Shown here: positions 1 to 64,000 of the stretch, one piece after another
Layout: every line of letters starts with the position of its first letter
How positions within the stretch are numbered: the first letter of the stretch is position 1
Assembly: GCA_963556255.1 (NCBI GenBank)
Contig: OY744613.1
Span: 34,887,055 to 34,951,054, forward strand
DNA: 64,000 bases
From: Allolobophora icterica
Taxonomy: Eukaryota > Annelida > Clitellata > Crassiclitellata > Lumbricidae
Direction of reading: 5' to 3'
Notes under the pieces: model-generated
Told to the model about the DNA's origin: nothing
The model's input: only the letters and a program-made list of their open reading frames with translations
Databases searched by the model: none
Translations under genes and position numbers: made by a program

Positions 1-758
1 TATCTGAAGAGACTTTTAAGTTTTAAGTCACAAAATTAATCTAAATTAAGCCTCTTCTCTCTCAGAGCAGAAGAGGTTGCGCTTGTAAGTTTGTTCACGA
101 TTTGAAAGCATCAATGCTGGTGCTATGAATGATTGTGCTATAAATAGGGCCTATGTCTTGTAAACTACACATACTCCCAAACATATTTCTAAGTGTTGTT
201 TGTATTCAACAACAATTAACAGATTTCCAATTATGCATCCACAGTTAGGACATGATTAGACAGATTATAAAACAAAAGGTTCAGTTCTGAATAGAAATGG
301 AAAGATTGCGATGATCTTTCATCATTTTCTGTGTGCATTTTCATGGGCTAAAAGAAACGGACTGACAAACTAATTTCTTACAATTTCAGAATAAATCTAC
401 AAAATGTTGATATTGTACTATGTTATCATCGTCATCAACACCATCATAATTAAATACTGCCACATAATCATCATTATTACTTCCACACATCATCATAAGT
501 CCTGTCATATCAAAGAAAACAACAATAAGTAGGGGGCCTGCGTGGAATTATCGGAAGCAAGGAGTCCCCAAAAAGCAGAACAAATCATGATTTATATAAC
601 GCGGCATGCTCTTTCAGCAAGCTGTCTTTCACCATCCCACAATACATGATTAGTTATTTATACTAAATTACCGGCGACATCACTGGGCTGATAATTGCCT
701 TGTCAAAGTTTAATTAACTATGAACAGCTTCAAATACTTCATTATTAGAACTGATGCA

Positions 759-791
759 CCATACCAAATCATATGTTATGATTTGGTATGG
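759..791. repeat. Hairpin with perfect 15-bp arms
   Basis: CCATACCAAATCATA, a 3-base loop, then its exact complement. It could be the remnant or end of a small inverted-repeat element. No surrounding duplication was identified. Confidence 0.85.
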
Positions 792-1111
792 CGCCTTTAA
801 AAAGATCTGAATACTAAAGCTTCAAAAAGATCTGAATACGTGTTCCAAATTAAATGTTCTATTATAGTCGCCGGTTTCAGTTAGGTTAATTTCCAATCCC
901 TATGATACTTGTGATTCAAGGCATTTTGCAATAATATTCTTAATTTTAAGTTTCAATCAACCTGCGCTTGGTCTTCAAGTGGCGCTTTAGAAGTTTGGAG
1001 ATTACGATTACGATTAAGATAACGAACCAACTCGTGACAACAGTAACAATCTGGACGTTATTATTCATAGGAGATAATCATAAGCTCTAATAAAATCTAT
1101 GTGATTAGCAA

Positions 1112-1175
1112 TGGTAATTAATGTTACGAGTCTTTGGCCTGACGTCAGGCCAAAGACTCGTAACATTAATTACCA
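1112..1175. repeat. 64-bp perfect palindrome, no spacer
   Basis: Two 32-bp arms meet at GACGTC with no mismatch and no loop. The outermost bases are T...A and the next pair outward no longer matches. Long spacer-free perfect palindromes are unstable, so this one is either young or an assembly artefact. Confidence 0.93.
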
Positions 1176-2402
1176 ACCTTTGACTACCACTACCGCTCCG
1201 TAACAGCGAAATTCGCCGATCTTATGAGAATTTTCAAGTCAACGAATTTTCGCTCAGCTCTCCAGATGTTATTTAATTTAGGCAATATGGTTCACATTAA
1301 TAAATCATTGGATGTGGGTCAGTGACAACGTCATTTCCAGCATTCTTGAAAAACGAGGTGACCAAATGTAAAGGACCGTGACCATGGTTCGATGGCATCT
1401 GCTGAGATCAGAAGAGGTAAGCCAGATGCTTAGTACGACGTTTTGCAATACCAGGAATGATGCAGTCAGTGCAACGTGTAGAATGGCTGGCGCAGCTTCA
1501 GCAATCTCGCCGGACTTTAAATTCCGATTACTTATAGTTACGATAAAATTATATGACAGCTAATGGTTACCCAGCGTTCTGCATAGGCTTAGTGTAAAAT
1601 TTGGCAAGCTCTTGATAACAATGTTGTTGGGGAAATAATTTTAGTTCAGATGACGATTTCTTCCACACGAAAGTGACATATTAGAAGGTGGTCTACTGCC
1701 GATGCTAATGGATCTGACCTGTTCAACAGTATCTCACTTTTGTCATTTTGGCCTATTTCGGTCATTGATATCCTGTGGTTTATACAGTGCACTATATCAA
1801 TAAGTAGGCCTAGTAGCGTCCGATCAGTGTATAACCAGCCAGTTGCTGAAGACATGCGCTGGTACGTTTATCACTCAACCAATCAACCGTTCGATTGCAG
1901 GAGACAGAGTTCCTGCGCTATTCAAAGTCGCTACCAATTCTTCGCTGTTAAAGAAACTCGACCTAAAAACCACAGACGTAAAAAAACTATCGACCAATCT
2001 CTTACCTGTTCTGTCCTCTTCCAGATTCTAGAAAGATTCTACAAGGGTAGTAGCCCAGCAAGATGTTCAATACCTTATTACCAGGAAGTTGTTCCATGAC
2101 AGACAATCGGTCAACCTCATTTATTACAACACTGGAATGGTCCTCGATAATGTTCTGTTGTACACTTCTGGCGGTAGGGTCTGGAAACTTCTTTTTCTTT
2201 TGCATCTACCCACTACATTCGATATAGTTGACTGCGCATTTTCCTGTTTGAGATAATATGCCATAGAGCTCCAGATCTGATATGCAACTAAGAACGACGT
2301 ATACGCTGATAATTATTGTTCAAAGAAAATAGCAAGCATTTGCCAGAGGTTCAAGCAGACGTAGCCTACAGCGAGTGGGATCATAATAGACTCCTTGGGC
2401 TT

Positions 2403-2578
2403 TTATGCTCGAGTAACTTCACTATATGGCGCATCAACAACGGCAGGATTTGCAGTGCAGTAAAGTCCGTCAAGACGTTCAGGAATTTCTTCATATGCTG
2501 AAATGTTTAAGGTGGCATAATCAGAACTTGGAGTGTCATTTGGTCTTGGCGATGATATCTTCTTCTGATAGCGTTGAT
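2403..2578 (-). CDS. Terminal exon of Ig receptor A: cytoplasmic tail with two ITIM-like motifs
   Basis: On the minus strand an acceptor ending GGTTGAAG at 2579 opens a 176-bp segment that reads without a stop in phase 1 for 57 residues, then ends at a TAA (2403-2405). It joins in phase to the transmembrane exon at 3082-3222. The tail is rich in tyrosine motifs: SDYATL and SAYEEI both fit the ITIM pattern (S/I/V/L)xYxx(I/V/L), and LYCTA and APYSEV follow. ITIMs, once phosphorylated, recruit SH2 phosphatases in vertebrate inhibitory receptors; that role here is inferred. YEEI also matches the preferred Src-family SH2 ligand. The gene would encode a signalling receptor, not a decoy. The exact acceptor is a prediction, but the open frame and the motifs are directly visible. 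Confidence 0.72.
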
Positions 2579-2795
2579 CTTCAACCAGACAAATTGTAAA
2601 AGGTTCTCAAAAATATGCGATCATAACTAACCATAATTACACCCACGTACTTTGGCTATAAGTTATCTTCATAAAGCATTTAGTTCGTTATTCTGGAAGA
2701 CGTTAGTAATGTTTTGCGTTATTTAATCCACAGTGTTGGTTACAAGTGAACCATCTCACACACATCAAATTCATATGACAAACACAGGAAACAAA

Positions 2796-2826
2796 TGTAC
2801 AAGTGCATTTCTAATGCACTTGTACA
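2796..2826. repeat. Hairpin, 13-bp arms, 5-base loop
   Basis: TGTACAAGTGCAT and its exact complement flank TTCTA, in the intron between the transmembrane and tail exons of receptor A. Confidence 0.85.
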
Positions 2827-3081
2827 GTTAGCGGGCTTTCAGCCCTTCGGGGCATCTCCATGACGACTCTTTTCAAACACGGTGTTGTGAAGATGCTTCA
2901 ATGGCAAAAATTACCAGAATGAAAAATCTCCACTCGACTTGGACTAAAACTTTGATAAACTGTAACAAAATTTTCCAGGGAATGAATGGTTTTTCCTAAT
3001 CCATAATATTATCATACCTAACTGCAGAGTTTAAAAAGAACATTAATATTAATTGGAAGTTAAGGCGACGTGAGAACATAC

Positions 3082-3222
3082 CTGCTTTCCTTCTGCCTCG
3101 ACAGGTAAGACATATTACAGTGGCAAATAAAATGATGACCAAAGCGCCAAGAGTAGGAAACCCAACGAACAACATCAAGAAAATCAAGAATGGCCATTCA
3201 GTTGAATCGGTAAACCTTAAAG
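3082..3222 (-). CDS. Transmembrane exon of Ig receptor A
   Basis: A 141-bp phase 1-1 exon bounded by acceptor TATTGTAG (minus strand, upstream of 3222) and donor GTATGT (3081-3076). It encodes a short polar stalk (TDSTEW), a roughly 27-residue hydrophobic helix (FLIFLMLFVGFPTLG, then ALVIILFATVICL), and a basic stop-transfer segment CRGRRKA. This order is typical of a type I membrane protein. It joins in phase to the Ig2 exon upstream (4889-5248) and the ITIM tail downstream (2403-2578). I saw no counterpart next to the second Ig pair at 12.4 and 31.6 kb. Confidence 0.75.
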
Positions 3223-4399
3223 CTACAATAAAATATCTTTCGATTAGTATTACGCTGGTGAACAATTAAATCCCAGTCATTTTATAAATCATTGATTGAG
3301 CTGGTGGATCACAGACGAAGACAGTCTCTAGATCGAGCGACCCTCACTGCCAATAGCGGAATGTTTCCACCTTCAACCATTGGGCGGGCGACGAGTACCT
3401 GTCCTGTTCGAGATATTTCCTGGCGACGCATCTTCATCCATCTGCGAGGGACTTCATCGGCGGAGAATCACGTACGCCACCGATTTAGGAACCCTGAACA
3501 TATGCTGCCATCTGTCAACTCCAGTTGAGAATCGGTTGGTTGGGCTCTTCGTATGTGTACGCGAGATAGTCAATTAGTCATTGGTAACTCTTCTTCTTAT
3601 CTCAAAAATGTCTGCTGACTGATGAATGAGTATTCTTAATTTCATTTAATGTCGGTTCGGCTAGCGCAGATGAAGCACCTGATTGGTTAACTTGAGAGAA
3701 AAAGGCACCGTATAAATTTCCTTAATAAATAAATAAAGCATCCAAGCCTAATGGTTGTGTCTGTCGTTTGTTCTCCAATTCACTGCCAATATTTCATGTT
3801 AAACTGTATTTTCTTTTGTTGATTTTTGGAATCAATAAACGAAGACGGTAAAGGAATACGCTGAATTTTCGGATGGTACGCTGCGCTTCGGCGTCCGAAT
3901 TGTGTTGCTGTCATAGACTCCGTCTGAATCCTTGTACTTATAAATGCTTTGCGATGAACCATGCTGTCCTACGACCGGTTTTTCTGATGGGGTTCAGAGT
4001 CAGTCAATTTGATAACATCTAGTGCTGTACTTCTCTCACAACTGTCTGTGTCTTTCATTCTGTTAGGAATTCCCACGTCCCGAAGCGAAGGCAAGGGGGA
4101 GGAAGAAGCACAAGACATTGACAGAAGATAACACAAAAAACAAATCCTTCAAGAACAAATCCACTTGTGATACTATGAGAGCAAGAAATATATCCGCCAG
4201 AAGAAATATAGAGGAAAGGTCTGAGTTGACTCAATGAGAGTCGTTTTTATCAGAATTTTCAGGTCTCGTGTAATGTGTGGAAGAGAAATAATAGGAGTGG
4301 CACAAGTTGCCGACCTGTAGTAGGCCTACACTGACGGCAACTGATTCCAATGAATCATCTGTTTCTATGCATCAAGTCAATATCTTCATTATTATTACT

Positions 4400-4457
<58 letters not shown>

Positions 4458-4536
4458 CCATCACCATCACCATCACCATCACCATCACCATCACCATCAC
4501 CATCACCATCACCATCACCATCACCATCACCATCAC

Positions 4537-4586
<50 letters not shown>

Positions 4587-4591
4587 CCATT

Positions 4592-4625
<34 letters not shown>

Positions 4626-4636
4626 CCATCACCATT

Positions 4637-4695
<59 letters not shown>

Positions 4696-4888
4696 TATTA
4701 TTATCATTACTACTACTACAACTACTACCACTATTACTACTACTACTACTACTACAGCAGCAGCAACAACTACTACCACTATCACCGCTACTACAATTAC
4801 TAATACTACTAATATTATTATTAATACCATTTTTATTCAAGAATAGTGAATCAAGTCCTATAGCAATAATATAAAATCAAACTCTTAC
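3223..4888. other. Intron of receptor A (Ig2 to transmembrane exon)
   Basis: No coding segment recognised. It contains a large CAT/CCATCA microsatellite at about 4386-4760. The long open frames across that microsatellite are low-complexity artefacts. Confidence 0.6.
4386..4760. repeat. TCA-type microsatellite with a (CATCAC)n interior
   Basis: A tract of (ATC)n with a (CATCAC)n interior, grading into TAC/CAG-rich triplets near 4710-4760. The related tract at 12036-12305 marks the same end of the second duplication unit, just downstream (transcript sense) of the Ig2 exon, so the microsatellite predates the duplication. Confidence 0.95.
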
Positions 4889-5248
4889 CACAACCACAAG
4901 TAAAGCTCTCTGGGACTACTTCGGAAGACGACGACCAAGTATATTGGTAATCTGGTTCATTAGAAGCATGGTTACACTCTTTGTCCTTTCGAATTGGTTT
5001 ATGCTTGATCTTGATCGAACACGTGTATTCTGCTTGCACTTGAGCTGGTACGTTTGTCACACAGGTAACCATTCCATTGTATCGTGCAGTACAATTCGTC
5101 GGTCTCATGGTAGTATCATTTTTGTGCCTGCACAGCATTTCCGGCTCCCCATTTTCAGTGACGTTAACGCTACACCTTAGTTCCACCATTTCTTCTGTTT
5201 CATTGGTGCCTCTGTTCACCCCCTGAGCTTTACATTTTGGCTCAGAAT
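4889..5248 (-). CDS. Ig2 exon of receptor A
   Basis: A 360-bp phase 1-1 exon, acceptor GTATATTTAG before 5248 and donor GTAAGA at 4888-4883. It encodes about 120 residues beginning DSEPKCK. Cysteines fit an Ig-like fold (LRCSV as strand B; EYTCSIK as strand F, with Y two residues before C), and extra cysteines (MLCRHK, TNCTA, VTCVT, KECNH) suggest additional disulphides. There are potential N-glycosylation sites (NVT, NDT, NCT). The exon at 12429-12788 is nearly identical; that at 57301-57636 is clearly homologous but more diverged. The DYQYTW motif near the 3' end is shared by all three. Confidence 0.85.
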
Positions 5249-5799
5249 CTAAATATACCACAAGAAACAATAATACAATATTACTGTCGCAGAGAAACAC
5301 TAAACTTGACTTGACTTGCAAGGAAACGAAGCCAAGCTAAGCATTAGAAAACAGACAAGTTAAGAAAATACATAGGCCCTACCAATAACTTTGTTTATAA
5401 AGATTAAAATTAGTTATCTTTTAAGGTGAACAAACCATGAACCCACTGGTTTAAACTGCGGAAACAAATAAATTAATCTTTTCTCTTCAAATGAGTATTA
5501 GCATAAATGATGTAGGGCCTACTATAGCATGGAGTTGTGATAACAAAAAGCAGGTAGTCGACATTTCGGCGTCCAATAAAGTGTGGCAGTACAAACCTGA
5601 AGATAATAAATATAAATGATCAAAACCTTATTGTAAAAATAAAATGATATTTGCTATGACAACATCTGATCTTTGATTTGACTACTTATAATAGGCCTTG
5701 TTCCTAAGCAGTTTAGAAGCAAAGTATATTAGACTTGTGGCTACATGTACGTTATTTACTTGTCTAAAAAGTAGGCCTACTTAAAATTACTGTACTTAC
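5249..5799. other. Intron between Ig1 and Ig2 of receptor A, holding the empty Polinton site
   Basis: This intron aligns with the two halves of the intron interrupted by the Polinton: 12789-13256 on the left and 31560-31629 on the right. The uninterrupted target sequence AAAGTATATTA is at 5721-5731. Confidence 0.85.
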
Positions 5800-6096
5800 C
5801 CAAGACTATAAGTTCAGCACACTGTGCATCCTGTGGTTGCTTGCATTTGTACGTTCCAAAATGATTTGCTTGGACATCAGTTATTAGGAGGTCTAAGCGC
5901 TGATATGGGTGGTTTTGCGGTTCCTTCAGCACTCGAAACCGCTTGTCTATATTGTCAGCCATTCGTGACCCCATGAACAGAACTTTGTCATTACTTGGAT
6001 CAGAAGGAAGGTATCTGTACCAGCGAAATGGTCCACCCTCGGCACAGTTCAACACCTTATCTGTTCCAGCCATAACAACCACATTCTTTGGAAGAT
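5800..6096 (-). CDS. Ig1 exon (V-set-like) of receptor A
   Basis: A 297-bp phase 1-1 exon between acceptor TTGTGTACAG and donor GTAAGT. It encodes a 99-residue immunoglobulin domain starting DLPKNVVVMAG. The canonical residues are present: strand-B cysteine (VLNCAEGG), core tryptophan (FRWYRY), and the strand E-F signature LLITDVQANHFGTYKCKQ with D-x-G-x-Y-x-C spacing. It closes with CAELIVLG. Nearly identical exons occur at 31630-31926 and 60025-60321. Open reading continues upstream of the acceptor by chance; the polypyrimidine-AG boundary and the conserved 297-bp length in three copies define the exon. It could be exon 2 of its own gene or an internal exon of a longer receptor. Confidence 0.88.
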
Positions 6097-7378
6097 CTGT
6101 ACACAACATAGCAGAACGAACCACAAGTTTCACAAAGTAATCCAAAAATATTCATTTTGATAAATGATTGTATTCATTATTGCCCTTGACTTTTCGTTAA
6201 TTGTCTTGTTTGTTTTTCCTTTGTTCTGTTTTACGTTAATTCATTCGTCATAACTTTTACGTAGCCCGCCTTCTATTACTCGAGATTGCATCTTGCCCAA
6301 CTGTGATATGGGGCGAGTTATCGACCGTACTATCTAGAGGAAGATTATTCATGCAGTACCACGTACTACTGTAGTACTGGTACAGCCCAGTATCCATTAG
6401 TACCTAGGCTTGAGTATGAGTATATGCATTAACATGACACGTTTTCTAGCTGTGAACTTTAGACAGCCTTTGAAGGTTTCTGTCTTAAAATGCCCTACAC
6501 AAATAAGCAGGTAGGCCATATGCAAATTTACGAGAATGAAAGTAATCCAACTAGGGTTGGATTTGTAATAAAGAGCCGAAATTTATACATTCAGAATTGT
6601 AAAGGGGAGAGCGAGAAGGGTTCGTGGGTGAAATGACGCAAAGTGCTGAAAGTTATCCGACTCCAGAGGGTCTAGAATGCGTCAGAAGAGATTTCCGAGA
6701 TACAGTCTAATTACCATCGCTTTTTAATGGTTCATCTGCATAATTTCTTCCGTAAAGTAAACATTAAATGGCTACTTGTGCTTTACCCGACACCATTCGA
6801 TAAGAAATTTTAAAGAAAACTGTTATTATTAACTTTTGAACTAGCTGTAAGCGGATTCTGGAGGGTTCGGGCAGACATTATTGACGAGGTCTCGACCACT
6901 ATTAGGCCTAGGTTTCGATCGTAATTCCAAGTGGATGGCTCAGATCATGCACAAATTATACAGAAAATAAGCAGTCGATGCAGAATATGCTGATGTTTAC
7001 TTTGCTCCAGATGCAGCTGCTCAGAATGTGTACATTGACTCAACATATCATGTGCAGAACAGCCAATGAAACCTCAAATAGACCTATGGATGACCAATTC
7101 TCGTCAGTCTGAGGCACTTATGAAGTTAATTCAGTCATGCAATAATGGAAGCTGCACGATTTTTTTAGTCTTATTATAAGCGAATGCTTATAGACCCTGT
7201 TACCTAAATGCAAACAATTCATCTGGTGAACTTGGTTAGCTCTGTCACGGATAATAGCCTAATGCCTAATAGTTAAAGTTGGCGGGTATTTGCTACAAGT
7301 TGCTGATACCAAGCCGCTAGTTTGTGTAAGAAGAATCTTTAGGCATATGAGAACTCTGACTGCTGTTTCAGGGCCTAG

Positions 7379-7379
<1 letters not shown>
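6097..7379. other. Duplicated flank or intron upstream of the Ig1 exon
   Basis: No exon recognised. It aligns with 31927-32970 beyond the Polinton, except that the interval 6495-6780 is replaced in the second copy by the fold-back hairpin at 32269-32377. Confidence 0.7.

Positions 7380-7440
<61 letters not shown>
7380..7440. repeat. (AAT)n microsatellite
   Basis: About 20 AAT repeats. The equivalent tract in the second unit is 32976-33030. In unit 1 about 2.1 kb of extra DNA follows before block X, whereas in unit 2 block X follows at once. Confidence 0.95.
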
Positions 7441-7486
7441 TCCAAGCGCCGTGATAAAGGCCTGGCCTTTATCACGGCGCTTGGAA
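7440..7486. repeat. Hairpin with perfect 23-bp arms
   Basis: Arms read TTCCAAGCGCCGTGATAAAG plus GCC, a single T loop, then the exact complement. It abuts the AAT microsatellite at the start of the unit-1-only block. Confidence 0.92.
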
Positions 7487-7602
7487 AGAGCCTAAGCACC
7501 ATCTCCGGTGAAGCACGAGAAACCTCATACCTCTTCCAACGCCTGACACTGACAATCCAACGCTTCAATGCAGTAACTTTCCGCAGTACTTTCCCTCTCT
7601 CG

Positions 7603-7706
7603 AATCCTGAGGAATAGAGGCCGTTCCAGATTATTTGCTTATTTTAATTAATATTTAAGTCCCCAAGGGATCATATGTACCTTGGGGCAAAAAAAAGAAA
7701 AGAAAA

Positions 7707-7751
<45 letters not shown>

Positions 7752-7920
7752 TAATAATAATGATAATAATAATAATAATAATTATAATAATTATTATTAT
7801 TATTATTATTATTATCATTATTTTTTATGCCCCAAAGTACATGTGATCCCTCAGGAACTTAAATATTAATTAAAGGAAGTAGATCATCTGGAATGGCCAC
7901 TATTCCTCAGGTTCTGACAG
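7603..7920. repeat. Imperfect inverted repeat centred on an AAT/ATT microsatellite
   Basis: The left arm (about 7603-7700: CCTGAGGAATAG, then TATTTAAGT, then CCTTGGGGCA) is mirrored by the right arm (about 7826-7917: TGCCCCAAAG, ACTTAAATA, CTATTCCTCAGG). The centre is (AAT)n followed by (ATT)n, so the microsatellite is inverted too. Confidence 0.85.
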
Positions 7921-8060
7921 AGGGAAAGTTTTAATTTTTTCCGGGATACATGTAATCCCTCAGGAGTCTAAAAAATTATGCTAGGAGCTGTTGTTGAATG
8001 TCTGAAAAATCAGGCCTCGTCCTCCGTAACATTAGTGAAAGTCCCACGAAATGCTATGGC

Positions 8061-8063
<3 letters not shown>

Positions 8064-8106
<43 letters not shown>
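8064..8106. repeat. (ATT)n microsatellite
   Basis: About 14 ATT units within the unit-1-only block. Confidence 0.93.
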
Positions 8107-8107
<1 letters not shown>

Positions 8108-9525
8108 TGTAATTGTTATTTTACTCGAGATAAGTATTATTCATGAAGAACAGAAATTATGCTAGGAGTTGTTAATCAGAATCCAGAAGATCAAACCCTC
8201 GTTCTCAGTGACGTCAAAAAAGTGCTCAGAATGGAGTGGCATTGTAGCACCTAATTCAGATTGAAAGGCGCTGAAAATGGAAGAGAGCTAGATTGCCTCT
8301 TGCAGCTCACCAGATATAGAATAAAGGCGACAATATCACACTTGAATTCGGTCCCAGAAGAGTTAAGCGGAACAGAGGTCTCCAAAGCAATGGGTATAAT
8401 AGATGCACAGCTGGCAACCACTAGTAGGCCTACATGTTCTTGGCAGATTTGTGCGAAGCAGCTTGCTTAGCGACGGCACCAATACCAGCGTCTCAAGCCA
8501 AATACTTTGTTATTGCCACCCAAGGAATTATATAGTGACCTCATCTCCTGCTGTTATAAATCGTAGCAAACCTGCTGGATCTTTGGTAATAGCGCCACCA
8601 GCTTTCTGTACTTCGCCAGATGTTGATGGATAGCGTGTTGACGAAGGCCAATCTGAGAACACAAGGTCTTGTGCCCTTGGCCTTTGAAACTCTCTGCCCA
8701 AAGACCCAAGGCCTGGCCTTTTCAACAGCTTTGGCCATAGCTTTGCCCAGATAACTGGAGGCAACAGGGAAACTTCAGTTTTACAAGCGCTCACTATGAC
8801 CATCCAGCGCTGCACTGCAGTTGCTTCCCACAGCACATTTGCTACAGAGAACGACGGCAACAAAGTCTAGCTATCCCATGAAATACTGTCCGCAAGTATT
8901 TTAATACTGAAGGGTATCGTATCGTAGGCCTATATCGCATCTAGTAATTTATTAGGCGCCTCTCGCAATATAAACTATTCAGAGGCGCCCTCAGTGCATG
9001 AGCCCCGTGGAAACAGAAACGTCTTGAGCGACCGAGTAGATGCCAGGGAGATTCCAGGGTACCGGTATCCTATGTAGGACTGTCTCCCTATAAATAATTC
9101 TTAAATATAAACAGTAATAATAATTACATCACTTTTGACAGGTATGCCTACTTATAAAAGTGCTTTAAGGCCTACGGTATATAAATGTATTGGTATGGTA
9201 CCCATGTAACTGTAGGCCTATTATATGCCTCATGATATACAATAGTCTTTATTTGTTATCGAGGTATTCACGCTGCTTCTGATTAAAAATAAAACAACTT
9301 GCCGTCACACTTGAAACTGCAGACCAACATACAACAGACGAGTGCGAAGCGGCGTTCGTGGTACAATGACATTTCCAGCTGCGTCGATCAGTTCTCTTTA
9401 AATCGTCTCCATTTATCCTTCAATTCAATGGCAATTTATCCTTCAATTTAATACAGAAACGCCATTCCTGCCAGAATCCGCAAGCCTGAAACCCGACATC
9501 TAATAATCCGAAAACTCATGGGCTC

Positions 9526-12034
9526 GACTAGGTTTCAGAGTTTCACATGACTCAACGACTAACACGAATGTCCGCGTAAGTAAATAGACATGTTGTACTG
9601 GCATCGAGATGAGGCCACGCACTAAGCATGGTGCAGAATAATAATTACATGCTATAGCCGTGTCCTGTTGTTAATTACACGCTGATAGCTAGACAGATGT
9701 AGGGACTAAGTCAATATCCGAATTCGTTGACCTAATTAAGTTTCGTCTAGTTACCGTTCTGATAAAAAATTTAGCACCGATATTTTAGAAAAACATTTTT
9801 GTCAGAATTGTTAAGTCGGTTTTTGCACGCATTATATGGACTTGTGGCTTTCTTCGTCCACGACTCTAATTTTAAAAGAAATTGGGGTTAAAAGAAATTA
9901 CTGCAATTAAATTGCATAGATAGGCCACAATGCGAATCTAATGAGCTTTATTTTGTCAAAAGAATCTGTACACATATCTATTTTGTCTTCATAAGAGTGT
10001 TTGTGGGTGGCTATAGAGTCCCAATGACTTTCAACGACTTCCATTTGAGATACGTGAAAAGTTGTGTGCGTTTGTGGATGCATCCACGTATAGGCCTATG
10101 CAGATGGATGGCACTAGAACTGGAGGCTTGAGTACTTTTTCAAAAATTTATTCAACCTCAAACTGTCTTTCAGCACGCCATCTTTTTCAGCGGACATTAA
10201 AGTCTTCACTGTCTCTGCGTCAAACTTCTAATACGAACTCTCAGTCTTATTAAAACTTCAACTTTTGTTGAAAATATGAGAAAATATCAGCAGCTACAGC
10301 TAATATAGATGAAGGCATCAACCAATTCGATATCAGTCATAAATGTCGGTCTACGAACTAAAACTCCCACATCTACCATAAACTTTACCACGCCCAACGC
10401 ATCCATAAACTTTTTAGATGGGACCTACGTGGACCCTAGACCCTATAGGGCCTTAGGGTCAAATACGGAATTATGGAGTCTATGGGGCCCTATATATTTG
10501 TATTGTATTGTATTTACGAATTTATAAAGGCCTCTCACAGTCACAGTAGAACCTAATCAGAGTCCCAGTTTGCCATGCTGGCATGGTATATTCTGTAATC
10601 GCAGGAGTGGTCGAATATTCAAAACTTAACCACTCGCTATGTATAAACAAATTAACCTACATAGAGGTGCAACAATTGTGATGTCAATTAAGTGAACTTT
10701 AGCGTCTAATAATGTATACATGCCTATCTCATGTTATGTATTACATGTATTAGAGTCATTCTACGGAAAATATGCAATATGCTATAATGGAGTTTTCTCA
10801 GAAGCCATATAATTTTTTAGCCTAACTAGTTTACTAATTAATGCTTAACCAAGACGTTTAACTCAGCATGCTTGCTTTTACTGCTCACCAAAGTCATGGA
10901 GCTTCACAATAAAACCATGAGTTCTACGAATTGCCAACTCCGTAACGGTTTGCATGTTGCCAGATTTTTGCAAAGTTGATTTCTTCAACAAAGCAGTCTG
11001 TGCAACTTAACCAATTGTTTATCATTTAGAACAATTTTTTAAACATTCATCATTGTGTTAAACTGAAGTCTCTAGATTGTGATTAGCCAATAATCAGTTA
11101 TTTCAGCGTAGGCCTACATGCATATAGCAGGTCAAGTCAAGACCGTAATGAAAGGATTCTACTATTCTCAGGCCCCCATTAAGGGGGTGCTAAAGGTGCT
11201 GCAGCGTCCGGGCCCGCAATTTGAGGGGCCGCAATTGCGGAAGTGCATTAATTTTTTTACTGTACTTGTAATTGGGCCCCGCGCTGATGGCCATATAGGT
11301 AATCACAGCACACGGACCCGCACTAGCCTTAATGCGGCCCTGACTATTCTATGTATTGAAATTGTCGTAGAATTTTGTACGTAGGCCTACATAAGAAGAC
11401 TAAGACGATTTCTGCTTTGCTATTTGATTGATAAGCTAAGCGTTTTTAGGCCAAAAAACACGGAGTGAGATGGTTGTATTGCAAAACGTAGGCCTATAGT
11501 AATCGCACAGGTAGAGCAGCTCGTAATCGTAATCTCCAATTTTCTAAAGCGCCACTGTAAAGCCAAGCGCAGAGAATCAGCTTATTCACGAGCGCTGCGT
11601 CGTATCCGAGGGGTTGTCCAGAGATCGATACCGTTGGGTGGTCCGAGTCCGGTTGCCAGAGAGACCAGGGAGAGGCAGAGCAGCTGTTACGAAGGGTTTC
11701 GTTGAGGACGAGAAAGCTTGGAAGGCAGAGGATCAGATGGATTATGGTAGGAAAGGATCAGATGGATTAGGGTAGGAAAGGATCAGATGGATTAGGTGCG
11801 AGCTGTTCCACCTGTGAGATCGGCAATCGCAGGTAGGCAACAGATACTTTTGAGGAGGTTGTCGGAAGGATTCTCGGTCCAGTGACTTCGAAGTTTGGAC
11901 TGCGATTTCCTTGATGAGCGGGCATAAATAGCCTACAGGAACGGAACGTTGCAGGGCATGTTTTAAGGAAAATTTATCACTGCAAGTGGCGAGCATTGGA
12001 GCGCATAAAATTCATAAATAATTATGAATTACAA

Positions 12035-12037
<3 letters not shown>
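9526..12037. repeat. Block X, copy 1 of a 2.5-kb duplication
   Basis: This block is nearly identical to 33031-35793. Lengths are 2512 and 2763 bases, and the 251-base difference is accounted for by one SINE insertion in copy 2. I recognise no gene in it. Matching open frames in the two copies are explained by the DNA duplication and are not evidence of coding. It contains three short GGATCAGATGGATTA repeats at 11732-11795. Confidence 0.93.
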
Positions 12038-12305
<268 letters not shown>

Positions 12306-12428
12306 GAGCAGCAGCAACAACTAAGCTTACTACTACTACCACTATCACCGCTACTACAATTTAATACCATTTTTATTCAAGAATAGCGAATCAAGTCCTA
12401 CAACAATAATATCAAATCAAACTCTTAC

Positions 12429-12788
12429 CACAACCACAAGTAACGCTCTCTGGGACTACTTCGGAAGACGACGACCAAGTGTATTGGTAATCTGGTTCAT
12501 TAGAAGAATGGTTACACCCTTCGTCCTTTCGAATTGGTTTATGCTTGATCTTGATCGAACACGTGTATTCCTCTTGCATTTGAGTTGGTACGTCTGTCAC
12601 ACAGCTAACCATTCCATTGTATCGTGCAGTACAATTCGTCGGCCTCATGGTAGTATCATTTTTGTGCCTGCACAGCATTTCCGGCTTCCCATTTTCAGTG
12701 ACGTTAACGCTACACCTTAGTTTCACCATTTCTTCTGTTTCATTGTTGCCTCTGTTCACCCTCTGAGCTTTACATTTTGGCTCGGAAT
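12429..12788 (-). CDS. Ig2 exon, second copy (unit 2)
   Basis: A 360-bp phase 1-1 exon with the same acceptor and donor (GTAAGA) as 4889-5248 and an intact frame. The encoded domain differs from copy A at a few residues (for example QRVNRGNNE, VTDVPTQMQEE, NHSSNEPDY). The cysteine pattern and DYQYTW motif are retained. Its partner Ig1 exon is at 31630-31926, with the 18.3-kb Polinton in the intron between. No transmembrane exon is seen between this exon and receptor A's Ig1 exon at 6096. Splicing in phase 1 onto 5800-6096 would give a four-Ig-domain receptor; that joining is inferred. Alternatively it is a stranded partial duplicate. Confidence 0.82.
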
Positions 12789-13251
12789 CTAAATATACCA
12801 CAAGAAACAATGATAGAATATTACTGTCGCAGAGAAACACTAAACTTGACATACAAGGAAACGAAGACAAGCTAAGCATTAGAAAACAGACAAGTTAAGA
12901 AAACACACAACCAATAAGTTTGTTTATGAAGATTAAAGTTAGCTATCTTTTAAGCTGAACAAGCCATTTACATGAGGCCACTGGTTTAAACCGCGGAAAC
13001 AAATAAATTAATCTTTTCTCTTCAAATCAGTATTAGCATAAATGTTGTAGGGCCCCACTAGTATGGAGTTGTTATAACAGAAACAGAGGTGGTCGATATT
13101 TCGGCGTCCAGAAAAGTGTGGCAGTATAAACTTCAAGATAATAAAATAAATGCTCAAAACTGCATTATAAAAATAAAATAATTGTTATCACAACACCTGA
13201 TCTTTGGTTTGACTACTTATAATAGGCATTGTTCCTAAACAGTTTAGAAGC

Positions 13252-13256
13252 AAAGT
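13252..13256. other. Left target-site duplication of the Polinton (AAAGT)
   Basis: AAAGT precedes the left terminal AGTAG, and AAAGT at 31560-31564 follows the right terminus. The empty paralogous site at 5721-5725 has a single AAAGT. Read as the 6-bp duplication usual for Polintons (AAAGTA), the left terminal A would be shared or lost. Confidence 0.85.
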
Positions 13257-13574
13257 AGTAGATTGGATACGGGGCTTTGAACTCATGCGCTACAAAAAGC
13301 CGCTTGATATAAAGACTATCTCTACAGAAAAGGGTCCACAGAGGCCTACAGGATCCACTGACCCCTATCAAAGATCGGTTTCCAAGAAGTGTCTGTGGCT
13401 ATCATGGCTTAGAAGTCTTTTGAATCATGGCGCTAAGTGGATCTTTGAAATCAGGCTGAATAGAAGTCCTTTGATATAAAGGCCGTCTCTAAGCCAACTC
13501 GGCCAAAGCCAAAAAATAAGGATCACGGATTGCCTTAACACATCAAACCGTGAAAGTGTCGTTTGCTGCCGGCC
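13257..13574 (+). repeat. Left terminal inverted repeat of the Polinton
   Basis: It starts AGTAGATTGGATACGGGG and matches the inverse of 31242-31559 over about 318 bases, with one G/A difference noticed near the inner end. The sequences diverge after GCCGGCC. A 64-codon open frame repeated in both TIRs is a by-product of the repeat. Confidence 0.95.
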
Positions 13575-13705
13575 GAGACCCTCCCACGAGGCCGGCTCAA
13601 ACTCGTGTGTGTGTGTGGTGGTAAACATTGTAGCCCACTAATCGTACGGCGGTGGTGCGCTAGGAATTACAGACTCACTACTCCAACCACCAAGGATGAA
13701 AATTT

Positions 13706-14311
13706 TTATATCGCGGTTCGCGGAGAAGACCCAGCGCTGGTTAGTTTCTTGATTAGTTCTGCCACCACCTGGTCTTTGCTTTGACTCGGCAACTCTTTTT
13801 TTCCATTCTTGCTTTGTATATCACGTTTCATCGTTCTATATTTCTCCTCCTCTCCTAGAATAAGCTTGTATTCTTCATCGCTAATAGCCGTGTCCTCCAA
13901 CGCCTTAGAAATGTGGTCATGAACAGTGTTTAGCTTACTCTCCGCCAAAATACAAATTTCGTCGTGTTTTGAAGCTTTAGCAACAAAACTTCTACTAATA
14001 ACATTCCCGATAATATCCAAGAAACTCGTAGCTATGGCTAAACTCTCTAGAACAATACCAGGAATAAAACCAATACCAGTGGCTAACATAGCTGCCCCAC
14101 CCACCCCAGTTCCAAGACTCACCATAGCAAGGCCGGCCGAGGTCCCATTAGCCACATCTACAACCCTCTTATACTTCTTGCACAGTTGTCCTCGACTTAT
14201 CGCCTCGGACCTCAGGAATGCTTCTATTTCGCCAATCTTCTGCAAACGAAATGTTTGCGACGTTGTGTCTGACAAAATTGTTGACTCCGTAAGCGTTGGG
14301 TACAAAGACAT
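13706..14311 (-). CDS. 201-aa protein with a glycine-rich hydrophobic core (unknown)
   Basis: Last gene of the minus-strand virion cluster, 5 bases after the stop of the 184-aa gene. Residues about 55-105 are strongly hydrophobic and rich in Gly/Ala (GTGVGGAAMLATGIGFIPGI), flanked by charged, probably helical segments. This is the layout of a membrane-inserting or pore-forming helical hairpin. The C terminus is lysine- and glutamate-rich. I do not recognise a named family. Its position beside the fibre-type genes suggests a virion or entry accessory, but that is inference. The frame is intact. Confidence 0.7.
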   Translation of the reverse strand: MSLYPTLTESTILSDTTSQTFRLQKIGEIEAFLRSEAISRGQLCKKYKRVVDVANGTSAGLAMVSLGTGVGGAAMLATGIGFIPGIVLESLAIATSFLDIIGNVISRSFVAKASKHDEICILAESKLNTVHDHISKALEDTAISDEEYKLILGEEEKYRTMKRDIQSKNGKKELPSQSKDQVVAELIKKLTSAGSSPRTAI

Positions 14312-14316
14312 TGTTT

Positions 14317-14871
14317 TTATAGTTGCTCTATCAGTAACGTTATGTTTAAGTCGATAGATGAAGTACTTTCAATGCCTCTCTTTTTGCCTTCAATTCTAAA
14401 ACTCGTTTGTCCTGGAATGAATATTGCCCTAGATGCATCAAATTGCCCACTTGAAATATCGACTGTACGATCGATGCTACCACCAACAGCTGCCGGTGCT
14501 ATAACGCGAACTGTTGCATCACCACCGCAAACACCAAAGACTGTAAGCTTCCAGAACCCGCACTCTAACGAGACCCCCTCATTGGTGGTTTGCAAAGTTA
14601 TACACGGAAAACGCGCAGCGGTCAATGGAAGAGTTTGCCACGCACTCGTGGTTACCGTTCCGGCCGCCGTGTAGATATCGCGGCTGTGGTAATCGTCAGA
14701 CACGAAGTCGATGTGTTGTTGAGGCACCGCGGTCAATAGCTCTGCGGTGGGCTTCGGGATGTTGTACCCCCAGTGGCCTACATCACCTAGACTGTCTATG
14801 CTGTATTTGCACATGTCTATTTCTCCGTGTTGACGGAGATACCCCCGAATCTTGTAGTGCGTGTCAGTCAT
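14317..14871 (-). CDS. 184-aa beta-rich protein, possible capsid surface or spike component (unknown)
   Basis: It lies between the fibre-like gene (stop at 14878, 6 bases away) and the hydrophobic 201-aa gene, as part of the same tightly packed cluster. The protein is rich in T, S, V and I, with alternating patterns typical of beta sheets (TAAGTVTTSAWQTLPL, FWKLTVFGVCGGDATVRVIA), and has no signal peptide or transmembrane helix. It could be a knob, cement or jelly-roll-like protein. No family is recognised and the role is inferred from neighbourhood only. Confidence 0.68.
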   Translation of the reverse strand: MTDTHYKIRGYLRQHGEIDMCKYSIDSLGDVGHWGYNIPKPTAELLTAVPQQHIDFVSDDYHSRDIYTAAGTVTTSAWQTLPLTAARFPCITLQTTNEGVSLECGFWKLTVFGVCGGDATVRVIAPAAVGGSIDRTVDISSGQFDASRAIFIPGQTSFRIEGKKRGIESTSSIDLNITLLIEQL

Positions 14872-14877
14872 ATTTTT

Positions 14878-17049
14878 CTATACTACTGACTGTCCCCCGT
14901 GTCTAAAATATGTATAGATCTGGAAGTGGGATATTCCAAAAGTAGGTTGTGGTGGGCTGGTGGCCAAGACCATCAGCCTGAATTTTTTGTATACTCTGTC
15001 ATCAGTGAAGGTGAACTCTTGTGCAGAATTAGTCAAAGTGGCAGTGGAGGAAATGAGAGCATTGTATCTCGCCGAATCGGTGGATGGAGTCCCATAAATC
15101 TTCCAGGACGTGATACGTGGTGCAGTAGGACTAGATCCCCCAGCCAGGCTAACCTTCCATACTCGCACAGGCGTCGGGCATTCAATCTGTAACCAAGTCC
15201 CACTAACCTGAGCCAAAATATCGGCTCTCGATGTGGACGCCGTCTTCCACTCACCTCTCACACCCGAGTTGAAGGCCATATGAGGCGGGTTAGTGGGTAA
15301 AGATTCGTTGGCTGAGGCAATAAAACCCGTTTCGGAAACGTTTCTGGATAGGGGCGGAATATGGCCGCTGTAGTTGAGAACCTTGATGTCCGTCGCGTAT
15401 CGCCTTTCATTAGCTATCTCACTGTCTACATACCGCTTGTTAGTCAGGTACCATGGTCCCGAGGGCGGCGTATCATTTTTCGTAGTGGCGTTGGTGATCA
15501 GCTGCGTCACTTGTTTAAAACTCACAGCGTCGCTATCGGATCCTGAAATTTCTGTTGGGCGTCCAGTCACTCTTTTACCACCCATAGCCAGATCACCGGT
15601 CATGGTACTGCCGGATTTGAGCACGCATGCGCTCCTAACGATAACATCTTGCTCGTTGGCGTACCTCTTAGCAGCATCAACTTTCTGGTCCGCATAGAGT
15701 CTAACGGAAGCTCCAATCTCAGCGTTTTTCACGTCAACGTATCGTTTATTTGTCACATGCAACGGTTCTGTTGGTACTCTATCACTCTTTGTCATGTTGT
15801 CGGCGATCAGCTTCGATACTTGTGCCATACTCGTCGCGTCGCTTTCGGACGTTGCTGCGCCCGTAGGGAGCCCAGTAACTCTTTTGCCGCCCATGATTAA
15901 ATCACCAGTCATTGCATCACCAGCTTTAAGCACGCATGCGCTCCTAACGATAACATCTTGCTCGTTGGCGTACGTCTTAGCAGCTTCAGCTTTCTGGTCC
16001 GCATAGAGTCTAACTGAAGCTCCAATCTCAGCGTTTTTCGCGTCCACATACCGTTTGTTAGTCAAGTACTTTGGTCCAGCCGGCGCCGTATCATTATTCT
16101 TAGTGGCGTTGCTGATCAGCTGCGTCACCTGTTTCAAACTCGCGGCGTCGCTATCAGATCCTGGAATTTCTGTTGGGAGCCCAGTCACTCTTTTGCCACC
16201 CATGGTCAAATCACCAGTCATAGAATCGCCGCTTTTGAGCACATGCCCGCCTCTTACGATAGCATGCTTCTCGTCCACATATCTTCTAGCGGTGGTGACC
16301 TTCTCATCCACGTACTGTCTGTAAGAAGCGTCGCGGGAATCTACATACCGCTTATTCACCACATGCAAAGACTCCGTTGGTACTCTATCGAGTTTTACTA
16401 GAGCGCCAGCGACCGCTGTTGACACTTGTTTCCAACTCGCTGCGTCGCTATCGGATCCTGAAATTTCTGTTGGGAGCCCAGTAACTCGGTGGCCGCCCAT
16501 AACTAAACTTCCAGTCATTACGCTGCCTGATTTCAGCACGCACGCGTTCCTGACGATAACATCTTGCTCGTTAACATAACTTTTAACAATAAGGTCCTTG
16601 TCATCTGCATACCGCCTAACGGAATCTCTCAGCCCCGCATTCTTCTCGTCCGTGTACTGCCTGGCATCGATAATCTTTTGGTCTGCATGATTTTCGGCTG
16701 CGGTCGCCTTCTGGTCCGCGTATCGTACCACTTGTGCCCAGCTCGCTGCGTCGCTTTCAGACGCTTCTGCGTCTGTGGGCAGCCCAGTAACTTTGTGACC
16801 ACCCATTTTTAGAACGCCAGACATCGTTCCACCGGTGATTTGTAGGTTGTCCTGATCTACGATGTCTGCATAAGCCTTTGTCGCGGCGTCCGTGTCCATC
16901 GTGGGCGTTCCCACATTTGTCAGCCGAAAACCTCCAGCCGATAGAATTCCCAACATGGTATCACCAGCCTTGTGGACAAGCCCAGCGGCGCTTATCTGCC
17001 CCCCTCCCACCCCACCTCCACCGTCTCTTCCAAATTTATCAACCGGCAT
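14878..17049 (-). CDS. Fibre-like protein: phage-tail-type repeats plus C-terminal discoidin-like domain (723 aa)
   Basis: I chose the Met at 17049 (MPVDKFGRDGG) because the upstream Met at 17106 would overlap the protease gene. After a Gly-rich N terminus come six modules of the form M-T-G-x-L-x-M-G-G-x-x-V-T-G-x-P-T. They start near residues 31, 75, 176, 276, 378 and 482, so the last five are spaced about 102 residues apart. Helical, coiled-coil-like linkers (YVDEK, YADQK repeats) separate them. Such modules are typical of trimeric bacteriophage tail fibres. From about residue 570 the sequence changes to a beta-sandwich pattern (WLQIECPTPVRVWKVSL, ITSWKIYGT, FTDDRVYKKFRL) resembling F5/8 type C/discoidin sugar- or lipid-binding domains. 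It is probably a vertex fibre with a receptor-binding tip; function inferred. Intact. Confidence 0.85.
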   Translation of the reverse strand: MPVDKFGRDGGGGVGGGQISAAGLVHKAGDTMLGILSAGGFRLTNVGTPTMDTDAATKAYADIVDQDNLQITGGTMSGVLKMGGHKVTGLPTDAEASESDAASWAQVVRYADQKATAAENHADQKIIDARQYTDEKNAGLRDSVRRYADDKDLIVKSYVNEQDVIVRNACVLKSGSVMTGSLVMGGHRVTGLPTEISGSDSDAASWKQVSTAVAGALVKLDRVPTESLHVVNKRYVDSRDASYRQYVDEKVTTARRYVDEKHAIVRGGHVLKSGDSMTGDLTMGGKRVTGLPTEIPGSDSDAASLKQVTQLISNATKNNDTAPAGPKYLTNKRYVDAKNAEIGASVRLYADQKAEAAKTYANEQDVIVRSACVLKAGDAMTGDLIMGGKRVTGLPTGAATSESDATSMAQVSKLIADNMTKSDRVPTEPLHVTNKRYVDVKNAEIGASVRLYADQKVDAAKRYANEQDVIVRSACVLKSGSTMTGDLAMGGKRVTGRPTEISGSDSDAVSFKQVTQLITNATTKNDTPPSGPWYLTNKRYVDSEIANERRYATDIKVLNYSGHIPPLSRNVSETGFIASANESLPTNPPHMAFNSGVRGEWKTASTSRADILAQVSGTWLQIECPTPVRVWKVSLAGGSSPTAPRITSWKIYGTPSTDSARYNALISSTATLTNSAQEFTFTDDRVYKKFRLMVLATSPPQPTFGISHFQIYTYFRHGGQSVV

Positions 17050-17077
17050 TTTTATATACAAAAATGGTGACGGAAGT

Positions 17078-17503
17078 CTAACATAGGTCAAGAATGATAT
17101 CTTCAAAATTCTTTCCAGCAGTGAGCTCTCTTAGCACGGTCAGGCAGAGATGACCACAGACCACATCATCGGGACCCTGCAGCTGGAACGTCTGTGTTCT
17201 TATGGAACGGTTTAAATATCGAGCGATTTCGGTAGGCGGATCCAGCCCATAACTGTCAAAATAGACTGCTATAGGTCCATCTATCCAATAGGCGACCCAG
17301 TGAGTACCATCGCCGGAACCGGAATCTAAATTAACAACTCCACACTCCTTCTCACGAGCCACGGCTGGCAGACCATCTCGCATGAAAACACCGCGGAAAT
17401 GCGGCAGACCTCGGGCGACTTTCTCTATGTCAAAGTTGCTCAACGGTTTTAGTTTTTTTGCCCGATGTAGTAGAGACCGGATCGTTTGCACTTTGAACAG
17501 CAA
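17078..17503 (-). CDS. Adenain-like (Ulp1-type) cysteine maturation protease
   Basis: At 141 aa this is short, like other Polinton proteases. The visible catalytic layout is His in THWVAYW (about residue 67), an acidic residue in VYFDSYG, Gln in FQLQGPDD, and the nucleophile Cys in VCGHLCL (about residue 115). This is the His-Asp-Gln-Cys order of adenovirus protease. It would cut capsid precursors during virion maturation. Likely targets in this cluster are the pX- and pVI-like proteins, which carry Gly-Gly sequences. The start at 17503 overlaps the end of the pX-like gene by 55 bases, and no later Met precedes the conserved LSNFDIEKVARGLP segment. The frame is intact. Confidence 0.92.
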   Translation of the reverse strand: MLFKVQTIRSLLHRAKKLKPLSNFDIEKVARGLPHFRGVFMRDGLPAVAREKECGVVNLDSGSGDGTHWVAYWIDGPIAVYFDSYGLDPPTEIARYLNRSIRTQTFQLQGPDDVVCGHLCLTVLRELTAGKNFEDIILDLC

Positions 17504-18024
17504 CCACCATATGTCTGGCGCCCGAGATATAAACCGGTTCCACGGACCTGAGCTTCGAGTTCGCGATTGTGACGCGCGGCCTCTGCTAAAGCCGCGTCGT
17601 CGATCCGTTTTTTCTCGGCTTGGGCCGCATCGCTGGCCTGTTTCTTGCGCAGAGCCTCTGCATCGCTGGCCTGTTTGTTGTGCACGGCCTTTGCCACCTC
17701 GGCGGCCCCTCCAGCCGCGGCACCCACCGCGGTTAACCCGCCAAAAATCAGCGGGAGGAGAGCCAGTAGTGGAAGAAATCCGCCCGATTTTGTCATCTTT
17801 TTCAGTTGCGTTTTGGTGAATCTCAGCTCCATGCCAACGCCTTCCGAAATCTTCTTCACGATTCGGGCGGCTTGAACTTTTGTCAGCGCGAGCTTGTCGT
17901 CTCCGCGAAGCTGGCCATGAGTGAGCCGGATCGTGGCGCCAGTGCCGGCGCGCGCAGCTTTAGCCAATGTTTGCTTTTGCCCTTCGGTCAGTGAAAGACC
18001 GAACGCAACGTATTCAGTTTTCAT
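17449..18024 (-). CDS. pX-like minor virion protein (191 aa)
   Basis: It begins with a basic segment that repeats a 'TxxQ..LAKAARAGTGATIRLTHGQLRGDDKLALTK' style pattern (residues 1-80). A hydrophobic stretch FLPLLALLPLIFGGLTAVGA follows (about 83-105), then an Ala/Lys-rich coiled region with QASDAEALRKK and QASDAAQAEKK repeats, and a Cys-rich end (GGCCSKCKR). Proteins with this N-terminal pattern and a central glycine-rich hydrophobic segment sit between capsid and protease genes in many Polintons and adintoviruses, where they are compared with adenovirus pX. DNA-core or membrane association is inferred. It overlaps the protease start by 55 bases and lies 55 bases after the capsid gene. Confidence 0.8.
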   Translation of the reverse strand: MKTEYVAFGLSLTEGQKQTLAKAARAGTGATIRLTHGQLRGDDKLALTKVQAARIVKKISEGVGMELRFTKTQLKKMTKSGGFLPLLALLPLIFGGLTAVGAAAGGAAEVAKAVHNKQASDAEALRKKQASDAAQAEKKRIDDAALAEAARHNRELEAQVRGTGLYLGRQTYGGCCSKCKRSGLYYIGQKN

Positions 18025-18079
18025 TTTTGCAAAAAATATATCTAGAAGGGGGCCATTTTTCTAAATGTGATTATGGGAA

Positions 18080-19375
18080 TCAGTAGACAACGTTGAATTT
18101 GCTGCCATCCGATTCAAAATTCAGGAGTCGGTCGCTGATCAGGACGGCATATGCTGTCGTATTATTTGGTACCACTTCGTTAAAGTCCACCTTGATTTGT
18201 ATGTCCTGTACAGAGGTTTTTAGTCGTTCAGATTGCCTGCGCACGTCCAGGACGAAGATCGGAAACATATCTACAAATTCGACTGGTGTCAGTTGGCATG
18301 ACGATTCACGCGCGTCTATACCGCAATATTCTTCCTTGAAGTCACGTAGGGCTTTGTAAGCGCGAGAGGTTGTCCTCTTAGTGAAGTCGAGATTCATGTC
18401 AACCACCGGGTATCGATCGCTGTTGAGCATAGCGAAAATGTTGCGAACCTGCACATGGTCAAACAGTGCCGGATTCTGGCCTTGATGTGCATTCTTTCCA
18501 GTTTGAAAAGCAACAAGAATCCAGCGTGGCTTTTCCGTGCCCGACTTAACGCTCAAACGCCAGGAAAAAGTAGTCGCTCGTGGCACCGCAATGTTGTCGC
18601 ATTGCATGGCGCGGAATGCCACAGGTACCTTAACCTTGGCTTCAATCTGCTTCATAAGCATGCTTTTATACTCCAAAGCGGGTATTATATGCGGCATGAA
18701 CCAGGAGAGTTTAGTCAGCGCGATCTGGCCATTGGCCGCAGCGGCTTCCTTGAAGATCGCGTCTGCATCTCCCTGCCGGCTCAGCAGTAAGGAGTGTTTA
18801 ATCCCGTATACGACTTTGTGGTAATCATCGCAAAAGCCGAATAGATGTCTTAAGGGAACGATGAATGAAAATGTGCCAATAGGGACGGGTTTTCCAATGA
18901 TCATCAGTCGACGGGCCTCGAAGCCGATATTCGCGGTCGCCGCCGCCGCACTCGTGTCCTTTTGCCAACACATGTTTAAACCTTCGCCTTTGGAAAAATC
19001 ATCGCCGTAAACCAGCATGCCTTTCATCGTCGTGGCTTGCCCAGGAGACATGACATTCTCTATCTCGGTGTTGTTAGCCAGGTATCGAATCTGAGAAAAC
19101 ATGTACGGGATGGCGTTGTTGATAAATGACACCAACGAGTCTGCGATGTAAGCCGCGCCAGTTGTTGTAAGCCTGCCCTCCACAAGAAGGTAACTCTTAG
19201 AAGGCTGCGTGAAAATGTCTTGGTTCTGGATGTCTATCTGTATGGCCTGGCCATTGTTGATAGCCGCGGGATTTTGTGACTCATACTCGCGGTATTCAAA
19301 CGATTCGATGCTATTGTCATCGGGCACCGCCGAAGCGATGTCCAACATTTCACTCGGCACGTCAAATGCCGCCAT
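18080..19375 (-). CDS. Major capsid protein (double jelly-roll, hexon-like), 431 aa
   Basis: Position (between pVI-like and pX-like genes), length and motifs fit the Polinton major capsid protein that forms pseudohexameric capsomers. The N terminus has the family-like pattern SFEYREYESQNPAAINNG, followed by beta-rich segments (QIDIQNQDIFTQPSKSYLLV, SFINNAIPYMFSQIRYLANN) and MKGMLVYGDD. The end is SDRLLNFESDGSKFNVVY. No signal peptide or membrane segment is present and no stop interrupts the frame. Assignment rests on recognised similarity to Polinton and adintovirus hexon-like proteins in metazoan genomes plus synteny. A structure prediction would show two consecutive eight-stranded jelly rolls. 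Confidence 0.92.
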   Translation of the reverse strand: MAAFDVPSEMLDIASAVPDDNSIESFEYREYESQNPAAINNGQAIQIDIQNQDIFTQPSKSYLLVEGRLTTTGAAYIADSLVSFINNAIPYMFSQIRYLANNTEIENVMSPGQATTMKGMLVYGDDFSKGEGLNMCWQKDTSAAAATANIGFEARRLMIIGKPVPIGTFSFIVPLRHLFGFCDDYHKVVYGIKHSLLLSRQGDADAIFKEAAAANGQIALTKLSWFMPHIIPALEYKSMLMKQIEAKVKVPVAFRAMQCDNIAVPRATTFSWRLSVKSGTEKPRWILVAFQTGKNAHQGQNPALFDHVQVRNIFAMLNSDRYPVVDMNLDFTKRTTSRAYKALRDFKEEYCGIDARESSCQLTPVEFVDMFPIFVLDVRRQSERLKTSVQDIQIKVDFNEVVPNNTTAYAVLISDRLLNFESDGSKFNVVY

Positions 19376-19489
19376 TATTATAAGTAAAAAAGTTCAAGCT
19401 TCAATTATTAATCATGCTGTAAATGAATTTCATGTGTGGTGGGTAAAGCTTTTTTACGTTTTATGAATTAGTCTGAAATTTTTTTAATT
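19376..19489. promoter_or_regulatory. 114-bp spacer upstream of the capsid gene
   Basis: AT-rich gap between the pVI-like stop and the capsid start in an otherwise compact cluster. It contains a degenerate copy of the element's 19-bp palindromic motif (19419-19437), so it may hold a promoter. Inference only. Confidence 0.4.
19419..19437. promoter_or_regulatory. Palindromic motif site 1 (degenerate)
   Basis: GTAAATGA-ATT-TCATGTGT, related to the element's GCRAATGA-N3-TCATTWGC motif. It lies just upstream of the capsid gene start. Confidence 0.4.
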
Positions 19490-19981
19490 TTATTTCGCGA
19501 GAAACAGACCCCGCGCATGAATCCGCGAACGCGAATGAAATTCATTTGCGTTTGCGTTTGCGCCGCCACGACTCGGCTTTATAGTCTTGAAACCGGATCC
19601 AGCAATGCGGCTGTTTATGTCAGCCATTGTCGGAACAACGGGTGGCGGACTAACAGCCAGTTGTTTTAAGTACTCGATGCTCTTGTCGCTGAGCGCCTTC
19701 TCCAAAGGTGCGGGAACCGCTCGCGAATGAGTTTCATTAGCGTTTGCGCCGGCAACAGCACGTCTCGCTTTCACGGCATCAACGATCTGCCTGACGGCAG
19801 ACGCTGTTGTGGCCCCAGCTTTCACCACATTACCAACTACATCGGCAACGTTTGTTATTACGCCTTTATTCGCCGAAATGAAGGAGCCTGCACGGCCAAG
19901 AAAGCCCGCGATTTTGGGTATCCAGTCGAAAAGTCCACCACCCACTACACGACGCCGCTTTTTAATTCCAAGAACCAACAT
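19490..19981 (-). CDS. pVI-like amphipathic minor capsid protein (163 aa)
   Basis: I chose the Met at 19981, because starting at 20011 would overlap the penton-like gene. The protein starts MLVLGIKKRRRVVGGGLFDW. A basic patch and Gly-Gly-Gly (a plausible protease cleavage site) precede an amphipathic helix WIPKIAGFLGRAGSFI, and a long Ala/Val-rich helix follows. This resembles adenovirus pVI and Polinton equivalents, whose N-terminal amphipathic helix disrupts endosomal membranes. The C-terminal half carries two ANANE(T/F)HSR repeats whose DNA contains palindromic motif sites 2 and 3. The gene is between penton-like and capsid genes and is intact. Role inferred from composition and synteny. 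Confidence 0.78.
   Translation of the reverse strand: MLVLGIKKRRRVVGGGLFDWIPKIAGFLGRAGSFISANKGVITNVADVVGNVVKAGATTASAVRQIVDAVKARRAVAGANANETHSRAVPAPLEKALSDKSIEYLKQLAVSPPPVVPTMADINSRIAGSGFKTIKPSRGGANANANEFHSRSRIHARGLFLAK
19531..19549. promoter_or_regulatory. Palindromic motif site 2
   Basis: GCGAATGA-AAT-TCATTTGC. The symmetry extends outward to AAC...GTT, giving 11-bp arms with one mismatch. Inside the pVI-like coding region. Confidence 0.6.
19722..19742. promoter_or_regulatory. Palindromic motif site 3
   Basis: CGCGAATGA-GTT-TCATTAGCG, 9-bp arms with one mismatch and the same 3-base spacer. Inside the pVI-like coding region. Confidence 0.55.
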
Positions 19982-20003
19982 TAGAATATTTAAGTGTGAA
20001 CAT

Positions 20004-20804
20004 TTACGCACTGCGGATGTGAAACCTTATAGTTACTGTCTCACCGCGGAGGTTTAATTGTTCACCATTCTGGTCAGTCAGCCAAACACGAATGCCCTGT
20101 ACGTTGCCAGCCGGTGCTACTGGTAGGTACACTAGATTTTTCGGAGACTCGATTACCTTGTAGCCGGGCGACACATCCGGGAAAAAACTGTAGATTACTG
20201 GCAGCTGGCTACCATTTCGATATGATCCAGAGATAATGTCGCAATTTACCAGGATTGTGTCCACCCGGAGAATATCGACTGGATTTTCTCCCTCTTTATA
20301 ACCAATACCAAGCCTCTGAGGGTTAAAACCAAGCATTTGCCTGATAGTAGATTGCATCATATTTACCTTATATAGGGCATTCGTAATTTTTACGAAGGCG
20401 CGTAGGGTAGATGCGTTAGCTCCTATGGTAATAGGAGAATTAAAGCCGAGTGGTGTCACACCCGTCGGAGAATTTTGCTTTTCTAACTGCCTGCCGATTT
20501 CATCATTAATCTGTGCGATCTCGTAGCTTCCGTCGGGCAAAATGATCGTCTTCCACGTCACACCATTGTCGGTGCTGTAGACGAACTTGTTATTTGTGCT
20601 ATCGATGTTGGGAATCGAATTATAAGTTTCAAGATTGACCAAAGCAAGCTCATAGCGTCTTTTTGGATCCAGGTACAGCGGTGGTGAGAAAGCCGTGGTC
20701 CACCCTGTAGTATCTGAGGAAACAACAAAACAAAAAGTTTCCTTAGGCTGCAAAAGGTCTCGAATTTCTTCGAGCAGTTTCTCCGAGCGTTCCATCTGAG
20801 CCAT
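20004..20804 (-). CDS. Minor capsid protein (penton-like, single jelly roll), 266 aa
   Basis: It is upstream of the pVI-like and major capsid genes, the usual Polinton order. The start MAQMERSEKLLEEIRDLLQ is a short helical head, followed by a beta-rich domain. Segments such as RRYELALVNLETYNSIPNI, PDGSYEIAQINDEIGRQL and IRQMLGFNPQ are characteristic of Polinton and adintovirus penton-like proteins. The C terminus ends in basic strands (VTIRFHIRSA). It would form the pentameric vertex capsomer, and the fibre-like protein at 14878-17049 is a candidate to attach to it. The frame is complete and its start is 18 bases downstream of the 81-aa gene's stop. Confidence 0.88.
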   Translation of the reverse strand: MAQMERSEKLLEEIRDLLQPKETFCFVVSSDTTGWTTAFSPPLYLDPKRRYELALVNLETYNSIPNIDSTNNKFVYSTDNGVTWKTIILPDGSYEIAQINDEIGRQLEKQNSPTGVTPLGFNSPITIGANASTLRAFVKITNALYKVNMMQSTIRQMLGFNPQRLGIGYKEGENPVDILRVDTILVNCDIISGSYRNGSQLPVIYSFFPDVSPGYKVIESPKNLVYLPVAPAGNVQGIRVWLTDQNGEQLNLRGETVTIRFHIRSA

Positions 20805-20822
20805 GAATTTTGTTTTCTATTT

Positions 20823-21068
20823 CTATTTTATGAGCATGTTTCTATTCAATTCGAGTGCCAGCTCTTTGGAGATCGCACCGGAACGCAGTAACTCATCAAG
20901 AATGGCGGAGATTTCGTTGCCGAGACCAGTGTTTCCCGCGGCCCTAGAGGCCACCAAAAGCTGCAACCTCTCTACCAGGGCGTTTGGATCGTTATAAAAT
21001 TGCACCGCGCCACCTCGAATCAGCTGGAACTTTTTACTTTTCCGGCCATGAATAGGCAGACCAGACAT
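20823..21068 (-). CDS. 81-aa conserved-looking cluster protein (unknown)
   Basis: A small intact gene between the 243-aa gene and the penton-like gene. Residues 25-75 look helical (DPNALVERLQLLVASRAAGN, then EISAILDELLRSGAISKELA), and the N terminus is basic. Small proteins with an NxLVxRLxLL pattern occur at this position in other Polinton-like elements to my recollection, but I know no function. It is likely a virion or assembly component, judging only by location. Confidence 0.7.
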   Translation of the reverse strand: MSGLPIHGRKSKKFQLIRGGAVQFYNDPNALVERLQLLVASRAAGNTGLGNEISAILDELLRSGAISKELALELNRNMLIK

Positions 21069-21107
21069 CTGTACGAGCTTTTTAAAAGTTTCAATTGCTT
21101 GAGGCGA

Positions 21108-21194
21108 TTATTGTTTAGTCTTAACGAATCGTTTCGTTAGTAGATTGAACAACGACTCATCGGCCGGAGATTCGAGAACGAGGTTACCACCTTT
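21108..21194 (-). pseudogene. Out-of-frame 29-codon tail of the 243-aa gene
   Basis: Past the stop of the 243-aa frame (21193-21195), a +1-shifted frame runs 29 codons to a TAA at 21108-21110. It encodes a charged, helical-looking segment with LLTKRF near its end. It fills an otherwise unusually large gap in the compact cluster. The likely cause is one extra base in the TTTAAA run, by mutation or sequencing error. Programmed +1 slippage is possible but not supported. Confidence 0.55.
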
Positions 21195-21924
21195 AAACAC
21201 TCAGTCTACCGGCAGACAACGCGACGGGGTCAACGGAGAGCTCACCCAAGGCGTTGCCTTGTAATTTCAGAGGAACGGCTGGAACACTGAAACCCTTTCC
21301 TTTTTTAGTGAGGGCGTGGCCTTTCAATAGCAAACGAATTCGATCTCTGTAGTCCTGTAGGACGCCGATATCTACGGCCAGCGCATGTACCTTTTCTTCG
21401 TCTCCGTTCTTATTGGCCTTCCTTTTCTCTTTGCCCAGGGTGTGGCGATTATAATAATTTACGCCTTCGATTATCTGTTTCACAGCTGCCGTGTCGTTCA
21501 GGTCGAGCTCGCTCGGAGGGGTAAAACCGTGCCGCCTGATTGCATCGACGTTGAGATGTCTGTTTGGGTGGACGAGCAATGCTTCCTGAGCGGGGTGTGC
21601 CGCAATCGCCGGAATAGCCGTTGGAGCAGTTGCTCCAACGGAATCACCGAACAACGCCGCTATCGGGTTAAAATTAGCAGACTCTGAAATCTGCGCCGGC
21701 AAATCCTGTAAAGCGCTGGTAACTTTCTGCAGCTCCTTGGACGTAGCCGCCTGGGATTCAGCCGTGGCTGTGGCTATTGGTTTGAAAAGCTTTGCCGCAT
21801 CGTACTGAAGATTGGCTTCACCGAGCTTCTCATCTACGAAACGCTGTCTCAATCGATTTCTCCGAGCTAAATAATCCTGAGTCAACGCGTCTCGCTCCTG
21901 TTTAGACGAAACTTTTGTCCACAT
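21193..21924 (-). CDS. 243-aa virion-cluster protein of unknown function, probably truncated by frameshift
   Basis: First gene after the ATPase in the minus-strand cluster. The N terminus is helical and basic (QDYLARRNRLRQRFVDEKLG, then LFKPIATATAE). The middle is Ala/Pro-rich, and the second half contains HPNRHLNVDAIRRHGFTPPS and IIEGVNYYNRHTLGKEKRK. This arrangement (basic coiled N terminus, KLFKPI motif) recurs in Polinton proteins of unknown role between packaging and penton genes. The frame ends abruptly at 21193 next to an alternative frame that continues to 21108, so the native C terminus has probably been lost. No catalytic motif is visible. Confidence 0.75.
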   Translation of the reverse strand: MWTKVSSKQERDALTQDYLARRNRLRQRFVDEKLGEANLQYDAAKLFKPIATATAESQAATSKELQKVTSALQDLPAQISESANFNPIAALFGDSVGATAPTAIPAIAAHPAQEALLVHPNRHLNVDAIRRHGFTPPSELDLNDTAAVKQIIEGVNYYNRHTLGKEKRKANKNGDEEKVHALAVDIGVLQDYRDRIRLLLKGHALTKKGKGFSVPAVPLKLQGNALGELSVDPVALSAGRLSV

Positions 21925-21964
21925 CGTGGTTGTATGTCGACTATATGTTGCCTATATCATGTCT

Positions 21965-22651
21965 TTAAATACTTGCCTTGGGCTTATAGAAACGATCGAA
22001 CCCGCAACGATATTTTCCGTCGTACACTTTAGACGTCAAATCTATGACTGCGAATCCATATGGCTGAGCAGCACACTCGCTGAAGAACGTACGGAACTCA
22101 TCGAAAGACATGTCGCCGCCCACGAACGTATCGTGAATGGCTCGCAAATTTTTACTGTCTTGGTTGAAGAGGACGATAAGATTGGCATTGTCACGGATCG
22201 CTTGCTTCGGAATTCGAAAATAATTCTGTGTTAAGTAGAAGCAGTCCGCGCCACCGTGTCGACCCATAGTGAAATACCTTTCAATGGGCGACTGTTTTTC
22301 AAGCATGACGTCATCGAACACTAGAAGGCTTCTGGCATTCTTATTTAATGATTCAACTGGAACTATTTCATCTGAGCAAGAGTGAAAGGAAGCCACTTCC
22401 TTACCGGCAACTTTTTCGAGTTCTGTTATCCAGTCCCGAAGAAATTGATATTTTTCCTGTCCCAGAGACTTTGAGTATAGATAGAGCCGGTCAAAACGTA
22501 GGTACCCCTTCTTCAACAGAAGGTTAAGCAGTAAGTTTGTTTTCCCACATCCGCTAGGCCCACAGATTATGCATCGTATGCTTGATGGCAACAACCAATG
22601 GTGGTGTTTTTTCCCATCGTCAGCTTCGAGATCGAAATTTGTTATTTCCAT
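21965..22651 (-). CDS. FtsK/HerA-type genome-packaging ATPase (228 aa)
   Basis: The Met at 22651 (MEITNFDLEADD) is preferred: upstream codons to 22798 would run through the divergent PLA2-like gene. The Walker A motif is IICGPSGCGKTNLLL (about residues 29-43), Walker B is SLLVFDDVML (about 113-122), and a sensor-like FYLTQNYF follows. This is the A32/HerA pattern of double-jelly-roll virus packaging ATPases, which pump DNA into preformed capsids. It is intact. Transcription is divergent from 22690, with under 40 bp between the two starts, so a shared bidirectional promoter is likely. Confidence 0.94.
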   Translation of the reverse strand: MEITNFDLEADDGKKHHHWLLPSSIRCIICGPSGCGKTNLLLNLLLKKGYLRFDRLYLYSKSLGQEKYQFLRDWITELEKVAGKEVASFHSCSDEIVPVESLNKNARSLLVFDDVMLEKQSPIERYFTMGRHGGADCFYLTQNYFRIPKQAIRDNANLIVLFNQDSKNLRAIHDTFVGGDMSFDEFRTFFSECAAQPYGFAVIDLTSKVYDGKYRCGFDRFYKPKASI

Positions 22652-22689
22652 ATAGAGACAACGAGTTATGATTGTATTCAACGAAAACA

Positions 22690-23283
22690 ATGTATTGCCT
22701 ACGATGTAAGAAACATACTGAGACTTCAAATGAAACAATCGTCGAGTTACGAAATGGTCGGCCAGCCAAGAAGGGAACATGTGCCGTCTGCGGTGCAAAG
22801 AAGAGCCAGATTTTGCCTTCTAAAGAGCGAAAGCATAAGTCTCGTGAGCGCGAGACTCATCAGTCTCGCGGAGGCTCGCTACTGAATAGGGCCCTCAACG
22901 CTCTTCCTCTGCCTGAGATGCATATGAGCCTTCCATCCGGCATGTCTTCGGAAGATAATCCGGGAGGTTCTTTTCAGAACACAGGAAAGTACTCTTACTG
23001 TGGACCATTCACAAAACTCGATAAACGGCTGTCACAGCGCTATCACGGTGTTAATCAGCTCGACCGTGCGTGCCTCCACCACGATGTGGCTTACGCAGTT
23101 CATAAAGATACTCCAGGGCGTAACCACGCAGATGACATCCTCGCTGCAGCCGCGTCGAAGATCGCACTCACCGATGAAACTCCGGATTATGAGAAGAAGG
23201 ATGCCCGGCTCGTATCGGCCATTATGTCAGCGAAGTCGAGGCTAGGGATGGGTGTCAGAACGAGCCAGCGAAAACGCAAATGA
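22690..23283 (+). CDS. Zinc-ribbon plus phospholipase A2-like protein (197 aa)
   Basis: I prefer the Met at 22690; the frame also opens at 22672. Residues 1-40 form a four-cysteine zinc ribbon (MYCLRCKKHT ... GTCAVCGAKKS), like small DUF5679-type ribbons. A basic Ser/Arg linker follows. From about residue 100 there is a PLA2-like core: YCGPFTKLDKRL in place of the calcium-binding loop, then DRACLHHDVAY, with the His-Asp pair at the catalytic position. Parvovirus VP1 capsid proteins use such a domain to escape endosomes, and similar genes occur in Polintons. Here the lipase is fused to a ribbon in one frame. The stop codon overlaps a possible upstream ATG of the integrase frame (ATGA). The C terminus is basic (SQRKRK). 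Confidence 0.86.
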   Translation: MYCLRCKKHTETSNETIVELRNGRPAKKGTCAVCGAKKSQILPSKERKHKSRERETHQSRGGSLLNRALNALPLPEMHMSLPSGMSSEDNPGGSFQNTGKYSYCGPFTKLDKRLSQRYHGVNQLDRACLHHDVAYAVHKDTPGRNHADDILAAAASKIALTDETPDYEKKDARLVSAIMSAKSRLGMGVRTSQRKRK

Positions 23284-23296
23284 AAATCATTTGTGT
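23274..23296. promoter_or_regulatory. Palindromic motif site 4
   Basis: GCAAATGA-AAA-TCATTTGT with one mismatch; symmetry extends one or two bases outward. It spans the PLA2-like stop codon and lies about 40 bp before the preferred integrase start. Confidence 0.55.
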
Positions 23297-23333
23297 ATGT
23301 GTTTACCTGTTTGTAATATATAGTATTACTGAA

Positions 23334-24347
23334 ATGTCTAAGCACCTTTCAGCCGTCTATTACAGCCCTAGAGGTTACTGGCGAGGTAAGGCTGCGGTGA
23401 AGAAACTAGCCTCAGCCGCCAAAGTTTCCGAGGCGGAGGCTCGCGATTGGCTGAAGAAACAAGCTGTGTGGCAGATTTATCTACCCGTTCCTCGCCCCAT
23501 ACCGCATCCAAAGTTTGAGGAAAATAGACCAAACGCCGTACACCAAGCCGATCTCTTGTTTTTACCTCACGATAAGGTTGGCCGCAAGACTTATAAATAC
23601 GCCTTGACTGTTGTCGATGTTGCTTCAAGATACAAAGAAGCTGAACCGTTGACTGATAAAAGTGCGGCTGAAGTCGCCGCCGCTTTAAGCCGGATCTATA
23701 AGAGGGGCCCATTAACTTGGCCTCGACTCTTTCAGGTCGATCCTGGACGCGAATTTATGGGTGATTTTACACCATTGCTAGCGAAGCACGACGTTCTTGT
23801 AAGACGCGGACAGGCCGGTAACCATCGTCAACAGGGCATCGTTGAACGCTTTAACCGTACTCTAGCTGAGCGACTTTTCGGTGCCCAGTACGCTCAGGAA
23901 TTGCTCCTGGCTGCAAGGGGGTCATCCGAACGGTCAGTGGAATGGGTTCGCCGGTTGCCCGATGTTGTAGCTGCACTAAACGATGAGCCGACGCGTTTGC
24001 TCGACTTGAAGCCGGTTGAAGCGATGAAAGCTGCTAAAGTGACACAGAAGCCCTCTCATTCACAAACTAAAGGTCGTTTATGGGGCTTGGATGAGCCTGT
24101 TCTCGGGCACGACGTTCTCGTCCGATATTTATACGCTCCAGGCGAGCTCGAAGGTGGAAGCAAACGTGCCACCGATCCTAACTGGTCGCTCACCATCCAC
24201 GCTATTTTGGATGTTGTTCGGCGGGCTGGCCAGCCGGCTTTATACCATCTGGTAGACGGTCCTGCCCGCGGATTTGTACGCGAGGAGCTGCTTCTGGTGC
24301 CTATGGGCACTGAGTTACCCCCCGATAGAATACTCAACCGTCGTTGA
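23334..24347 (+). CDS. Polinton integrase (rve/RNase H-like DDE family), 337 aa
   Basis: The Met at 23334 (MSKHLSAVYYSPRGYWRG) is preferred over the ATG at 23280, which overlaps the PLA2-like stop and would add a hydrophobic leader. The catalytic triad is visible: Asp in VHQADLLFL, Asp in LFQVDPGREF, Glu in GIVERFNRTLAERL. An N-terminal YWRGKAAVKKLA helical region precedes the core. After the core comes a small beta-rich tail (DPNWSLTIHAILDVVRRAGQ, YHLVDG) as in other Polinton integrases. It inserts the linear element at staggered target sites, producing the flanking AAAGT duplication. Intact. Its 3' end overlaps the convergent polymerase stop by 14 bases. Confidence 0.95.
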   Translation: MSKHLSAVYYSPRGYWRGKAAVKKLASAAKVSEAEARDWLKKQAVWQIYLPVPRPIPHPKFEENRPNAVHQADLLFLPHDKVGRKTYKYALTVVDVASRYKEAEPLTDKSAAEVAAALSRIYKRGPLTWPRLFQVDPGREFMGDFTPLLAKHDVLVRRGQAGNHRQQGIVERFNRTLAERLFGAQYAQELLLAARGSSERSVEWVRRLPDVVAALNDEPTRLLDLKPVEAMKAAKVTQKPSHSQTKGRLWGLDEPVLGHDVLVRYLYAPGELEGGSKRATDPNWSLTIHAILDVVRRAGQPALYHLVDGPARGFVREELLLVPMGTELPPDRILNRR

Positions 24348-27300
24348 TTTTGTAGTGCCCATATGCCAGCGTTGTTATCCCATCGGCCTCGATCCACTTT
24401 TTTGTGTCTAATGGAGAGAGGCTGATCTTATTCTGCTCGTACACTCCGATCTGGTGGTCGTGGCTTCTAATCACGACTTGTGTGTGCCGCATCTCTTCTC
24501 GTTCGAACAGGCACTCCTTGTATAGCTCGTGGTGCAGATCCTTCTTCACAACTGCTCTCTGAACGCCTTTAGCTTTCCTGATCTCTGAACCACCCGATTT
24601 TAAGATCGAGTACATCTTCGGACGCAGCCCTACGAATTCAGCGATGGCCACTCCGTTACATTCATCCTTGAACTTACCCACGACTTTCTTGTTCTCGACG
24701 TCGTAGTATGGGCTGTCTCTAGGAAACTCGGAGAGGTCGTATAGGTGTTTTTTGTTCCACATATCGACATAGGTGTTCGGAGTTTCCACCTGAAATAAGA
24801 GGCTGTCAGTGTCTGTGTACAAGAGTTGAGCATTGTTACCGTACTCGTTTTTCACATCGTTGTACCAGAAGTCGTACATCAGATGCTTGCTGAGGTCGAG
24901 GACCGCCTGGCCGACATATACAGGTCTGTTTAACTTGAGCTTGTTCTTCAAACTGTGAATCGCGGCGAGTTGGTCGTTGAAGATTTTGTGCGATATGTAG
25001 GCCGGGTCCGCAATTAGTTTACGAAGTTTGTCAACTTTTGAGGTCGGGACCAGGTTGACCCTGATTCTTTTTCTAAGATTTTCCATGGTCTTTCCAAAGA
25101 CCGCATTATTAGCCAGCTTGAAGAAATCCTTCTCAAATTCCGACGTTGCCTTCGCCCTCAATTTTGTATTCATCCCGATGTATGGAGCCATCCACGCCTC
25201 CTGTCTAAACTTAATGGCACGATGAATTTTAGCAACTCGTAGGCCTAACGAGTGGTAGAGTTTAAGATTTCGGTAATGAACCACATACCGCTCCTTAGGT
25301 CGTAGGCTGGGTGCTAACTTCACATGCTTTGTGAACTTGCCTCCCAACTCGTTCATAAGCACATTCTGATAGTCACTCAACCACTCCCCTTGGACTGTCA
25401 GGGTCTACGGTGCTAGGGGATAGTCATTATGAGCAATGTGGAGGTGCTCCGGGTACCCGAGATCGACTTCAAGTAGGAAGCCTTCAGGCGCGTCGTCTGG
25501 AGTTTCCAACACTTCGTCGAGAGTTGGACTTTCCCAGCTGAATGCTCCAACTGGCAATGGCTGTTGCATCGCCCAGCCGTAGAGGTTATTAGCATCGAGA
25601 TACATGATCCAGTTTTCTGGCTTCGTGGTATCGTAGTCGGGGCATTGTGGGTTGTTGGCTTTTGCGAAGCGCTTAGATACCATCGAGATTCCACCTCGGA
25701 GACCTTTCTCTACGAACAAATGCATGTCTATATCGGTGAGAAGTTCGAGCTCGATTTTCGTCTTTTTCAGCAAAGCGTCCCAGGCCATTCCTGGCAGGCT
25801 GAAGTAATTTGCCGGATCTAAACTGTAGTGTTTCATCGATGTGTTTCTGAAGGTCTCGAAGACATCTGCGAGTAGAAGTACATCCGTGCGGAGATACAGG
25901 TCGTGATAGTCGCCCAGAGTTTTACAGTCGAATTCATTCCATACTCTTTGGGCGTGTTGATAATCCTCATCAGAAATGTTCTCTCGGGACAGCCTGCTGT
26001 AGAACGCTTCTTTGGGTGGAAGTCGGTCTTCTTCGAAGCGGTGGTAATCGTCAATGTGCTCGTAACAATATACGCCCTTTCGCCTCAAAAGATCTAGTTT
26101 TGTCCTATCATTGTGAACGAAACTTTCCTTTATATATGCTGTTGTGACTTTCAGATCCTCTAGCGACAGATTTCCTGATAATTTATCCAACGAGCTGTTT
26201 AGAAACTGGAGACTATCGATGAACTGCAGTTGTCCTATGTTGAATGTCATGTATTTCTCCATATTGTTTGGGATGCAGTTAATATCAGTTTCCTCATCCT
26301 GTGCGGCCTCACAGCTGCCTATCGCTTGCATTATGAGGTGGCTGTCGTAACCTCGTAGATTGTGGAAGACCACTGGTACCTTGCACTTATCTGGATATAT
26401 TCGAAGCTTGAGGTTGCAGGCGTTATGAGCAGCACCTCGGTACTTACCAGTAATGTGACAGTGGTCGCGAACTCTATCCCCTTCGAGCGCTTCTCCGCAG
26501 ATATGACATTCGTTAGCCTCGCGGAATGATTGGCGATCGGCCGGTGACATAACCATCTTAGCTGGGGTGGCCAGCCTTTGCTTGATAGTGGCTAGCTCGC
26601 CTTGTAGTCGTTGCAGGAACTCTGGCACGGCGTTCTCTCCACGATATAGAACTGGTTTCTTGGTGCGGCCATCGCATCGAACTACTATATAACAAAAACT
26701 ACATGGTTTCTGCTCAGCTATCTGTCTTGTATTGCTCTCGTTAGGGTTCATGGCCGCATTGATGACTGGCACGTTCAACGCCTCGAAGTCTGCGTAAACG
26801 ATATACGGAGTGCGCATCTGTTTGTGGTGGTTCTGGAATTTGAGGATATTTTCATCCTCTTTTGGCATCTCAATCCGCTGAGGCTTCTGACTAATGCCCT
26901 GACAATCTTTGATATGGGCATCCAGCAAGTCTTGTCTACAGAATATGTGAAGGCAGCGACGGCATGGGTGCTTCCGCTCTTTATGATCGCTGTTTTTGTA
27001 CAGCATTCGGGCCAAGTCCTTGATCCAGACATAGTGATAATTCTGTAAAGGAAAAGTCTGCAAATGAGCTTCATTTGCGTTTACGTCGCTGGCCAACAGT
27101 AGAAGATCAATATTGTGAACTCTAGTCTCGGTTGAGACATGGATTGGATACAGCCCTCCATTCCATCCGAAGACTGAGACGCTTATATTTTGGTTCTGGC
27201 GTTCGAACTTACCAATATCAGTGACCTTCACTGGAAATTCTACACCGTCGAAGTTTAGCTCGTGGAGGTGAGCCTGATACTTAGTTGGGCGATTCGGATT

Positions 27301-28059
27301 TTGATCTGCTGGGTACATTGCGCTTAGTATGGCCCACTCGAAGCAGCGATTATCGTTGTTTTGCACGTTAATAACTGAGCGGGGTGGCACATACTTCGGT
27401 GTGGGAAAGTAGCTCTTACCTCGGAAAGGCTTATATCTTGCAAAACTGAGGTCTAGCGACACGACCCGCTTCACTCTCCACCCCGATCCCTCATTGGTAT
27501 ACTCCTCGAGGAGTTGTAGTACTTCGGCCTTGGCCTTCCGTATAGCCCCTTGGACTTTACCTGCATTGGTAATTGGTGCTGCTGTGCTTCGAAAGTAGGC
27601 GGTATTGGTAATGATGCCGGGGGGCGCGTTGCCACCATACACATTATCAACGGTCGGTGCCAACTTTTCCAAATCAACAGTCAACACTTGAGAGTATTTA
27701 AAACCGCCATTTTTCAAGAGCTCTTCGTTGAGTTGCGCCTCAATATTCTGCTCCATTGCACTCAAGAAAGCCAACGCATCTCCTTCCAGCCTGTGGTTTA
27801 AAGGTACTTCTGCACGGAAGTCTCTCAGATGCTGATTGGCGAGCTCTCTGTACACTAGAAAGGGTGGTGGTCCACCTCTATCCTTCTTATTTAAGAGTGG
27901 GTCGAATTGTGCCAGAAGGGCCATACGTTTTAACCCTCTGCGCATACGCACTGGAGGAATTGGCCTTGGAAGCAGTGGCTGTAGTAAGCGCCTTTTGACC
28001 GCATCTGGGATAGCTTCGTCTAACAATTGTTCAATTTTTTCATTCGTAGACAATGCCAT
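24334..28059 (-). pseudogene. Protein-primed DNA polymerase B interrupted by one in-frame stop
   Basis: The reading frame runs from the Met at 28059 (MALSTNEKIEQLL) to 24334, about 1240 codons, with a single TAG at 25405-25407. Both sides are in the same frame, so this is a nonsense change, not a shift. Visible parts are: a C2H2-like finger (CRRCLHIF, AHIKDC, about residues 363-385); Exo I YADFEAL (about 424); an HNH-like zinc module CHICGEALEG...RDHCHITG (about 516-550); Exo II FHNLRGYDSHL (about 570); Exo III YLRTDVLLLADVF (about 725); polymerase motif A YLDANNLYGWAM (about 820); the stop at 885; motif B KLANNAVFGKTMEN; and motif C YTDTDSL. The family replicates linear DNA from a terminal protein. 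As read, the product would lack motifs B and C and be inactive as a polymerase. Confidence 0.94.
27060..27078. promoter_or_regulatory. Palindromic motif site 5 (perfect arms)
   Basis: GCAAATGA-GCT-TCATTTGC, perfect 8-bp arms with a 3-base spacer, within the polymerase coding sequence. Confidence 0.6.
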
Positions 28060-28397
28060 AGTTATAAATTGTTTGATACTAATCCATGGTAATATCAGTC
28101 TCATCCATTGTCAATAGTATACCTCAGAAGTTATTACTACTAATACTATAGTCGGAAGTTATTTATACTAATACATTTAAAAAATTTGTTAATTTTAATT
28201 ATTTATTTATACCTGATATTAAATTATGGTCTGGCGTCTCCAACCGCAGATAATAATAGCCTATATTCAATTATGGCCAGGCGTCTTCAACAGCAGACAA
28301 TACTATAGTCAGAAGTTATTTGTACTACTACTATAATCAGAAGTTATTTATACTAATACTTTAAAAATTTCGTGAATTTTAATTAATTATTTATTTT
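28060..28397. other. Spacer between polymerase and zinc-ribbon genes with a direct repeat
   Basis: AT-rich. A phrase of about 110 bp (ACTATAGTCGGAAGTTATTT ... TACCTGATATTAAATTATGG, 28146-28228) recurs at about 28292-28415 (ACTATAGTCAGAAGTTATTT ... GCCTGATATTCAATTACGG) and runs into the end of the zinc-ribbon gene. Promoter for the polymerase is expected here but not identified. Confidence 0.65.
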
Positions 28398-28676
28398 TTA
28401 TGCCTGATATTCAATTACGGTCAGACGCTTACATTCGTCTTGAAAGATGCTTTCATCTCGCAACTTTTTCAGTCTAGCAGCCTTGTAGCCACAACCCAGG
28501 CAAAGACCTATTTTATTTTTCACCGCCTTTCCACAACCTATGCACGGCTGCGTACCACCACCCTTTCTCAGTCTTAATAAGTGAAGTTTGCAATAAACTC
28601 CTAGGCAGCTATTACCACATATGTCTCTTGTCCCAATTACCAACCACGCACAAAGATTTTTGCCCTTCATTTTCAT
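28398..28676 (-). CDS. Small zinc-ribbon protein of the Polinton (92 aa)
   Basis: A Cys/His-rich protein with an evident metal-binding pattern: CAWLVIGTRDICGNSCLG, then YCKLH, a linker, then PCIGCGKAV and LCLGCGYKA. Two treble-clef or ribbon modules are likely. Small proteins with the CxWLVxGTRxxCG...YCxxH pattern recur next to polymerase genes in metazoan Polintons, to my recollection. Nucleic-acid binding or regulation is plausible but unproven. The C terminus (IFQDECKRLTVIEYQA) lies in the directly repeated segment, so the last residues may derive from repeat sequence. Confidence 0.78.
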   Translation of the reverse strand: MKMKGKNLCAWLVIGTRDICGNSCLGVYCKLHLLRLRKGGGTQPCIGCGKAVKNKIGLCLGCGYKAARLKKLRDESIFQDECKRLTVIEYQA

Positions 28677-29307
28677 AGATAATTATATATACCCAATATA
28701 AAACTTTATCTAATTGGTTTATCAAATAGTTAGTCAAAGCAATAGATTAATATCCAAAGGGTTTAGGTTGGCAGTAAAAACGGCCTACAGCGGCTCAGCT
28801 GGCTAGCCTTTATTTTTAAAGCATATATTTTTCATTTATGGATTGGCCAAAACGATGTCTCGATTTCGATTCTTCCTCTTCCCTTAAAACTGTCCGACTC
28901 ATTGAAGCATTTGGATTTTTTGATCCCCACCTATCGATTATGATTTGACTGAGCGCTTGTGAATAGGCTGCACGACTTCGCCTTTTGTGCGCTATAGAAA
29001 TCTCCAGAGTACTATTACATTGAACCGTATGACTGATTGAACTGATTTGACTAAGCACCTGTGAATAAGCTGGGGGGTTTTTTGCGATCACTTTTGGTGC
29101 TACAGAAGTTCAACAGAGCGGCTTGTCCAATGTATCCTTTATCTATAGAAAGCTGATAGCCATATAAAATTGACCATGGTGCTGTATAAATTCCCTCTAA
29201 TAAAGACCGGCTCTAAAAACAGTCTTGGTTTAAAGGTAACGCGTTTCTGAAAACAGCTCCGAGATTCTCGTGGTCTGTTCCACGAAGCGCATTGAGAGCT
29301 CTCTTTA

Positions 29308-29545
29308 GAAAAGAGAATGGCATGTCAAGAATGTTATCCTGGCAACGCTAGTGGTATTTTTAGATATGATGTAATTGTGCTATAAATATTTTCCGTGGTC
29401 TTTGGTTTCGTTAAGCTGCATCGAGAGGTCTCGCCAGAAGAGAGAATGGCATGTCAAGAATGTTATCCTGGCAAGGCTAGTCCTATTCTTAGCTATGATG
29501 TAATTGTACTATAAATATTTTTCATGGTCTTTGTTTTCGTGAAGC
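29308..29545. repeat. Tandem duplication, period about 129 bp
   Basis: AGAGAATGGCATGTCAAGAA at 29312 recurs at 29441, with matching downstream sequence through ATGATGTAATTGT and CTATAAATATTTT. Confidence 0.9.
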
Positions 29546-30656
29546 CATATATTCGAGTCTGCCCAATAGTTAAACTTCAATGTCTGGGTCAAGACTCGCC
29601 CTGGTGCTAAATAAATTCTCTTTTGCATTTCTCAGTCTTAATTTAAAAAATTAACACGTTTGAAACACAGGCTTGATGTGTCCAGAACCTGGAAAACCTG
29701 AAAAAATCCAAAACACTGACTCAATACGCTTAATGAATGGTTGTGGGCTGAAGGCAGAGTTCGCAGCAGATGGTTATGCAAACGTTAGGGTGGCCTAAAA
29801 AATATCTGCTGCTTCGGGAGAAAAATCAGTTAAACAAAGCCAATAGGCTATATGAAAAATACGCAATATTTCTGGGCCACCCTATTCTGCGCAGAGCCGT
29901 AGGAAAACACAGCCTACAGCCCGAGGGCTGGCAGTCCGCACGCGTCGCCTGTAGACACGCCCTGTTTCCGGCTTCAGCTTGAATCAGCGGCCTTTGTCCC
30001 AGCTGGCGAACTTTGACCTGCTCAAGCAACAACAAAATTTATTCCTATCGGCGGTGATTTTAGCACCAAAAGCAAGCGATGATTGTAAAATAAGGAAAAC
30101 AACATTGATTAACCAGTAAAAAAGACTATGTCGATACTAAAAGGCATTTACATTTTAAATATTTACACGGTTTCAATAAATCTATTCATTCGGTAAACAT
30201 ATAATTATAGGCCTAGGCATAAAGCGGATATAGAAAACAGAGCAGTCCCTTAAGCCAGCCTAAATATAGAGCGGTTTTTCCGCCAGAAACGCAAGCGCTG
30301 CTGTATAAATGAAACAACATTGGTTGCCTTGTAGAGACTATGTCATATATAATCCTAGTTTTAAAAACATTTAAATGGTTTCAATAAATCTACTCCAGAA
30401 TATTTATTTTTCATAAACTGATTTTCATTCAGTAAAACATATAGGCCTAATCGGATAAATAAGAACAGTCCCTTAAGGTAGTCATGAATATTAAATATTA
30501 GCGACTTAATTTTCTTAGCCTCCGTATATGATGGTGGATGGCCAGTCGTCTCCCTCACCGTCTCATCTTCCCACCGACAGTTTACAACTAGTGGTAGAAA
30601 TCTAAAAATAATTTTAAAAAATCTGACAGGGTTTTAAATCTCGACCTGTCGAGTCA

Positions 30657-30823
30657 TCCATCCATCCATCAGTCCATCTATCAATTCTTCCATCCATCCA
30701 TCCATCCATCCATCCATCCATCCATCCATCCATCCATCCATCCATCCATCCATCCATCCATCCATCCATCCATCCATCCATCCATCCATCCATCCATCCA
30801 TCCATCCATCCATCCATCCATCC
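30657..30823. repeat. (TCCA)n microsatellite
   Basis: More than 30 uninterrupted tetranucleotides, plus a few degenerate ones at the left end, in the Polinton right arm. The 'WMDG' repeat proteins readable here are artefacts. Confidence 0.96.
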
Positions 30824-31241
30824 ACACATTCATTAGTTCAAACTGTTTTCCTTTCATCCAACGCATAATGCCCTGTAGATAACTGAACAAAGACTTACCT
30901 TCACTATAGCTCTTTGCCACCGTCTCCTCTATCCTGAGAAAATCCTTTGCCTCTTACGAGAAAAACGTTGAAAATTTAATCTTTTACCGAAGCATTGTTG
31001 ATAATGTTTCGAAGTAAATAAATGAAGCTATAAGCTATAAGCTATAAGCCATATTAGCCTCTGAACCAAAAGCCAGTCGAAACCGGATCTATAAACGAGG
31101 CATAGGCTAAGCCTAATGCAGCGTTAGCACAAACAGTATGGAAAGCTCTTGCCGTCATAAACCTGAATTATCCATGTAAATTATAGGACAGTTGTTTGGG
31201 CTACATAAATGCAGTTTTATCATTTATGTACTAGGCCGGTA

Positions 31242-31559
31242 GGCCGGCAGTAAACGACACTTTCACGGTTTGATGTGTTAAGGCAATCCGTGATCCTTAT
31301 TTTTTGGCTTTGGCCGAGTTGGCTTAGAGACGGCCTTTATATCAAAGGACTTCTATTCAGCCTGATTTCAAAGATCCACTTAGCGCCATGATTCAAAAGA
31401 CTTCTAAGCCATGATAGCCACAGACACTTCTTGGAAACCGATCTTTGATAGGGGTCAGTGGATCCTGTAGGCCTCTGTGGACCCTTTTCTGTAGAGATAG
31501 TCTTTATATCAAGCGGCTTTTTGTAGCGCATGAGTTCAAAGCCCCGTATCCAATCTACT
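31242..31559 (-). repeat. Right terminal inverted repeat of the Polinton
   Basis: Inverse of 13257-13574, ending CCAATCTACT. AAAGT at 31560-31564 is the right target duplication and continues into TATTA, exactly as in the empty site at 5721-5731. Confidence 0.95.
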
Positions 31560-31629
31560 AAAGTATATTATGGCTACATAGGTTATTACTTGACTAAAAA
31601 GTATTTGAAATTACTGTAGGCCTACTTAC

Positions 31630-31926
31630 CCAAGACTATAAGTTCAGCACACTGTGCACTCTGTGATTGCTTGCATTTGTACGTTCCAGAATGATTTGCT
31701 TGGACATCGGTTATTAGGAGGTCTAAGCGCTGATATGGGTGTTTTTCTGGTTCCTTCAGCGCTCGAAACCGCTTGTCTATATTGTCAGCCATTCGTGAAC
31801 CCATGAACAGAACTTTGTCATTACTTGGATCAGAAGGAAGGTATCTGTACCAGCGAAATGGTCCACCCTCGGCACAGTTCAACACCTTATCTGTTCCAGC
31901 CATAACAACTACATTCTTTGGAAGAT
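31630..31926 (-). CDS. Ig1 exon, second copy (unit 2), upstream of the Polinton
   Basis: A 297-bp phase 1-1 exon with the same splice boundaries as 5800-6096 (donor GTAAGT, acceptor TTGTGTACAG). The frame is intact and encodes the V-set-like domain DLPKNVVVMAG...KCKQSQSAQCAELIVLG. It is nearly identical to copy A, differing at scattered residues (RFRALKEPEKHP, QANHSGTY). It is separated from its Ig2 exon (12429-12788) by the Polinton, which lengthens the intron to about 18.8 kb. Splicing across may still occur because splice sites are intact and the insertion is wholly intronic. No signal-peptide exon was identified upstream (32-36 kb). Confidence 0.86.
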
Positions 31927-32268
31927 CTGTACACAACATAGCAGAACGAACCACAAGTTTCATAAAACAATCTCAAACTACTCATTTTGATGAATGAATG
32001 TATTCATTATTGCACTTGATTTTTCGTTAATTGTCTTGATTGTTTTTCCTTTGTTCTTTTTTCGTTAATTTATTCGTCATAACTTTTACGTAGCCCGCCT
32101 TCTTTTACTCGCGGTTGCATTTTGCCCAACTGTGATATGGGGCGAGTTATCAACCCTAGGCCTACTATCTGAAGGAAGATTGCTCATACTGTAACACTAC
32201 TGTTACAGCCCAGTATCCTTTAGTACATAGGCTTGAGTATGAGCATATGCATTAACATGACTTGTTTT

Positions 32269-32377
32269 CTGGCTGTGAACTTTAGACAGCCTTTGAAGGT
32301 TTCTTTCTTAAAATGCCCTACAGTGTAGGGCATTTTAAGAAAGAAACCTTCAAAGGCTGTCTAAAGTTCACAGCCAG
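32269..32377. repeat. Fold-back hairpin, perfect 54-bp arms, 1-base loop
   Basis: The left arm (starting CTGGCTGTGAACTTTAGACA) is ancestral, being present in unit 1 at 6449-6501. The right arm is its exact inverted copy and replaces about 285 bp of unit-1 sequence (6495-6780). Confidence 0.95.
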
Positions 32378-32971
32378 TTAAAGTTTAACCGATACCATTC
32401 GATAAGAAATTTTTAAAGAAAACTGTTATTATTAACTTTTGAACTAGCTGTAAGGGCCTTCTGGAGGTTCGGGCAGACATTAGGCCCTATTGACGAGATC
32501 TCTACCACTATTCGGCCTAGTTTCGATCGTTATTCCAAGTGGATGGCTCAGATCATGCACAAATTATACAGAAAATTAGCAGTCGATGCAGAATATGCTG
32601 ATGTTTATTTTGCTCCAGATGCAGCTGCTCAGAATGTGTACATTGACTCAACATATCATGTGCACAACAGCCAATGAAATCGCAAATAGACCTATGGATG
32701 ACCAATTCTCTTCAGTCTGAGGCACTTATGAAGTTAATTCAGGCATGCAATAATGGAAGCTGCACGATTCCTTGAGTCTCATTATAAACGAATGTTTACA
32801 GATTTTGTTACCTAAATGTAAACAGTTCATCTGGTGAACTTGGTTAGCTCTGTCACGGATAATAATGCCTCATAGTTAAAGTTGGCGGGTATTTGCTACA
32901 AGTTGCTGATACCAAGCCGCTAGTTTGTGTAAGAAGAACATGAGAACTCTGACTGCTGTTTCAGGGCCTAG

Positions 32972-32975
<4 letters not shown>

Positions 32976-33030
<55 letters not shown>
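32976..33030. repeat. (AAT)n microsatellite of unit 2
   Basis: Counterpart of 7380-7440, immediately followed by block X copy 2. Confidence 0.95.
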
Positions 33031-33032
<2 letters not shown>

Positions 33033-35793
33033 CTAGGTTTCAGAGTTTCACATGACTCAACGACTAACACGAATGTCCGCGTAAGTAAATAGACATGTTG
33101 TACTGGCATCGAGATGAGGCCACGCACTAAGCATGGTGCAGAATAATAATTACATGCTATAGCCGTGTCCTCTTGTTAATTACACGCTGATAGCTAGACA
33201 GATGTAGGGACTAAGTCAATATCCGAATTCGTTGACCTAATTAAGTTTCGTCTAGTTACCGTTCTGATAAAAAATTTAGCACCGATATTTTAGAAAAACA
33301 TTTTTGTCAGAATTGTTAAGTCGGTTTTTGCACGCATTATATGGACTTGTGGCTTTCTTCGTCCACGACTCTAATTTTAAAAGAAATTGGGGTTAAAAGA
33401 AATTACTGCAATTAAATTGCATAGATAGGCCACAATGCGAATCTAATGAGCTTTATTTTGTCAAAAGAATCTGTACACATATCTATTTTGTCTTCATAAG
33501 AGTGTTTGTGGGTGGCTATAGAGTCCCAATGACTTTCAACGACTTCCATTTGAGATACGTGAAAAGTTGTGTGCGTTTGTGGATGCATCCACGTATAGGC
33601 CTATGCAGATGGATGGCACTAGAACTGGAGGCTTGAGTACTTTTTCAAAAATTTATTCAACCTCAAACTGTCTTTCAGCACGCCATCTTTTTCAGCGGAC
33701 ATTAAAGTCTTCACTGTCTCTGCGTCAAACTTCTAATACGAACTCTCAGTCTTATTAAAACTTCAACTTCTGTTGAAAATATAAGAAAATATCAGCGGCT
33801 ACAGCTAATATAGATGAAGGCATCAACCAATTCGATATCAGTCATAAATGTCGGTCTACGAACTAAAACTCCCACATCTACCATAAACTTTACCACGCCC
33901 AACGCATCCATAAACTTTTTAGATGGGACCTACGTGGACCCTAGACCCTATAGGGCCTTAGGGTCAAATACGGAATTATGGAGTCTATAGGGCCCTATAT
34001 ATTTGTATTGTATTGTATTTACGAATTTATAAAGGCCTCTCACAGTCACAGTAGAACCTAATCAGAGTCCCAGTTTGCCATGCTGGCATGGTATATTCTG
34101 TAATCACAGGAGTGGTCGAATATTCAAAACTTAACCACTCGCTATGTATAAACAAATTAACCTACATAAAGGTGCAACAATTGTGATGTCAATTAAGTGA
34201 ACTTTAGCGTCTAATAATGTATACATGCCTATCTCATGTTATGTATTACATGTATTAGAGTAATTCTACGGAAAATATGCAATATGCTATAATGGAGTTT
34301 TCTCAGAAGCCATATATATTAGTGGGGCGTGGTGGCTCAGTGGTAAGTTCGGCGCCTTGTGACCGGAGGGTTGCAGGTTCGAATCCCACTCTAGCCGCTG
34401 CGTACGGACCTTGGGCAAGTCCTTCACTCGCAATTGCTCGTGGCGCTTCGGCGTGAAAATTCCGGCACAGTATCAAATGCTGTAGTTGGGAGCGCCTCTG
34501 AGTAGTAGTTGACTTCGAGAGGCGCTATAGAAATATCCGGAATAAAAAAAAAATAAATAAAAATATAATTTTTTAGCCTAACTAGTTTACTAATTAATGC
34601 TTAACCAAGACGTTTAACTCAGCATGCTTGCTTTTACTGCTCACCAAAGTCATGGAGCTTCACAATAAAACCATGAGTTCTACGAATTGCCAACTCCGTA
34701 ACGGTTTGCATGTTGCCAGATTTTTGCAAAGTTGATTTCTTCAACAAAGCAGTCTGTGCAACTTAACCAATTGTTTATCATTTAGAACAATTTTTTAAAC
34801 ATTCATCATTGTGTTAAACTGAAGTCTCTAGATTGTGATTAGCCAATAATCAGTTATTTCAGCGTAGGCCTACATGCATATAGCAGGTCAAGTCAAGACC
34901 GTAATGAAAGGATTCTACTATTCTCAGGCCCCCATTAAGGGGGTGCTAAAGGTGCTGCAGCATCCGGGCCCGCAATTTGAGGGGCCGCAATTGCGGAAGT
35001 GCATTAATTTTTTTACTGTACTTGTAATTGGGCCCCGCGCTGATGGCCATATAGGTAATCACAGCACACGGACCCGCACTAGCCTTAATGCGGCCCTGAC
35101 TATTCTATGTATTGAAATTGTCGTAGAATTTTGTACGTAGGCCTACATAAGAAGACTAAGACGATTTCTGCTTTGCTATTTGATTGATAAGCTAAGCGTT
35201 TTTAGGCCAAAAAACACGGAGTGAGATGGTTGTATTGCAAAACGTAGGCCTATAGTAATCGCACAGGTAGAGCAGCTCGTAATCGTAATCTCCAATTTTC
35301 TAAAGCGCCACTGTAAAGCCAAGCGCAGAGAATCAGCTTATTCACGAGCGCTGCGTCGTATCCGAGGGGTTGTCCAGAGATCGATACCGTTGGGTGGTCC
35401 GAGTCCGGTTGCCAGAGAGACCAGGGAGAGGCAGAGCAGCTGTTACGAAGGGTTTCGTTGAGGACGAGAAAGCTTGGAAGGCAGAGGATCAGATGGATTA
35501 TGGTAGGAAAGGATCAGATGGATTAGGGTAGGAAAGGATCAGATGGATTAGGTGCGAGCTGTTCCACCTGTGAGATCGGCAATCGCAGGTAGGCAACAGA
35601 TACTTTTGAGGAGGTTGTCGGAAGGATTCTCGGTCCAGTGACTTCGAAGTTTGGACTGCGATTTCCTTGATGAGCGGGCATAAATAACCTACAGGAACGG
35701 AACGTTGCAGGGCATGTTTTAAGGAAAATTTATCACTGCAAGTGGCGAGCATTGGAGCGCATAAAATTCATAAATAATTATGAATTACAATTC
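33031..35793. repeat. Block X, copy 2
   Basis: Nearly identical to 9526-12037 at an offset of 23505, shifting by 251 bases at 34316 because of a SINE. It ends at ACAATTC, where copy 1 enters its ATC microsatellite. Confidence 0.95.
34317..34562 (+). mobile_element. tRNA-derived SINE (family 1), young copy
   Basis: The head contains polymerase III promoter boxes: A-box-like TGGCTCAGTGG and B-box GGTTCGAATCC. The body leads to the tail GGGAGCGCCTCTGAG...GAGGCGCTATAG and an A-rich end. The site is empty in block X copy 1 (10806-10816), with an ATATA duplication around the insert. It therefore inserted after the tandem duplication. A second copy is at 47680-47921. Confidence 0.92.
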
Positions 35794-36201
35794 TTTTCGT
35801 GCACAAACACTGCACATTTTGTGTATCATTGCACGTTAAAACAATCCCTGGAACGTTGTAGGCCTAAGTCAGCAGGCCGTAATAATTGGATATCATAATT
35901 TAGATGAAGGCGATTAATTATAATTATGGTGTGTGAATACCAAATCGTGACAGCAGCGTACGTCATACCGAAACTGTTGCTGAGCTGGTTCAGCTATTAG
36001 TTCCAATTAAGAGAAACCCGGATCCTCCGGTGGATGTTGAGGTCTCCATTCACGACCAACTGACTAGACTGTAGGCTTAGTTGATCGGGTTTGGACTGTA
36101 AAACTTCCGGATGAAAGTCGTGACTTCTGTTTTGCATAAGGCTGTCCATAGGACCTCAAACAAAGCTGTTAATTATTTAATAGCTGCATCAATGTCACAA
36201 T

Positions 36202-36300
36202 TCATTCATTCATTCATTCATTCATTCATGAAATTTAAATAGCGCCTCTTCAAGACTCAAGAGACCCAGAGGCGCTCCCAGCCCAGCCACAGCTAGAGAT
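36202..36300 (-). mobile_element. Tail fragment of a SINE/LINE with (AATG)n end
   Basis: On the minus strand, GGGAGCGCCTCTGGG ... GAGGCGCTATTTAAAT followed by (AATG)n. The same tail design is on the plus strand at 48075-48165. Confidence 0.65.
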
Positions 36301-37132
36301 AGGACTTGAGGTGTCGTAAGAAAGTAGGTGAATTATTCCGGGGGAAGCAGCGTAAGGGGATTGGAAGACCATTCCAAGTTCCCTCATCTGCCTCAGGTCC
36401 TCTATATATCGCCTCTGTCTTTCCATTCAAAATTAGTCTCACCTTTTCAATTATTCCTACGATGACTTAGGCCTATCTGATCACTTGCCTTACAATCTTT
36501 CTCGCCCTAAAAGTAAACCCGCATTAGCAGCTCGATCCTCTGCCTCCTCTGTCTGGTAACTGGACTTAGGGCTCGTGGGTTCCGTATTCATGATCTCTCT
36601 CAGACACCACTCAGCGCACGTGAATAAGCTGGTGCCACACGCTTAGAGTTTAAGTAGCGCACTAGAAATTTTGAGTTTACAATTATTGATATAAAAGCCA
36701 ATAGGCCCTAGTTGAATTCCACACAGACAAGATAGAGAGCCTCCACGGCCTATATGAGCGTCACAGATCAACTTTCATCAGATATATTGGGCAGCAGCGC
36801 TGTTTAGGGACATTTCGGTTGCTTCAAGGACAATTACCTGGTTCATAGTTTAAATCTGCAGTGCATGCAGACAGTCTATATTTTTATGCAGCCTTTTATC
36901 AATTGATGCAACGGCTCTGATTGTAATAAATTTCTGTAGATTGATAATTGTGTTAAGAATTAAGCTGTGCTTTTGATTTTGATTTCCTTAAATGCTGTAA
37001 TTAAAATTTGAATCGACATTTATATTGTTTTTGTATTATGTGGATAACTCGCTCGTATATTGCCAATATTGCAGCTCTCAAAATTATTTTCAAAATCCTA
37101 GAAAAAGTAGTTGCCAAGCGTCATAATAAAAT

Positions 37133-37168
<36 letters not shown>

Positions 37169-37228
37169 CGCGCGCGCGCGCGCGCGCGTGCGTGCGTGCG
37201 TGCGTGCGTGTGTGTGTGTGTGTGTGTT
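37133..37228. repeat. Dinucleotide tract (TA, GT, GC, GTGC, GT)
   Basis: Alternating purine-pyrimidine throughout (ATATAT, GTGTGT, GCGCGC, TGCGTGCG, GTGTGT), a Z-DNA-prone stretch of nearly 100 bp. Confidence 0.93.
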
Positions 37229-37478
37229 TAACTGTGTTATAAGATACCATTGATCATAAAATACTCCACCACCACCTCGAATACTTGGTTACTGGTTCGT
37301 TCTTTCTTGTCCTGCTCTTAGCTGGTTTGCTTCACCCATGTAGCCTACTCAATCAGTTCGTATTAATTAATGAACTCATTTTGGCGCCAACTGCTTTGAA
37401 CCGCAGTGTTCCCCAGAGTTATGCGCTGGATCTCACTTCTTTTTACGCTACAGGACACGCAGTTGGTTCATTAACAAC

Positions 37479-40400
37479 CAGTCTTGTTGTCAAAACCTTA
37501 AACCTCAAGACCAAGACCAAGATCTTGAACCTCAAGACCAAGACCAAGACCAAGACCTTGAACCTCAAGACCAAGACCAAGACCTTGAACACCAAGACCA
37601 AGACCTTGAACCTCAAGACCAAGACCGAGACCAAGACCCAAAGAAAATCACAGTTGTATCCAGACTTCTATTCCTTACTAAAAAATTGTCCAGTCGGACT
37701 ACTCGTTATTTTAATGAAAACATGAGTTTTTTCTTTTATTCAAGCAAAACAACTCTAAATGGAGACTGCAGAGAATTCCGAATTCGTATTTACAAAAGTC
37801 CTTCATGCGAAATGTTATTCCAAATGCCTGTTGAATTTCATAAAAACCAATTTGCTCAGAATTTTCTGACCAAGACCTGTGGGGCCCAGTGGCGGCGCCA
37901 GGATTTCAGGTTTGGAGGGGCTGGAGCCGTACTCTGAATATTTAATCGCGCATGAGCGCGAAAATTTTTGTTGATCTCTTTTTTTGTTCACGAAAAATGC
38001 GTTTAAAAAGCAAGGGGCAAGCACTTTGTAACGGCATGTAGATTATGTATTTTCAAAAAATTGTATAATTACATTCAAACTAATTCAAATCTAAATTTAA
38101 CTGATTTTTATTAGTTAGTTCCTTAACAATATAAACAGAATTATATGTAAAAAACTCATTAATTTTTGTTAGTTGCTGGTGTTGACGTGTCAGCTGCCTG
38201 GTCTCAGTTATCAAGTTTCCACTTGGCAGTTATTTAACAAAAGTAGCAATGAAAAAGTTTCTTTAAACATCGGGCGACAACTGTATACTGTGTCCCCCCT
38301 CACTGTTAAAGGTGGACCCCCTCCCCACTATCGCCGCCCTTGAATAAATCATCAAAATAATCGAGTTTTAGTGACTCCAGTGTTTGTACGATATAATCCT
38401 GCAGATGGTTTACTACACCTGTGATCTAGATCAACTCGCAACACGTTCATATATTAGCGAGTTCAACGTAGGCTATATTATTACCCCTATAGATGTACTC
38501 AATTGAAGTGTGTGCCACACAATGACTGGACAGCTCAGAGATAGAAGAGCAAGCAGAGCGATGACACGCACACACTCCTACACACGTCTACACAAACACA
38601 CACACACGTGCAGGTTGCAGCGGAGAACTCTGCCAGTCTAGGCCGCCGTGTCATTAAAGAAGGAAACTCACGGTCCTCACCCCCGGGGCCCCCTCCCCAA
38701 CTCTTTGGCCAGTAGATCACGTAAGCCGTTGGCCTGTTGGTCGTAGGCTCGTACAGCAGAAGAGATAATGTAGATATCACGGACTGCACGGCAGATGAGA
38801 CGAGCTGCTGTGTTCTGTTGTACGAGTCGTTGGCTACAGTGTTATGGAAACATAAGAGGATTTCGATCCCATGTGGAACAAAAAGGCGTTAACCGATAAT
38901 GGCTTAATGTAGGCTGTATTATCACACGGGACAAAAGAGATATCATGAAAAAAATGCAAACCCTTACTTTCGGCCAAAATATGTCAACCCCCCCCCCCAC
39001 TTTTGAAGTTCGATGAAGATCGTTCTCCAAACCCCACCTTTGGTAGACGGCTAGACGCCTCTGGTTGTAGCCATAAGTTTTGTAAGGCTCCTTTCGCAGT
39101 CGTGCCATCCAACGTGTGTCTGGCTATTTAGTTTTGTAAATGTATGAAATGTTTGTAGTAATTAAGGACCTCTCTCTTTCTGTCTGTCTAATGTCAACTA
39201 CAAAATATTTTTTTACACCTTAATGAAATCCCATATCCTGTAATTCAATAATTGTTAAATTCCAACTAGGCCTACCCATTCTTGTAAATGAGTTGTAAAA
39301 ATTAAAATAAGCAAAAACTTCGGTATATATCTTGACAATTTCCTTATTTTGTTCAGACGTAGGCATATATAAAATATTATATATAAATTTATAAATAATA
39401 TATATATTTATAAATAATATATTAAATATGCCATGTAATTAATATATATAAATTTATAAATAATATATATATAAATTTATAAATAATATATATATATATA
39501 TATAAATTTATAAAATGGTCTTGGTCTTCTTGTATTGGTCTTATGTGCGTGGCCACCGACAAGTATTGGTTTACTAAATGCAGAGAGACAGACAGACAGA
39601 TAGAGACAGAGAGATGGAGAGAGAGAGAGATGTGGAGAGAGTGGGGAGAGCGGGACGAAGGAGGCATATAGTGCAGACACTGCAGAGGCCAGCTACCTCG
39701 AGCGCAGGTCTTCTGGCCTTAAAACTTGCTATACAAGGTCATGTGTCAAGCGGCAGCAAGCCCTGAAGCTCATACATTGCGATGGCCTGTACATAGTGTA
39801 CAACCCTAACTGGATGATGGATGAGTGCTAGGCTAGTCATCTATATCAGAGGGGCCAATACACAGTGGGCTAGCTAGCTACGTTTCTGACGCATCATTTC
39901 TTTGAGAATAATTGGGGAAATTCTTGTGCTATGGACTGCTATTTATAAGTGGGCATTCAAAAGCTTCAGAGATTTATCGCTTTTGCTTTGGGGGGGGGGC
40001 TGAACCACATTTTTGGGGGGCTAAGCACCCCTAGCCCACCCCTGGCGCCGCCACTGGTGGGGCCTCATGAAAATTCTGCCATGTGAAAAAACACGGTATA
40101 CAAGTGTTGAAATCGCTAGCACACAAAGCAGCTTTTCAAGAACCGGATGTAAATGTACAAATTAATCATGAGTCTGGAAATCATTCCATGGTAAATAATT
40201 GGAAGTCAATATAATTGTCCAAAACAACAGTGAAGCCTCATTCACACCGTGTAAATACTAAAGCAATAACTGTATGAGTAATTACTGGATAAATTTTAAA
40301 AATTCTTGCCGTTTGTTAAAATTAATGACTGTTCATTTTGACAAAAGTCTTGGTCTTGGTCTTGCAAAACCAAGACCAAGACTTTGAACCTCAAGACCAA

Positions 40401-40516
40401 GACCAAGACCTTGAACATCAAGACCAAGACCTTTGGTCTTAAGACCAAGACCAAAACTTTTAAGAACGAACTCGGGTGCACTCGAGACCAAGACCTTGGT
40501 CTCGAGGACAAGACTG
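37479..40516. mobile_element. Non-autonomous element of the GGTCTT-repeat family, copy 1 (with nested insertion)
   Basis: Inverted termini CAGTCTTGTTGTC / ...CAAGACTG, with an 8-bp target duplication TTAACAAC on both sides (37471-37478 and 40517-40524). This is the hAT-type pattern. Arrays of AAGACCAAGACCTTGAACCT-type repeats lie inside both ends (37502-37635; 40344-40500). Removing the nested element (37887-40056 plus one target copy) leaves about 860 bp, matching the second copy (864 bp). No transposase is encoded. Confidence 0.92.
37887..40056. mobile_element. Nested 2.17-kb hAT-like non-autonomous element
   Basis: Perfect 16-bp inverted termini CAGTGGCGGCGCCAGG and 8-bp target duplication GTGGGGCC at 37879-37886 and 40057-40064. 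The interior has G/C homopolymer runs (38991-38999, 39991-40000), AT-rich tracts (39360-39510) and no recognisable transposase. It splits the GGTCTT-repeat element. Confidence 0.93.
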
Positions 40517-40536
40517 TTAACAACAGTACTGATAGC

Positions 40537-40840
40537 CATGGCTGTAGTCGAGGGTATACGCGGGTATACAGCGCGTTTACTCACCTCTAGAGACCGTATA
40601 CTCACCTCACAAACTATTTGTACTCGCCTCTAATTAGTTTCGGAAAATTAACCGTTAGCGTATAGGCCTACTCACCTCTAATTAGTTTCGGTAAATTAAC
40701 CGTTAGCGTATAGGCCTACTCACCTCTAATTAGTTTCGGTAAATTAACCGTTAGCGTATAGGCCTACTCACCTCTAATTAGTTTCGGTAAATTAACCGGT
40801 AGCGTATACTGCCCTCTAATTTTACCACTATACAGCCCTG
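40537..40840. mobile_element. 304-bp hAT-like MITE carrying 48-bp tandem repeats
   Basis: Termini CATGGCTGTAG (one base off CAGGGCTGTAG) and ...CAGCCCTG. The 8-bp target duplication CTGATAGC is at 40529-40536 and 40841-40848. The same TIR family is at 43495-43692. The interior is mainly four 48-bp repeats. Confidence 0.9.
40624..40815. repeat. Four tandem 48-bp repeats
   Basis: Unit starts TCACCTCTAATTAGTTTCGG and ends TATAGGCCTAC. Units 2 and 3 are identical; the first and last carry a few changes. Each complete unit contains one TAGGCCTA. Confidence 0.95.
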
Positions 40841-41095
40841 CTGATAGCTCTTATATATTTGTATACATGTAGGGGCCCACTGTTACACTGTACATAGGCC
40901 TAGTTCAAAATTCTCTGGCCAAAGCCATAACAAAAACCTAAGTACCGGTACTGTATCAGCGTGTCACATATTGCACTGTTTCATGTCACCCACAGAATTT
41001 TTCTTTCCCCGACTATAGATCGCATTTCAAACCTTGCTTCTCTAACGGATTACGATCGTTGACTGACCTCATTTGAACCAACCATCGATTGATAC

Positions 41096-41097
<2 letters not shown>

Positions 41098-41190
<93 letters not shown>
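41098..41190. repeat. (TA)n microsatellite
   Basis: About 46 uninterrupted TA units; likely cruciform-forming and length-variable. Confidence 0.96.
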
Positions 41191-41192
<2 letters not shown>

Positions 41193-41209
41193 TCATCAGG
41201 GTGGGAATT

Positions 41210-41935
41210 AAGTAAGTAAGTAAGTAAGTAAGTAAGTATATCCTTTATTAATCCAACTGCTAACCGCATTTTGGTTTACACATGTATAGGCCTATCACGT
41301 CCAGATTAAAGTACTAAGGCCTATATTCCGGTGAAAATCATCCTTATTATGAAAGATTAACGAGCTAGACTGTCAGCAGTCGGGAGAACCCGATTATGAA
41401 CACGGGGTCGCAAAGTATAACCCGTATGCTTAACAGGAGGTAATAGCACATGAAGCACATGTGTAGGACATGTAAGGACGGTCGTGAAAAGTTTAGAATC
41501 AGCAGTACGGATCAATTGTTCGAATCTAGGGTAGTCTACAGGAAGATAACCAGCTTTAATCAGTCTCCTAAAAATTGCCTGTAGTCTCTCACGTCCCCTC
41601 TGCCCCACATAACCCCACCAAGCGGACGCAGCGTACGTCATCCTCGTCACTGTGGTAGCTGTCACCACATCGTACATTGAGGGGCCAAGTAGTCCATGAG
41701 TAGTCAGGATCCGTAATGCATATATTGATTGTCTTGCACCAGTGCATAGATTGTCAACATGCACGTCAAAGCAGAAGTCATCGGAGAGCGTGACACCCAA
41801 GATCTTCATGATTCTGACTCTGGTGGAAAGACCAGGAATCTCCATCGGCTGGTTTTCATTCAGTTTTCTTCTCGGCTTACGGACAACCATTTCCTGGGTC
41901 TTTGCTTGGTTAAGCTTCAGATTAAATTGTCGGGG
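41210..41935 (-). pseudogene. LINE 3' fragment (CR1/L2-like reverse transcriptase C-terminal region)
   Basis: A minus-strand frame of about 190 codons (41357 to about 41935) reads NLKLNQAKTQEMVVR..., ILGVTLSDDF, TYAASAWWGYVG and RLQAIFRRLIKAGY. This is the typical end of CR1/L2-clade reverse transcriptase ORFs (K-T-E-M-V-V, LGVTLxxxLxFxxHV, PxLxYAxPAW). After the stop the 3' end is AAAGGATA followed by (TACT)n. Another copy of the same 3' end is at 62855-63190. The 5' side is cut at about 41936. Confidence 0.88.
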
Positions 41936-42261
41936 GTTGAAGCCCCCTAGTCTTTCTTGGAACCCCCACAGTCTTCATTGCACATCCAACCCCCTGAGTG
42001 TCCCCTCAGTTGCGCTAGTGTGATTTAGCATTATTTGAATCAGTCTCTTACAAAGAGAAGACATTTCCATGGTGTATCATGTATGCATTTTTGAATTTTC
42101 TTGATAAATAAATTGATTTTGATTCGAGTCTGACTTGCAAAACTGCTAGAGTTGAAATCAGCTGCTTTCAAATCTCGTTGACTTCAGTTTGCAAAATACA
42201 CATAAAATGTTCAATGCCTGTCTTTCTTCTACAATTCTCACACTGCAAGTAATTGATTTGA

Positions 42262-42576
42262 TTAAATACATATTGCATTAAGGAACACATCGGCTGTGAA
42301 GGGTGACGGTGTCTGTGTACGCCAACCACCCGACTGGCGACCAAGGAGGCCATTGAAGGCGGACCAAAGTTTCTTAGGATCATCCGATCGGCGGGTAATG
42401 ACCGCCTCCCAGTAGTCCCACTCCAGATCCCGATAGAAGGAGTGCATATCGCGAACAAAGCGAATCCAGGCAGTCTTATCGCTCGCTGAATGCGTTCGCC
42501 TGTAAAGTCTCTCAAGGCACCGAGCTTGACGCCGGCGAGATCTACACTTTTGAGAGGAAAGCAAACAGGATCCCAT
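42262..42576 (-). pseudogene. LINE fragment (endonuclease-RT linker region)
   Basis: Minus-strand frame RRRQARCLERLYRRTHSASD ... WDYWEAVITRR, KKLWSAFNGLLGR. This matches the linker between endonuclease and reverse transcriptase in CR1-type LINEs. It has the same orientation as 41210-41935 and may be part of the same copy, with the middle lost or displaced by unrelated DNA at 41936-42260. Confidence 0.8.
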
Positions 42577-42596
42577 TTATAAAATGGTTGGTTAAA

Positions 42597-42684
42597 ACTC
42601 TGACAGAGTTATCTTCTGTTTGGATCAGAAACATGGACCAACTCTGACAGAGTGATGTTCTGTTTGGATCAGAAACATGGACCA
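42597..42684. repeat. 44-bp tandem duplication
   Basis: ACTCTGACAGAGT...GGATCAGAAACATGGACCA twice in a row with two differences. Confidence 0.92.
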
Positions 42685-43494
42685 ATAAAAAGGAGGACAT
42701 CAGAAGGCTCATAAGCTTCAAAGTTGTGTATTTAAGAAGCTAACCGCAAAGATCTCAACAATCCGAAGTGCAACCTCCACTGCTCCACCGCCTGATCATC
42801 AGTCAACCAGCTTCCGTCTTTCTGCCCTCCGTGAGATTACAAGCACTGAATTGAACTGCACCGAAAACGTGTGAACTTGATCATGCGCCTACGTCTTTGG
42901 TGCAGGAACACATCGACATAATTCTCCCATTCCTCACTATGTTGTGAAACTGTTCGATTCGTGAGGCGCAACTTCCGATATCGCAGAAACGCTCAATTCT
43001 ACATCCGGTTCTAAAGCGTGAGGGCTTGGATCCAAGTGATCCAGCAAATTATCGCCCAACTGCCAATGTTACGTTTATCTGTAAGATTCTTGAACGTATT
43101 ATTGCTAATCAGCTGATTGTTTATTTGGATGTGAATGATTTGCTCCCTTCTCATCAATCTGGGTTTCGAAAGAACCATTCCCACTGAGACCGTCCTAATC
43201 CGTCTTCTTTCTGACTTCTATGGTGCTATGGATGTTGGTCATATCTCTCTTTTGGCTCTCTTTGATGTTAGCTCTGCCTATGATTCTGTTGACCATCAAA
43301 TACTCCTCCAGCGTCTTTCTATTTCTTTTGGTCTGACTAATAAACCTTTAGAGTGGGTTCGCTCCGTTCTTTCAGAGCGCACAACCTGTGTCGCCTTTGG
43401 TTCCTGCCCCATTTGGTGTCCCTCAGGGCTCTGTTCTTGGGCCACTGCTATACATTAATTACACGGCAGGTATTGGGGCCTTGTGGGTCTTTCA

Positions 43495-43692
43495 CAGGGC
43501 TGTAGTGGTAAAATTTGAGGTGAGTATACGCTACCGACTAGTTTTCTGAAACAAATTAAAGGTGAGTATACGCTACATTATTTTTGGGAGTATAGGCTAT
43601 AGTATTTTAATATAAATAAATATAATTTTTTTTAGGTGAGTATACGGCCTCTAGAGGTGAGTATACGCTGTATACCCTCGACTACAGCCCTG
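43495..43692. mobile_element. 198-bp hAT-like MITE in the LINE
   Basis: Inverted termini CAGGGCTGTAG and CTACAGCCCTG, with 8-bp target duplication GTCTTTCA at 43487-43494 and 43693-43700. It contains GAGGTGAGTATACGCT repeats, related to the 40537-40840 element. Confidence 0.94.
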
Positions 43693-44200
43693 GTCTTTCA
43701 TCAGCTATAATTATGCTGCTGACGTACAGGCCTATGTTCACTGTCCCCCCTGACTGTGCAGTGGTGGCTGTCCGACAGATGTGTCAGGCAATGGACGGTT
43801 CTAACTGGTCAGCCTCTAATCGTCTTGTTCTTAATTCGTCTAAGACCCAGTTTATCTGGCTTGGTGGTCGTAGGCGTCTGGCTGGTGTTGATCTGCCCTT
43901 GGTGGCTGATACATTTCCACATGTTACCTTCTTAGAATCTGTTCGAGACTTGGGAATTATTCTTGATAATGAACTTTGTTTCTCCCCTCATATAAATCAG
44001 CTTACTCGTAGCTACTACTATCAGCTGCGCCAGCTGCGGGTTATCTCTCGTTCCTTAAATCATGATGCTGCCGCTACCTATACATGCCTTTGTCCCCAGT
44101 CGACTTGACCATTGCTGTTCGATTCTAGTTGGCCCGACACTTTCTCTGACTGCTCGTCTTGATCGGGTTCTTCGATCTGCTGCGCGTCTCATTGGTCAGA

Positions 44201-44647
44201 GGTCGTCCATATAGGACGTCCGCAAAATACGACCCAATTTGGACCCTCCCTCACCCTTTTCCGCATTTGACCTTACCCTCCCTCCCTCCCCCTTTGCGGA
44301 CGTCCGCACGCCTAAGCCAATTTTTAATGTCGTGTTCATTATTTTTACAATTATTCCACAGTGCCTGTGCACGTTTAAGTGACAGTTCAGGTTTCATATC
44401 GCAGGATGTGCAGTAATAAAAGCCTCTTTAAAGTCGCAGTAAAGGTTATACCATGCATGAAGTTTTAGGCAATCACTTCACTGACCTTTTTATCTTTCGG
44501 GTAAGGCACATCAAGGTGGTGTTTAAAAAACTATCAAATTTAAAAGTTTAGATGCGGACGTCCGCACTGGTCATAACCCTCCCTCCCCTTGTCCGCATTT
44601 CGATGGCCCCTCCTCCCCTTACTGAGGACGTCCTTTATGGATGACCT
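44201..44647. mobile_element. Inverted-repeat element of about 447 bp in the LINE
   Basis: The left end GGTCGTCCATATAGGACGTC mirrors the right end GACGTCCTTTATGGATGACC with two mismatches. GCGGACGTCCGC palindromes recur inside. It interrupts LINE coding between SAARLIG and RDTLHWLP. No clear target duplication seen, so the superfamily is unknown. Confidence 0.75.
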
Positions 44648-45489
44648 TCCTAAACGTGCCCCTTTCTCAGCCTATATTCGTGACACACTACACTGGCTTC
44701 CCATCTCGCAACGTGTAAACTATAGAATAGCTGTTTTGATCTGGCGATGCCTTCTTCGCTGTGCCCCGGGTTACTTACGTGAGCTCTGCTGTCCTGTCTC
44801 TCATTTGACTTGCCACCGAGCCCTTCGCTCTTCTTCGGGTGAGCTCTTGGTTCCTCGTTCTACCACCGCAACTAGGCAGCGCCGTGCTCTCTCTGTGGTT
44901 GGCCTCTCCATCTGGAATCAACTCCCATTGCAGATACGCCTCAGGGCTTATTCTAAGGAATTTTCTCAACTGCACATGAGGGACGAATTAGGGTGTTTGG
45001 GGGCTGTGTCCCCAGTAGGTTCCAGGGGCAAAGGCTTTGGTAAGGGGTATGCCTTCTGAAGCTGAAAAGATATGACATCTCAAATAGTGAATTCGCCTTA
45101 TTTTTGCAATGTTTTAGTGCATAAAAGAATAATAATATTTCAATTTTATGGCTATGTAAGCGGTACAGCTTGCTGTAAGTTTCCAGATTTAGTAAAAAGA
45201 TTTTCTATAAAAGTCAGGTGCCACCTATTGCTCTGGAGTCCGAAGTAATTTATCGAAATGAAACATTTCAGCAACACTTGCAACAGGCTTACCATTCTCA
45301 AAGCTTGAAAGCTCTTCCTATATGACAACCTTATCGCCGGTAAAAGCTGAGAAGATGTCTGACATGTCACATGGGTAAAGCAGTCTCAAGGTCAATGAAG
45401 AAATGGCAGACAACGTCGGCAGCCTCTTCGTGCATACATGTATATGGAGATGCAAAGAAATTAACTCCGAGAGCGTTTTTTATTTCCGG

Positions 45490-47510
45490 CAAGAGTTGTC
45501 AGCACTGTTGTCTGCTTTCTCATGGAACAGCAGCAAAAAATGGTAACTGACCAAGACTTAGACTTTCGGTACTTAACGTTAGCATCTCACATAGAATTCT
45601 TACAATGTAGGGCCTATTGTACAAAGACACCGAGAAATTCTTGCCAAAAAGCTGACAAGACTAGTGGTGTATTGGCATTATTCATACGATGTGATGGAAC
45701 TGTAGACCGTACGCAGATTGATAAGATTTACTCAATTGCGAAAATGGTTACGAAAGTTGTTACAGTGGAACAGTACCTTTTAGGTGCCAGCGAACCTTGC
45801 AGCTGGGGTGCAAAGGGGAATTCTTGAAGCACTCGAAGAGGCCTGCAGTAAAGCAGTTTGAGAAGCTGCTGCAAAGCAAATACTCATGCACACATCCTCT
45901 ATGGTGACTGACGGTGGTCCGGTCAACACTGGTGAGAGATCTGGTTTATAGGCTCTCTTTTGATCTAAAATAAGGGATCATCAGTCACCATGTTCTGTCC
46001 CTTTGTTGGCAATCTGATGCAGAGTTCACCGTTTTAACCTTGTTGGGAAATCTATAACAACTCAGTCAGTGAAATTGGTCAGATGTTTCAGAATCTGGTA
46101 GCCATAGCCACATATTTTCACACATCAGGCCTCAGATCTGGGAAACTTCGGGAAGTCGCAGATCTGAACAACTCTCACATCCTCGCGCTTCCTAGGCTTT
46201 TTTGCAGTCTTGTTGTCCTCGAGACCAAGGTCTTAGTCTCGAGTGCACTCGAGTTCGTTTTTAAAAGTCTTGGTCTTGGTCTTGGTCTTGAGGTTCAAGG
46301 TCTTGGTCTTGGTCTTGAGGTTCAAGGTCTTGGTCTTGGTCTTGAGGTTAAAAGTCTTGGTCTTGGTTTTTCAAGACCAAGACCAAGACCGACTGAATTT
46401 TAAATTTTACCGCAGCCATTGCGGTCAATAACGGTTTCAAAAAGGCTCACGATTTATACATTTAAATCCAGTGCTTGCAAAGCTACTGTGTGTGCCAGCG
46501 ACTTCAGCACCTATGAAAAGTAGGTCAAGCCAAAATCGGTAGGAAGATAGATTTCCATACATCGAAATTGATTCAAATCTATCTATCTCCGGCTCATCAT
46601 GGAAAGAAACATGACCACCACACACGATTTAGACATGTAAATGATCTCTTTTTTACATGGCGAAATTTTTATGAGGCCCCACAAGACACGTCTTGGTCTG
46701 AAAATTCTGAGCGAATTGGTTTTTATAAAATGCAACCGGCATTTGAAATAACATTTTGCATGAAGGACTTAATTTGTAAATTCGAATTCAGAAATTCTCT
46801 GCAGTCTGCATTTAGAGTTGGTTTGCTTCATTAAAGTAGCGAGTAGTCCGACTTGACTGTTTTTAGTAAGGAATAGTGTGGATATGATTGTGATTTTTGG
46901 GTCTTGGTCTTGAGGTTCAAGGTCTTGGTCTTGGTCTTGAGGTTCAAGGTCTTGGTCTTGAGGTTCAAGGTCTTGGTCTTGGTCTTGAGGTTCAAGGTCT
47001 TGGTCTTGAGGTTCAAGGTCTTGGTCTTGGTCTTGGTCTTGAGGTTTAAGGTCTTGATAACAAGACTGCTTTTTTGAGGTTAGGTGGTCTGAATTTTCAG
47101 TTGAATTGGTAAATTCAGCCCTGGTCAACAATCGGAGGATAAACCCTCAAATGGCTTTGTGCCATTTCTTCCCGATGAGGATAAATTCATACTTCTTTCA
47201 TTTTTGGCTGATGTACTGTCTTCAGTAGGCCTAGATACCAGAAGCATACAACCTTGGAGATGGCATCACTATCCTCGACGTCGAAAAGATTACCTAGTAA
47301 CGAAGACTGAAAGGTATTGAGCTAACGAAAAAGACAACGAAACGCCGCAAGGAACATGACCAATCCGTTTCCGATTGCGGAGATGTCATTGCTGTTGGTA
47401 AAGAAGTGGTTTCCTCTCTTGTTGAGTTCCCTGACCAAAGCTTTTATGTTGATGCTGAACTGATGGATAGGCTATATACGAAGTCTCTTGCCACTCTAGA
47501 ACTCTTCGAC
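45490..47510 (+). pseudogene. hAT-like (ZNF862/KIAA1586-type) transposase relic, split by an element
   Basis: Frames on the plus strand resemble the hAT-derived transposase family. They include SGVLALFIRCDGTVDRTQID (about 45663) and YLLGASEP, then NLVAIATYFHTSGLRSGKL ending LPRLF (46092-46200). After the 864-bp element comes FFEVRWSEFSVELVNSALVN (about 47070), the expected continuation. Stops and frameshifts occur in several places, so it is inactive. Homology is from pattern recognition; I could not run a search. Confidence 0.75.
46205..47068. mobile_element. GGTCTT-repeat family element, copy 2 (864 bp)
   Basis: Inverted termini CAGTCTTGTTGTC / GATAACAAGACTG with 8-bp target duplication CTTTTTTG at 46197-46204 and 47069-47076. 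It has internal GGTCTTGAGGTTCAAGGTCT arrays near both ends. The middle (about 46660-46870) is the inverse of 37680-37875 in copy 1. It inserted within the transposase relic. Confidence 0.94.
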
Positions 47511-47679
47511 AAATGACACTGACACAAGTAGTTCGCTCTCTCCATTATGCCAGTGGCGCAAACAGTCAATATAAGTTTAAATGTTATTTCACTGCACTTA
47601 CACGTGTGTTATATTTTACCACTAGCTTAATTATAAGCTACTTTCGTTGGTTTATACAATTAGGTCTGCACAAAAGTAA

Positions 47680-47921
47680 AGAAGTGGGGCGTGGTGGCTC
47701 AGTGGTAAGTTCGACGCCTTGTGACCGGAGGGTTGGAGGTTCGAATCCCACTCTAGCCGCTGCGTACGGACCTTGGGCAAGTCCTTCACTCGCAATTGCT
47801 CGTGGCGCTTCGGCGTGAAAATTCCGGCACAGTATCAAATGCTGTAGTCGGGAGCGCCTCTGAATAGTAGTAGACTTCGAGAGGCGCTATAGAAATATCC
47901 GGAATAAAAAAAAAAAAAAAA
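47680..47921 (+). mobile_element. tRNA-derived SINE (family 1), second copy
   Basis: Nearly identical to 34317-34562 (same A and B boxes and GAGGCGCTATAGAAAT tail) with a poly(A) end. AAAAGTAA at 47672-47679 and 47918-47925 is a plausible target duplication. Confidence 0.92.
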
Positions 47922-48074
47922 GTAACTGCACAAAATCTGAATTTTAACTGCACAAATTTCATTCCCAACTACACACTTTGTGTCCAGCTGCACGTTAGAA
48001 TAAGCCCTGATACGCCTGTTGCCCAAAATCAGTTCGCTTATGTTTTATAAGTTACTTAAGTCCAGTTTATATTG

Positions 48075-48165
48075 CCGTGGTTGGGCTGGGAGCGCTTCTG
48101 AGTAGGTAACTTGAGGGGCGCTATATTAATTTTCAAAATGAATGAATGAATCAATATGTAAACTC
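48075..48165 (+). mobile_element. SINE/LINE tail fragment with (AATG)n end
   Basis: GGGCTGGGAGCGCTTCTGAG ... GGGGCGCTATATTAAT then (AATG)n. Same tail design as 36202-36300 on the other strand. Confidence 0.65.
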
Positions 48166-48564
48166 CTCTTTTTAACACTTTAACGACGAGAGTGTACTAA
48201 ATGACTGGGAAATCAATGCAGTTTGTCGCTATAGTGTTAAACGTGTCGCCTGTTACTGCTCTTTTTACTTCCTTGTTGCACCTTGCATCTGGCAGAACTC
48301 CTCACATTTAAGTCAATTCGTCTTCCCGTCATGTTTCTAGTTCTCCTTAACTGATATTTTTATTCCTACGTCTACAAATATATTTCCCAGCGTTGCACAT
48401 TCACCAACCTGCCTCCCACCTTTATACTTCGCCACTTCTTCCAGAAAAACCTCTTGGAACTTAGATTTAGATGAATAGCCATCTCCTTGTCCTCAATTCC
48501 TGTGAATGTGTTGCTTTTAGAGTATGACACAGTCCACAAGTTTAACAGATGAAATTAAGCACAA

Positions 48565-48834
48565 CAGATAAAAATAATAATAATCTTTTCTTTATTTAAG
48601 CACCTGCCTTCCATACATGTATACAGTAGAAGCACATGACAACAGTTTTACAGGAGTCAAATATAACTGTTTATACGGCAGCCACCAGGGCGCCAATCAC
48701 GGCCTACTATTCATTAAACCACCGCCGCCACCTAGCGAGTGGAAGGCTAAATAAACCTTACGGGGTCTACGGGATTCGATCTTGGTACCTACTGCTCTTC
48801 AGGCCAGTGTGTTATCCATTACACTACGGGCTCT
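48565..48834 (-). mobile_element. tRNA-derived SINE (family 2)
   Basis: Minus strand: GCCCGTAGTGTAATGGATAA (A-box region) and AGATCGAATCCC (B box) make a tRNA-like head. A GC-rich body (GGTGGCGGCGGTGG) and a 3' end TTAAATAAAGAAAAG followed by ATT repeats complete it. The T-arm does not fold as a functional tRNA, so it is a SINE head and not a tRNA gene. Boundaries approximate. Confidence 0.7.
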
Positions 48835-51800
48835 AAAGACGAAACTTTAAAAAAAATTTAATTAAAAGCTCTGAGATATTGCAAGATCTTAATCTTACAG
48901 GTCACATGAAAATATTTACAATTACATGTACCAAAATTAAAGACCTGGAAAAGCAGATGGTGTTTTCATAGGTAAGACACCAAGATTCATACAGCAACAC
49001 AAAAGCATCCTCAACACTACCAAGAACATCTGTAAGCTGGTCAACTTGCACAAAGTTCCCAGTAAATGGTCAGTAGGATTATGCTCAAACAGTAATGCAA
49101 ACAAATGAAAATAAATGCTTTCATCACTCATTCCAAAAATACTCCTTACATTCTCATCATTTGTTAAGATGCACCTATTTAAATCTCTTAGACAGCCATA
49201 TGCACATCACTTTAGAGAAGTTCTTACAAATGTGCTCTATAAAATACCCAATACATACATACCTGTATCTACACTTCTTTATGCAAAAATCCTTTACTCA
49301 GTCCTTAACACAGCCATAATATTGCGCATCACAATGTTTCCATATTCAATTAAATGTACTCTCAGAATATATAAATTATATGTGTGACCTCGGTGGAGAA
49401 AAGGGACCATTTGTTGGGAATGGGCTTACAGATATTTTTCATATGCTGATACACTAAAGAAATCAGACTAACATTTCAGGACATTTGGTCCAAACTTTAT
49501 GCACTTTTAACGAAAGCATAAAATATCATTTGGTGAAAAATCACATATAAAAAGGTAATCTGTCTCTACTAGATACACTAAAAACATAAATTGGCCTAAT
49601 ATATTATGTGGCATAATACAATTTATAGCAGTGTGTCAGAGATGCAAATGCCTCAATTTAGATGCCAAATCAATATTCACGGACATATGAAAAGGTCATT
49701 TCCCAGCTGACCTAGTGAGGTACAAATGGTCCCAGATCTCAGCGAGATCATATACAGAAACTGAGAGTCTCGTACATTATTTTACAGTTCAACAAGTAAT
49801 TTAATCATTTGTCTCCAAAGAACCTGCAGTCTTGCATGCATCTAGTATTAACTTCTTCCCGCAAATATGCAGGAAGTAGCTCTTTAAGTGTGGCTTTGTT
49901 GCATATACTGTAGTTTGCTGCATATACTGTAGTTTGTTTGACCGTTTAACTTGCCTTTATTCCTGAGGACTTTTGCACTGGAAGCACATCTGACTGGTGG
50001 GCACTGGGTACAGGCGCTTTTATAAGTTTTGAAATACAATACATGTTCTACATGCAGAATGTTTTACCTGTGTGGGTTGCAAACCCTCCACAGAACCCTC
50101 CTCGTTTTATCCTGGCTTGGGACAGGCTCAAAATCTCACCATGAAGATTTGAGGCAGAGTTCTACAGCTGGGTGTGTATCAGTATTCTCACGGTCACAGG
50201 TGCTAGCTGTCGAATTGCACTACATGATTTATGATAACTTCAGGACTACAGTATATGCCACACATTTTTGCTGCAAAACATAAAAATAAATTATAGCTCA
50301 GTGTGCAATCAAGTCAGAAGCTAGGTCTTTGTAATAACAGATTGAAAAGTTTCAATGTAAAACATCAACTTGTCGAGTTTACATTGGCAAGTTCAAATGG
50401 TACAATTTTATCTGAATTTCACCCATGGTGTAGCTGTGTTCTTAACTTTTGTTTCAAGTACTGGTAAATCATTGCATTGCTTGACACCACACACACATCA
50501 TTTCTACTTCAACATATTTGGGGCCATCCATATATTACGTACACAAAAATCCGGGAAAATTTGACCCCCTCCCCCCCCTGTTCGCAAGCGTACTTTCTTC
50601 CACCACCCCCCCTGAGTACGTACGTTTGACGCACCCCCCCCCCCGATGACCAGCTGCAGAAAGTGTCTCCAGGCAGCCTGTCTGCACTTTAGGCCAGATT
50701 ATTGAAGGGCCAATATAGACAAATTATAGGTGTCGTTCACAGCACAGAATAACTGCACATGGCTTTTATATAATGTAATAAAATGCCATGGGATGACTAT
50801 AGGATAACACAGAGTTATAAATAGGCTAATGTGGACGTCATAATTAGAAATTTATTTTGGGTACGTACACATTTTGCAAGCAAGTCCTTGAAATTTTGAG
50901 GTCATAGAAATCAACATGAAAATTTCATAAAGCATCTAACAGCTTGTGTGGTAGCATTAATTCATTAGTTGCAATCTTTCGTCTTAAAATTAAACATGGT
51001 ATTGTGAAAAGCAAGATTCTATCCATTTAGATGTTACAGATGCGTTTAAGATTTACTCTATAAATGCGCCACAACAGTACCAGTTTGATAAAAGATTTTT
51101 CCCTGCAAAATCAAAGCCCGATTATTATGTATGTACAAATTTATGGTACATCAGTACAAAAGGTGGTTTGGCACAAAAACTGTTTATGTGTGTTATGCTA
51201 AAGTACATTAGTGAGCGAGTATCTGTATACACAGTAGTGATATATCAGGCAATCACAGTCTAATAATAGTGCACCAAGCAAAATATGCAGCTATACAGCT
51301 AAGCCAGTTGTCAAACATCAATCTTTAGTGGTATGCAGCTACTTTCAGAATCCACATGTAAGCAATGTTTCATCTCATCTTGCCTTTCAGCAGTCAAAGA
51401 TTCACAGTCAGAAGTCAGAGTCGCAACAGAACTTGTATCACTATCCTTCCCAGAAGAGTAACCTTAAACCAAATCCAAAACTTGAAATGTAATAGGAATT
51501 TATAAAAAGAAATGGAAAAGTACTAACCAGGCTCAAGTATTTATAAGAAATATGGCTCTTGCAAGATATTACATTAACACTTTAACAACAAGTGTGTACT
51601 AAAAGCTACTGGGAAAACAAAGCAGCTTGTCATTAAAATTTTAATTAAAATGTTACACTGCACCATTTGATCCATCTTCCAGCTTCAAATGGTATTTCCT
51701 GCTTCCTAAACTATTATTGTATGGCCCTGTTGTAATAAACTTGTCTCTGGAAAGCATGTCCAAAGGTGCTTTAGCTATACATCATTTTAATGACACGTCT

Positions 51801-52727
51801 TTAGCATACATCATTTAAACAATTCCTACAATGCATAAAAATGCGCTTACACGCATCATTGCTTGTGGCTGGAATGTATTCATGTTGACTTCAGCACTTT
51901 TCAAGTTTGTTGGAAGATGTCACTCAAATTTCCATTAACTAATCTTTTCAAAGAAGTTTGAAATGTCAAGCAATTAAACACTTATATAGCACCTTTCAAG
52001 CACCTCCCACAAACACTGCCTACAAGGAATTCCATTTTCTAGACTAGTGCAACTAAAGTAAACAGAAAACGTGTGTTGAAATGAATCAATTGAAACACTC
52101 CATCCATGTAAAGGAAATTTTGTTTAAGAAAACAGAAGTGTGTTGGGAAAAATCGATCCAAACAGTATGTACATTTAACAGAAGATTGTTCCAACAGAAT
52201 GCACGAGAAAGCATGATAAGCAAGAGACCTGTTAATCTCCATGAGCAGCAGAGCACAATGATCGGCAACTAGGAAAACTTAAAACTGGAAAAGAAAGCTC
52301 TCAGATCAGGCAGAGGCAAACGCAGATGGTTCAACTATGTGGATCTTAAAATGAATCCACCCCTCTGTATGAAGCCAGTGCAATGTCATCGTGCATGTCT
52401 TATCGCATATATTCATACATGTGGGAGTACTTCAGCTACCTGGCTACTACTTCCAAGGACAACACAGTTGAGAACTGGCTTGAGCTGACAAGTTCTGAAC
52501 TCCAGAGGCAATGCAGCTAGGTTGGAGTAACAGTAGACAATCCGCTTTAGCATGAATGATTGAACAAGGATTATGATGGCACTGAATGAGAGGTTATATC
52601 ATATGTATCTAATGCAATTGACAGAAGCAGCTCCTGCATAATGAACCGACTTGGTCAGCCAATAAAAGTTCACCACACAATAGTACACCCAGGGCATGAA
52701 CGATAAGTTGTATACTCCTCACATGGG
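48835..52727. other. Intergenic DNA, no gene recognised
   Basis: AT-rich, only short random open frames. At about 50520-50645 there is a C-rich, MITE-like stretch (GGGGCCATCCATATATTACG, then runs of C) without a visible partner end. Some segments near 52300-52720 may belong to a decayed LINE continuing at 54.4 kb, but I could not confirm it. Confidence 0.5.
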
Positions 52728-54312
52728 CAATGTTCCCTCTAAGCTGCGCGCGTGCGCGCGCGCGCACGGCATTTCAAACTAGCGCGCACAGCATTTCTGC
52801 CTAGCGCACAAATTTCGTGAGCTCTAATTTTTATTTTCGATGTTAAAATTGGTTCCAGCTGATGACATATTTAGCCTACGATGTTGAAAAGACCACAGCA
52901 AGGCTTGTGTTAAGAAATGTTTTCCCGTGTAGATCTCGGCCTCTCTGCACTATGCCTGTATACGCTTCATGATAGGACCTATATGATACAGACGGCAACA
53001 GGTGTACGGATGTGTGGCGTCTGCCTAAGTCACCCGATGTGTCAGAGAAGAAGTGACACTCCGTTGTACACGAAGATACGTTTGTTCGGGTACACACCAA
53101 TATGCAGCCAGGCATGATTCGGAAGCTTACAACAGCTGCATACCCTGTAACGGTAGATCACTCGTCTCTGACCCATGACCTTGGGTGTCCGAAATAATAC
53201 CTGCCTTGTTCGTCTCTCTTTCGTTGTCTCATTCGCTCTCTCTGGTTTCTCTCGCGCTGTCTCTGTAGCAGTCTGTCTCTGTCTCTTTCTACAAAGCCAT
53301 GTGACCTGTACACACTAGGCCCTACATATGACTGCAGATTTCCAGAAGATGAAATAGTCGAATGAAAAGTGTTTGAGCTACGTCTGTTGGCAGACACAGC
53401 AAAGTTATGATTTTGGGCAAACCGAGATTCATCATCATCATTAACCATGGGTTCATCGCCCGTAGGTGTCTCATCAAGTTTCTAGATTATATTTGTGGTG
53501 GAGTAATGTTAACTAGCCTACTTGAAAAAACTGGCGACGAATACGAGAAGCAGATTTGCAAGCAGTATCTGGTCAAAAAGAGGTAATTCTATACCATTTT
53601 ATTACAATGTTGTCACATTCACATAAATGCAGCCTACTTCAACTTGACTTTAGCCTTTTTGGTTTTATATGATGCAATTTTTGAGGCTTTTAGTCTTGTG
53701 GTGAAAATGAAGCAGCAAGCCTTTCTAAACTCCTTTGCTACCCCAAATGCCCACCACGCCCATGCCAACTTCACGATGTAACCCCGCTAGGAACATAGAG
53801 CGCAGTGGACGACCGAGTCCTCAGCGGTATAATCGAGCCCACGAGATGAGTCTGAAAGAAGGACGTTGGAGGACATCGATGTAAGAGACGGTGTCTCAGC
53901 AAAAACACCGATGGCATGGGCGTCGATCTTGGGGGTCGACGGAGACAAGACCCCACCTTTAACAGTGGGGAACACAGTATACACAAAGATCTTAGAGTCA
54001 CCCCAAATTTTGAAGAAACACCAAAAAAGTCACCTCTTTTTGACCAGATCAGTTCAAAAGTGTCTCTTGTCCCCCATCTGTCAAACAAGATCGCCGCAAG
54101 TGACCGATTGGAAGGCAACGGGAAAACCACCTCTTTAAACTTTCTGAGTAGGCATTTCGCCATTCGAAGAGCCTGCCCAGGGGCATAGAACTTGAACAGA
54201 TGTATAACCTTGTGCGTACAATATATTTAGTAGGCCTTAAAGATCACAAAAAGTTACTGCTCACGCGGCAGACCAATGCGCGCACGGCGGAAAAAAATTA
54301 GAGGGAACATTG
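52728..54312. mobile_element. 1.6-kb hAT-like element (CAATGTTCCCTCTAA termini)
   Basis: Inverted termini CAATGTTCCCTCTAA and TTAGAGGGAACATTG with subterminal CGCGCGTGCGC runs. The 8-bp target duplication CACATGGG is at 52720-52727 and 54313-54320. Open frames inside (for example 53158-53448, 53771-54163) do not resemble a transposase, so it is non-autonomous or decayed. Confidence 0.93.
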
Positions 54313-54429
54313 CACATGGGATCCTGAATCCTGATGCTAGCAATTGTTAATTGCCCTTTCATTGTGCATGGCATGTGCCCAACCACATGCACTGCATTTT
54401 GGCATTGTTCTGCCAAAGCCAATTTAGTG

Positions 54430-54840
54430 CTTATACTTCTGAAACATTAGCATTTTGACTATCGAGCACAGGAACACAAGTGTCAGATGGATGGCAGGTT
54501 GCATAAAGCTAAATTCGTGTACTGGTGACACCAAGCTCCGGTCAGAGACGTGTTTGGTCAGGTCAACCTGTAGAGCATATAAAGCAGTGGTCAGAGGACC
54601 AAGTCCTGTGGGATGCCAAATGGAACTGGTACCCAAGCCAATAAGTCAAAGCCATGGCAACCATCATACTCCACCTCTCCAGAAAACAGTGGAGTCTGTC
54701 CAATGGTGAGCCACCAATGTCATAAGAGACATTGAGGCATGCACGTAGGATGTCATGGTTCACTGAATCACTTTCACATATTGAGCTCACATCTCCAAGA
54801 GGTGACCAGCGTGACACATCCATTATCAATGCATCACATT
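54430..54840 (-). pseudogene. LINE reverse transcriptase relic
   Basis: Minus-strand frames resemble the RT palm: DSVNHDILRACLNVSYDIGG followed by LDRLHCFLE, then FGIPQDLVL*PLLYMLYR (a decayed form of PQGSVLGPLLY). Frameshifts and stops are present. Confidence 0.75.
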
Positions 54841-55637
54841 GCCAGTATGTCAGAATAATAATAATAATATATTTTATAACTACTAGCTAGCAGAAGCGTT
54901 GTACATGCACACCCTTTGTGGGTGTTTCCAATGGTTTTTGCAAATTTCTGAACGTCACTTGAAGCTTTTAACAATATTTGGGGCATCAATGTACATCTAG
55001 CCATTTACACTTTAAATAACCACATCCTCTTCTTGATCATTGGCCACTTTGCTGTACATAGTAAAATTTGTTTTATTCATTGGCCAGTTCCAAAAACAAT
55101 AAATTATATTGCTCATTCAAATGTTTCAAAGGCTCTCGAAACAAATACTTTTGATAATGAGTTTCAAAATTTCAAGACTGTGATGGTGGCAAACATTCTG
55201 AGGGCAGATGCCATCACCATTTAGAATAAACATAAGCTCATTTTGGAAAAACTTAAATATTTGTTAAGCTCTTCACCTGAAGCTACAAGTTTGCCTTAAC
55301 ACTGTCTAATTATAGCAGTGTTTAAGAATATTTTATTCTCTTCATGACTTTTGGATTTTCAAATTTATAATTCTGATTCATATTTTAAGAAATTTTTATA
55401 TGTATACTTTGTCAACTTTCAAGTAACACACAAGCTGATAAACATTTTGTAACAGAAATGAAAGATGAACAAAATGATATATGACATCTATATCTCTAAA
55501 ACTTTTCAAGCGTTTTCTTTCAAATGAACTAATAAGGGTTAAATTTATCAAAACCAATGTAGCTGCCAAAAATGTAATTCTTACAAGGCTACAGAAGAGT
55601 AAACATTCATTTTATTGTTAAAACATTTGGCACATAC
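54841..55637. other. Region downstream of the possible tail exon of receptor C
   Basis: If receptor C has an ITIM tail, its exon should be here or be lost. I did not find a tyrosine-motif frame like that at 2403-2578. Confidence 0.4.
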
Positions 55638-55676
55638 CATCAGTAAGCCAAGGACTTTCCTTGAGGAAGTCTTCTC
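55638..55676 (-). CDS. Possible small cytoplasmic exon of Ig receptor C
   Basis: A 39-bp phase 1-1 segment between acceptor AGTTAGGTTAG and donor GTATGTG, encoding GEDFLKESPWLTD. It keeps the phase of the transmembrane exon. The small size makes this a tentative call. Confidence 0.4.
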
Positions 55677-55752
55677 CTAACCTAACTCACATGATCTCAT
55701 GCATCTCACTGTGACAGAATATCGTCAATTGTAAAATAACAGAAAAGCATAC

Positions 55753-55875
55753 CTTTTGTTTGTCTCTTTTGGCATTGGCAGACAACAAAAAGAATGATGT
55801 TCACAATAACAGAAGCACACAGTACAATGATGCAACTCAGCTCCGTGACAGTAAATCGACCGGAGACAGCCAACA
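55753..55875 (-). CDS. Transmembrane exon of Ig receptor C
   Basis: A 123-bp phase 1-1 exon with acceptor CTCTGTTACAG and donor GTATGC. It encodes a short stalk (VSGRFTVTE), a hydrophobic helix LSCIIVLCASVIVNIILFVV, and a Cys/Lys-rich cytoplasmic juxtamembrane part CQCQKRQTK. CQC might be palmitoylated. It is in phase with the Ig2 exon at 57301-57636. Its sequence is unrelated to the transmembrane exon of receptor A, although the architecture is the same. Confidence 0.72.
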
Positions 55876-57300
55876 CTGTAACAGAGTGCATTTATGCACA
55901 AAACAAACAGTGATACATCAAGGAACCAATCAGATGGTATGATATTATTCAGAAGGTTGTTTTTGAGTGTGTATGTGGTGAATGGTTCAGCACATTTGTT
56001 CTTTAAACATCACACTGTCTACAATAACTACACAGTCAGCTTTAATGCTTAACTGTCACCAACACATAATGAATCTCTGACAACTGGCAATTTTGTCTAA
56101 AAACAGTCAAATGCACAAATCATGATTTGTAATCTTATACAAGTTTGCTATATTTATTTCACCCTTCAAGATGCATACAACCTGTAAAATTTCATAGAAA
56201 TATTGGGATCCCCATCTTCCCCTTAATGCAAACCCTTTCAAATAGGGTAACTGTATGTTCCCAAATCTGTAGTGAAATATTTCTGCCATAACCCATCAAC
56301 TGTCAGTGCACATGCTGTACACCTGTACTTAAAAGATGTACCTGTACTACATCCAATGGGGAGAGAATTTTTAGGAAAATTGATATTTGAATATTGTGTA
56401 ACTGCAACCTGTCAAAGATGTTCGTGAATTTTGTAAGTTATCTGCAAATGCACAAATCATGGTTGTAACTGCTGAAAGTTTTTATTAATTTAGTTTGTAT
56501 TTCTTGTCTTTTTGAAACTTATGGACTGTTCTTGACAGACCACTCTACTATAGTCATACTGCCCTCTGCTGATTCATAGGTGCCCCATAACCATGCATTA
56601 TAGCCTAAGTGACATTACTTAAATTAAATTAAGTGCATGTTAGCTGACATGATGATGTACAACATGCCTTGCCTTGCTATCACTTCCACCCATCAGCATA
56701 TTTATAAACTCGTGTGCAACTCATTTCCTGACAGCCTATATTTATCTGAAATAGAAGGCATTTGAAAACAAGACTTCTGAATGCTGCCTTGACATCAGTA
56801 CAGTTGCTAGAGAGTGACTGGCAGAGGTAAATTACGCTTCACTACAGTCACTGGCAGTGACATAATAGAATTACTAAGTCATTAAAAGTTAAATAAAACA
56901 GGAACAGCTACCGAATGGACATTTACATTCATTTTAAATGCACTTCTCACAATATGAGTGATACAGTTTCATTCTACTATATAACAGACGATCCAAGTCA
57001 ACATTGCATAGCCATAAGCAATATTGACTCAACTGTCCTGTTAAGTTTCAGTGTTAAAATTCAAATCCACTTCCTGATCTGCAAGAGAATAAAGAACTGC
57101 TATTCTCAAACCCAGCCACAATAAAAAGGATATAACCAAAACGTTAACACTGATGACCTTCGTAATTAAGCCCAGTAAACGCAGAAAATGCAAAAGCAAT
57201 GTTTCTAAAAATACAGATCTTCCAGCTAGATCTTCCAGAGATTTAAACATTGTCTTAAAAATAGTTTTAAAATAAAAAAGGAATAAATTCAACTCCATAC
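55876..57300. other. Intron of receptor C (Ig2 to transmembrane exon)
   Basis: No exon recognised; AT-rich with short open frames. Confidence 0.55.
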
Positions 57301-57636
57301 CATCATCACAGACTCCTGATGACGATTTCCAAGTATACTGATAATCTGGTTCATTTGAAGCATGGATGCACATTTTATTATTAAAAAGTGGCTTGTGCTT
57401 GATCTTAATCACACAAGTGTAGTCTGCCTTCATCTCAGCGGGTACTTTAGTCAAACAGATGAACATTCCATTTTCCCCTGCACTGCAAGATGTGTCTGTC
57501 AAGGTGGCTTTATTTTGGTGTTCACAAAGCATTTCTGGCTGTCCATTTCGAGTTACATTAATACTACACTTCAGTTCAACCATGTTCTTTGTTGTTGTAT
57601 CTTTTCTCTCATAAATTTTGCAGTTTGGCTCAGAAC
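57301..57636 (-). CDS. Ig2 exon of receptor C
   Basis: A 336-bp phase 1-1 exon, acceptor CTGTTTAAG and donor GTATGG. It encodes a domain homologous to 4889-5248 (SEPNCKIY..., VELKCSINVTRNGQPEML, ADYTCVIKIKHKP, ASNEPDYQYTWKSSSG) but much more diverged than the two tandem copies. The cysteine positions and DYQYTW motif are conserved. An open frame continues past the donor into the intron by chance. A decayed second copy of this exon lies just upstream at 57905-58166. Confidence 0.83.
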
Positions 57637-57904
57637 CTTAAACAGGCAGAATTATAATGTTATTGACAAATGCCAAATACAAAGGAGGAAAAGTAGGTAA
57701 AATAACAAGTGACAATGAAAAACAGCTTATTTAAAAAAAACAGAATTAAAAAGTGAATATATTGGCAAATATCACAGCTACACAAAACACTTCATGCTGC
57801 AAACACTGATCAATGGACTATTAGCAGACACTAGGAAGCAGCTCTATCAGAATGCAACTCCATTTGGACTGACAATATTTAATTCTTTCTTGTTACGTTA
57901 TGTA

Positions 57905-58166
57905 AATAAGAAGTGGCTCGTGCTTGACCTTAAACACACGTAGTCTGCTTTTATCTCAGCTGGTACTTTACTCAAACAGGTGATCATTCCATTGCACCTT
58001 GCACTTGCAAGATATGACTGCAAGGTAGTTTAATTTAGTCATAAACAAAGTCATTTCTGGCTCCATGATTTCTGTGACACTGACACTAAAGTCTATTCAG
58101 TTCAACTATTTTTGTTGTTGTGGAATCTTTGCTTGCATAAATTCTGCAGTTTGATACAGAACCTTG
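57905..58166 (-). pseudogene. Relic Ig2 exon
   Basis: Aligns with 57380-57636 along its length (GTGGCTCGTGCTTGACCTTA; TCATTTCTGGCTCCATGATT; AATTCTGCAGTTTGATACAG; acceptor side CAGAACCTT) but carries small indels and stops, so the domain cannot be translated. It is a local duplicate that degenerated in the intron between Ig1 and Ig2. Confidence 0.85.
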
Positions 58167-60024
58167 AGCAGAATACTACTGCTATTGACAAATGCCTAAT
58201 ACAAAGGAGAAAGAATAGGAATCACATCAGTCTTCTTCTCATATTTCTTTTCAAACTGAATTGGAAAATCATCACACTGAAGGCTGATCACATGGCAAAC
58301 AAGTGCAGAATAAACAACAAAGACTCTAATATAATCTGAAATTTCCATAAAATCCACTGTAATAATGCTCAAAGTGTTAAGATATCAGTTGCTGCTAGTA
58401 GTATGTACACTGAAATCATGTTACTCATGTTAAAACCAGAATAGCAATCTTGAAAGACACAGAAAATGACCCATGGGAAACGTGCTCATGCCAAGACAAG
58501 TGTAGTCATGATCTAAAGCCAATGTGGACACTGCAACACAGGTTTGTGCCAGGAAAGAGTTCCAGAGTCCGGGGTCAGGTGAAGGACACTTCCATACGGT
58601 GAAAGATCTTCACGACTTATTCACATACACATATGTACCGGTCCTGTTAATCTCAAAAGCAGTTAGCCGATGCAGTAATATAAATTTCTTATGTACTGGT
58701 GCACTTTTAAATGCACAAGAAATATTGGAACAATGTTTCACACTCTAAAGAATAATGACGTTCTTCTTTGTTCAATTTATTTGTCAAAATTTTGAAGTTT
58801 CACCAATTCTCAAGAAATCTTTTGCCTTGATTACTTTCAAGTGAATTTTGAAGTCACAAGCTTCACAGAGATAAAGAAAATGATGTAGGTAGGTTGTAGA
58901 CCTTGATCTTCATCTTCCATTCTGAAAGTTCAGCAACAGTAACAACATCTCAATCCACCTTTTAGCTTTCTAAATTCACAGACAGATGTCCAAGGTTACC
59001 TTTGTGATTTCCACAATAACTCAGAACTCTAGCTCAGCCAAATAGAATCACAGAAGTTGAGAAACTCAAACAGGAGAGGTAGTTCAGCACAGCTGTAATG
59101 TCATAACTTCAAAAACTGTGATGCCAGTCTGAAAAACAAGATTCACCACAAACCACTTCTTCTGTGATCATTTTGTCATCATTCTATCTTTGAAGACCTG
59201 ATGAATTCAGTAACTTCTTCGATCTTTGCCACAACCATCACCATCATCAAGACAGCCCACTAAGTCAGACACAATCATTATTTTTTGTTTACAGTTGACA
59301 AGAATTTTGAACTCAATCAGATCTTCTCAGTAGAGTAGCTTTGTACATCTCTGAAAATTATGACAAGGACAGAACTTTCTGCACTTGATTACTGGTTCAT
59401 TAAGATCATTCACCATACTTCCATTGCTGCTTTGACCATACTGTACGATAACTTCCAACAGAAACAAGTGTCCTCAACAAACACCTTTGGACTGAGAAGA
59501 CCCTGGCACAGTCAGAAAGCTACAGACAAGCATGAAATGTAATGTCATGTAAATCTCCAAAATATCTCAGTGCCACAAAAAGTTGCATCAGGAAACAAGC
59601 TTACACAAACTGTTCACAGTAAAGTTTCCAAAAGTCTTTTAAGTACAGACTGTTTATCATTTTAAACAGTTTTTATAGGAATTTTTTTCTGTAATACAAT
59701 AAGCCACTTTCACAGCACTGCTATTCTGACAAAAGGAAGAGGAATAAAATGGCACAATGGTTGGTTGTACACTTGTAAGGTAACAAACAGTATGATAGCA
59801 ATAGAGTGAAATTAATCTCTGAGTTTTCGAATTTCTTGAAGTCATATACAATGTACAAATATTCTGATCCATGCTCATCAGGAATCATTTTGCTTGAGTG
59901 CCATCTCAGAACAGTGAATCAAGTTTGAAGACTGACCTGGTTCTAAACAATTCACAGAAAATACTTATTTGTTTAAACAATAAACATATATGAGCAGTCC
60001 GATATCTGAAATTCAACTACTCAC
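58167..60024. other. Intron of receptor C (Ig1 to Ig2)
   Basis: No exon or repeat recognised beyond the relic Ig2 exon at its lower end. Confidence 0.6.
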
Positions 60025-60321
60025 CCATGACAATAAGTTCTGCGCAGAGAGCATTCTGTGGTTGTTTGCATTTGTACGTTCCAGAATGATTTGCTTGGAC
60101 ATCAGTTATTAGGAGGTCTAAGCGCTGATATGGGTAGTTTTCTGGTTCCTTCAGCACTCGAAACCGCTTGTCTGTATTGTCAGCCATTCGTGACCCCATG
60201 AACAGCACTTTGTCATTACTTGGATCAGAAGGAAGGTACCTGTACCAGCGAAAAGGTCCACCCTCGGCACAGTTCAACACCTTATCGGCTCCAGCCATAA
60301 CAACCACATTCTTTGGAAGGT
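60025..60321 (-). CDS. Ig1 exon of receptor C
   Basis: A 297-bp phase 1-1 exon, acceptor TTTGTATGCAG and donor GTGAGT. It encodes DLPKNVVVMAGADKVLNCAE...QANHSGTYKCKQPQNALCAELIVMG with the full Ig signature (C, W, D-x-G-x-Y-x-C). It is nearly identical to the Ig1 exons of the other copies, although the flanking introns and the other exons of this gene are not. This suggests gene conversion. It joins in phase to the signal-peptide exon at 62195-62297. Confidence 0.87.
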
Positions 60322-62194
60322 CTGCATACAAAAAGGTGTCACTTAATTGCTTCATTTCTATCAAATCACCAGCAAGCAGCTGCAGACACATGTATTACAA
60401 GGCCTACGACTCTCAAGTGTGTATTTGATATTGCGCAAGCTGCGATATTAGTATAATAGTTTCGCTACGTGGCATGTGTAATGATACATAGGAGCCCCTA
60501 AAGTGTATAGAAGGACTTCTTCTAATCTATCGAAATACCATATTAGGACAGGCAAACATCTTGTTCAAGTGCGTGTTACTTACTTACTTACTCAGCGAAT
60601 TGCGTTCTGGGATGTGATTGGTAGGCAGCAGCGCTCTATTGAAGCAGTCAGTGGCGACCATATTGTTTATATACACAGGCACTCAGGGCAAAACATTTTG
60701 ACGGCCATTATATTGCATATTTCTGTAAAAATTTTGAAAGAAAAGTAAGGTGTCATCCCGAACCCATTGATGGACTTGCACACAACTGTAGCATAAGGGG
60801 CTGTCCATTAATTATGTCAACAAAATAGGGGGCAGAGGGTTTGAAAAAGTTTGACAATTCTTGACAAGGGGAGGGGGTTCAAGACAAATTGACGTCAACA
60901 ATAATTTTATCAAAAAGCAACCATAGGTTCGGAAAGTCTTTATGAGTGATCTATTTCTGTTCTTTTTTATTTAATCAAACGCGATATTTTCTTCGTTTCA
61001 AATTATCTTGTTTATTGTTCCCAGATTAAATGAGAAAATGTGCTACAAATCTCTTAAATGGAAAATCCTGGGTTCTTTTAGATATTTATTTTTGAAATCT
61101 AATATTTCAGTGAAAGCACATTTTTTCTTTGAATCAGTGGTTAATATTAAACGGTGAGAAACCGTGCAGGCTTATTTAAAAATTGTCCATTGAACATACT
61201 TATAGTAAATATAATATTCGAGATAATAAATTTAGTTGTTATTCGTTAAGCTGATCTTTGGGTGGGTGGATGCGCTATATTTACGCTTGGCACAGGGCTG
61301 TTTCAATGTGACTTCGTTTCTTGGTTACTTAGGAGACCCTCTGAAGCTCTGGCTCCGGAGTGAAACATTAAATGCGTTCTCTGTTTTCTTTCTTTCCGTG
61401 TCCTTTGGCTACCCATGTACCTGGCAACCCTTCACAGGGTACATTATAGCTTGCTACTTTCCTGAATTTAACTAATATTAAAGACTAGCTGTAACCCGTG
61501 AAAAATCACAGTATGTAAATTTAGTTCAGAAACTGGGCCGACTATAGGAGCTGCGCGACCTGTCTCTGCTTCCAAAGTTTCTTCTTCATTCTCTACTTAC
61601 CGGAGTGTTTCATAAGCTGCAGCTACCGCCCTGACCAGCAGTCGATAGGTCAGCTCCTGTCAGGTTGGCTGATGGGAGCTGACCTATCGACTGGGCCGGC
61701 CTGAGTGTTTGAGGGAGGGCCGCTCCCTCACTGGTCGGCGTCAGAGGACTCGAGTAACGGGACGTACATTGGTAATTATTATTGTTTGATAAGTTTTAAT
61801 GTAATATAATTTTGTTAATTTATTATTGTGCTATTTAAACTGAAACAAACTTTTTTTTATTTTAGTGGGGGGGTAAATTTTTTGACAATTTATTAGGGGG
61901 TTCTTGAATGTTTGACAGAGGGGAGGGGTCAAAAACTGCCTAAAATTTGTTGACATAATTAATGGACAACCCTTAAACATTAATCGCTATGCTGTGTTTT
62001 GAGCACTTTGCGCCACACGAGACGTCACCCAATTTCTGCCCTCAAATCCGGTTAGGCCTATCGATCCTGTTGCCTTCGCCTCACCCGCCATATTGTAAAT
62101 GGTAAACGAAATTACTGTGTCCATCGATTTTCCTGATCAGAAATACACTCAGTCTGGTGAAAAAACTCAAGCAGAACTAAAAATGTACACTTGC
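60322..62194. other. First intron of receptor C
   Basis: Carries the MITE-like element 60795-61974. No exon recognised. Confidence 0.6.
60795..61974. mobile_element. 1.2-kb MITE-like element with inverted ends
   Basis: The left end AAGGGGCTGTCCATTAATTA mirrors the right end TAATTAATGGACAACCCTT, and both continue into TGTCAACAAA. G-rich GGGG tracts follow on both sides. An internal 19-bp inverted repeat CAGTCGATAGGTCAGCTCC lies at 61639-61657 and 61675-61693. I saw no clear target duplication. Confidence 0.75.
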
Positions 62195-62297
62195 CGTCGC
62201 ATTTCACACGAAATAAGATCACAAGTATTGCGAATACGAGAGACTTTTTGTTTCCAACCCACATAACATGACACACTGCTGGATCATTCGATGGCAT
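62195..62297 (-). CDS. Signal-peptide exon of Ig receptor C
   Basis: First coding exon. It starts MPSNDPAVCHVMW, with an alternative Met at 62264, and contains a hydrophobic core SLVFAILVILF followed by RVKCD, typical of a secretion signal. It ends in phase 1 at a GCAAGT donor (a GC-AG intron, the commonest non-GT class) and joins in frame to the Ig1 exon (D|DLPKN). A frame upstream to 62333 adds MLKLILSVKELK but is less likely. Confidence 0.68.
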
Positions 62298-62850
62298 TTT
62301 CAGCTCTTTAACACTTAAAATTAACTTTAACAATTACAAACACTGGTAAGCTACTTCCGAAATCTATTAACCCAACAACACTGTTGGTTTAAAAAAACGA
62401 CGGATACGCTACCGAAAGTCCTGGATAATTTACAAAACTCAAAACTTAGGATGGCTTAAACGCGCAATGGCCAGCGACGCAACCATACGTCGATGGTTAG
62501 CCATCGAGGCATATTAGACGTAGATGGATATAACCCGCACTGGGTTGGGTAAGATCCGTGTTATATAATTTCTATGTACAAGATGGGTAGTGTATTATCA
62601 CAGAATAGATAAAGCGCTTTATCTGTGGTATTATTTTATAACATGATCGTAATCGGATATATGCGGAAATCATCAAGCTGACACGCAACACTTTGGCCAA
62701 ACGGTCTCTATAGAAAGACGTATAAATTTTCATTTATTTTATGTAGGTTAACGCTAATCTATCGTCGCAGTCGTGATCTCCAAACTTCTAAAGCGCCATT
62801 CGAAAGCCAAGCGCAGGGCACCAGCTGCTATGTGTCACTAAATTTGTTAT

Positions 62851-62851
<1 letters not shown>

Positions 62852-62900
<49 letters not shown>

Positions 62901-62932
62901 CAAGTAAGTAAGTAAGTAAGTAAGTAAGTATA
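62852..62932. repeat. (AAGT)n microsatellite at a LINE 3' end
   Basis: About 20 AAGT units (TACT on the minus strand) directly joined to the LINE end sequence TATCCTTTAT. The shorter equivalent at 41210-41237 abuts the same LINE end. Confidence 0.94.
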
Positions 62933-63195
62933 TCCTTTATTCAAAATCCAACTGTTAACCGCAAATTGGTGTACATAGTTCAGAAAATTAATTTAAGCAT
63001 ATAAAGGTTTTACGAGCTATAGAGTCAGCATTAGGTATAACGAGCTATAGAGTCAGCATTAGGCATAATTCTATTGTGTGCCCTGGGGCAGAGTGAGTAT
63101 ACGACAGGTTTCTCAGAACATGTGTTGGGTTGGTTATGATGGCTGAGAAAAGGTTAGAATCAGCTTTCTGGCAGAGTTGCTCGAAAGTACGCATG
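62933..63195 (-). pseudogene. 5'-truncated LINE copy (3' end)
   Basis: Minus strand reads MRTFEQLCQKADSNLFSAII and NPTHVLRNL, matching the end of the LINE frame at 41357-41600 (RFEQLIRTADSKLFTTVLTC, PTHVLHVLL). The shared 3' non-coding end is AAAGGATA(TACT)n. Confidence 0.88.
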
Positions 63196-63586
63196 TTTTC
63201 CTTTTTGACCTCTGTATGCATATTGTGTTGTGTTGCAAAATTGTCTAATATCCTTTAATTTGTTTAAACACATTTAAACCAGTTTACACATAATAGATAA
63301 AGCCAAACAGTAACAAGAACACCGTAACTGTACTCGAATCAATGCATAATTTCCTACATCGACGTATAATTATACGTCGATGATTCCTATCGGAAGGTTG
63401 GATATGGCGTCTGTTTTTGTTGTTGTTGGGATGATAGTGTTTCTAACTTTTAGTTCAATTAGTTGTGATATTGTCTCTGGTAAGTAAGCGTGAACTAAGT
63501 CGTTGTACAAAATGTTCACTTTGGTTTCGTGATTTGTGAGTAATAGTTGTGAAACTGGTGTGATATACCGTAGGAATAAATCACGC
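63196..63586. other. Intergenic, nothing recognised
   Basis: AT-rich, with a hairpin ATCGACGTATAATTATACGT at about 63358-63383. Confidence 0.5.
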
Positions 63587-63775
63587 GTGCGCGTAGCGAA
63601 TCCCGAATCGCCGAAATGGTATTACCGCCGAATCGCCGAAACTATTTTCTGAAGAAAATCCGTATCACCGAAAATGCTGTTCGTAGCGAATCGCCGAATC
63701 CCGAATCGCCGAAACAATTTTGTGAAGAAAATCCGTGTCGCCGGCTATGTTTAATACGGCGATTCGGGTCAAACT
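63587..63775. repeat. Imperfect tandem repeats around AATCGCCGAAA
   Basis: CGTAGCGAAT...CCCGAATCGCCGAAA...GAAGAAAATCCGT occurs at 63593-63673 and again at 63682-63750, and an inverted CGGCGATTCGGG lies at 63758. It may be the end of an inverted-repeat element cut by the window. Confidence 0.75.
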
Positions 63776-63973
63776 AGTTTTCGGCAAATCGCACGCTTGG
63801 TAGAAAACTGCCTTCGGCGAACGCGCAGAAACCCTGCGGCATATTCGAGCCGCAGGTCCGGTATGTTCCGCCGCAGATTCGTTTGGTCCGTCAGCAGATC
63901 TCTGAGATCTGCCATCTCGCGATTGACTAAGTTAATAATTCGACGGACCGACAGCAATAGATTCGCGTTAGGA

Positions 63974-64000
63974 TATATATATATATATATATATATATAT
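63974..64000. repeat. (TA)n tract at window end
   Basis: At least 13 TA units running off the window. Confidence 0.9.

What the first reader, a model, noticed from the sequence alone, without database searches (positions are those of the whole stretch)
13257..31559. Near-complete Polinton inside an Ig-receptor intron, dated by a paralogous empty site in the same window
The target AAAGTATATTA is uninterrupted at 5721-5731 in duplication unit 1. In unit 2 it is split by the 18.3-kb element with AAAGT on both sides. The insertion is therefore younger than the tandem duplication. Nearly identical TIRs and an almost intact gene set suggest recent mobility.
Basis: seen in the sequence. Interest (0 to 1): 0.85.

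Follow-up and report, generated by a model that had tools for sequence, protein, structure and literature searches.

The report
Recent Polinton insertion with empty-site relatives
A large virus-like mobile element jumped recently into an intron of one copy of a duplicated immune-type receptor gene, three sister copies still show the untouched site, and its relatives in the same genome look like a recombining virus population with a variable attachment tip.

Summary
Confirmed: 13257-31559 is a complete 18,303-bp Polinton/Maverick with 318-bp inverted ends (317/318 identical) and a 5-bp AAAGT target duplication, in the intron between the V-set and second Ig-like exons of receptor unit 2. Unit 1 and two paralogues outside the window have the site intact, so the insertion is derived. 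Ends differ by 0.3%, units by about 9%: the insertion is much younger than the split of the units. It need not post-date the duplication itself: block D beside the genes is 99.6% alike between units, so an exchange about as young as the insertion also happened. This copy's polymerase has an in-frame stop, and no protease was recognised. Beyond the finding: 43 of 50 other scored copies keep an uninterrupted polymerase frame. In 21 copies studied, chosen by polymerase score, all have target duplications (19 exactly 5 bp), the capsid frame is intact and constrained (dN/dS 0.05), TIR type, fibre block and a third gene occur in all pairwise combinations, and the fibre's CBM32-like head varies most in three alternate loops. 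Best reading: recent integration from a replicating, recombining virus-like population; particles untested.

The parts
13257..31559 (.). Polinton/Maverick element, 18,303 bp
13257..13574 (+). left terminal inverted repeat, 318 bp, begins AGTAGATTGG
   Evidence: 317/318 identical to the right end
31242..31559 (-). right terminal inverted repeat
13252..13256 (+). target-site duplication AAAGT, left
31560..31564 (+). target-site duplication AAAGT, right
5721..5731 (+). empty target AAAGTATATTA in unit 1
13706..14311 (-). 201-aa ORF, unknown, membrane-like by eye
   Evidence: 201 aa in 21 of 21 copies
14317..14871 (-). 184-aa ORF next to the fibre, unknown; differs together with the alternative fibre block
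   Evidence: structure model too poor to use
14878..17049 (-). fibre-like protein, 723 aa: conserved N-terminus, repetitive shaft, C-terminal F5/8C (CBM32-like) head
14881..15390 (-). fibre head used for the structure model
17449..18024 (-). 191-aa ORF with two allelic forms in the genome (about 190 and 168 aa); weak Adeno_PX match
18080..19375 (-). double-jelly-roll major capsid protein, 431 aa (PF21738, E 8.9e-56)
19490..19981 (-). 163-aa ORF, unknown
20004..20804 (-). 266-aa ORF, candidate minor capsid (penton) protein by position only; weak DUF5901
21193..21924 (-). 243-aa ORF, unknown
21965..22780 (-). packaging ATPase (Pox_A32, E 3.3e-8)
22690..23283 (+). DUF5679 + phospholipase A2-like protein
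23280..24347 (+). retroviral-type integrase (rve, E 5.5e-11), frame intact
25405..28104 (-). DNA polymerase B, N-terminal 899 aa (DNA_pol_B_2, E 3.8e-13) and the stop that ends this ORF
24334..25404 (-). rest of the polymerase frame, behind the in-frame stop; same frame
   Evidence: no Pfam match on its own
28105..31241 (.). mostly non-coding accessory region with a tetranucleotide array near 30630-30837
31630..31926 (-). unit 2 V-set exon (limits worked out from splice sites); its donor lies about 65 bp from the right target duplication
12475..12788 (-). unit 2 second Ig-like exon (start from splice site; end not determined)
4527..7437 (-). unit 1 gene part (V-set exon 5800-6096, Ig-like exon from 5248 down)
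9526..12037 (.). block D of unit 1
33031..35793 (.). block D' of unit 2, 99.4-99.8% identical to D, with a SINE-like insert at 34321-34562

Best explanation
A Polinton (adintovirus-like endogenous virus) integrated recently, most likely through its own rve integrase with a 5-bp staggered cut, into the intron between the V-set and second Ig-like exons of one member of a tandem receptor family. Shown: element, ends, target duplication, three empty paralogues, intact splice sites, truncated polymerase frame. Inferred: the integrating molecule came from a population of related elements that replicate and recombine with each other and probably form particles; each copy's two ends were made alike during replication just before integration, so end-to-end divergence dates the insertion; the fibre's CBM32-like head is the attachment tip and its alternate loops are diversified by host or receptor pressure. 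The host gene probably still splices, since exons and splice sites are intact, but that was not tested. The confidence given here is for the insertion and its order; the particle and attachment part carries the probability given in the section on the most novel reading.
Against: No particle, transcript or extracellular genome was seen; the one scan of viral contigs with the capsid protein found no relative. This copy has a polymerase stop. The copies were the best polymerase matches, so intactness is biased upwards. Over all 21 heads the median dN/dS is 0.80, and 0.63 among the four alternative ones. In the variable loops pS is raised too (pN 0.31, pS 0.24), so the ratio of 1.28 does not by itself prove positive selection, and strand 110-115 beside a loop is variable as well (pN 0.25). 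The CBM32-type fold is shared with proteins of other functions (muskelin, APC10, IFT25), so it shows no sugar binding. No protease was recognised. Homogenisation of ends by conversion after insertion is not excluded.
Confidence: 0.82

Rival explanations
1. The insertion pre-dates the physical duplication: a filled allele and an empty allele, already 9% apart, were brought together in tandem by unequal crossing-over.
For: Block D/D' differs by 10/2520, no different from the ends at 1/318, so the last exchange between units is about as young as the insertion.
Against: Two more empty paralogues at K2P 0.167-0.179 show an old family; 9% allelic divergence would be very high; the third V exon in the window is only slightly more distant from unit 1 (92.7% against 93.9% identity), as expected of old paralogues.
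Confidence: 0.15
2. Ordinary within-genome transposition of a resident family, supplied in trans by intact copies, without particles or reinfection.
For: At least 50 other copies in the genome, 43 of them with an uninterrupted polymerase frame; this copy has a broken polymerase frame.
Against: The capsid gene is under strong purifying selection across copies (median dN/dS 0.05), as are three neighbouring ORFs of unknown function (0.13-0.24), whereas a capsid gene not needed for transposition should drift; the fibre head varies on a conserved framework.
Confidence: 0.3
3. Old insertion whose ends were homogenised by gene conversion, with the empty paralogues due to precise excision.
For: Conversion between ends cannot be excluded from one genome.
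Against: Three empty paralogues would need repeated exact losses of element plus one target copy; ends diverge by up to 11% in other copies, so they are not always kept alike after insertion.
Confidence: 0.03

Closest known systems
Polinton/Maverick elements of vertebrates (PMC8097293; abstract, first part of Results and first part of Discussion read)
   Same: Polymerase B, rve integrase, ATPase, major capsid protein, long TIRs, terminus beginning AGT, purifying selection on core genes, size within their 12.7-24.6 kb range
   Different: 5-bp rather than 6-bp target duplication; no recognised protease; polymerase and capsid genes share a strand while integrase and PLA2-like gene lie on the other; fibre with CBM32-like head, not mentioned in the parts read
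Adintoviruses (Starrett 2021; not held; recalled only)
   Same: animal-associated, polymerase B plus integrase plus double-jelly-roll capsid
   Different: no extracellular genome seen here
Polinton-like viruses of protists with phage-like fibres (PMC12220804, passages read)
   Same: fibre proteins with sugar-binding domains; discoidin (F5_F8_C) is among the domains listed
   Different: those are protist elements; here an animal element with allelic fibre blocks and variable head loops within one genome
Mavirus-like EMALEs of Cafeteria (PMC8547959, passages read)
   Same: integrated virus-like elements compared with empty sites; 3-5 bp target duplications predominant, 5-6 bp for mavirus; recombination between elements
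   Different: virophages of a protist

Membership tests
Polinton/Maverick | family B DNA polymerase of the viral/organellar type | tested here: met
   DNA_pol_B_2 E 3.8e-13, (frame interrupted by one stop in this copy)
Polinton/Maverick | retroviral-type (rve) integrase | tested here: met
   rve E 5.5e-11
Polinton/Maverick | A32-type packaging ATPase | tested here: met
   Pox_A32 E 3.3e-8
Polinton/Maverick | double-jelly-roll major capsid protein | tested here: met
   PF21738 E 8.9e-56
Polinton/Maverick | minor capsid (penton) protein | tested here: inconclusive
   266-aa ORF at 20004-20804: DUF5901 (below cut-off) and a weak BNR repeat only; no PDB sequence match
Polinton/Maverick | Ulp1/adenain-type protease | tested here: inconclusive
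   none among the 13 ORFs scanned against Pfam at E up to 0.1; a divergent one is not excluded
Polinton/Maverick | long terminal inverted repeats | tested here: met
   318 bp, 317/318
Polinton/Maverick | short target duplication made by the integrase (6 bp typical; 5-6 bp in mavirus) | tested here: met
   present in 21 of 21 copies; length 5 bp in 19, 6 bp in 1, ambiguous in 1; so the usual 6-bp length is not the rule here
Adintovirus-like virus | polymerase B with integrase and capsid genes in an animal genome | tested here: met
   definition recalled; animal host inferred from the V-set receptor family, species not named
Adintovirus-like virus | encapsidated extracellular genome | not testable with these tools
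   only a viral-contig scan was possible; no relative
CBM32/F5-8C fold (fibre head) | discoidin-type beta sandwich | tested here: met
CBM32/F5-8C fold (fibre head) | binds a glycan | not testable with these tools
   -

The most novel reading that the evidence does not exclude
This animal's genome archives a living swarm of Polintons that still form particles, reinfect the germ line, reassort gene modules and diversify the sugar-binding tip of an adenovirus-like fibre in three alternate loops, under host or receptor pressure: an animal Polinton whose sequence record shows virus-style attachment-protein evolution.
Probability: 0.45. Interest if true: 0.82.

Novelty: new variant of a known kind. 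Interest (0 to 1): 0.6.

Why it matters
Whether animal Polintons are transposons or viruses that still make particles is an open question (the abstract of PMC8097293 says that particles have not been observed). Here one genome offers several tests at once: a cleanly dated insertion with three empty paralogues, many copies with open polymerase frames, capsid genes under strong constraint, exchange of modules between copies, and a variable attachment tip. It also gives a ready presence/absence marker for population work.

Tried and rejected
A 6-bp duplication AAAGTA with a one-base loss at the left end was considered for this copy and rejected, because 19 of 21 family copies show exactly 5 bp. 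An array extending next to the window was sought: 10 kb on each side gave no match; the two extra paralogues lie about 29 and 38 kb before the window. The structure of the 184-aa protein was predicted but is unusable (pLDDT 40). Capsid, 266-aa and integrase proteins and the head profile have no sequence match in the PDB at the limits used. Capsid against annotated phages: none. The host species could not be named: the receptor search gave 8 proteins without names. Genome-wide searches with the right end, the integrase, block D and the TIR terminus were asked for and never answered, so true copy number, and whether D is a repeat elsewhere, are open. Literature searches; no listing or passage seen describes variable fibre heads in animal Polintons, but only five papers were opened, each in part, and Starrett 2021 is not held, so this is no proof that it is not in print.
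Full report
WHAT WAS CLAIMED AND CHECKED. The target AAAGTATATTA occurs twice on the + strand of the window: at 5721, and at 31560 directly behind the element. The left flank ends in AAAGT. The inverted ends match over 318 bp with one mismatch, at position 309. Host flanks joined with one AAAGT align to unit 1 with no gap at the junction.

HOST SETTING. Three V-set exons lie on the minus strand (5777-6148, 31622-31969 and 60017-60391; V-set E 7.9e-7, 9e-8 and 3.4e-8), each followed downstream by an exon that resembles a second Ig domain by eye; Pfam does not name it at its cut-off. Five full-length relatives from a protein collection were read; by eye they carry a signal peptide, the V-set domain, the second domain and a hydrophobic stretch. 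Splice donor and acceptor of the filled intron are intact. From those sites the intron is about 18.8 kb against 0.55 kb in unit 1, and the element ends about 65 bp from the V-exon donor.

DATING. Unit 1 and unit 2 differ by K2P 0.080 left of the site (first 400 columns left out) and 0.096 right of it; the ends differ by 0.003. With 1/318 the 95% interval of end divergence is 0.0001-0.0174, so on equal rates the insertion falls in at most about the last fifth of the time since the units split; the point estimate is about 3-4%. A genome search found two more copies of the intron, at C13:34848487-34849433 and C13:34857242-34858194, both contiguous. In the four-way alignment all three empty copies read through AAAGT, u1-u2 is K2P 0.092 and the outer pair is at 0.167-0.179 (917 shared columns). 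One insertion on the unit 2 branch explains this. The third window unit matches only in its exons and says nothing about the site.

Block D (9526-12037) and D' (33031-35793), next to the genes, differ by only 10 of 2520 sites. This is not distinguishable from the end divergence (Fisher p = 1). Unless D is a repeat, which could not be tested, a recent conversion or unequal exchange between units took place at about the same time. What is shown is that the insertion is younger than the divergence of the unit lineages, not that it follows the physical duplication. D' also holds a 242-bp A-tailed insert absent from D, a second filled/empty pair.

THE ELEMENT. Pfam names the capsid protein (PF21738), ATPase (Pox_A32), PLA2-like protein, integrase (rve) and polymerase (DNA_pol_B_2). 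The polymerase frame has one in-frame stop, at codon 900 of 1257, the last being its closing stop. No protease was recognised among 13 ORFs. The integrase frame is intact. The capsid search found 1,030 relatives (best 120 listed), the nearest at 82% identity and some at 78-79% on metagenome contigs of 5-11 kb; named ones are from a scallop at about 52%.

THE FAMILY. The polymerase search scored 51 copies including the window (53 rows, two of them pieces of listed copies), out of 2,543 unchecked first-look candidates; the left-end search had 1,408 such candidates with 40 scored. Of the 50 other copies, 43 have a frame of 1,194 aa or more without a stop in the matched part, 6 have one stop and one is short. 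These are best matches, so the fraction is biased. All 21 have target duplications, 19 of exactly 5 bp, one of 6 bp, and one lying in a microsatellite. TIR identity ranges from 89.0 to 100% with a median of 99.0% over aligned lengths of 177-320 bp, and 6 of 21 are identical. Left and right termini are of the same type in each copy, although at least two types (AGTAGAT, AGTAGGG) exist in the genome, which fits copying of the ends during replication and supports TIR dating. The intact vertebrate elements have 6-bp duplications (PMC8097293, Results, first part); in mavirus 5-6 bp and in EMALEs mostly 3-5 bp are reported (PMC8547959, passage).

VIRUS-LIKE EVOLUTION. The capsid frame is 431 aa in 21 of 21 copies; median dS is 0.096 and median dN/dS 0.052 on the 185 of 210 pairs with dS above 0.02. 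Median dN/dS is 0.13 for the 201-aa gene (21 copies), 0.17 for the 191-aa gene (16 of 21, the five short alleles left out), 0.24 for the 184-aa gene (19 of 21) and 0.47 for the fibre (15 of 21); copies were left out where the frame was under 93% of the window's length. Tiles along the left 6 kb show a sharply bounded alternative fibre block in 4 of 21 copies (C13a, C4b, C3c, C121) and a separate alternative form of the 191-aa gene in 5 of 21. TIR type, fibre type and this allele occur in all four combinations for each pair of loci, one of the combinations in a single copy (C3c); nearby-site incompatibility lies below all 1,000 permutations for three genes and at 7 of 1,000 for the fourth; the 184-aa gene was not tested. 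C121 differs from C5a, C4c, C11a, C11b and C4d by 1-2 nt of the capsid gene, yet has the other fibre.

THE FIBRE HEAD. In 15 standard fibres the shaft has median dN 0.020 and dS 0.083, the head dN 0.125 and dS 0.120 (dN/dS 1.04 on 89 pairs, 49 of them above 1); over all 21 heads the median is 0.80 and among the four alternative ones 0.63. The model of the head (16 sequences, pLDDT 74, pTM 0.76; one variable loop is poorly predicted) matches CBM32 and other F5/8C-type domains. In 12 distinct standard heads the most variable stretches are the loops after strands 48-51, 92-102 and 124-127; the loops in between are more conserved (pN 0.31 in the first set, 0.09 in the second, 0.06 elsewhere). Strand 110-115 and the C-terminal tail are variable too (pN 0.25 and 0.20). 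Alternate loops of a sandwich tend to share one end, so a single variable tip is likely, but I had no coordinates to show it. pS is raised in the same loops (0.24 against 0.11 and 0.07), so exchange of old loop alleles, or hypermutation, is as good a cause as point-by-point positive selection. With the four alternative heads included (16 distinct heads) the contrast in ratio between the loop sets vanishes (1.02, 1.00, elsewhere 0.61), though the contrast in pN remains (0.40, 0.19, 0.12).

JUDGEMENT. What lifts it above an ordinary insertion is the population behind it. Particles, transcripts and polymorphism remain untested.

Noticed in passing
9526-12037 and 33031-35793: Blocks D and D' are 99.4-99.8% identical beside gene parts at 91-92%: recent conversion or exchange, or a repeat; copy number elsewhere not obtained.
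   Followed up: partly
34321-34562 and 47683-47919: 242-bp A-tailed SINE-like element, second copy 97.5% identical; D at about 10807-10814 is its empty site.
   Followed up: partly
L003, L004, L005: Three Polinton copies on C8 (2.58, 2.64, 2.83 Mb) share the same 25 bases of host flank: one insertion probably copied by a segmental duplication.
   Followed up: no
L062, L063: The two outer receptor paralogues differ by 3 of 917 sites, a recent duplication.
   Followed up: no
L041, L047: A 334-aa accessory ORF near the right end of two copies (C6b, C4c); absent from the window copy, while the stretches held for the other 18 were too short to show it.
   Followed up: no
22690-22780: Start of the PLA2-like ORF overlaps the start of the ATPase ORF on the other strand.
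   Followed up: no
7438-9526: 2.1-kb stretch found in unit 1 only (window and 10 kb on each side searched), at an AAT repeat, with an imperfect palindrome at 7588-7929.
   Followed up: no
23280-24347: Integrase residues D91, D154 and E189 look like the catalytic triad with 34 residues between the last two (by eye; motif recalled).
   Followed up: no
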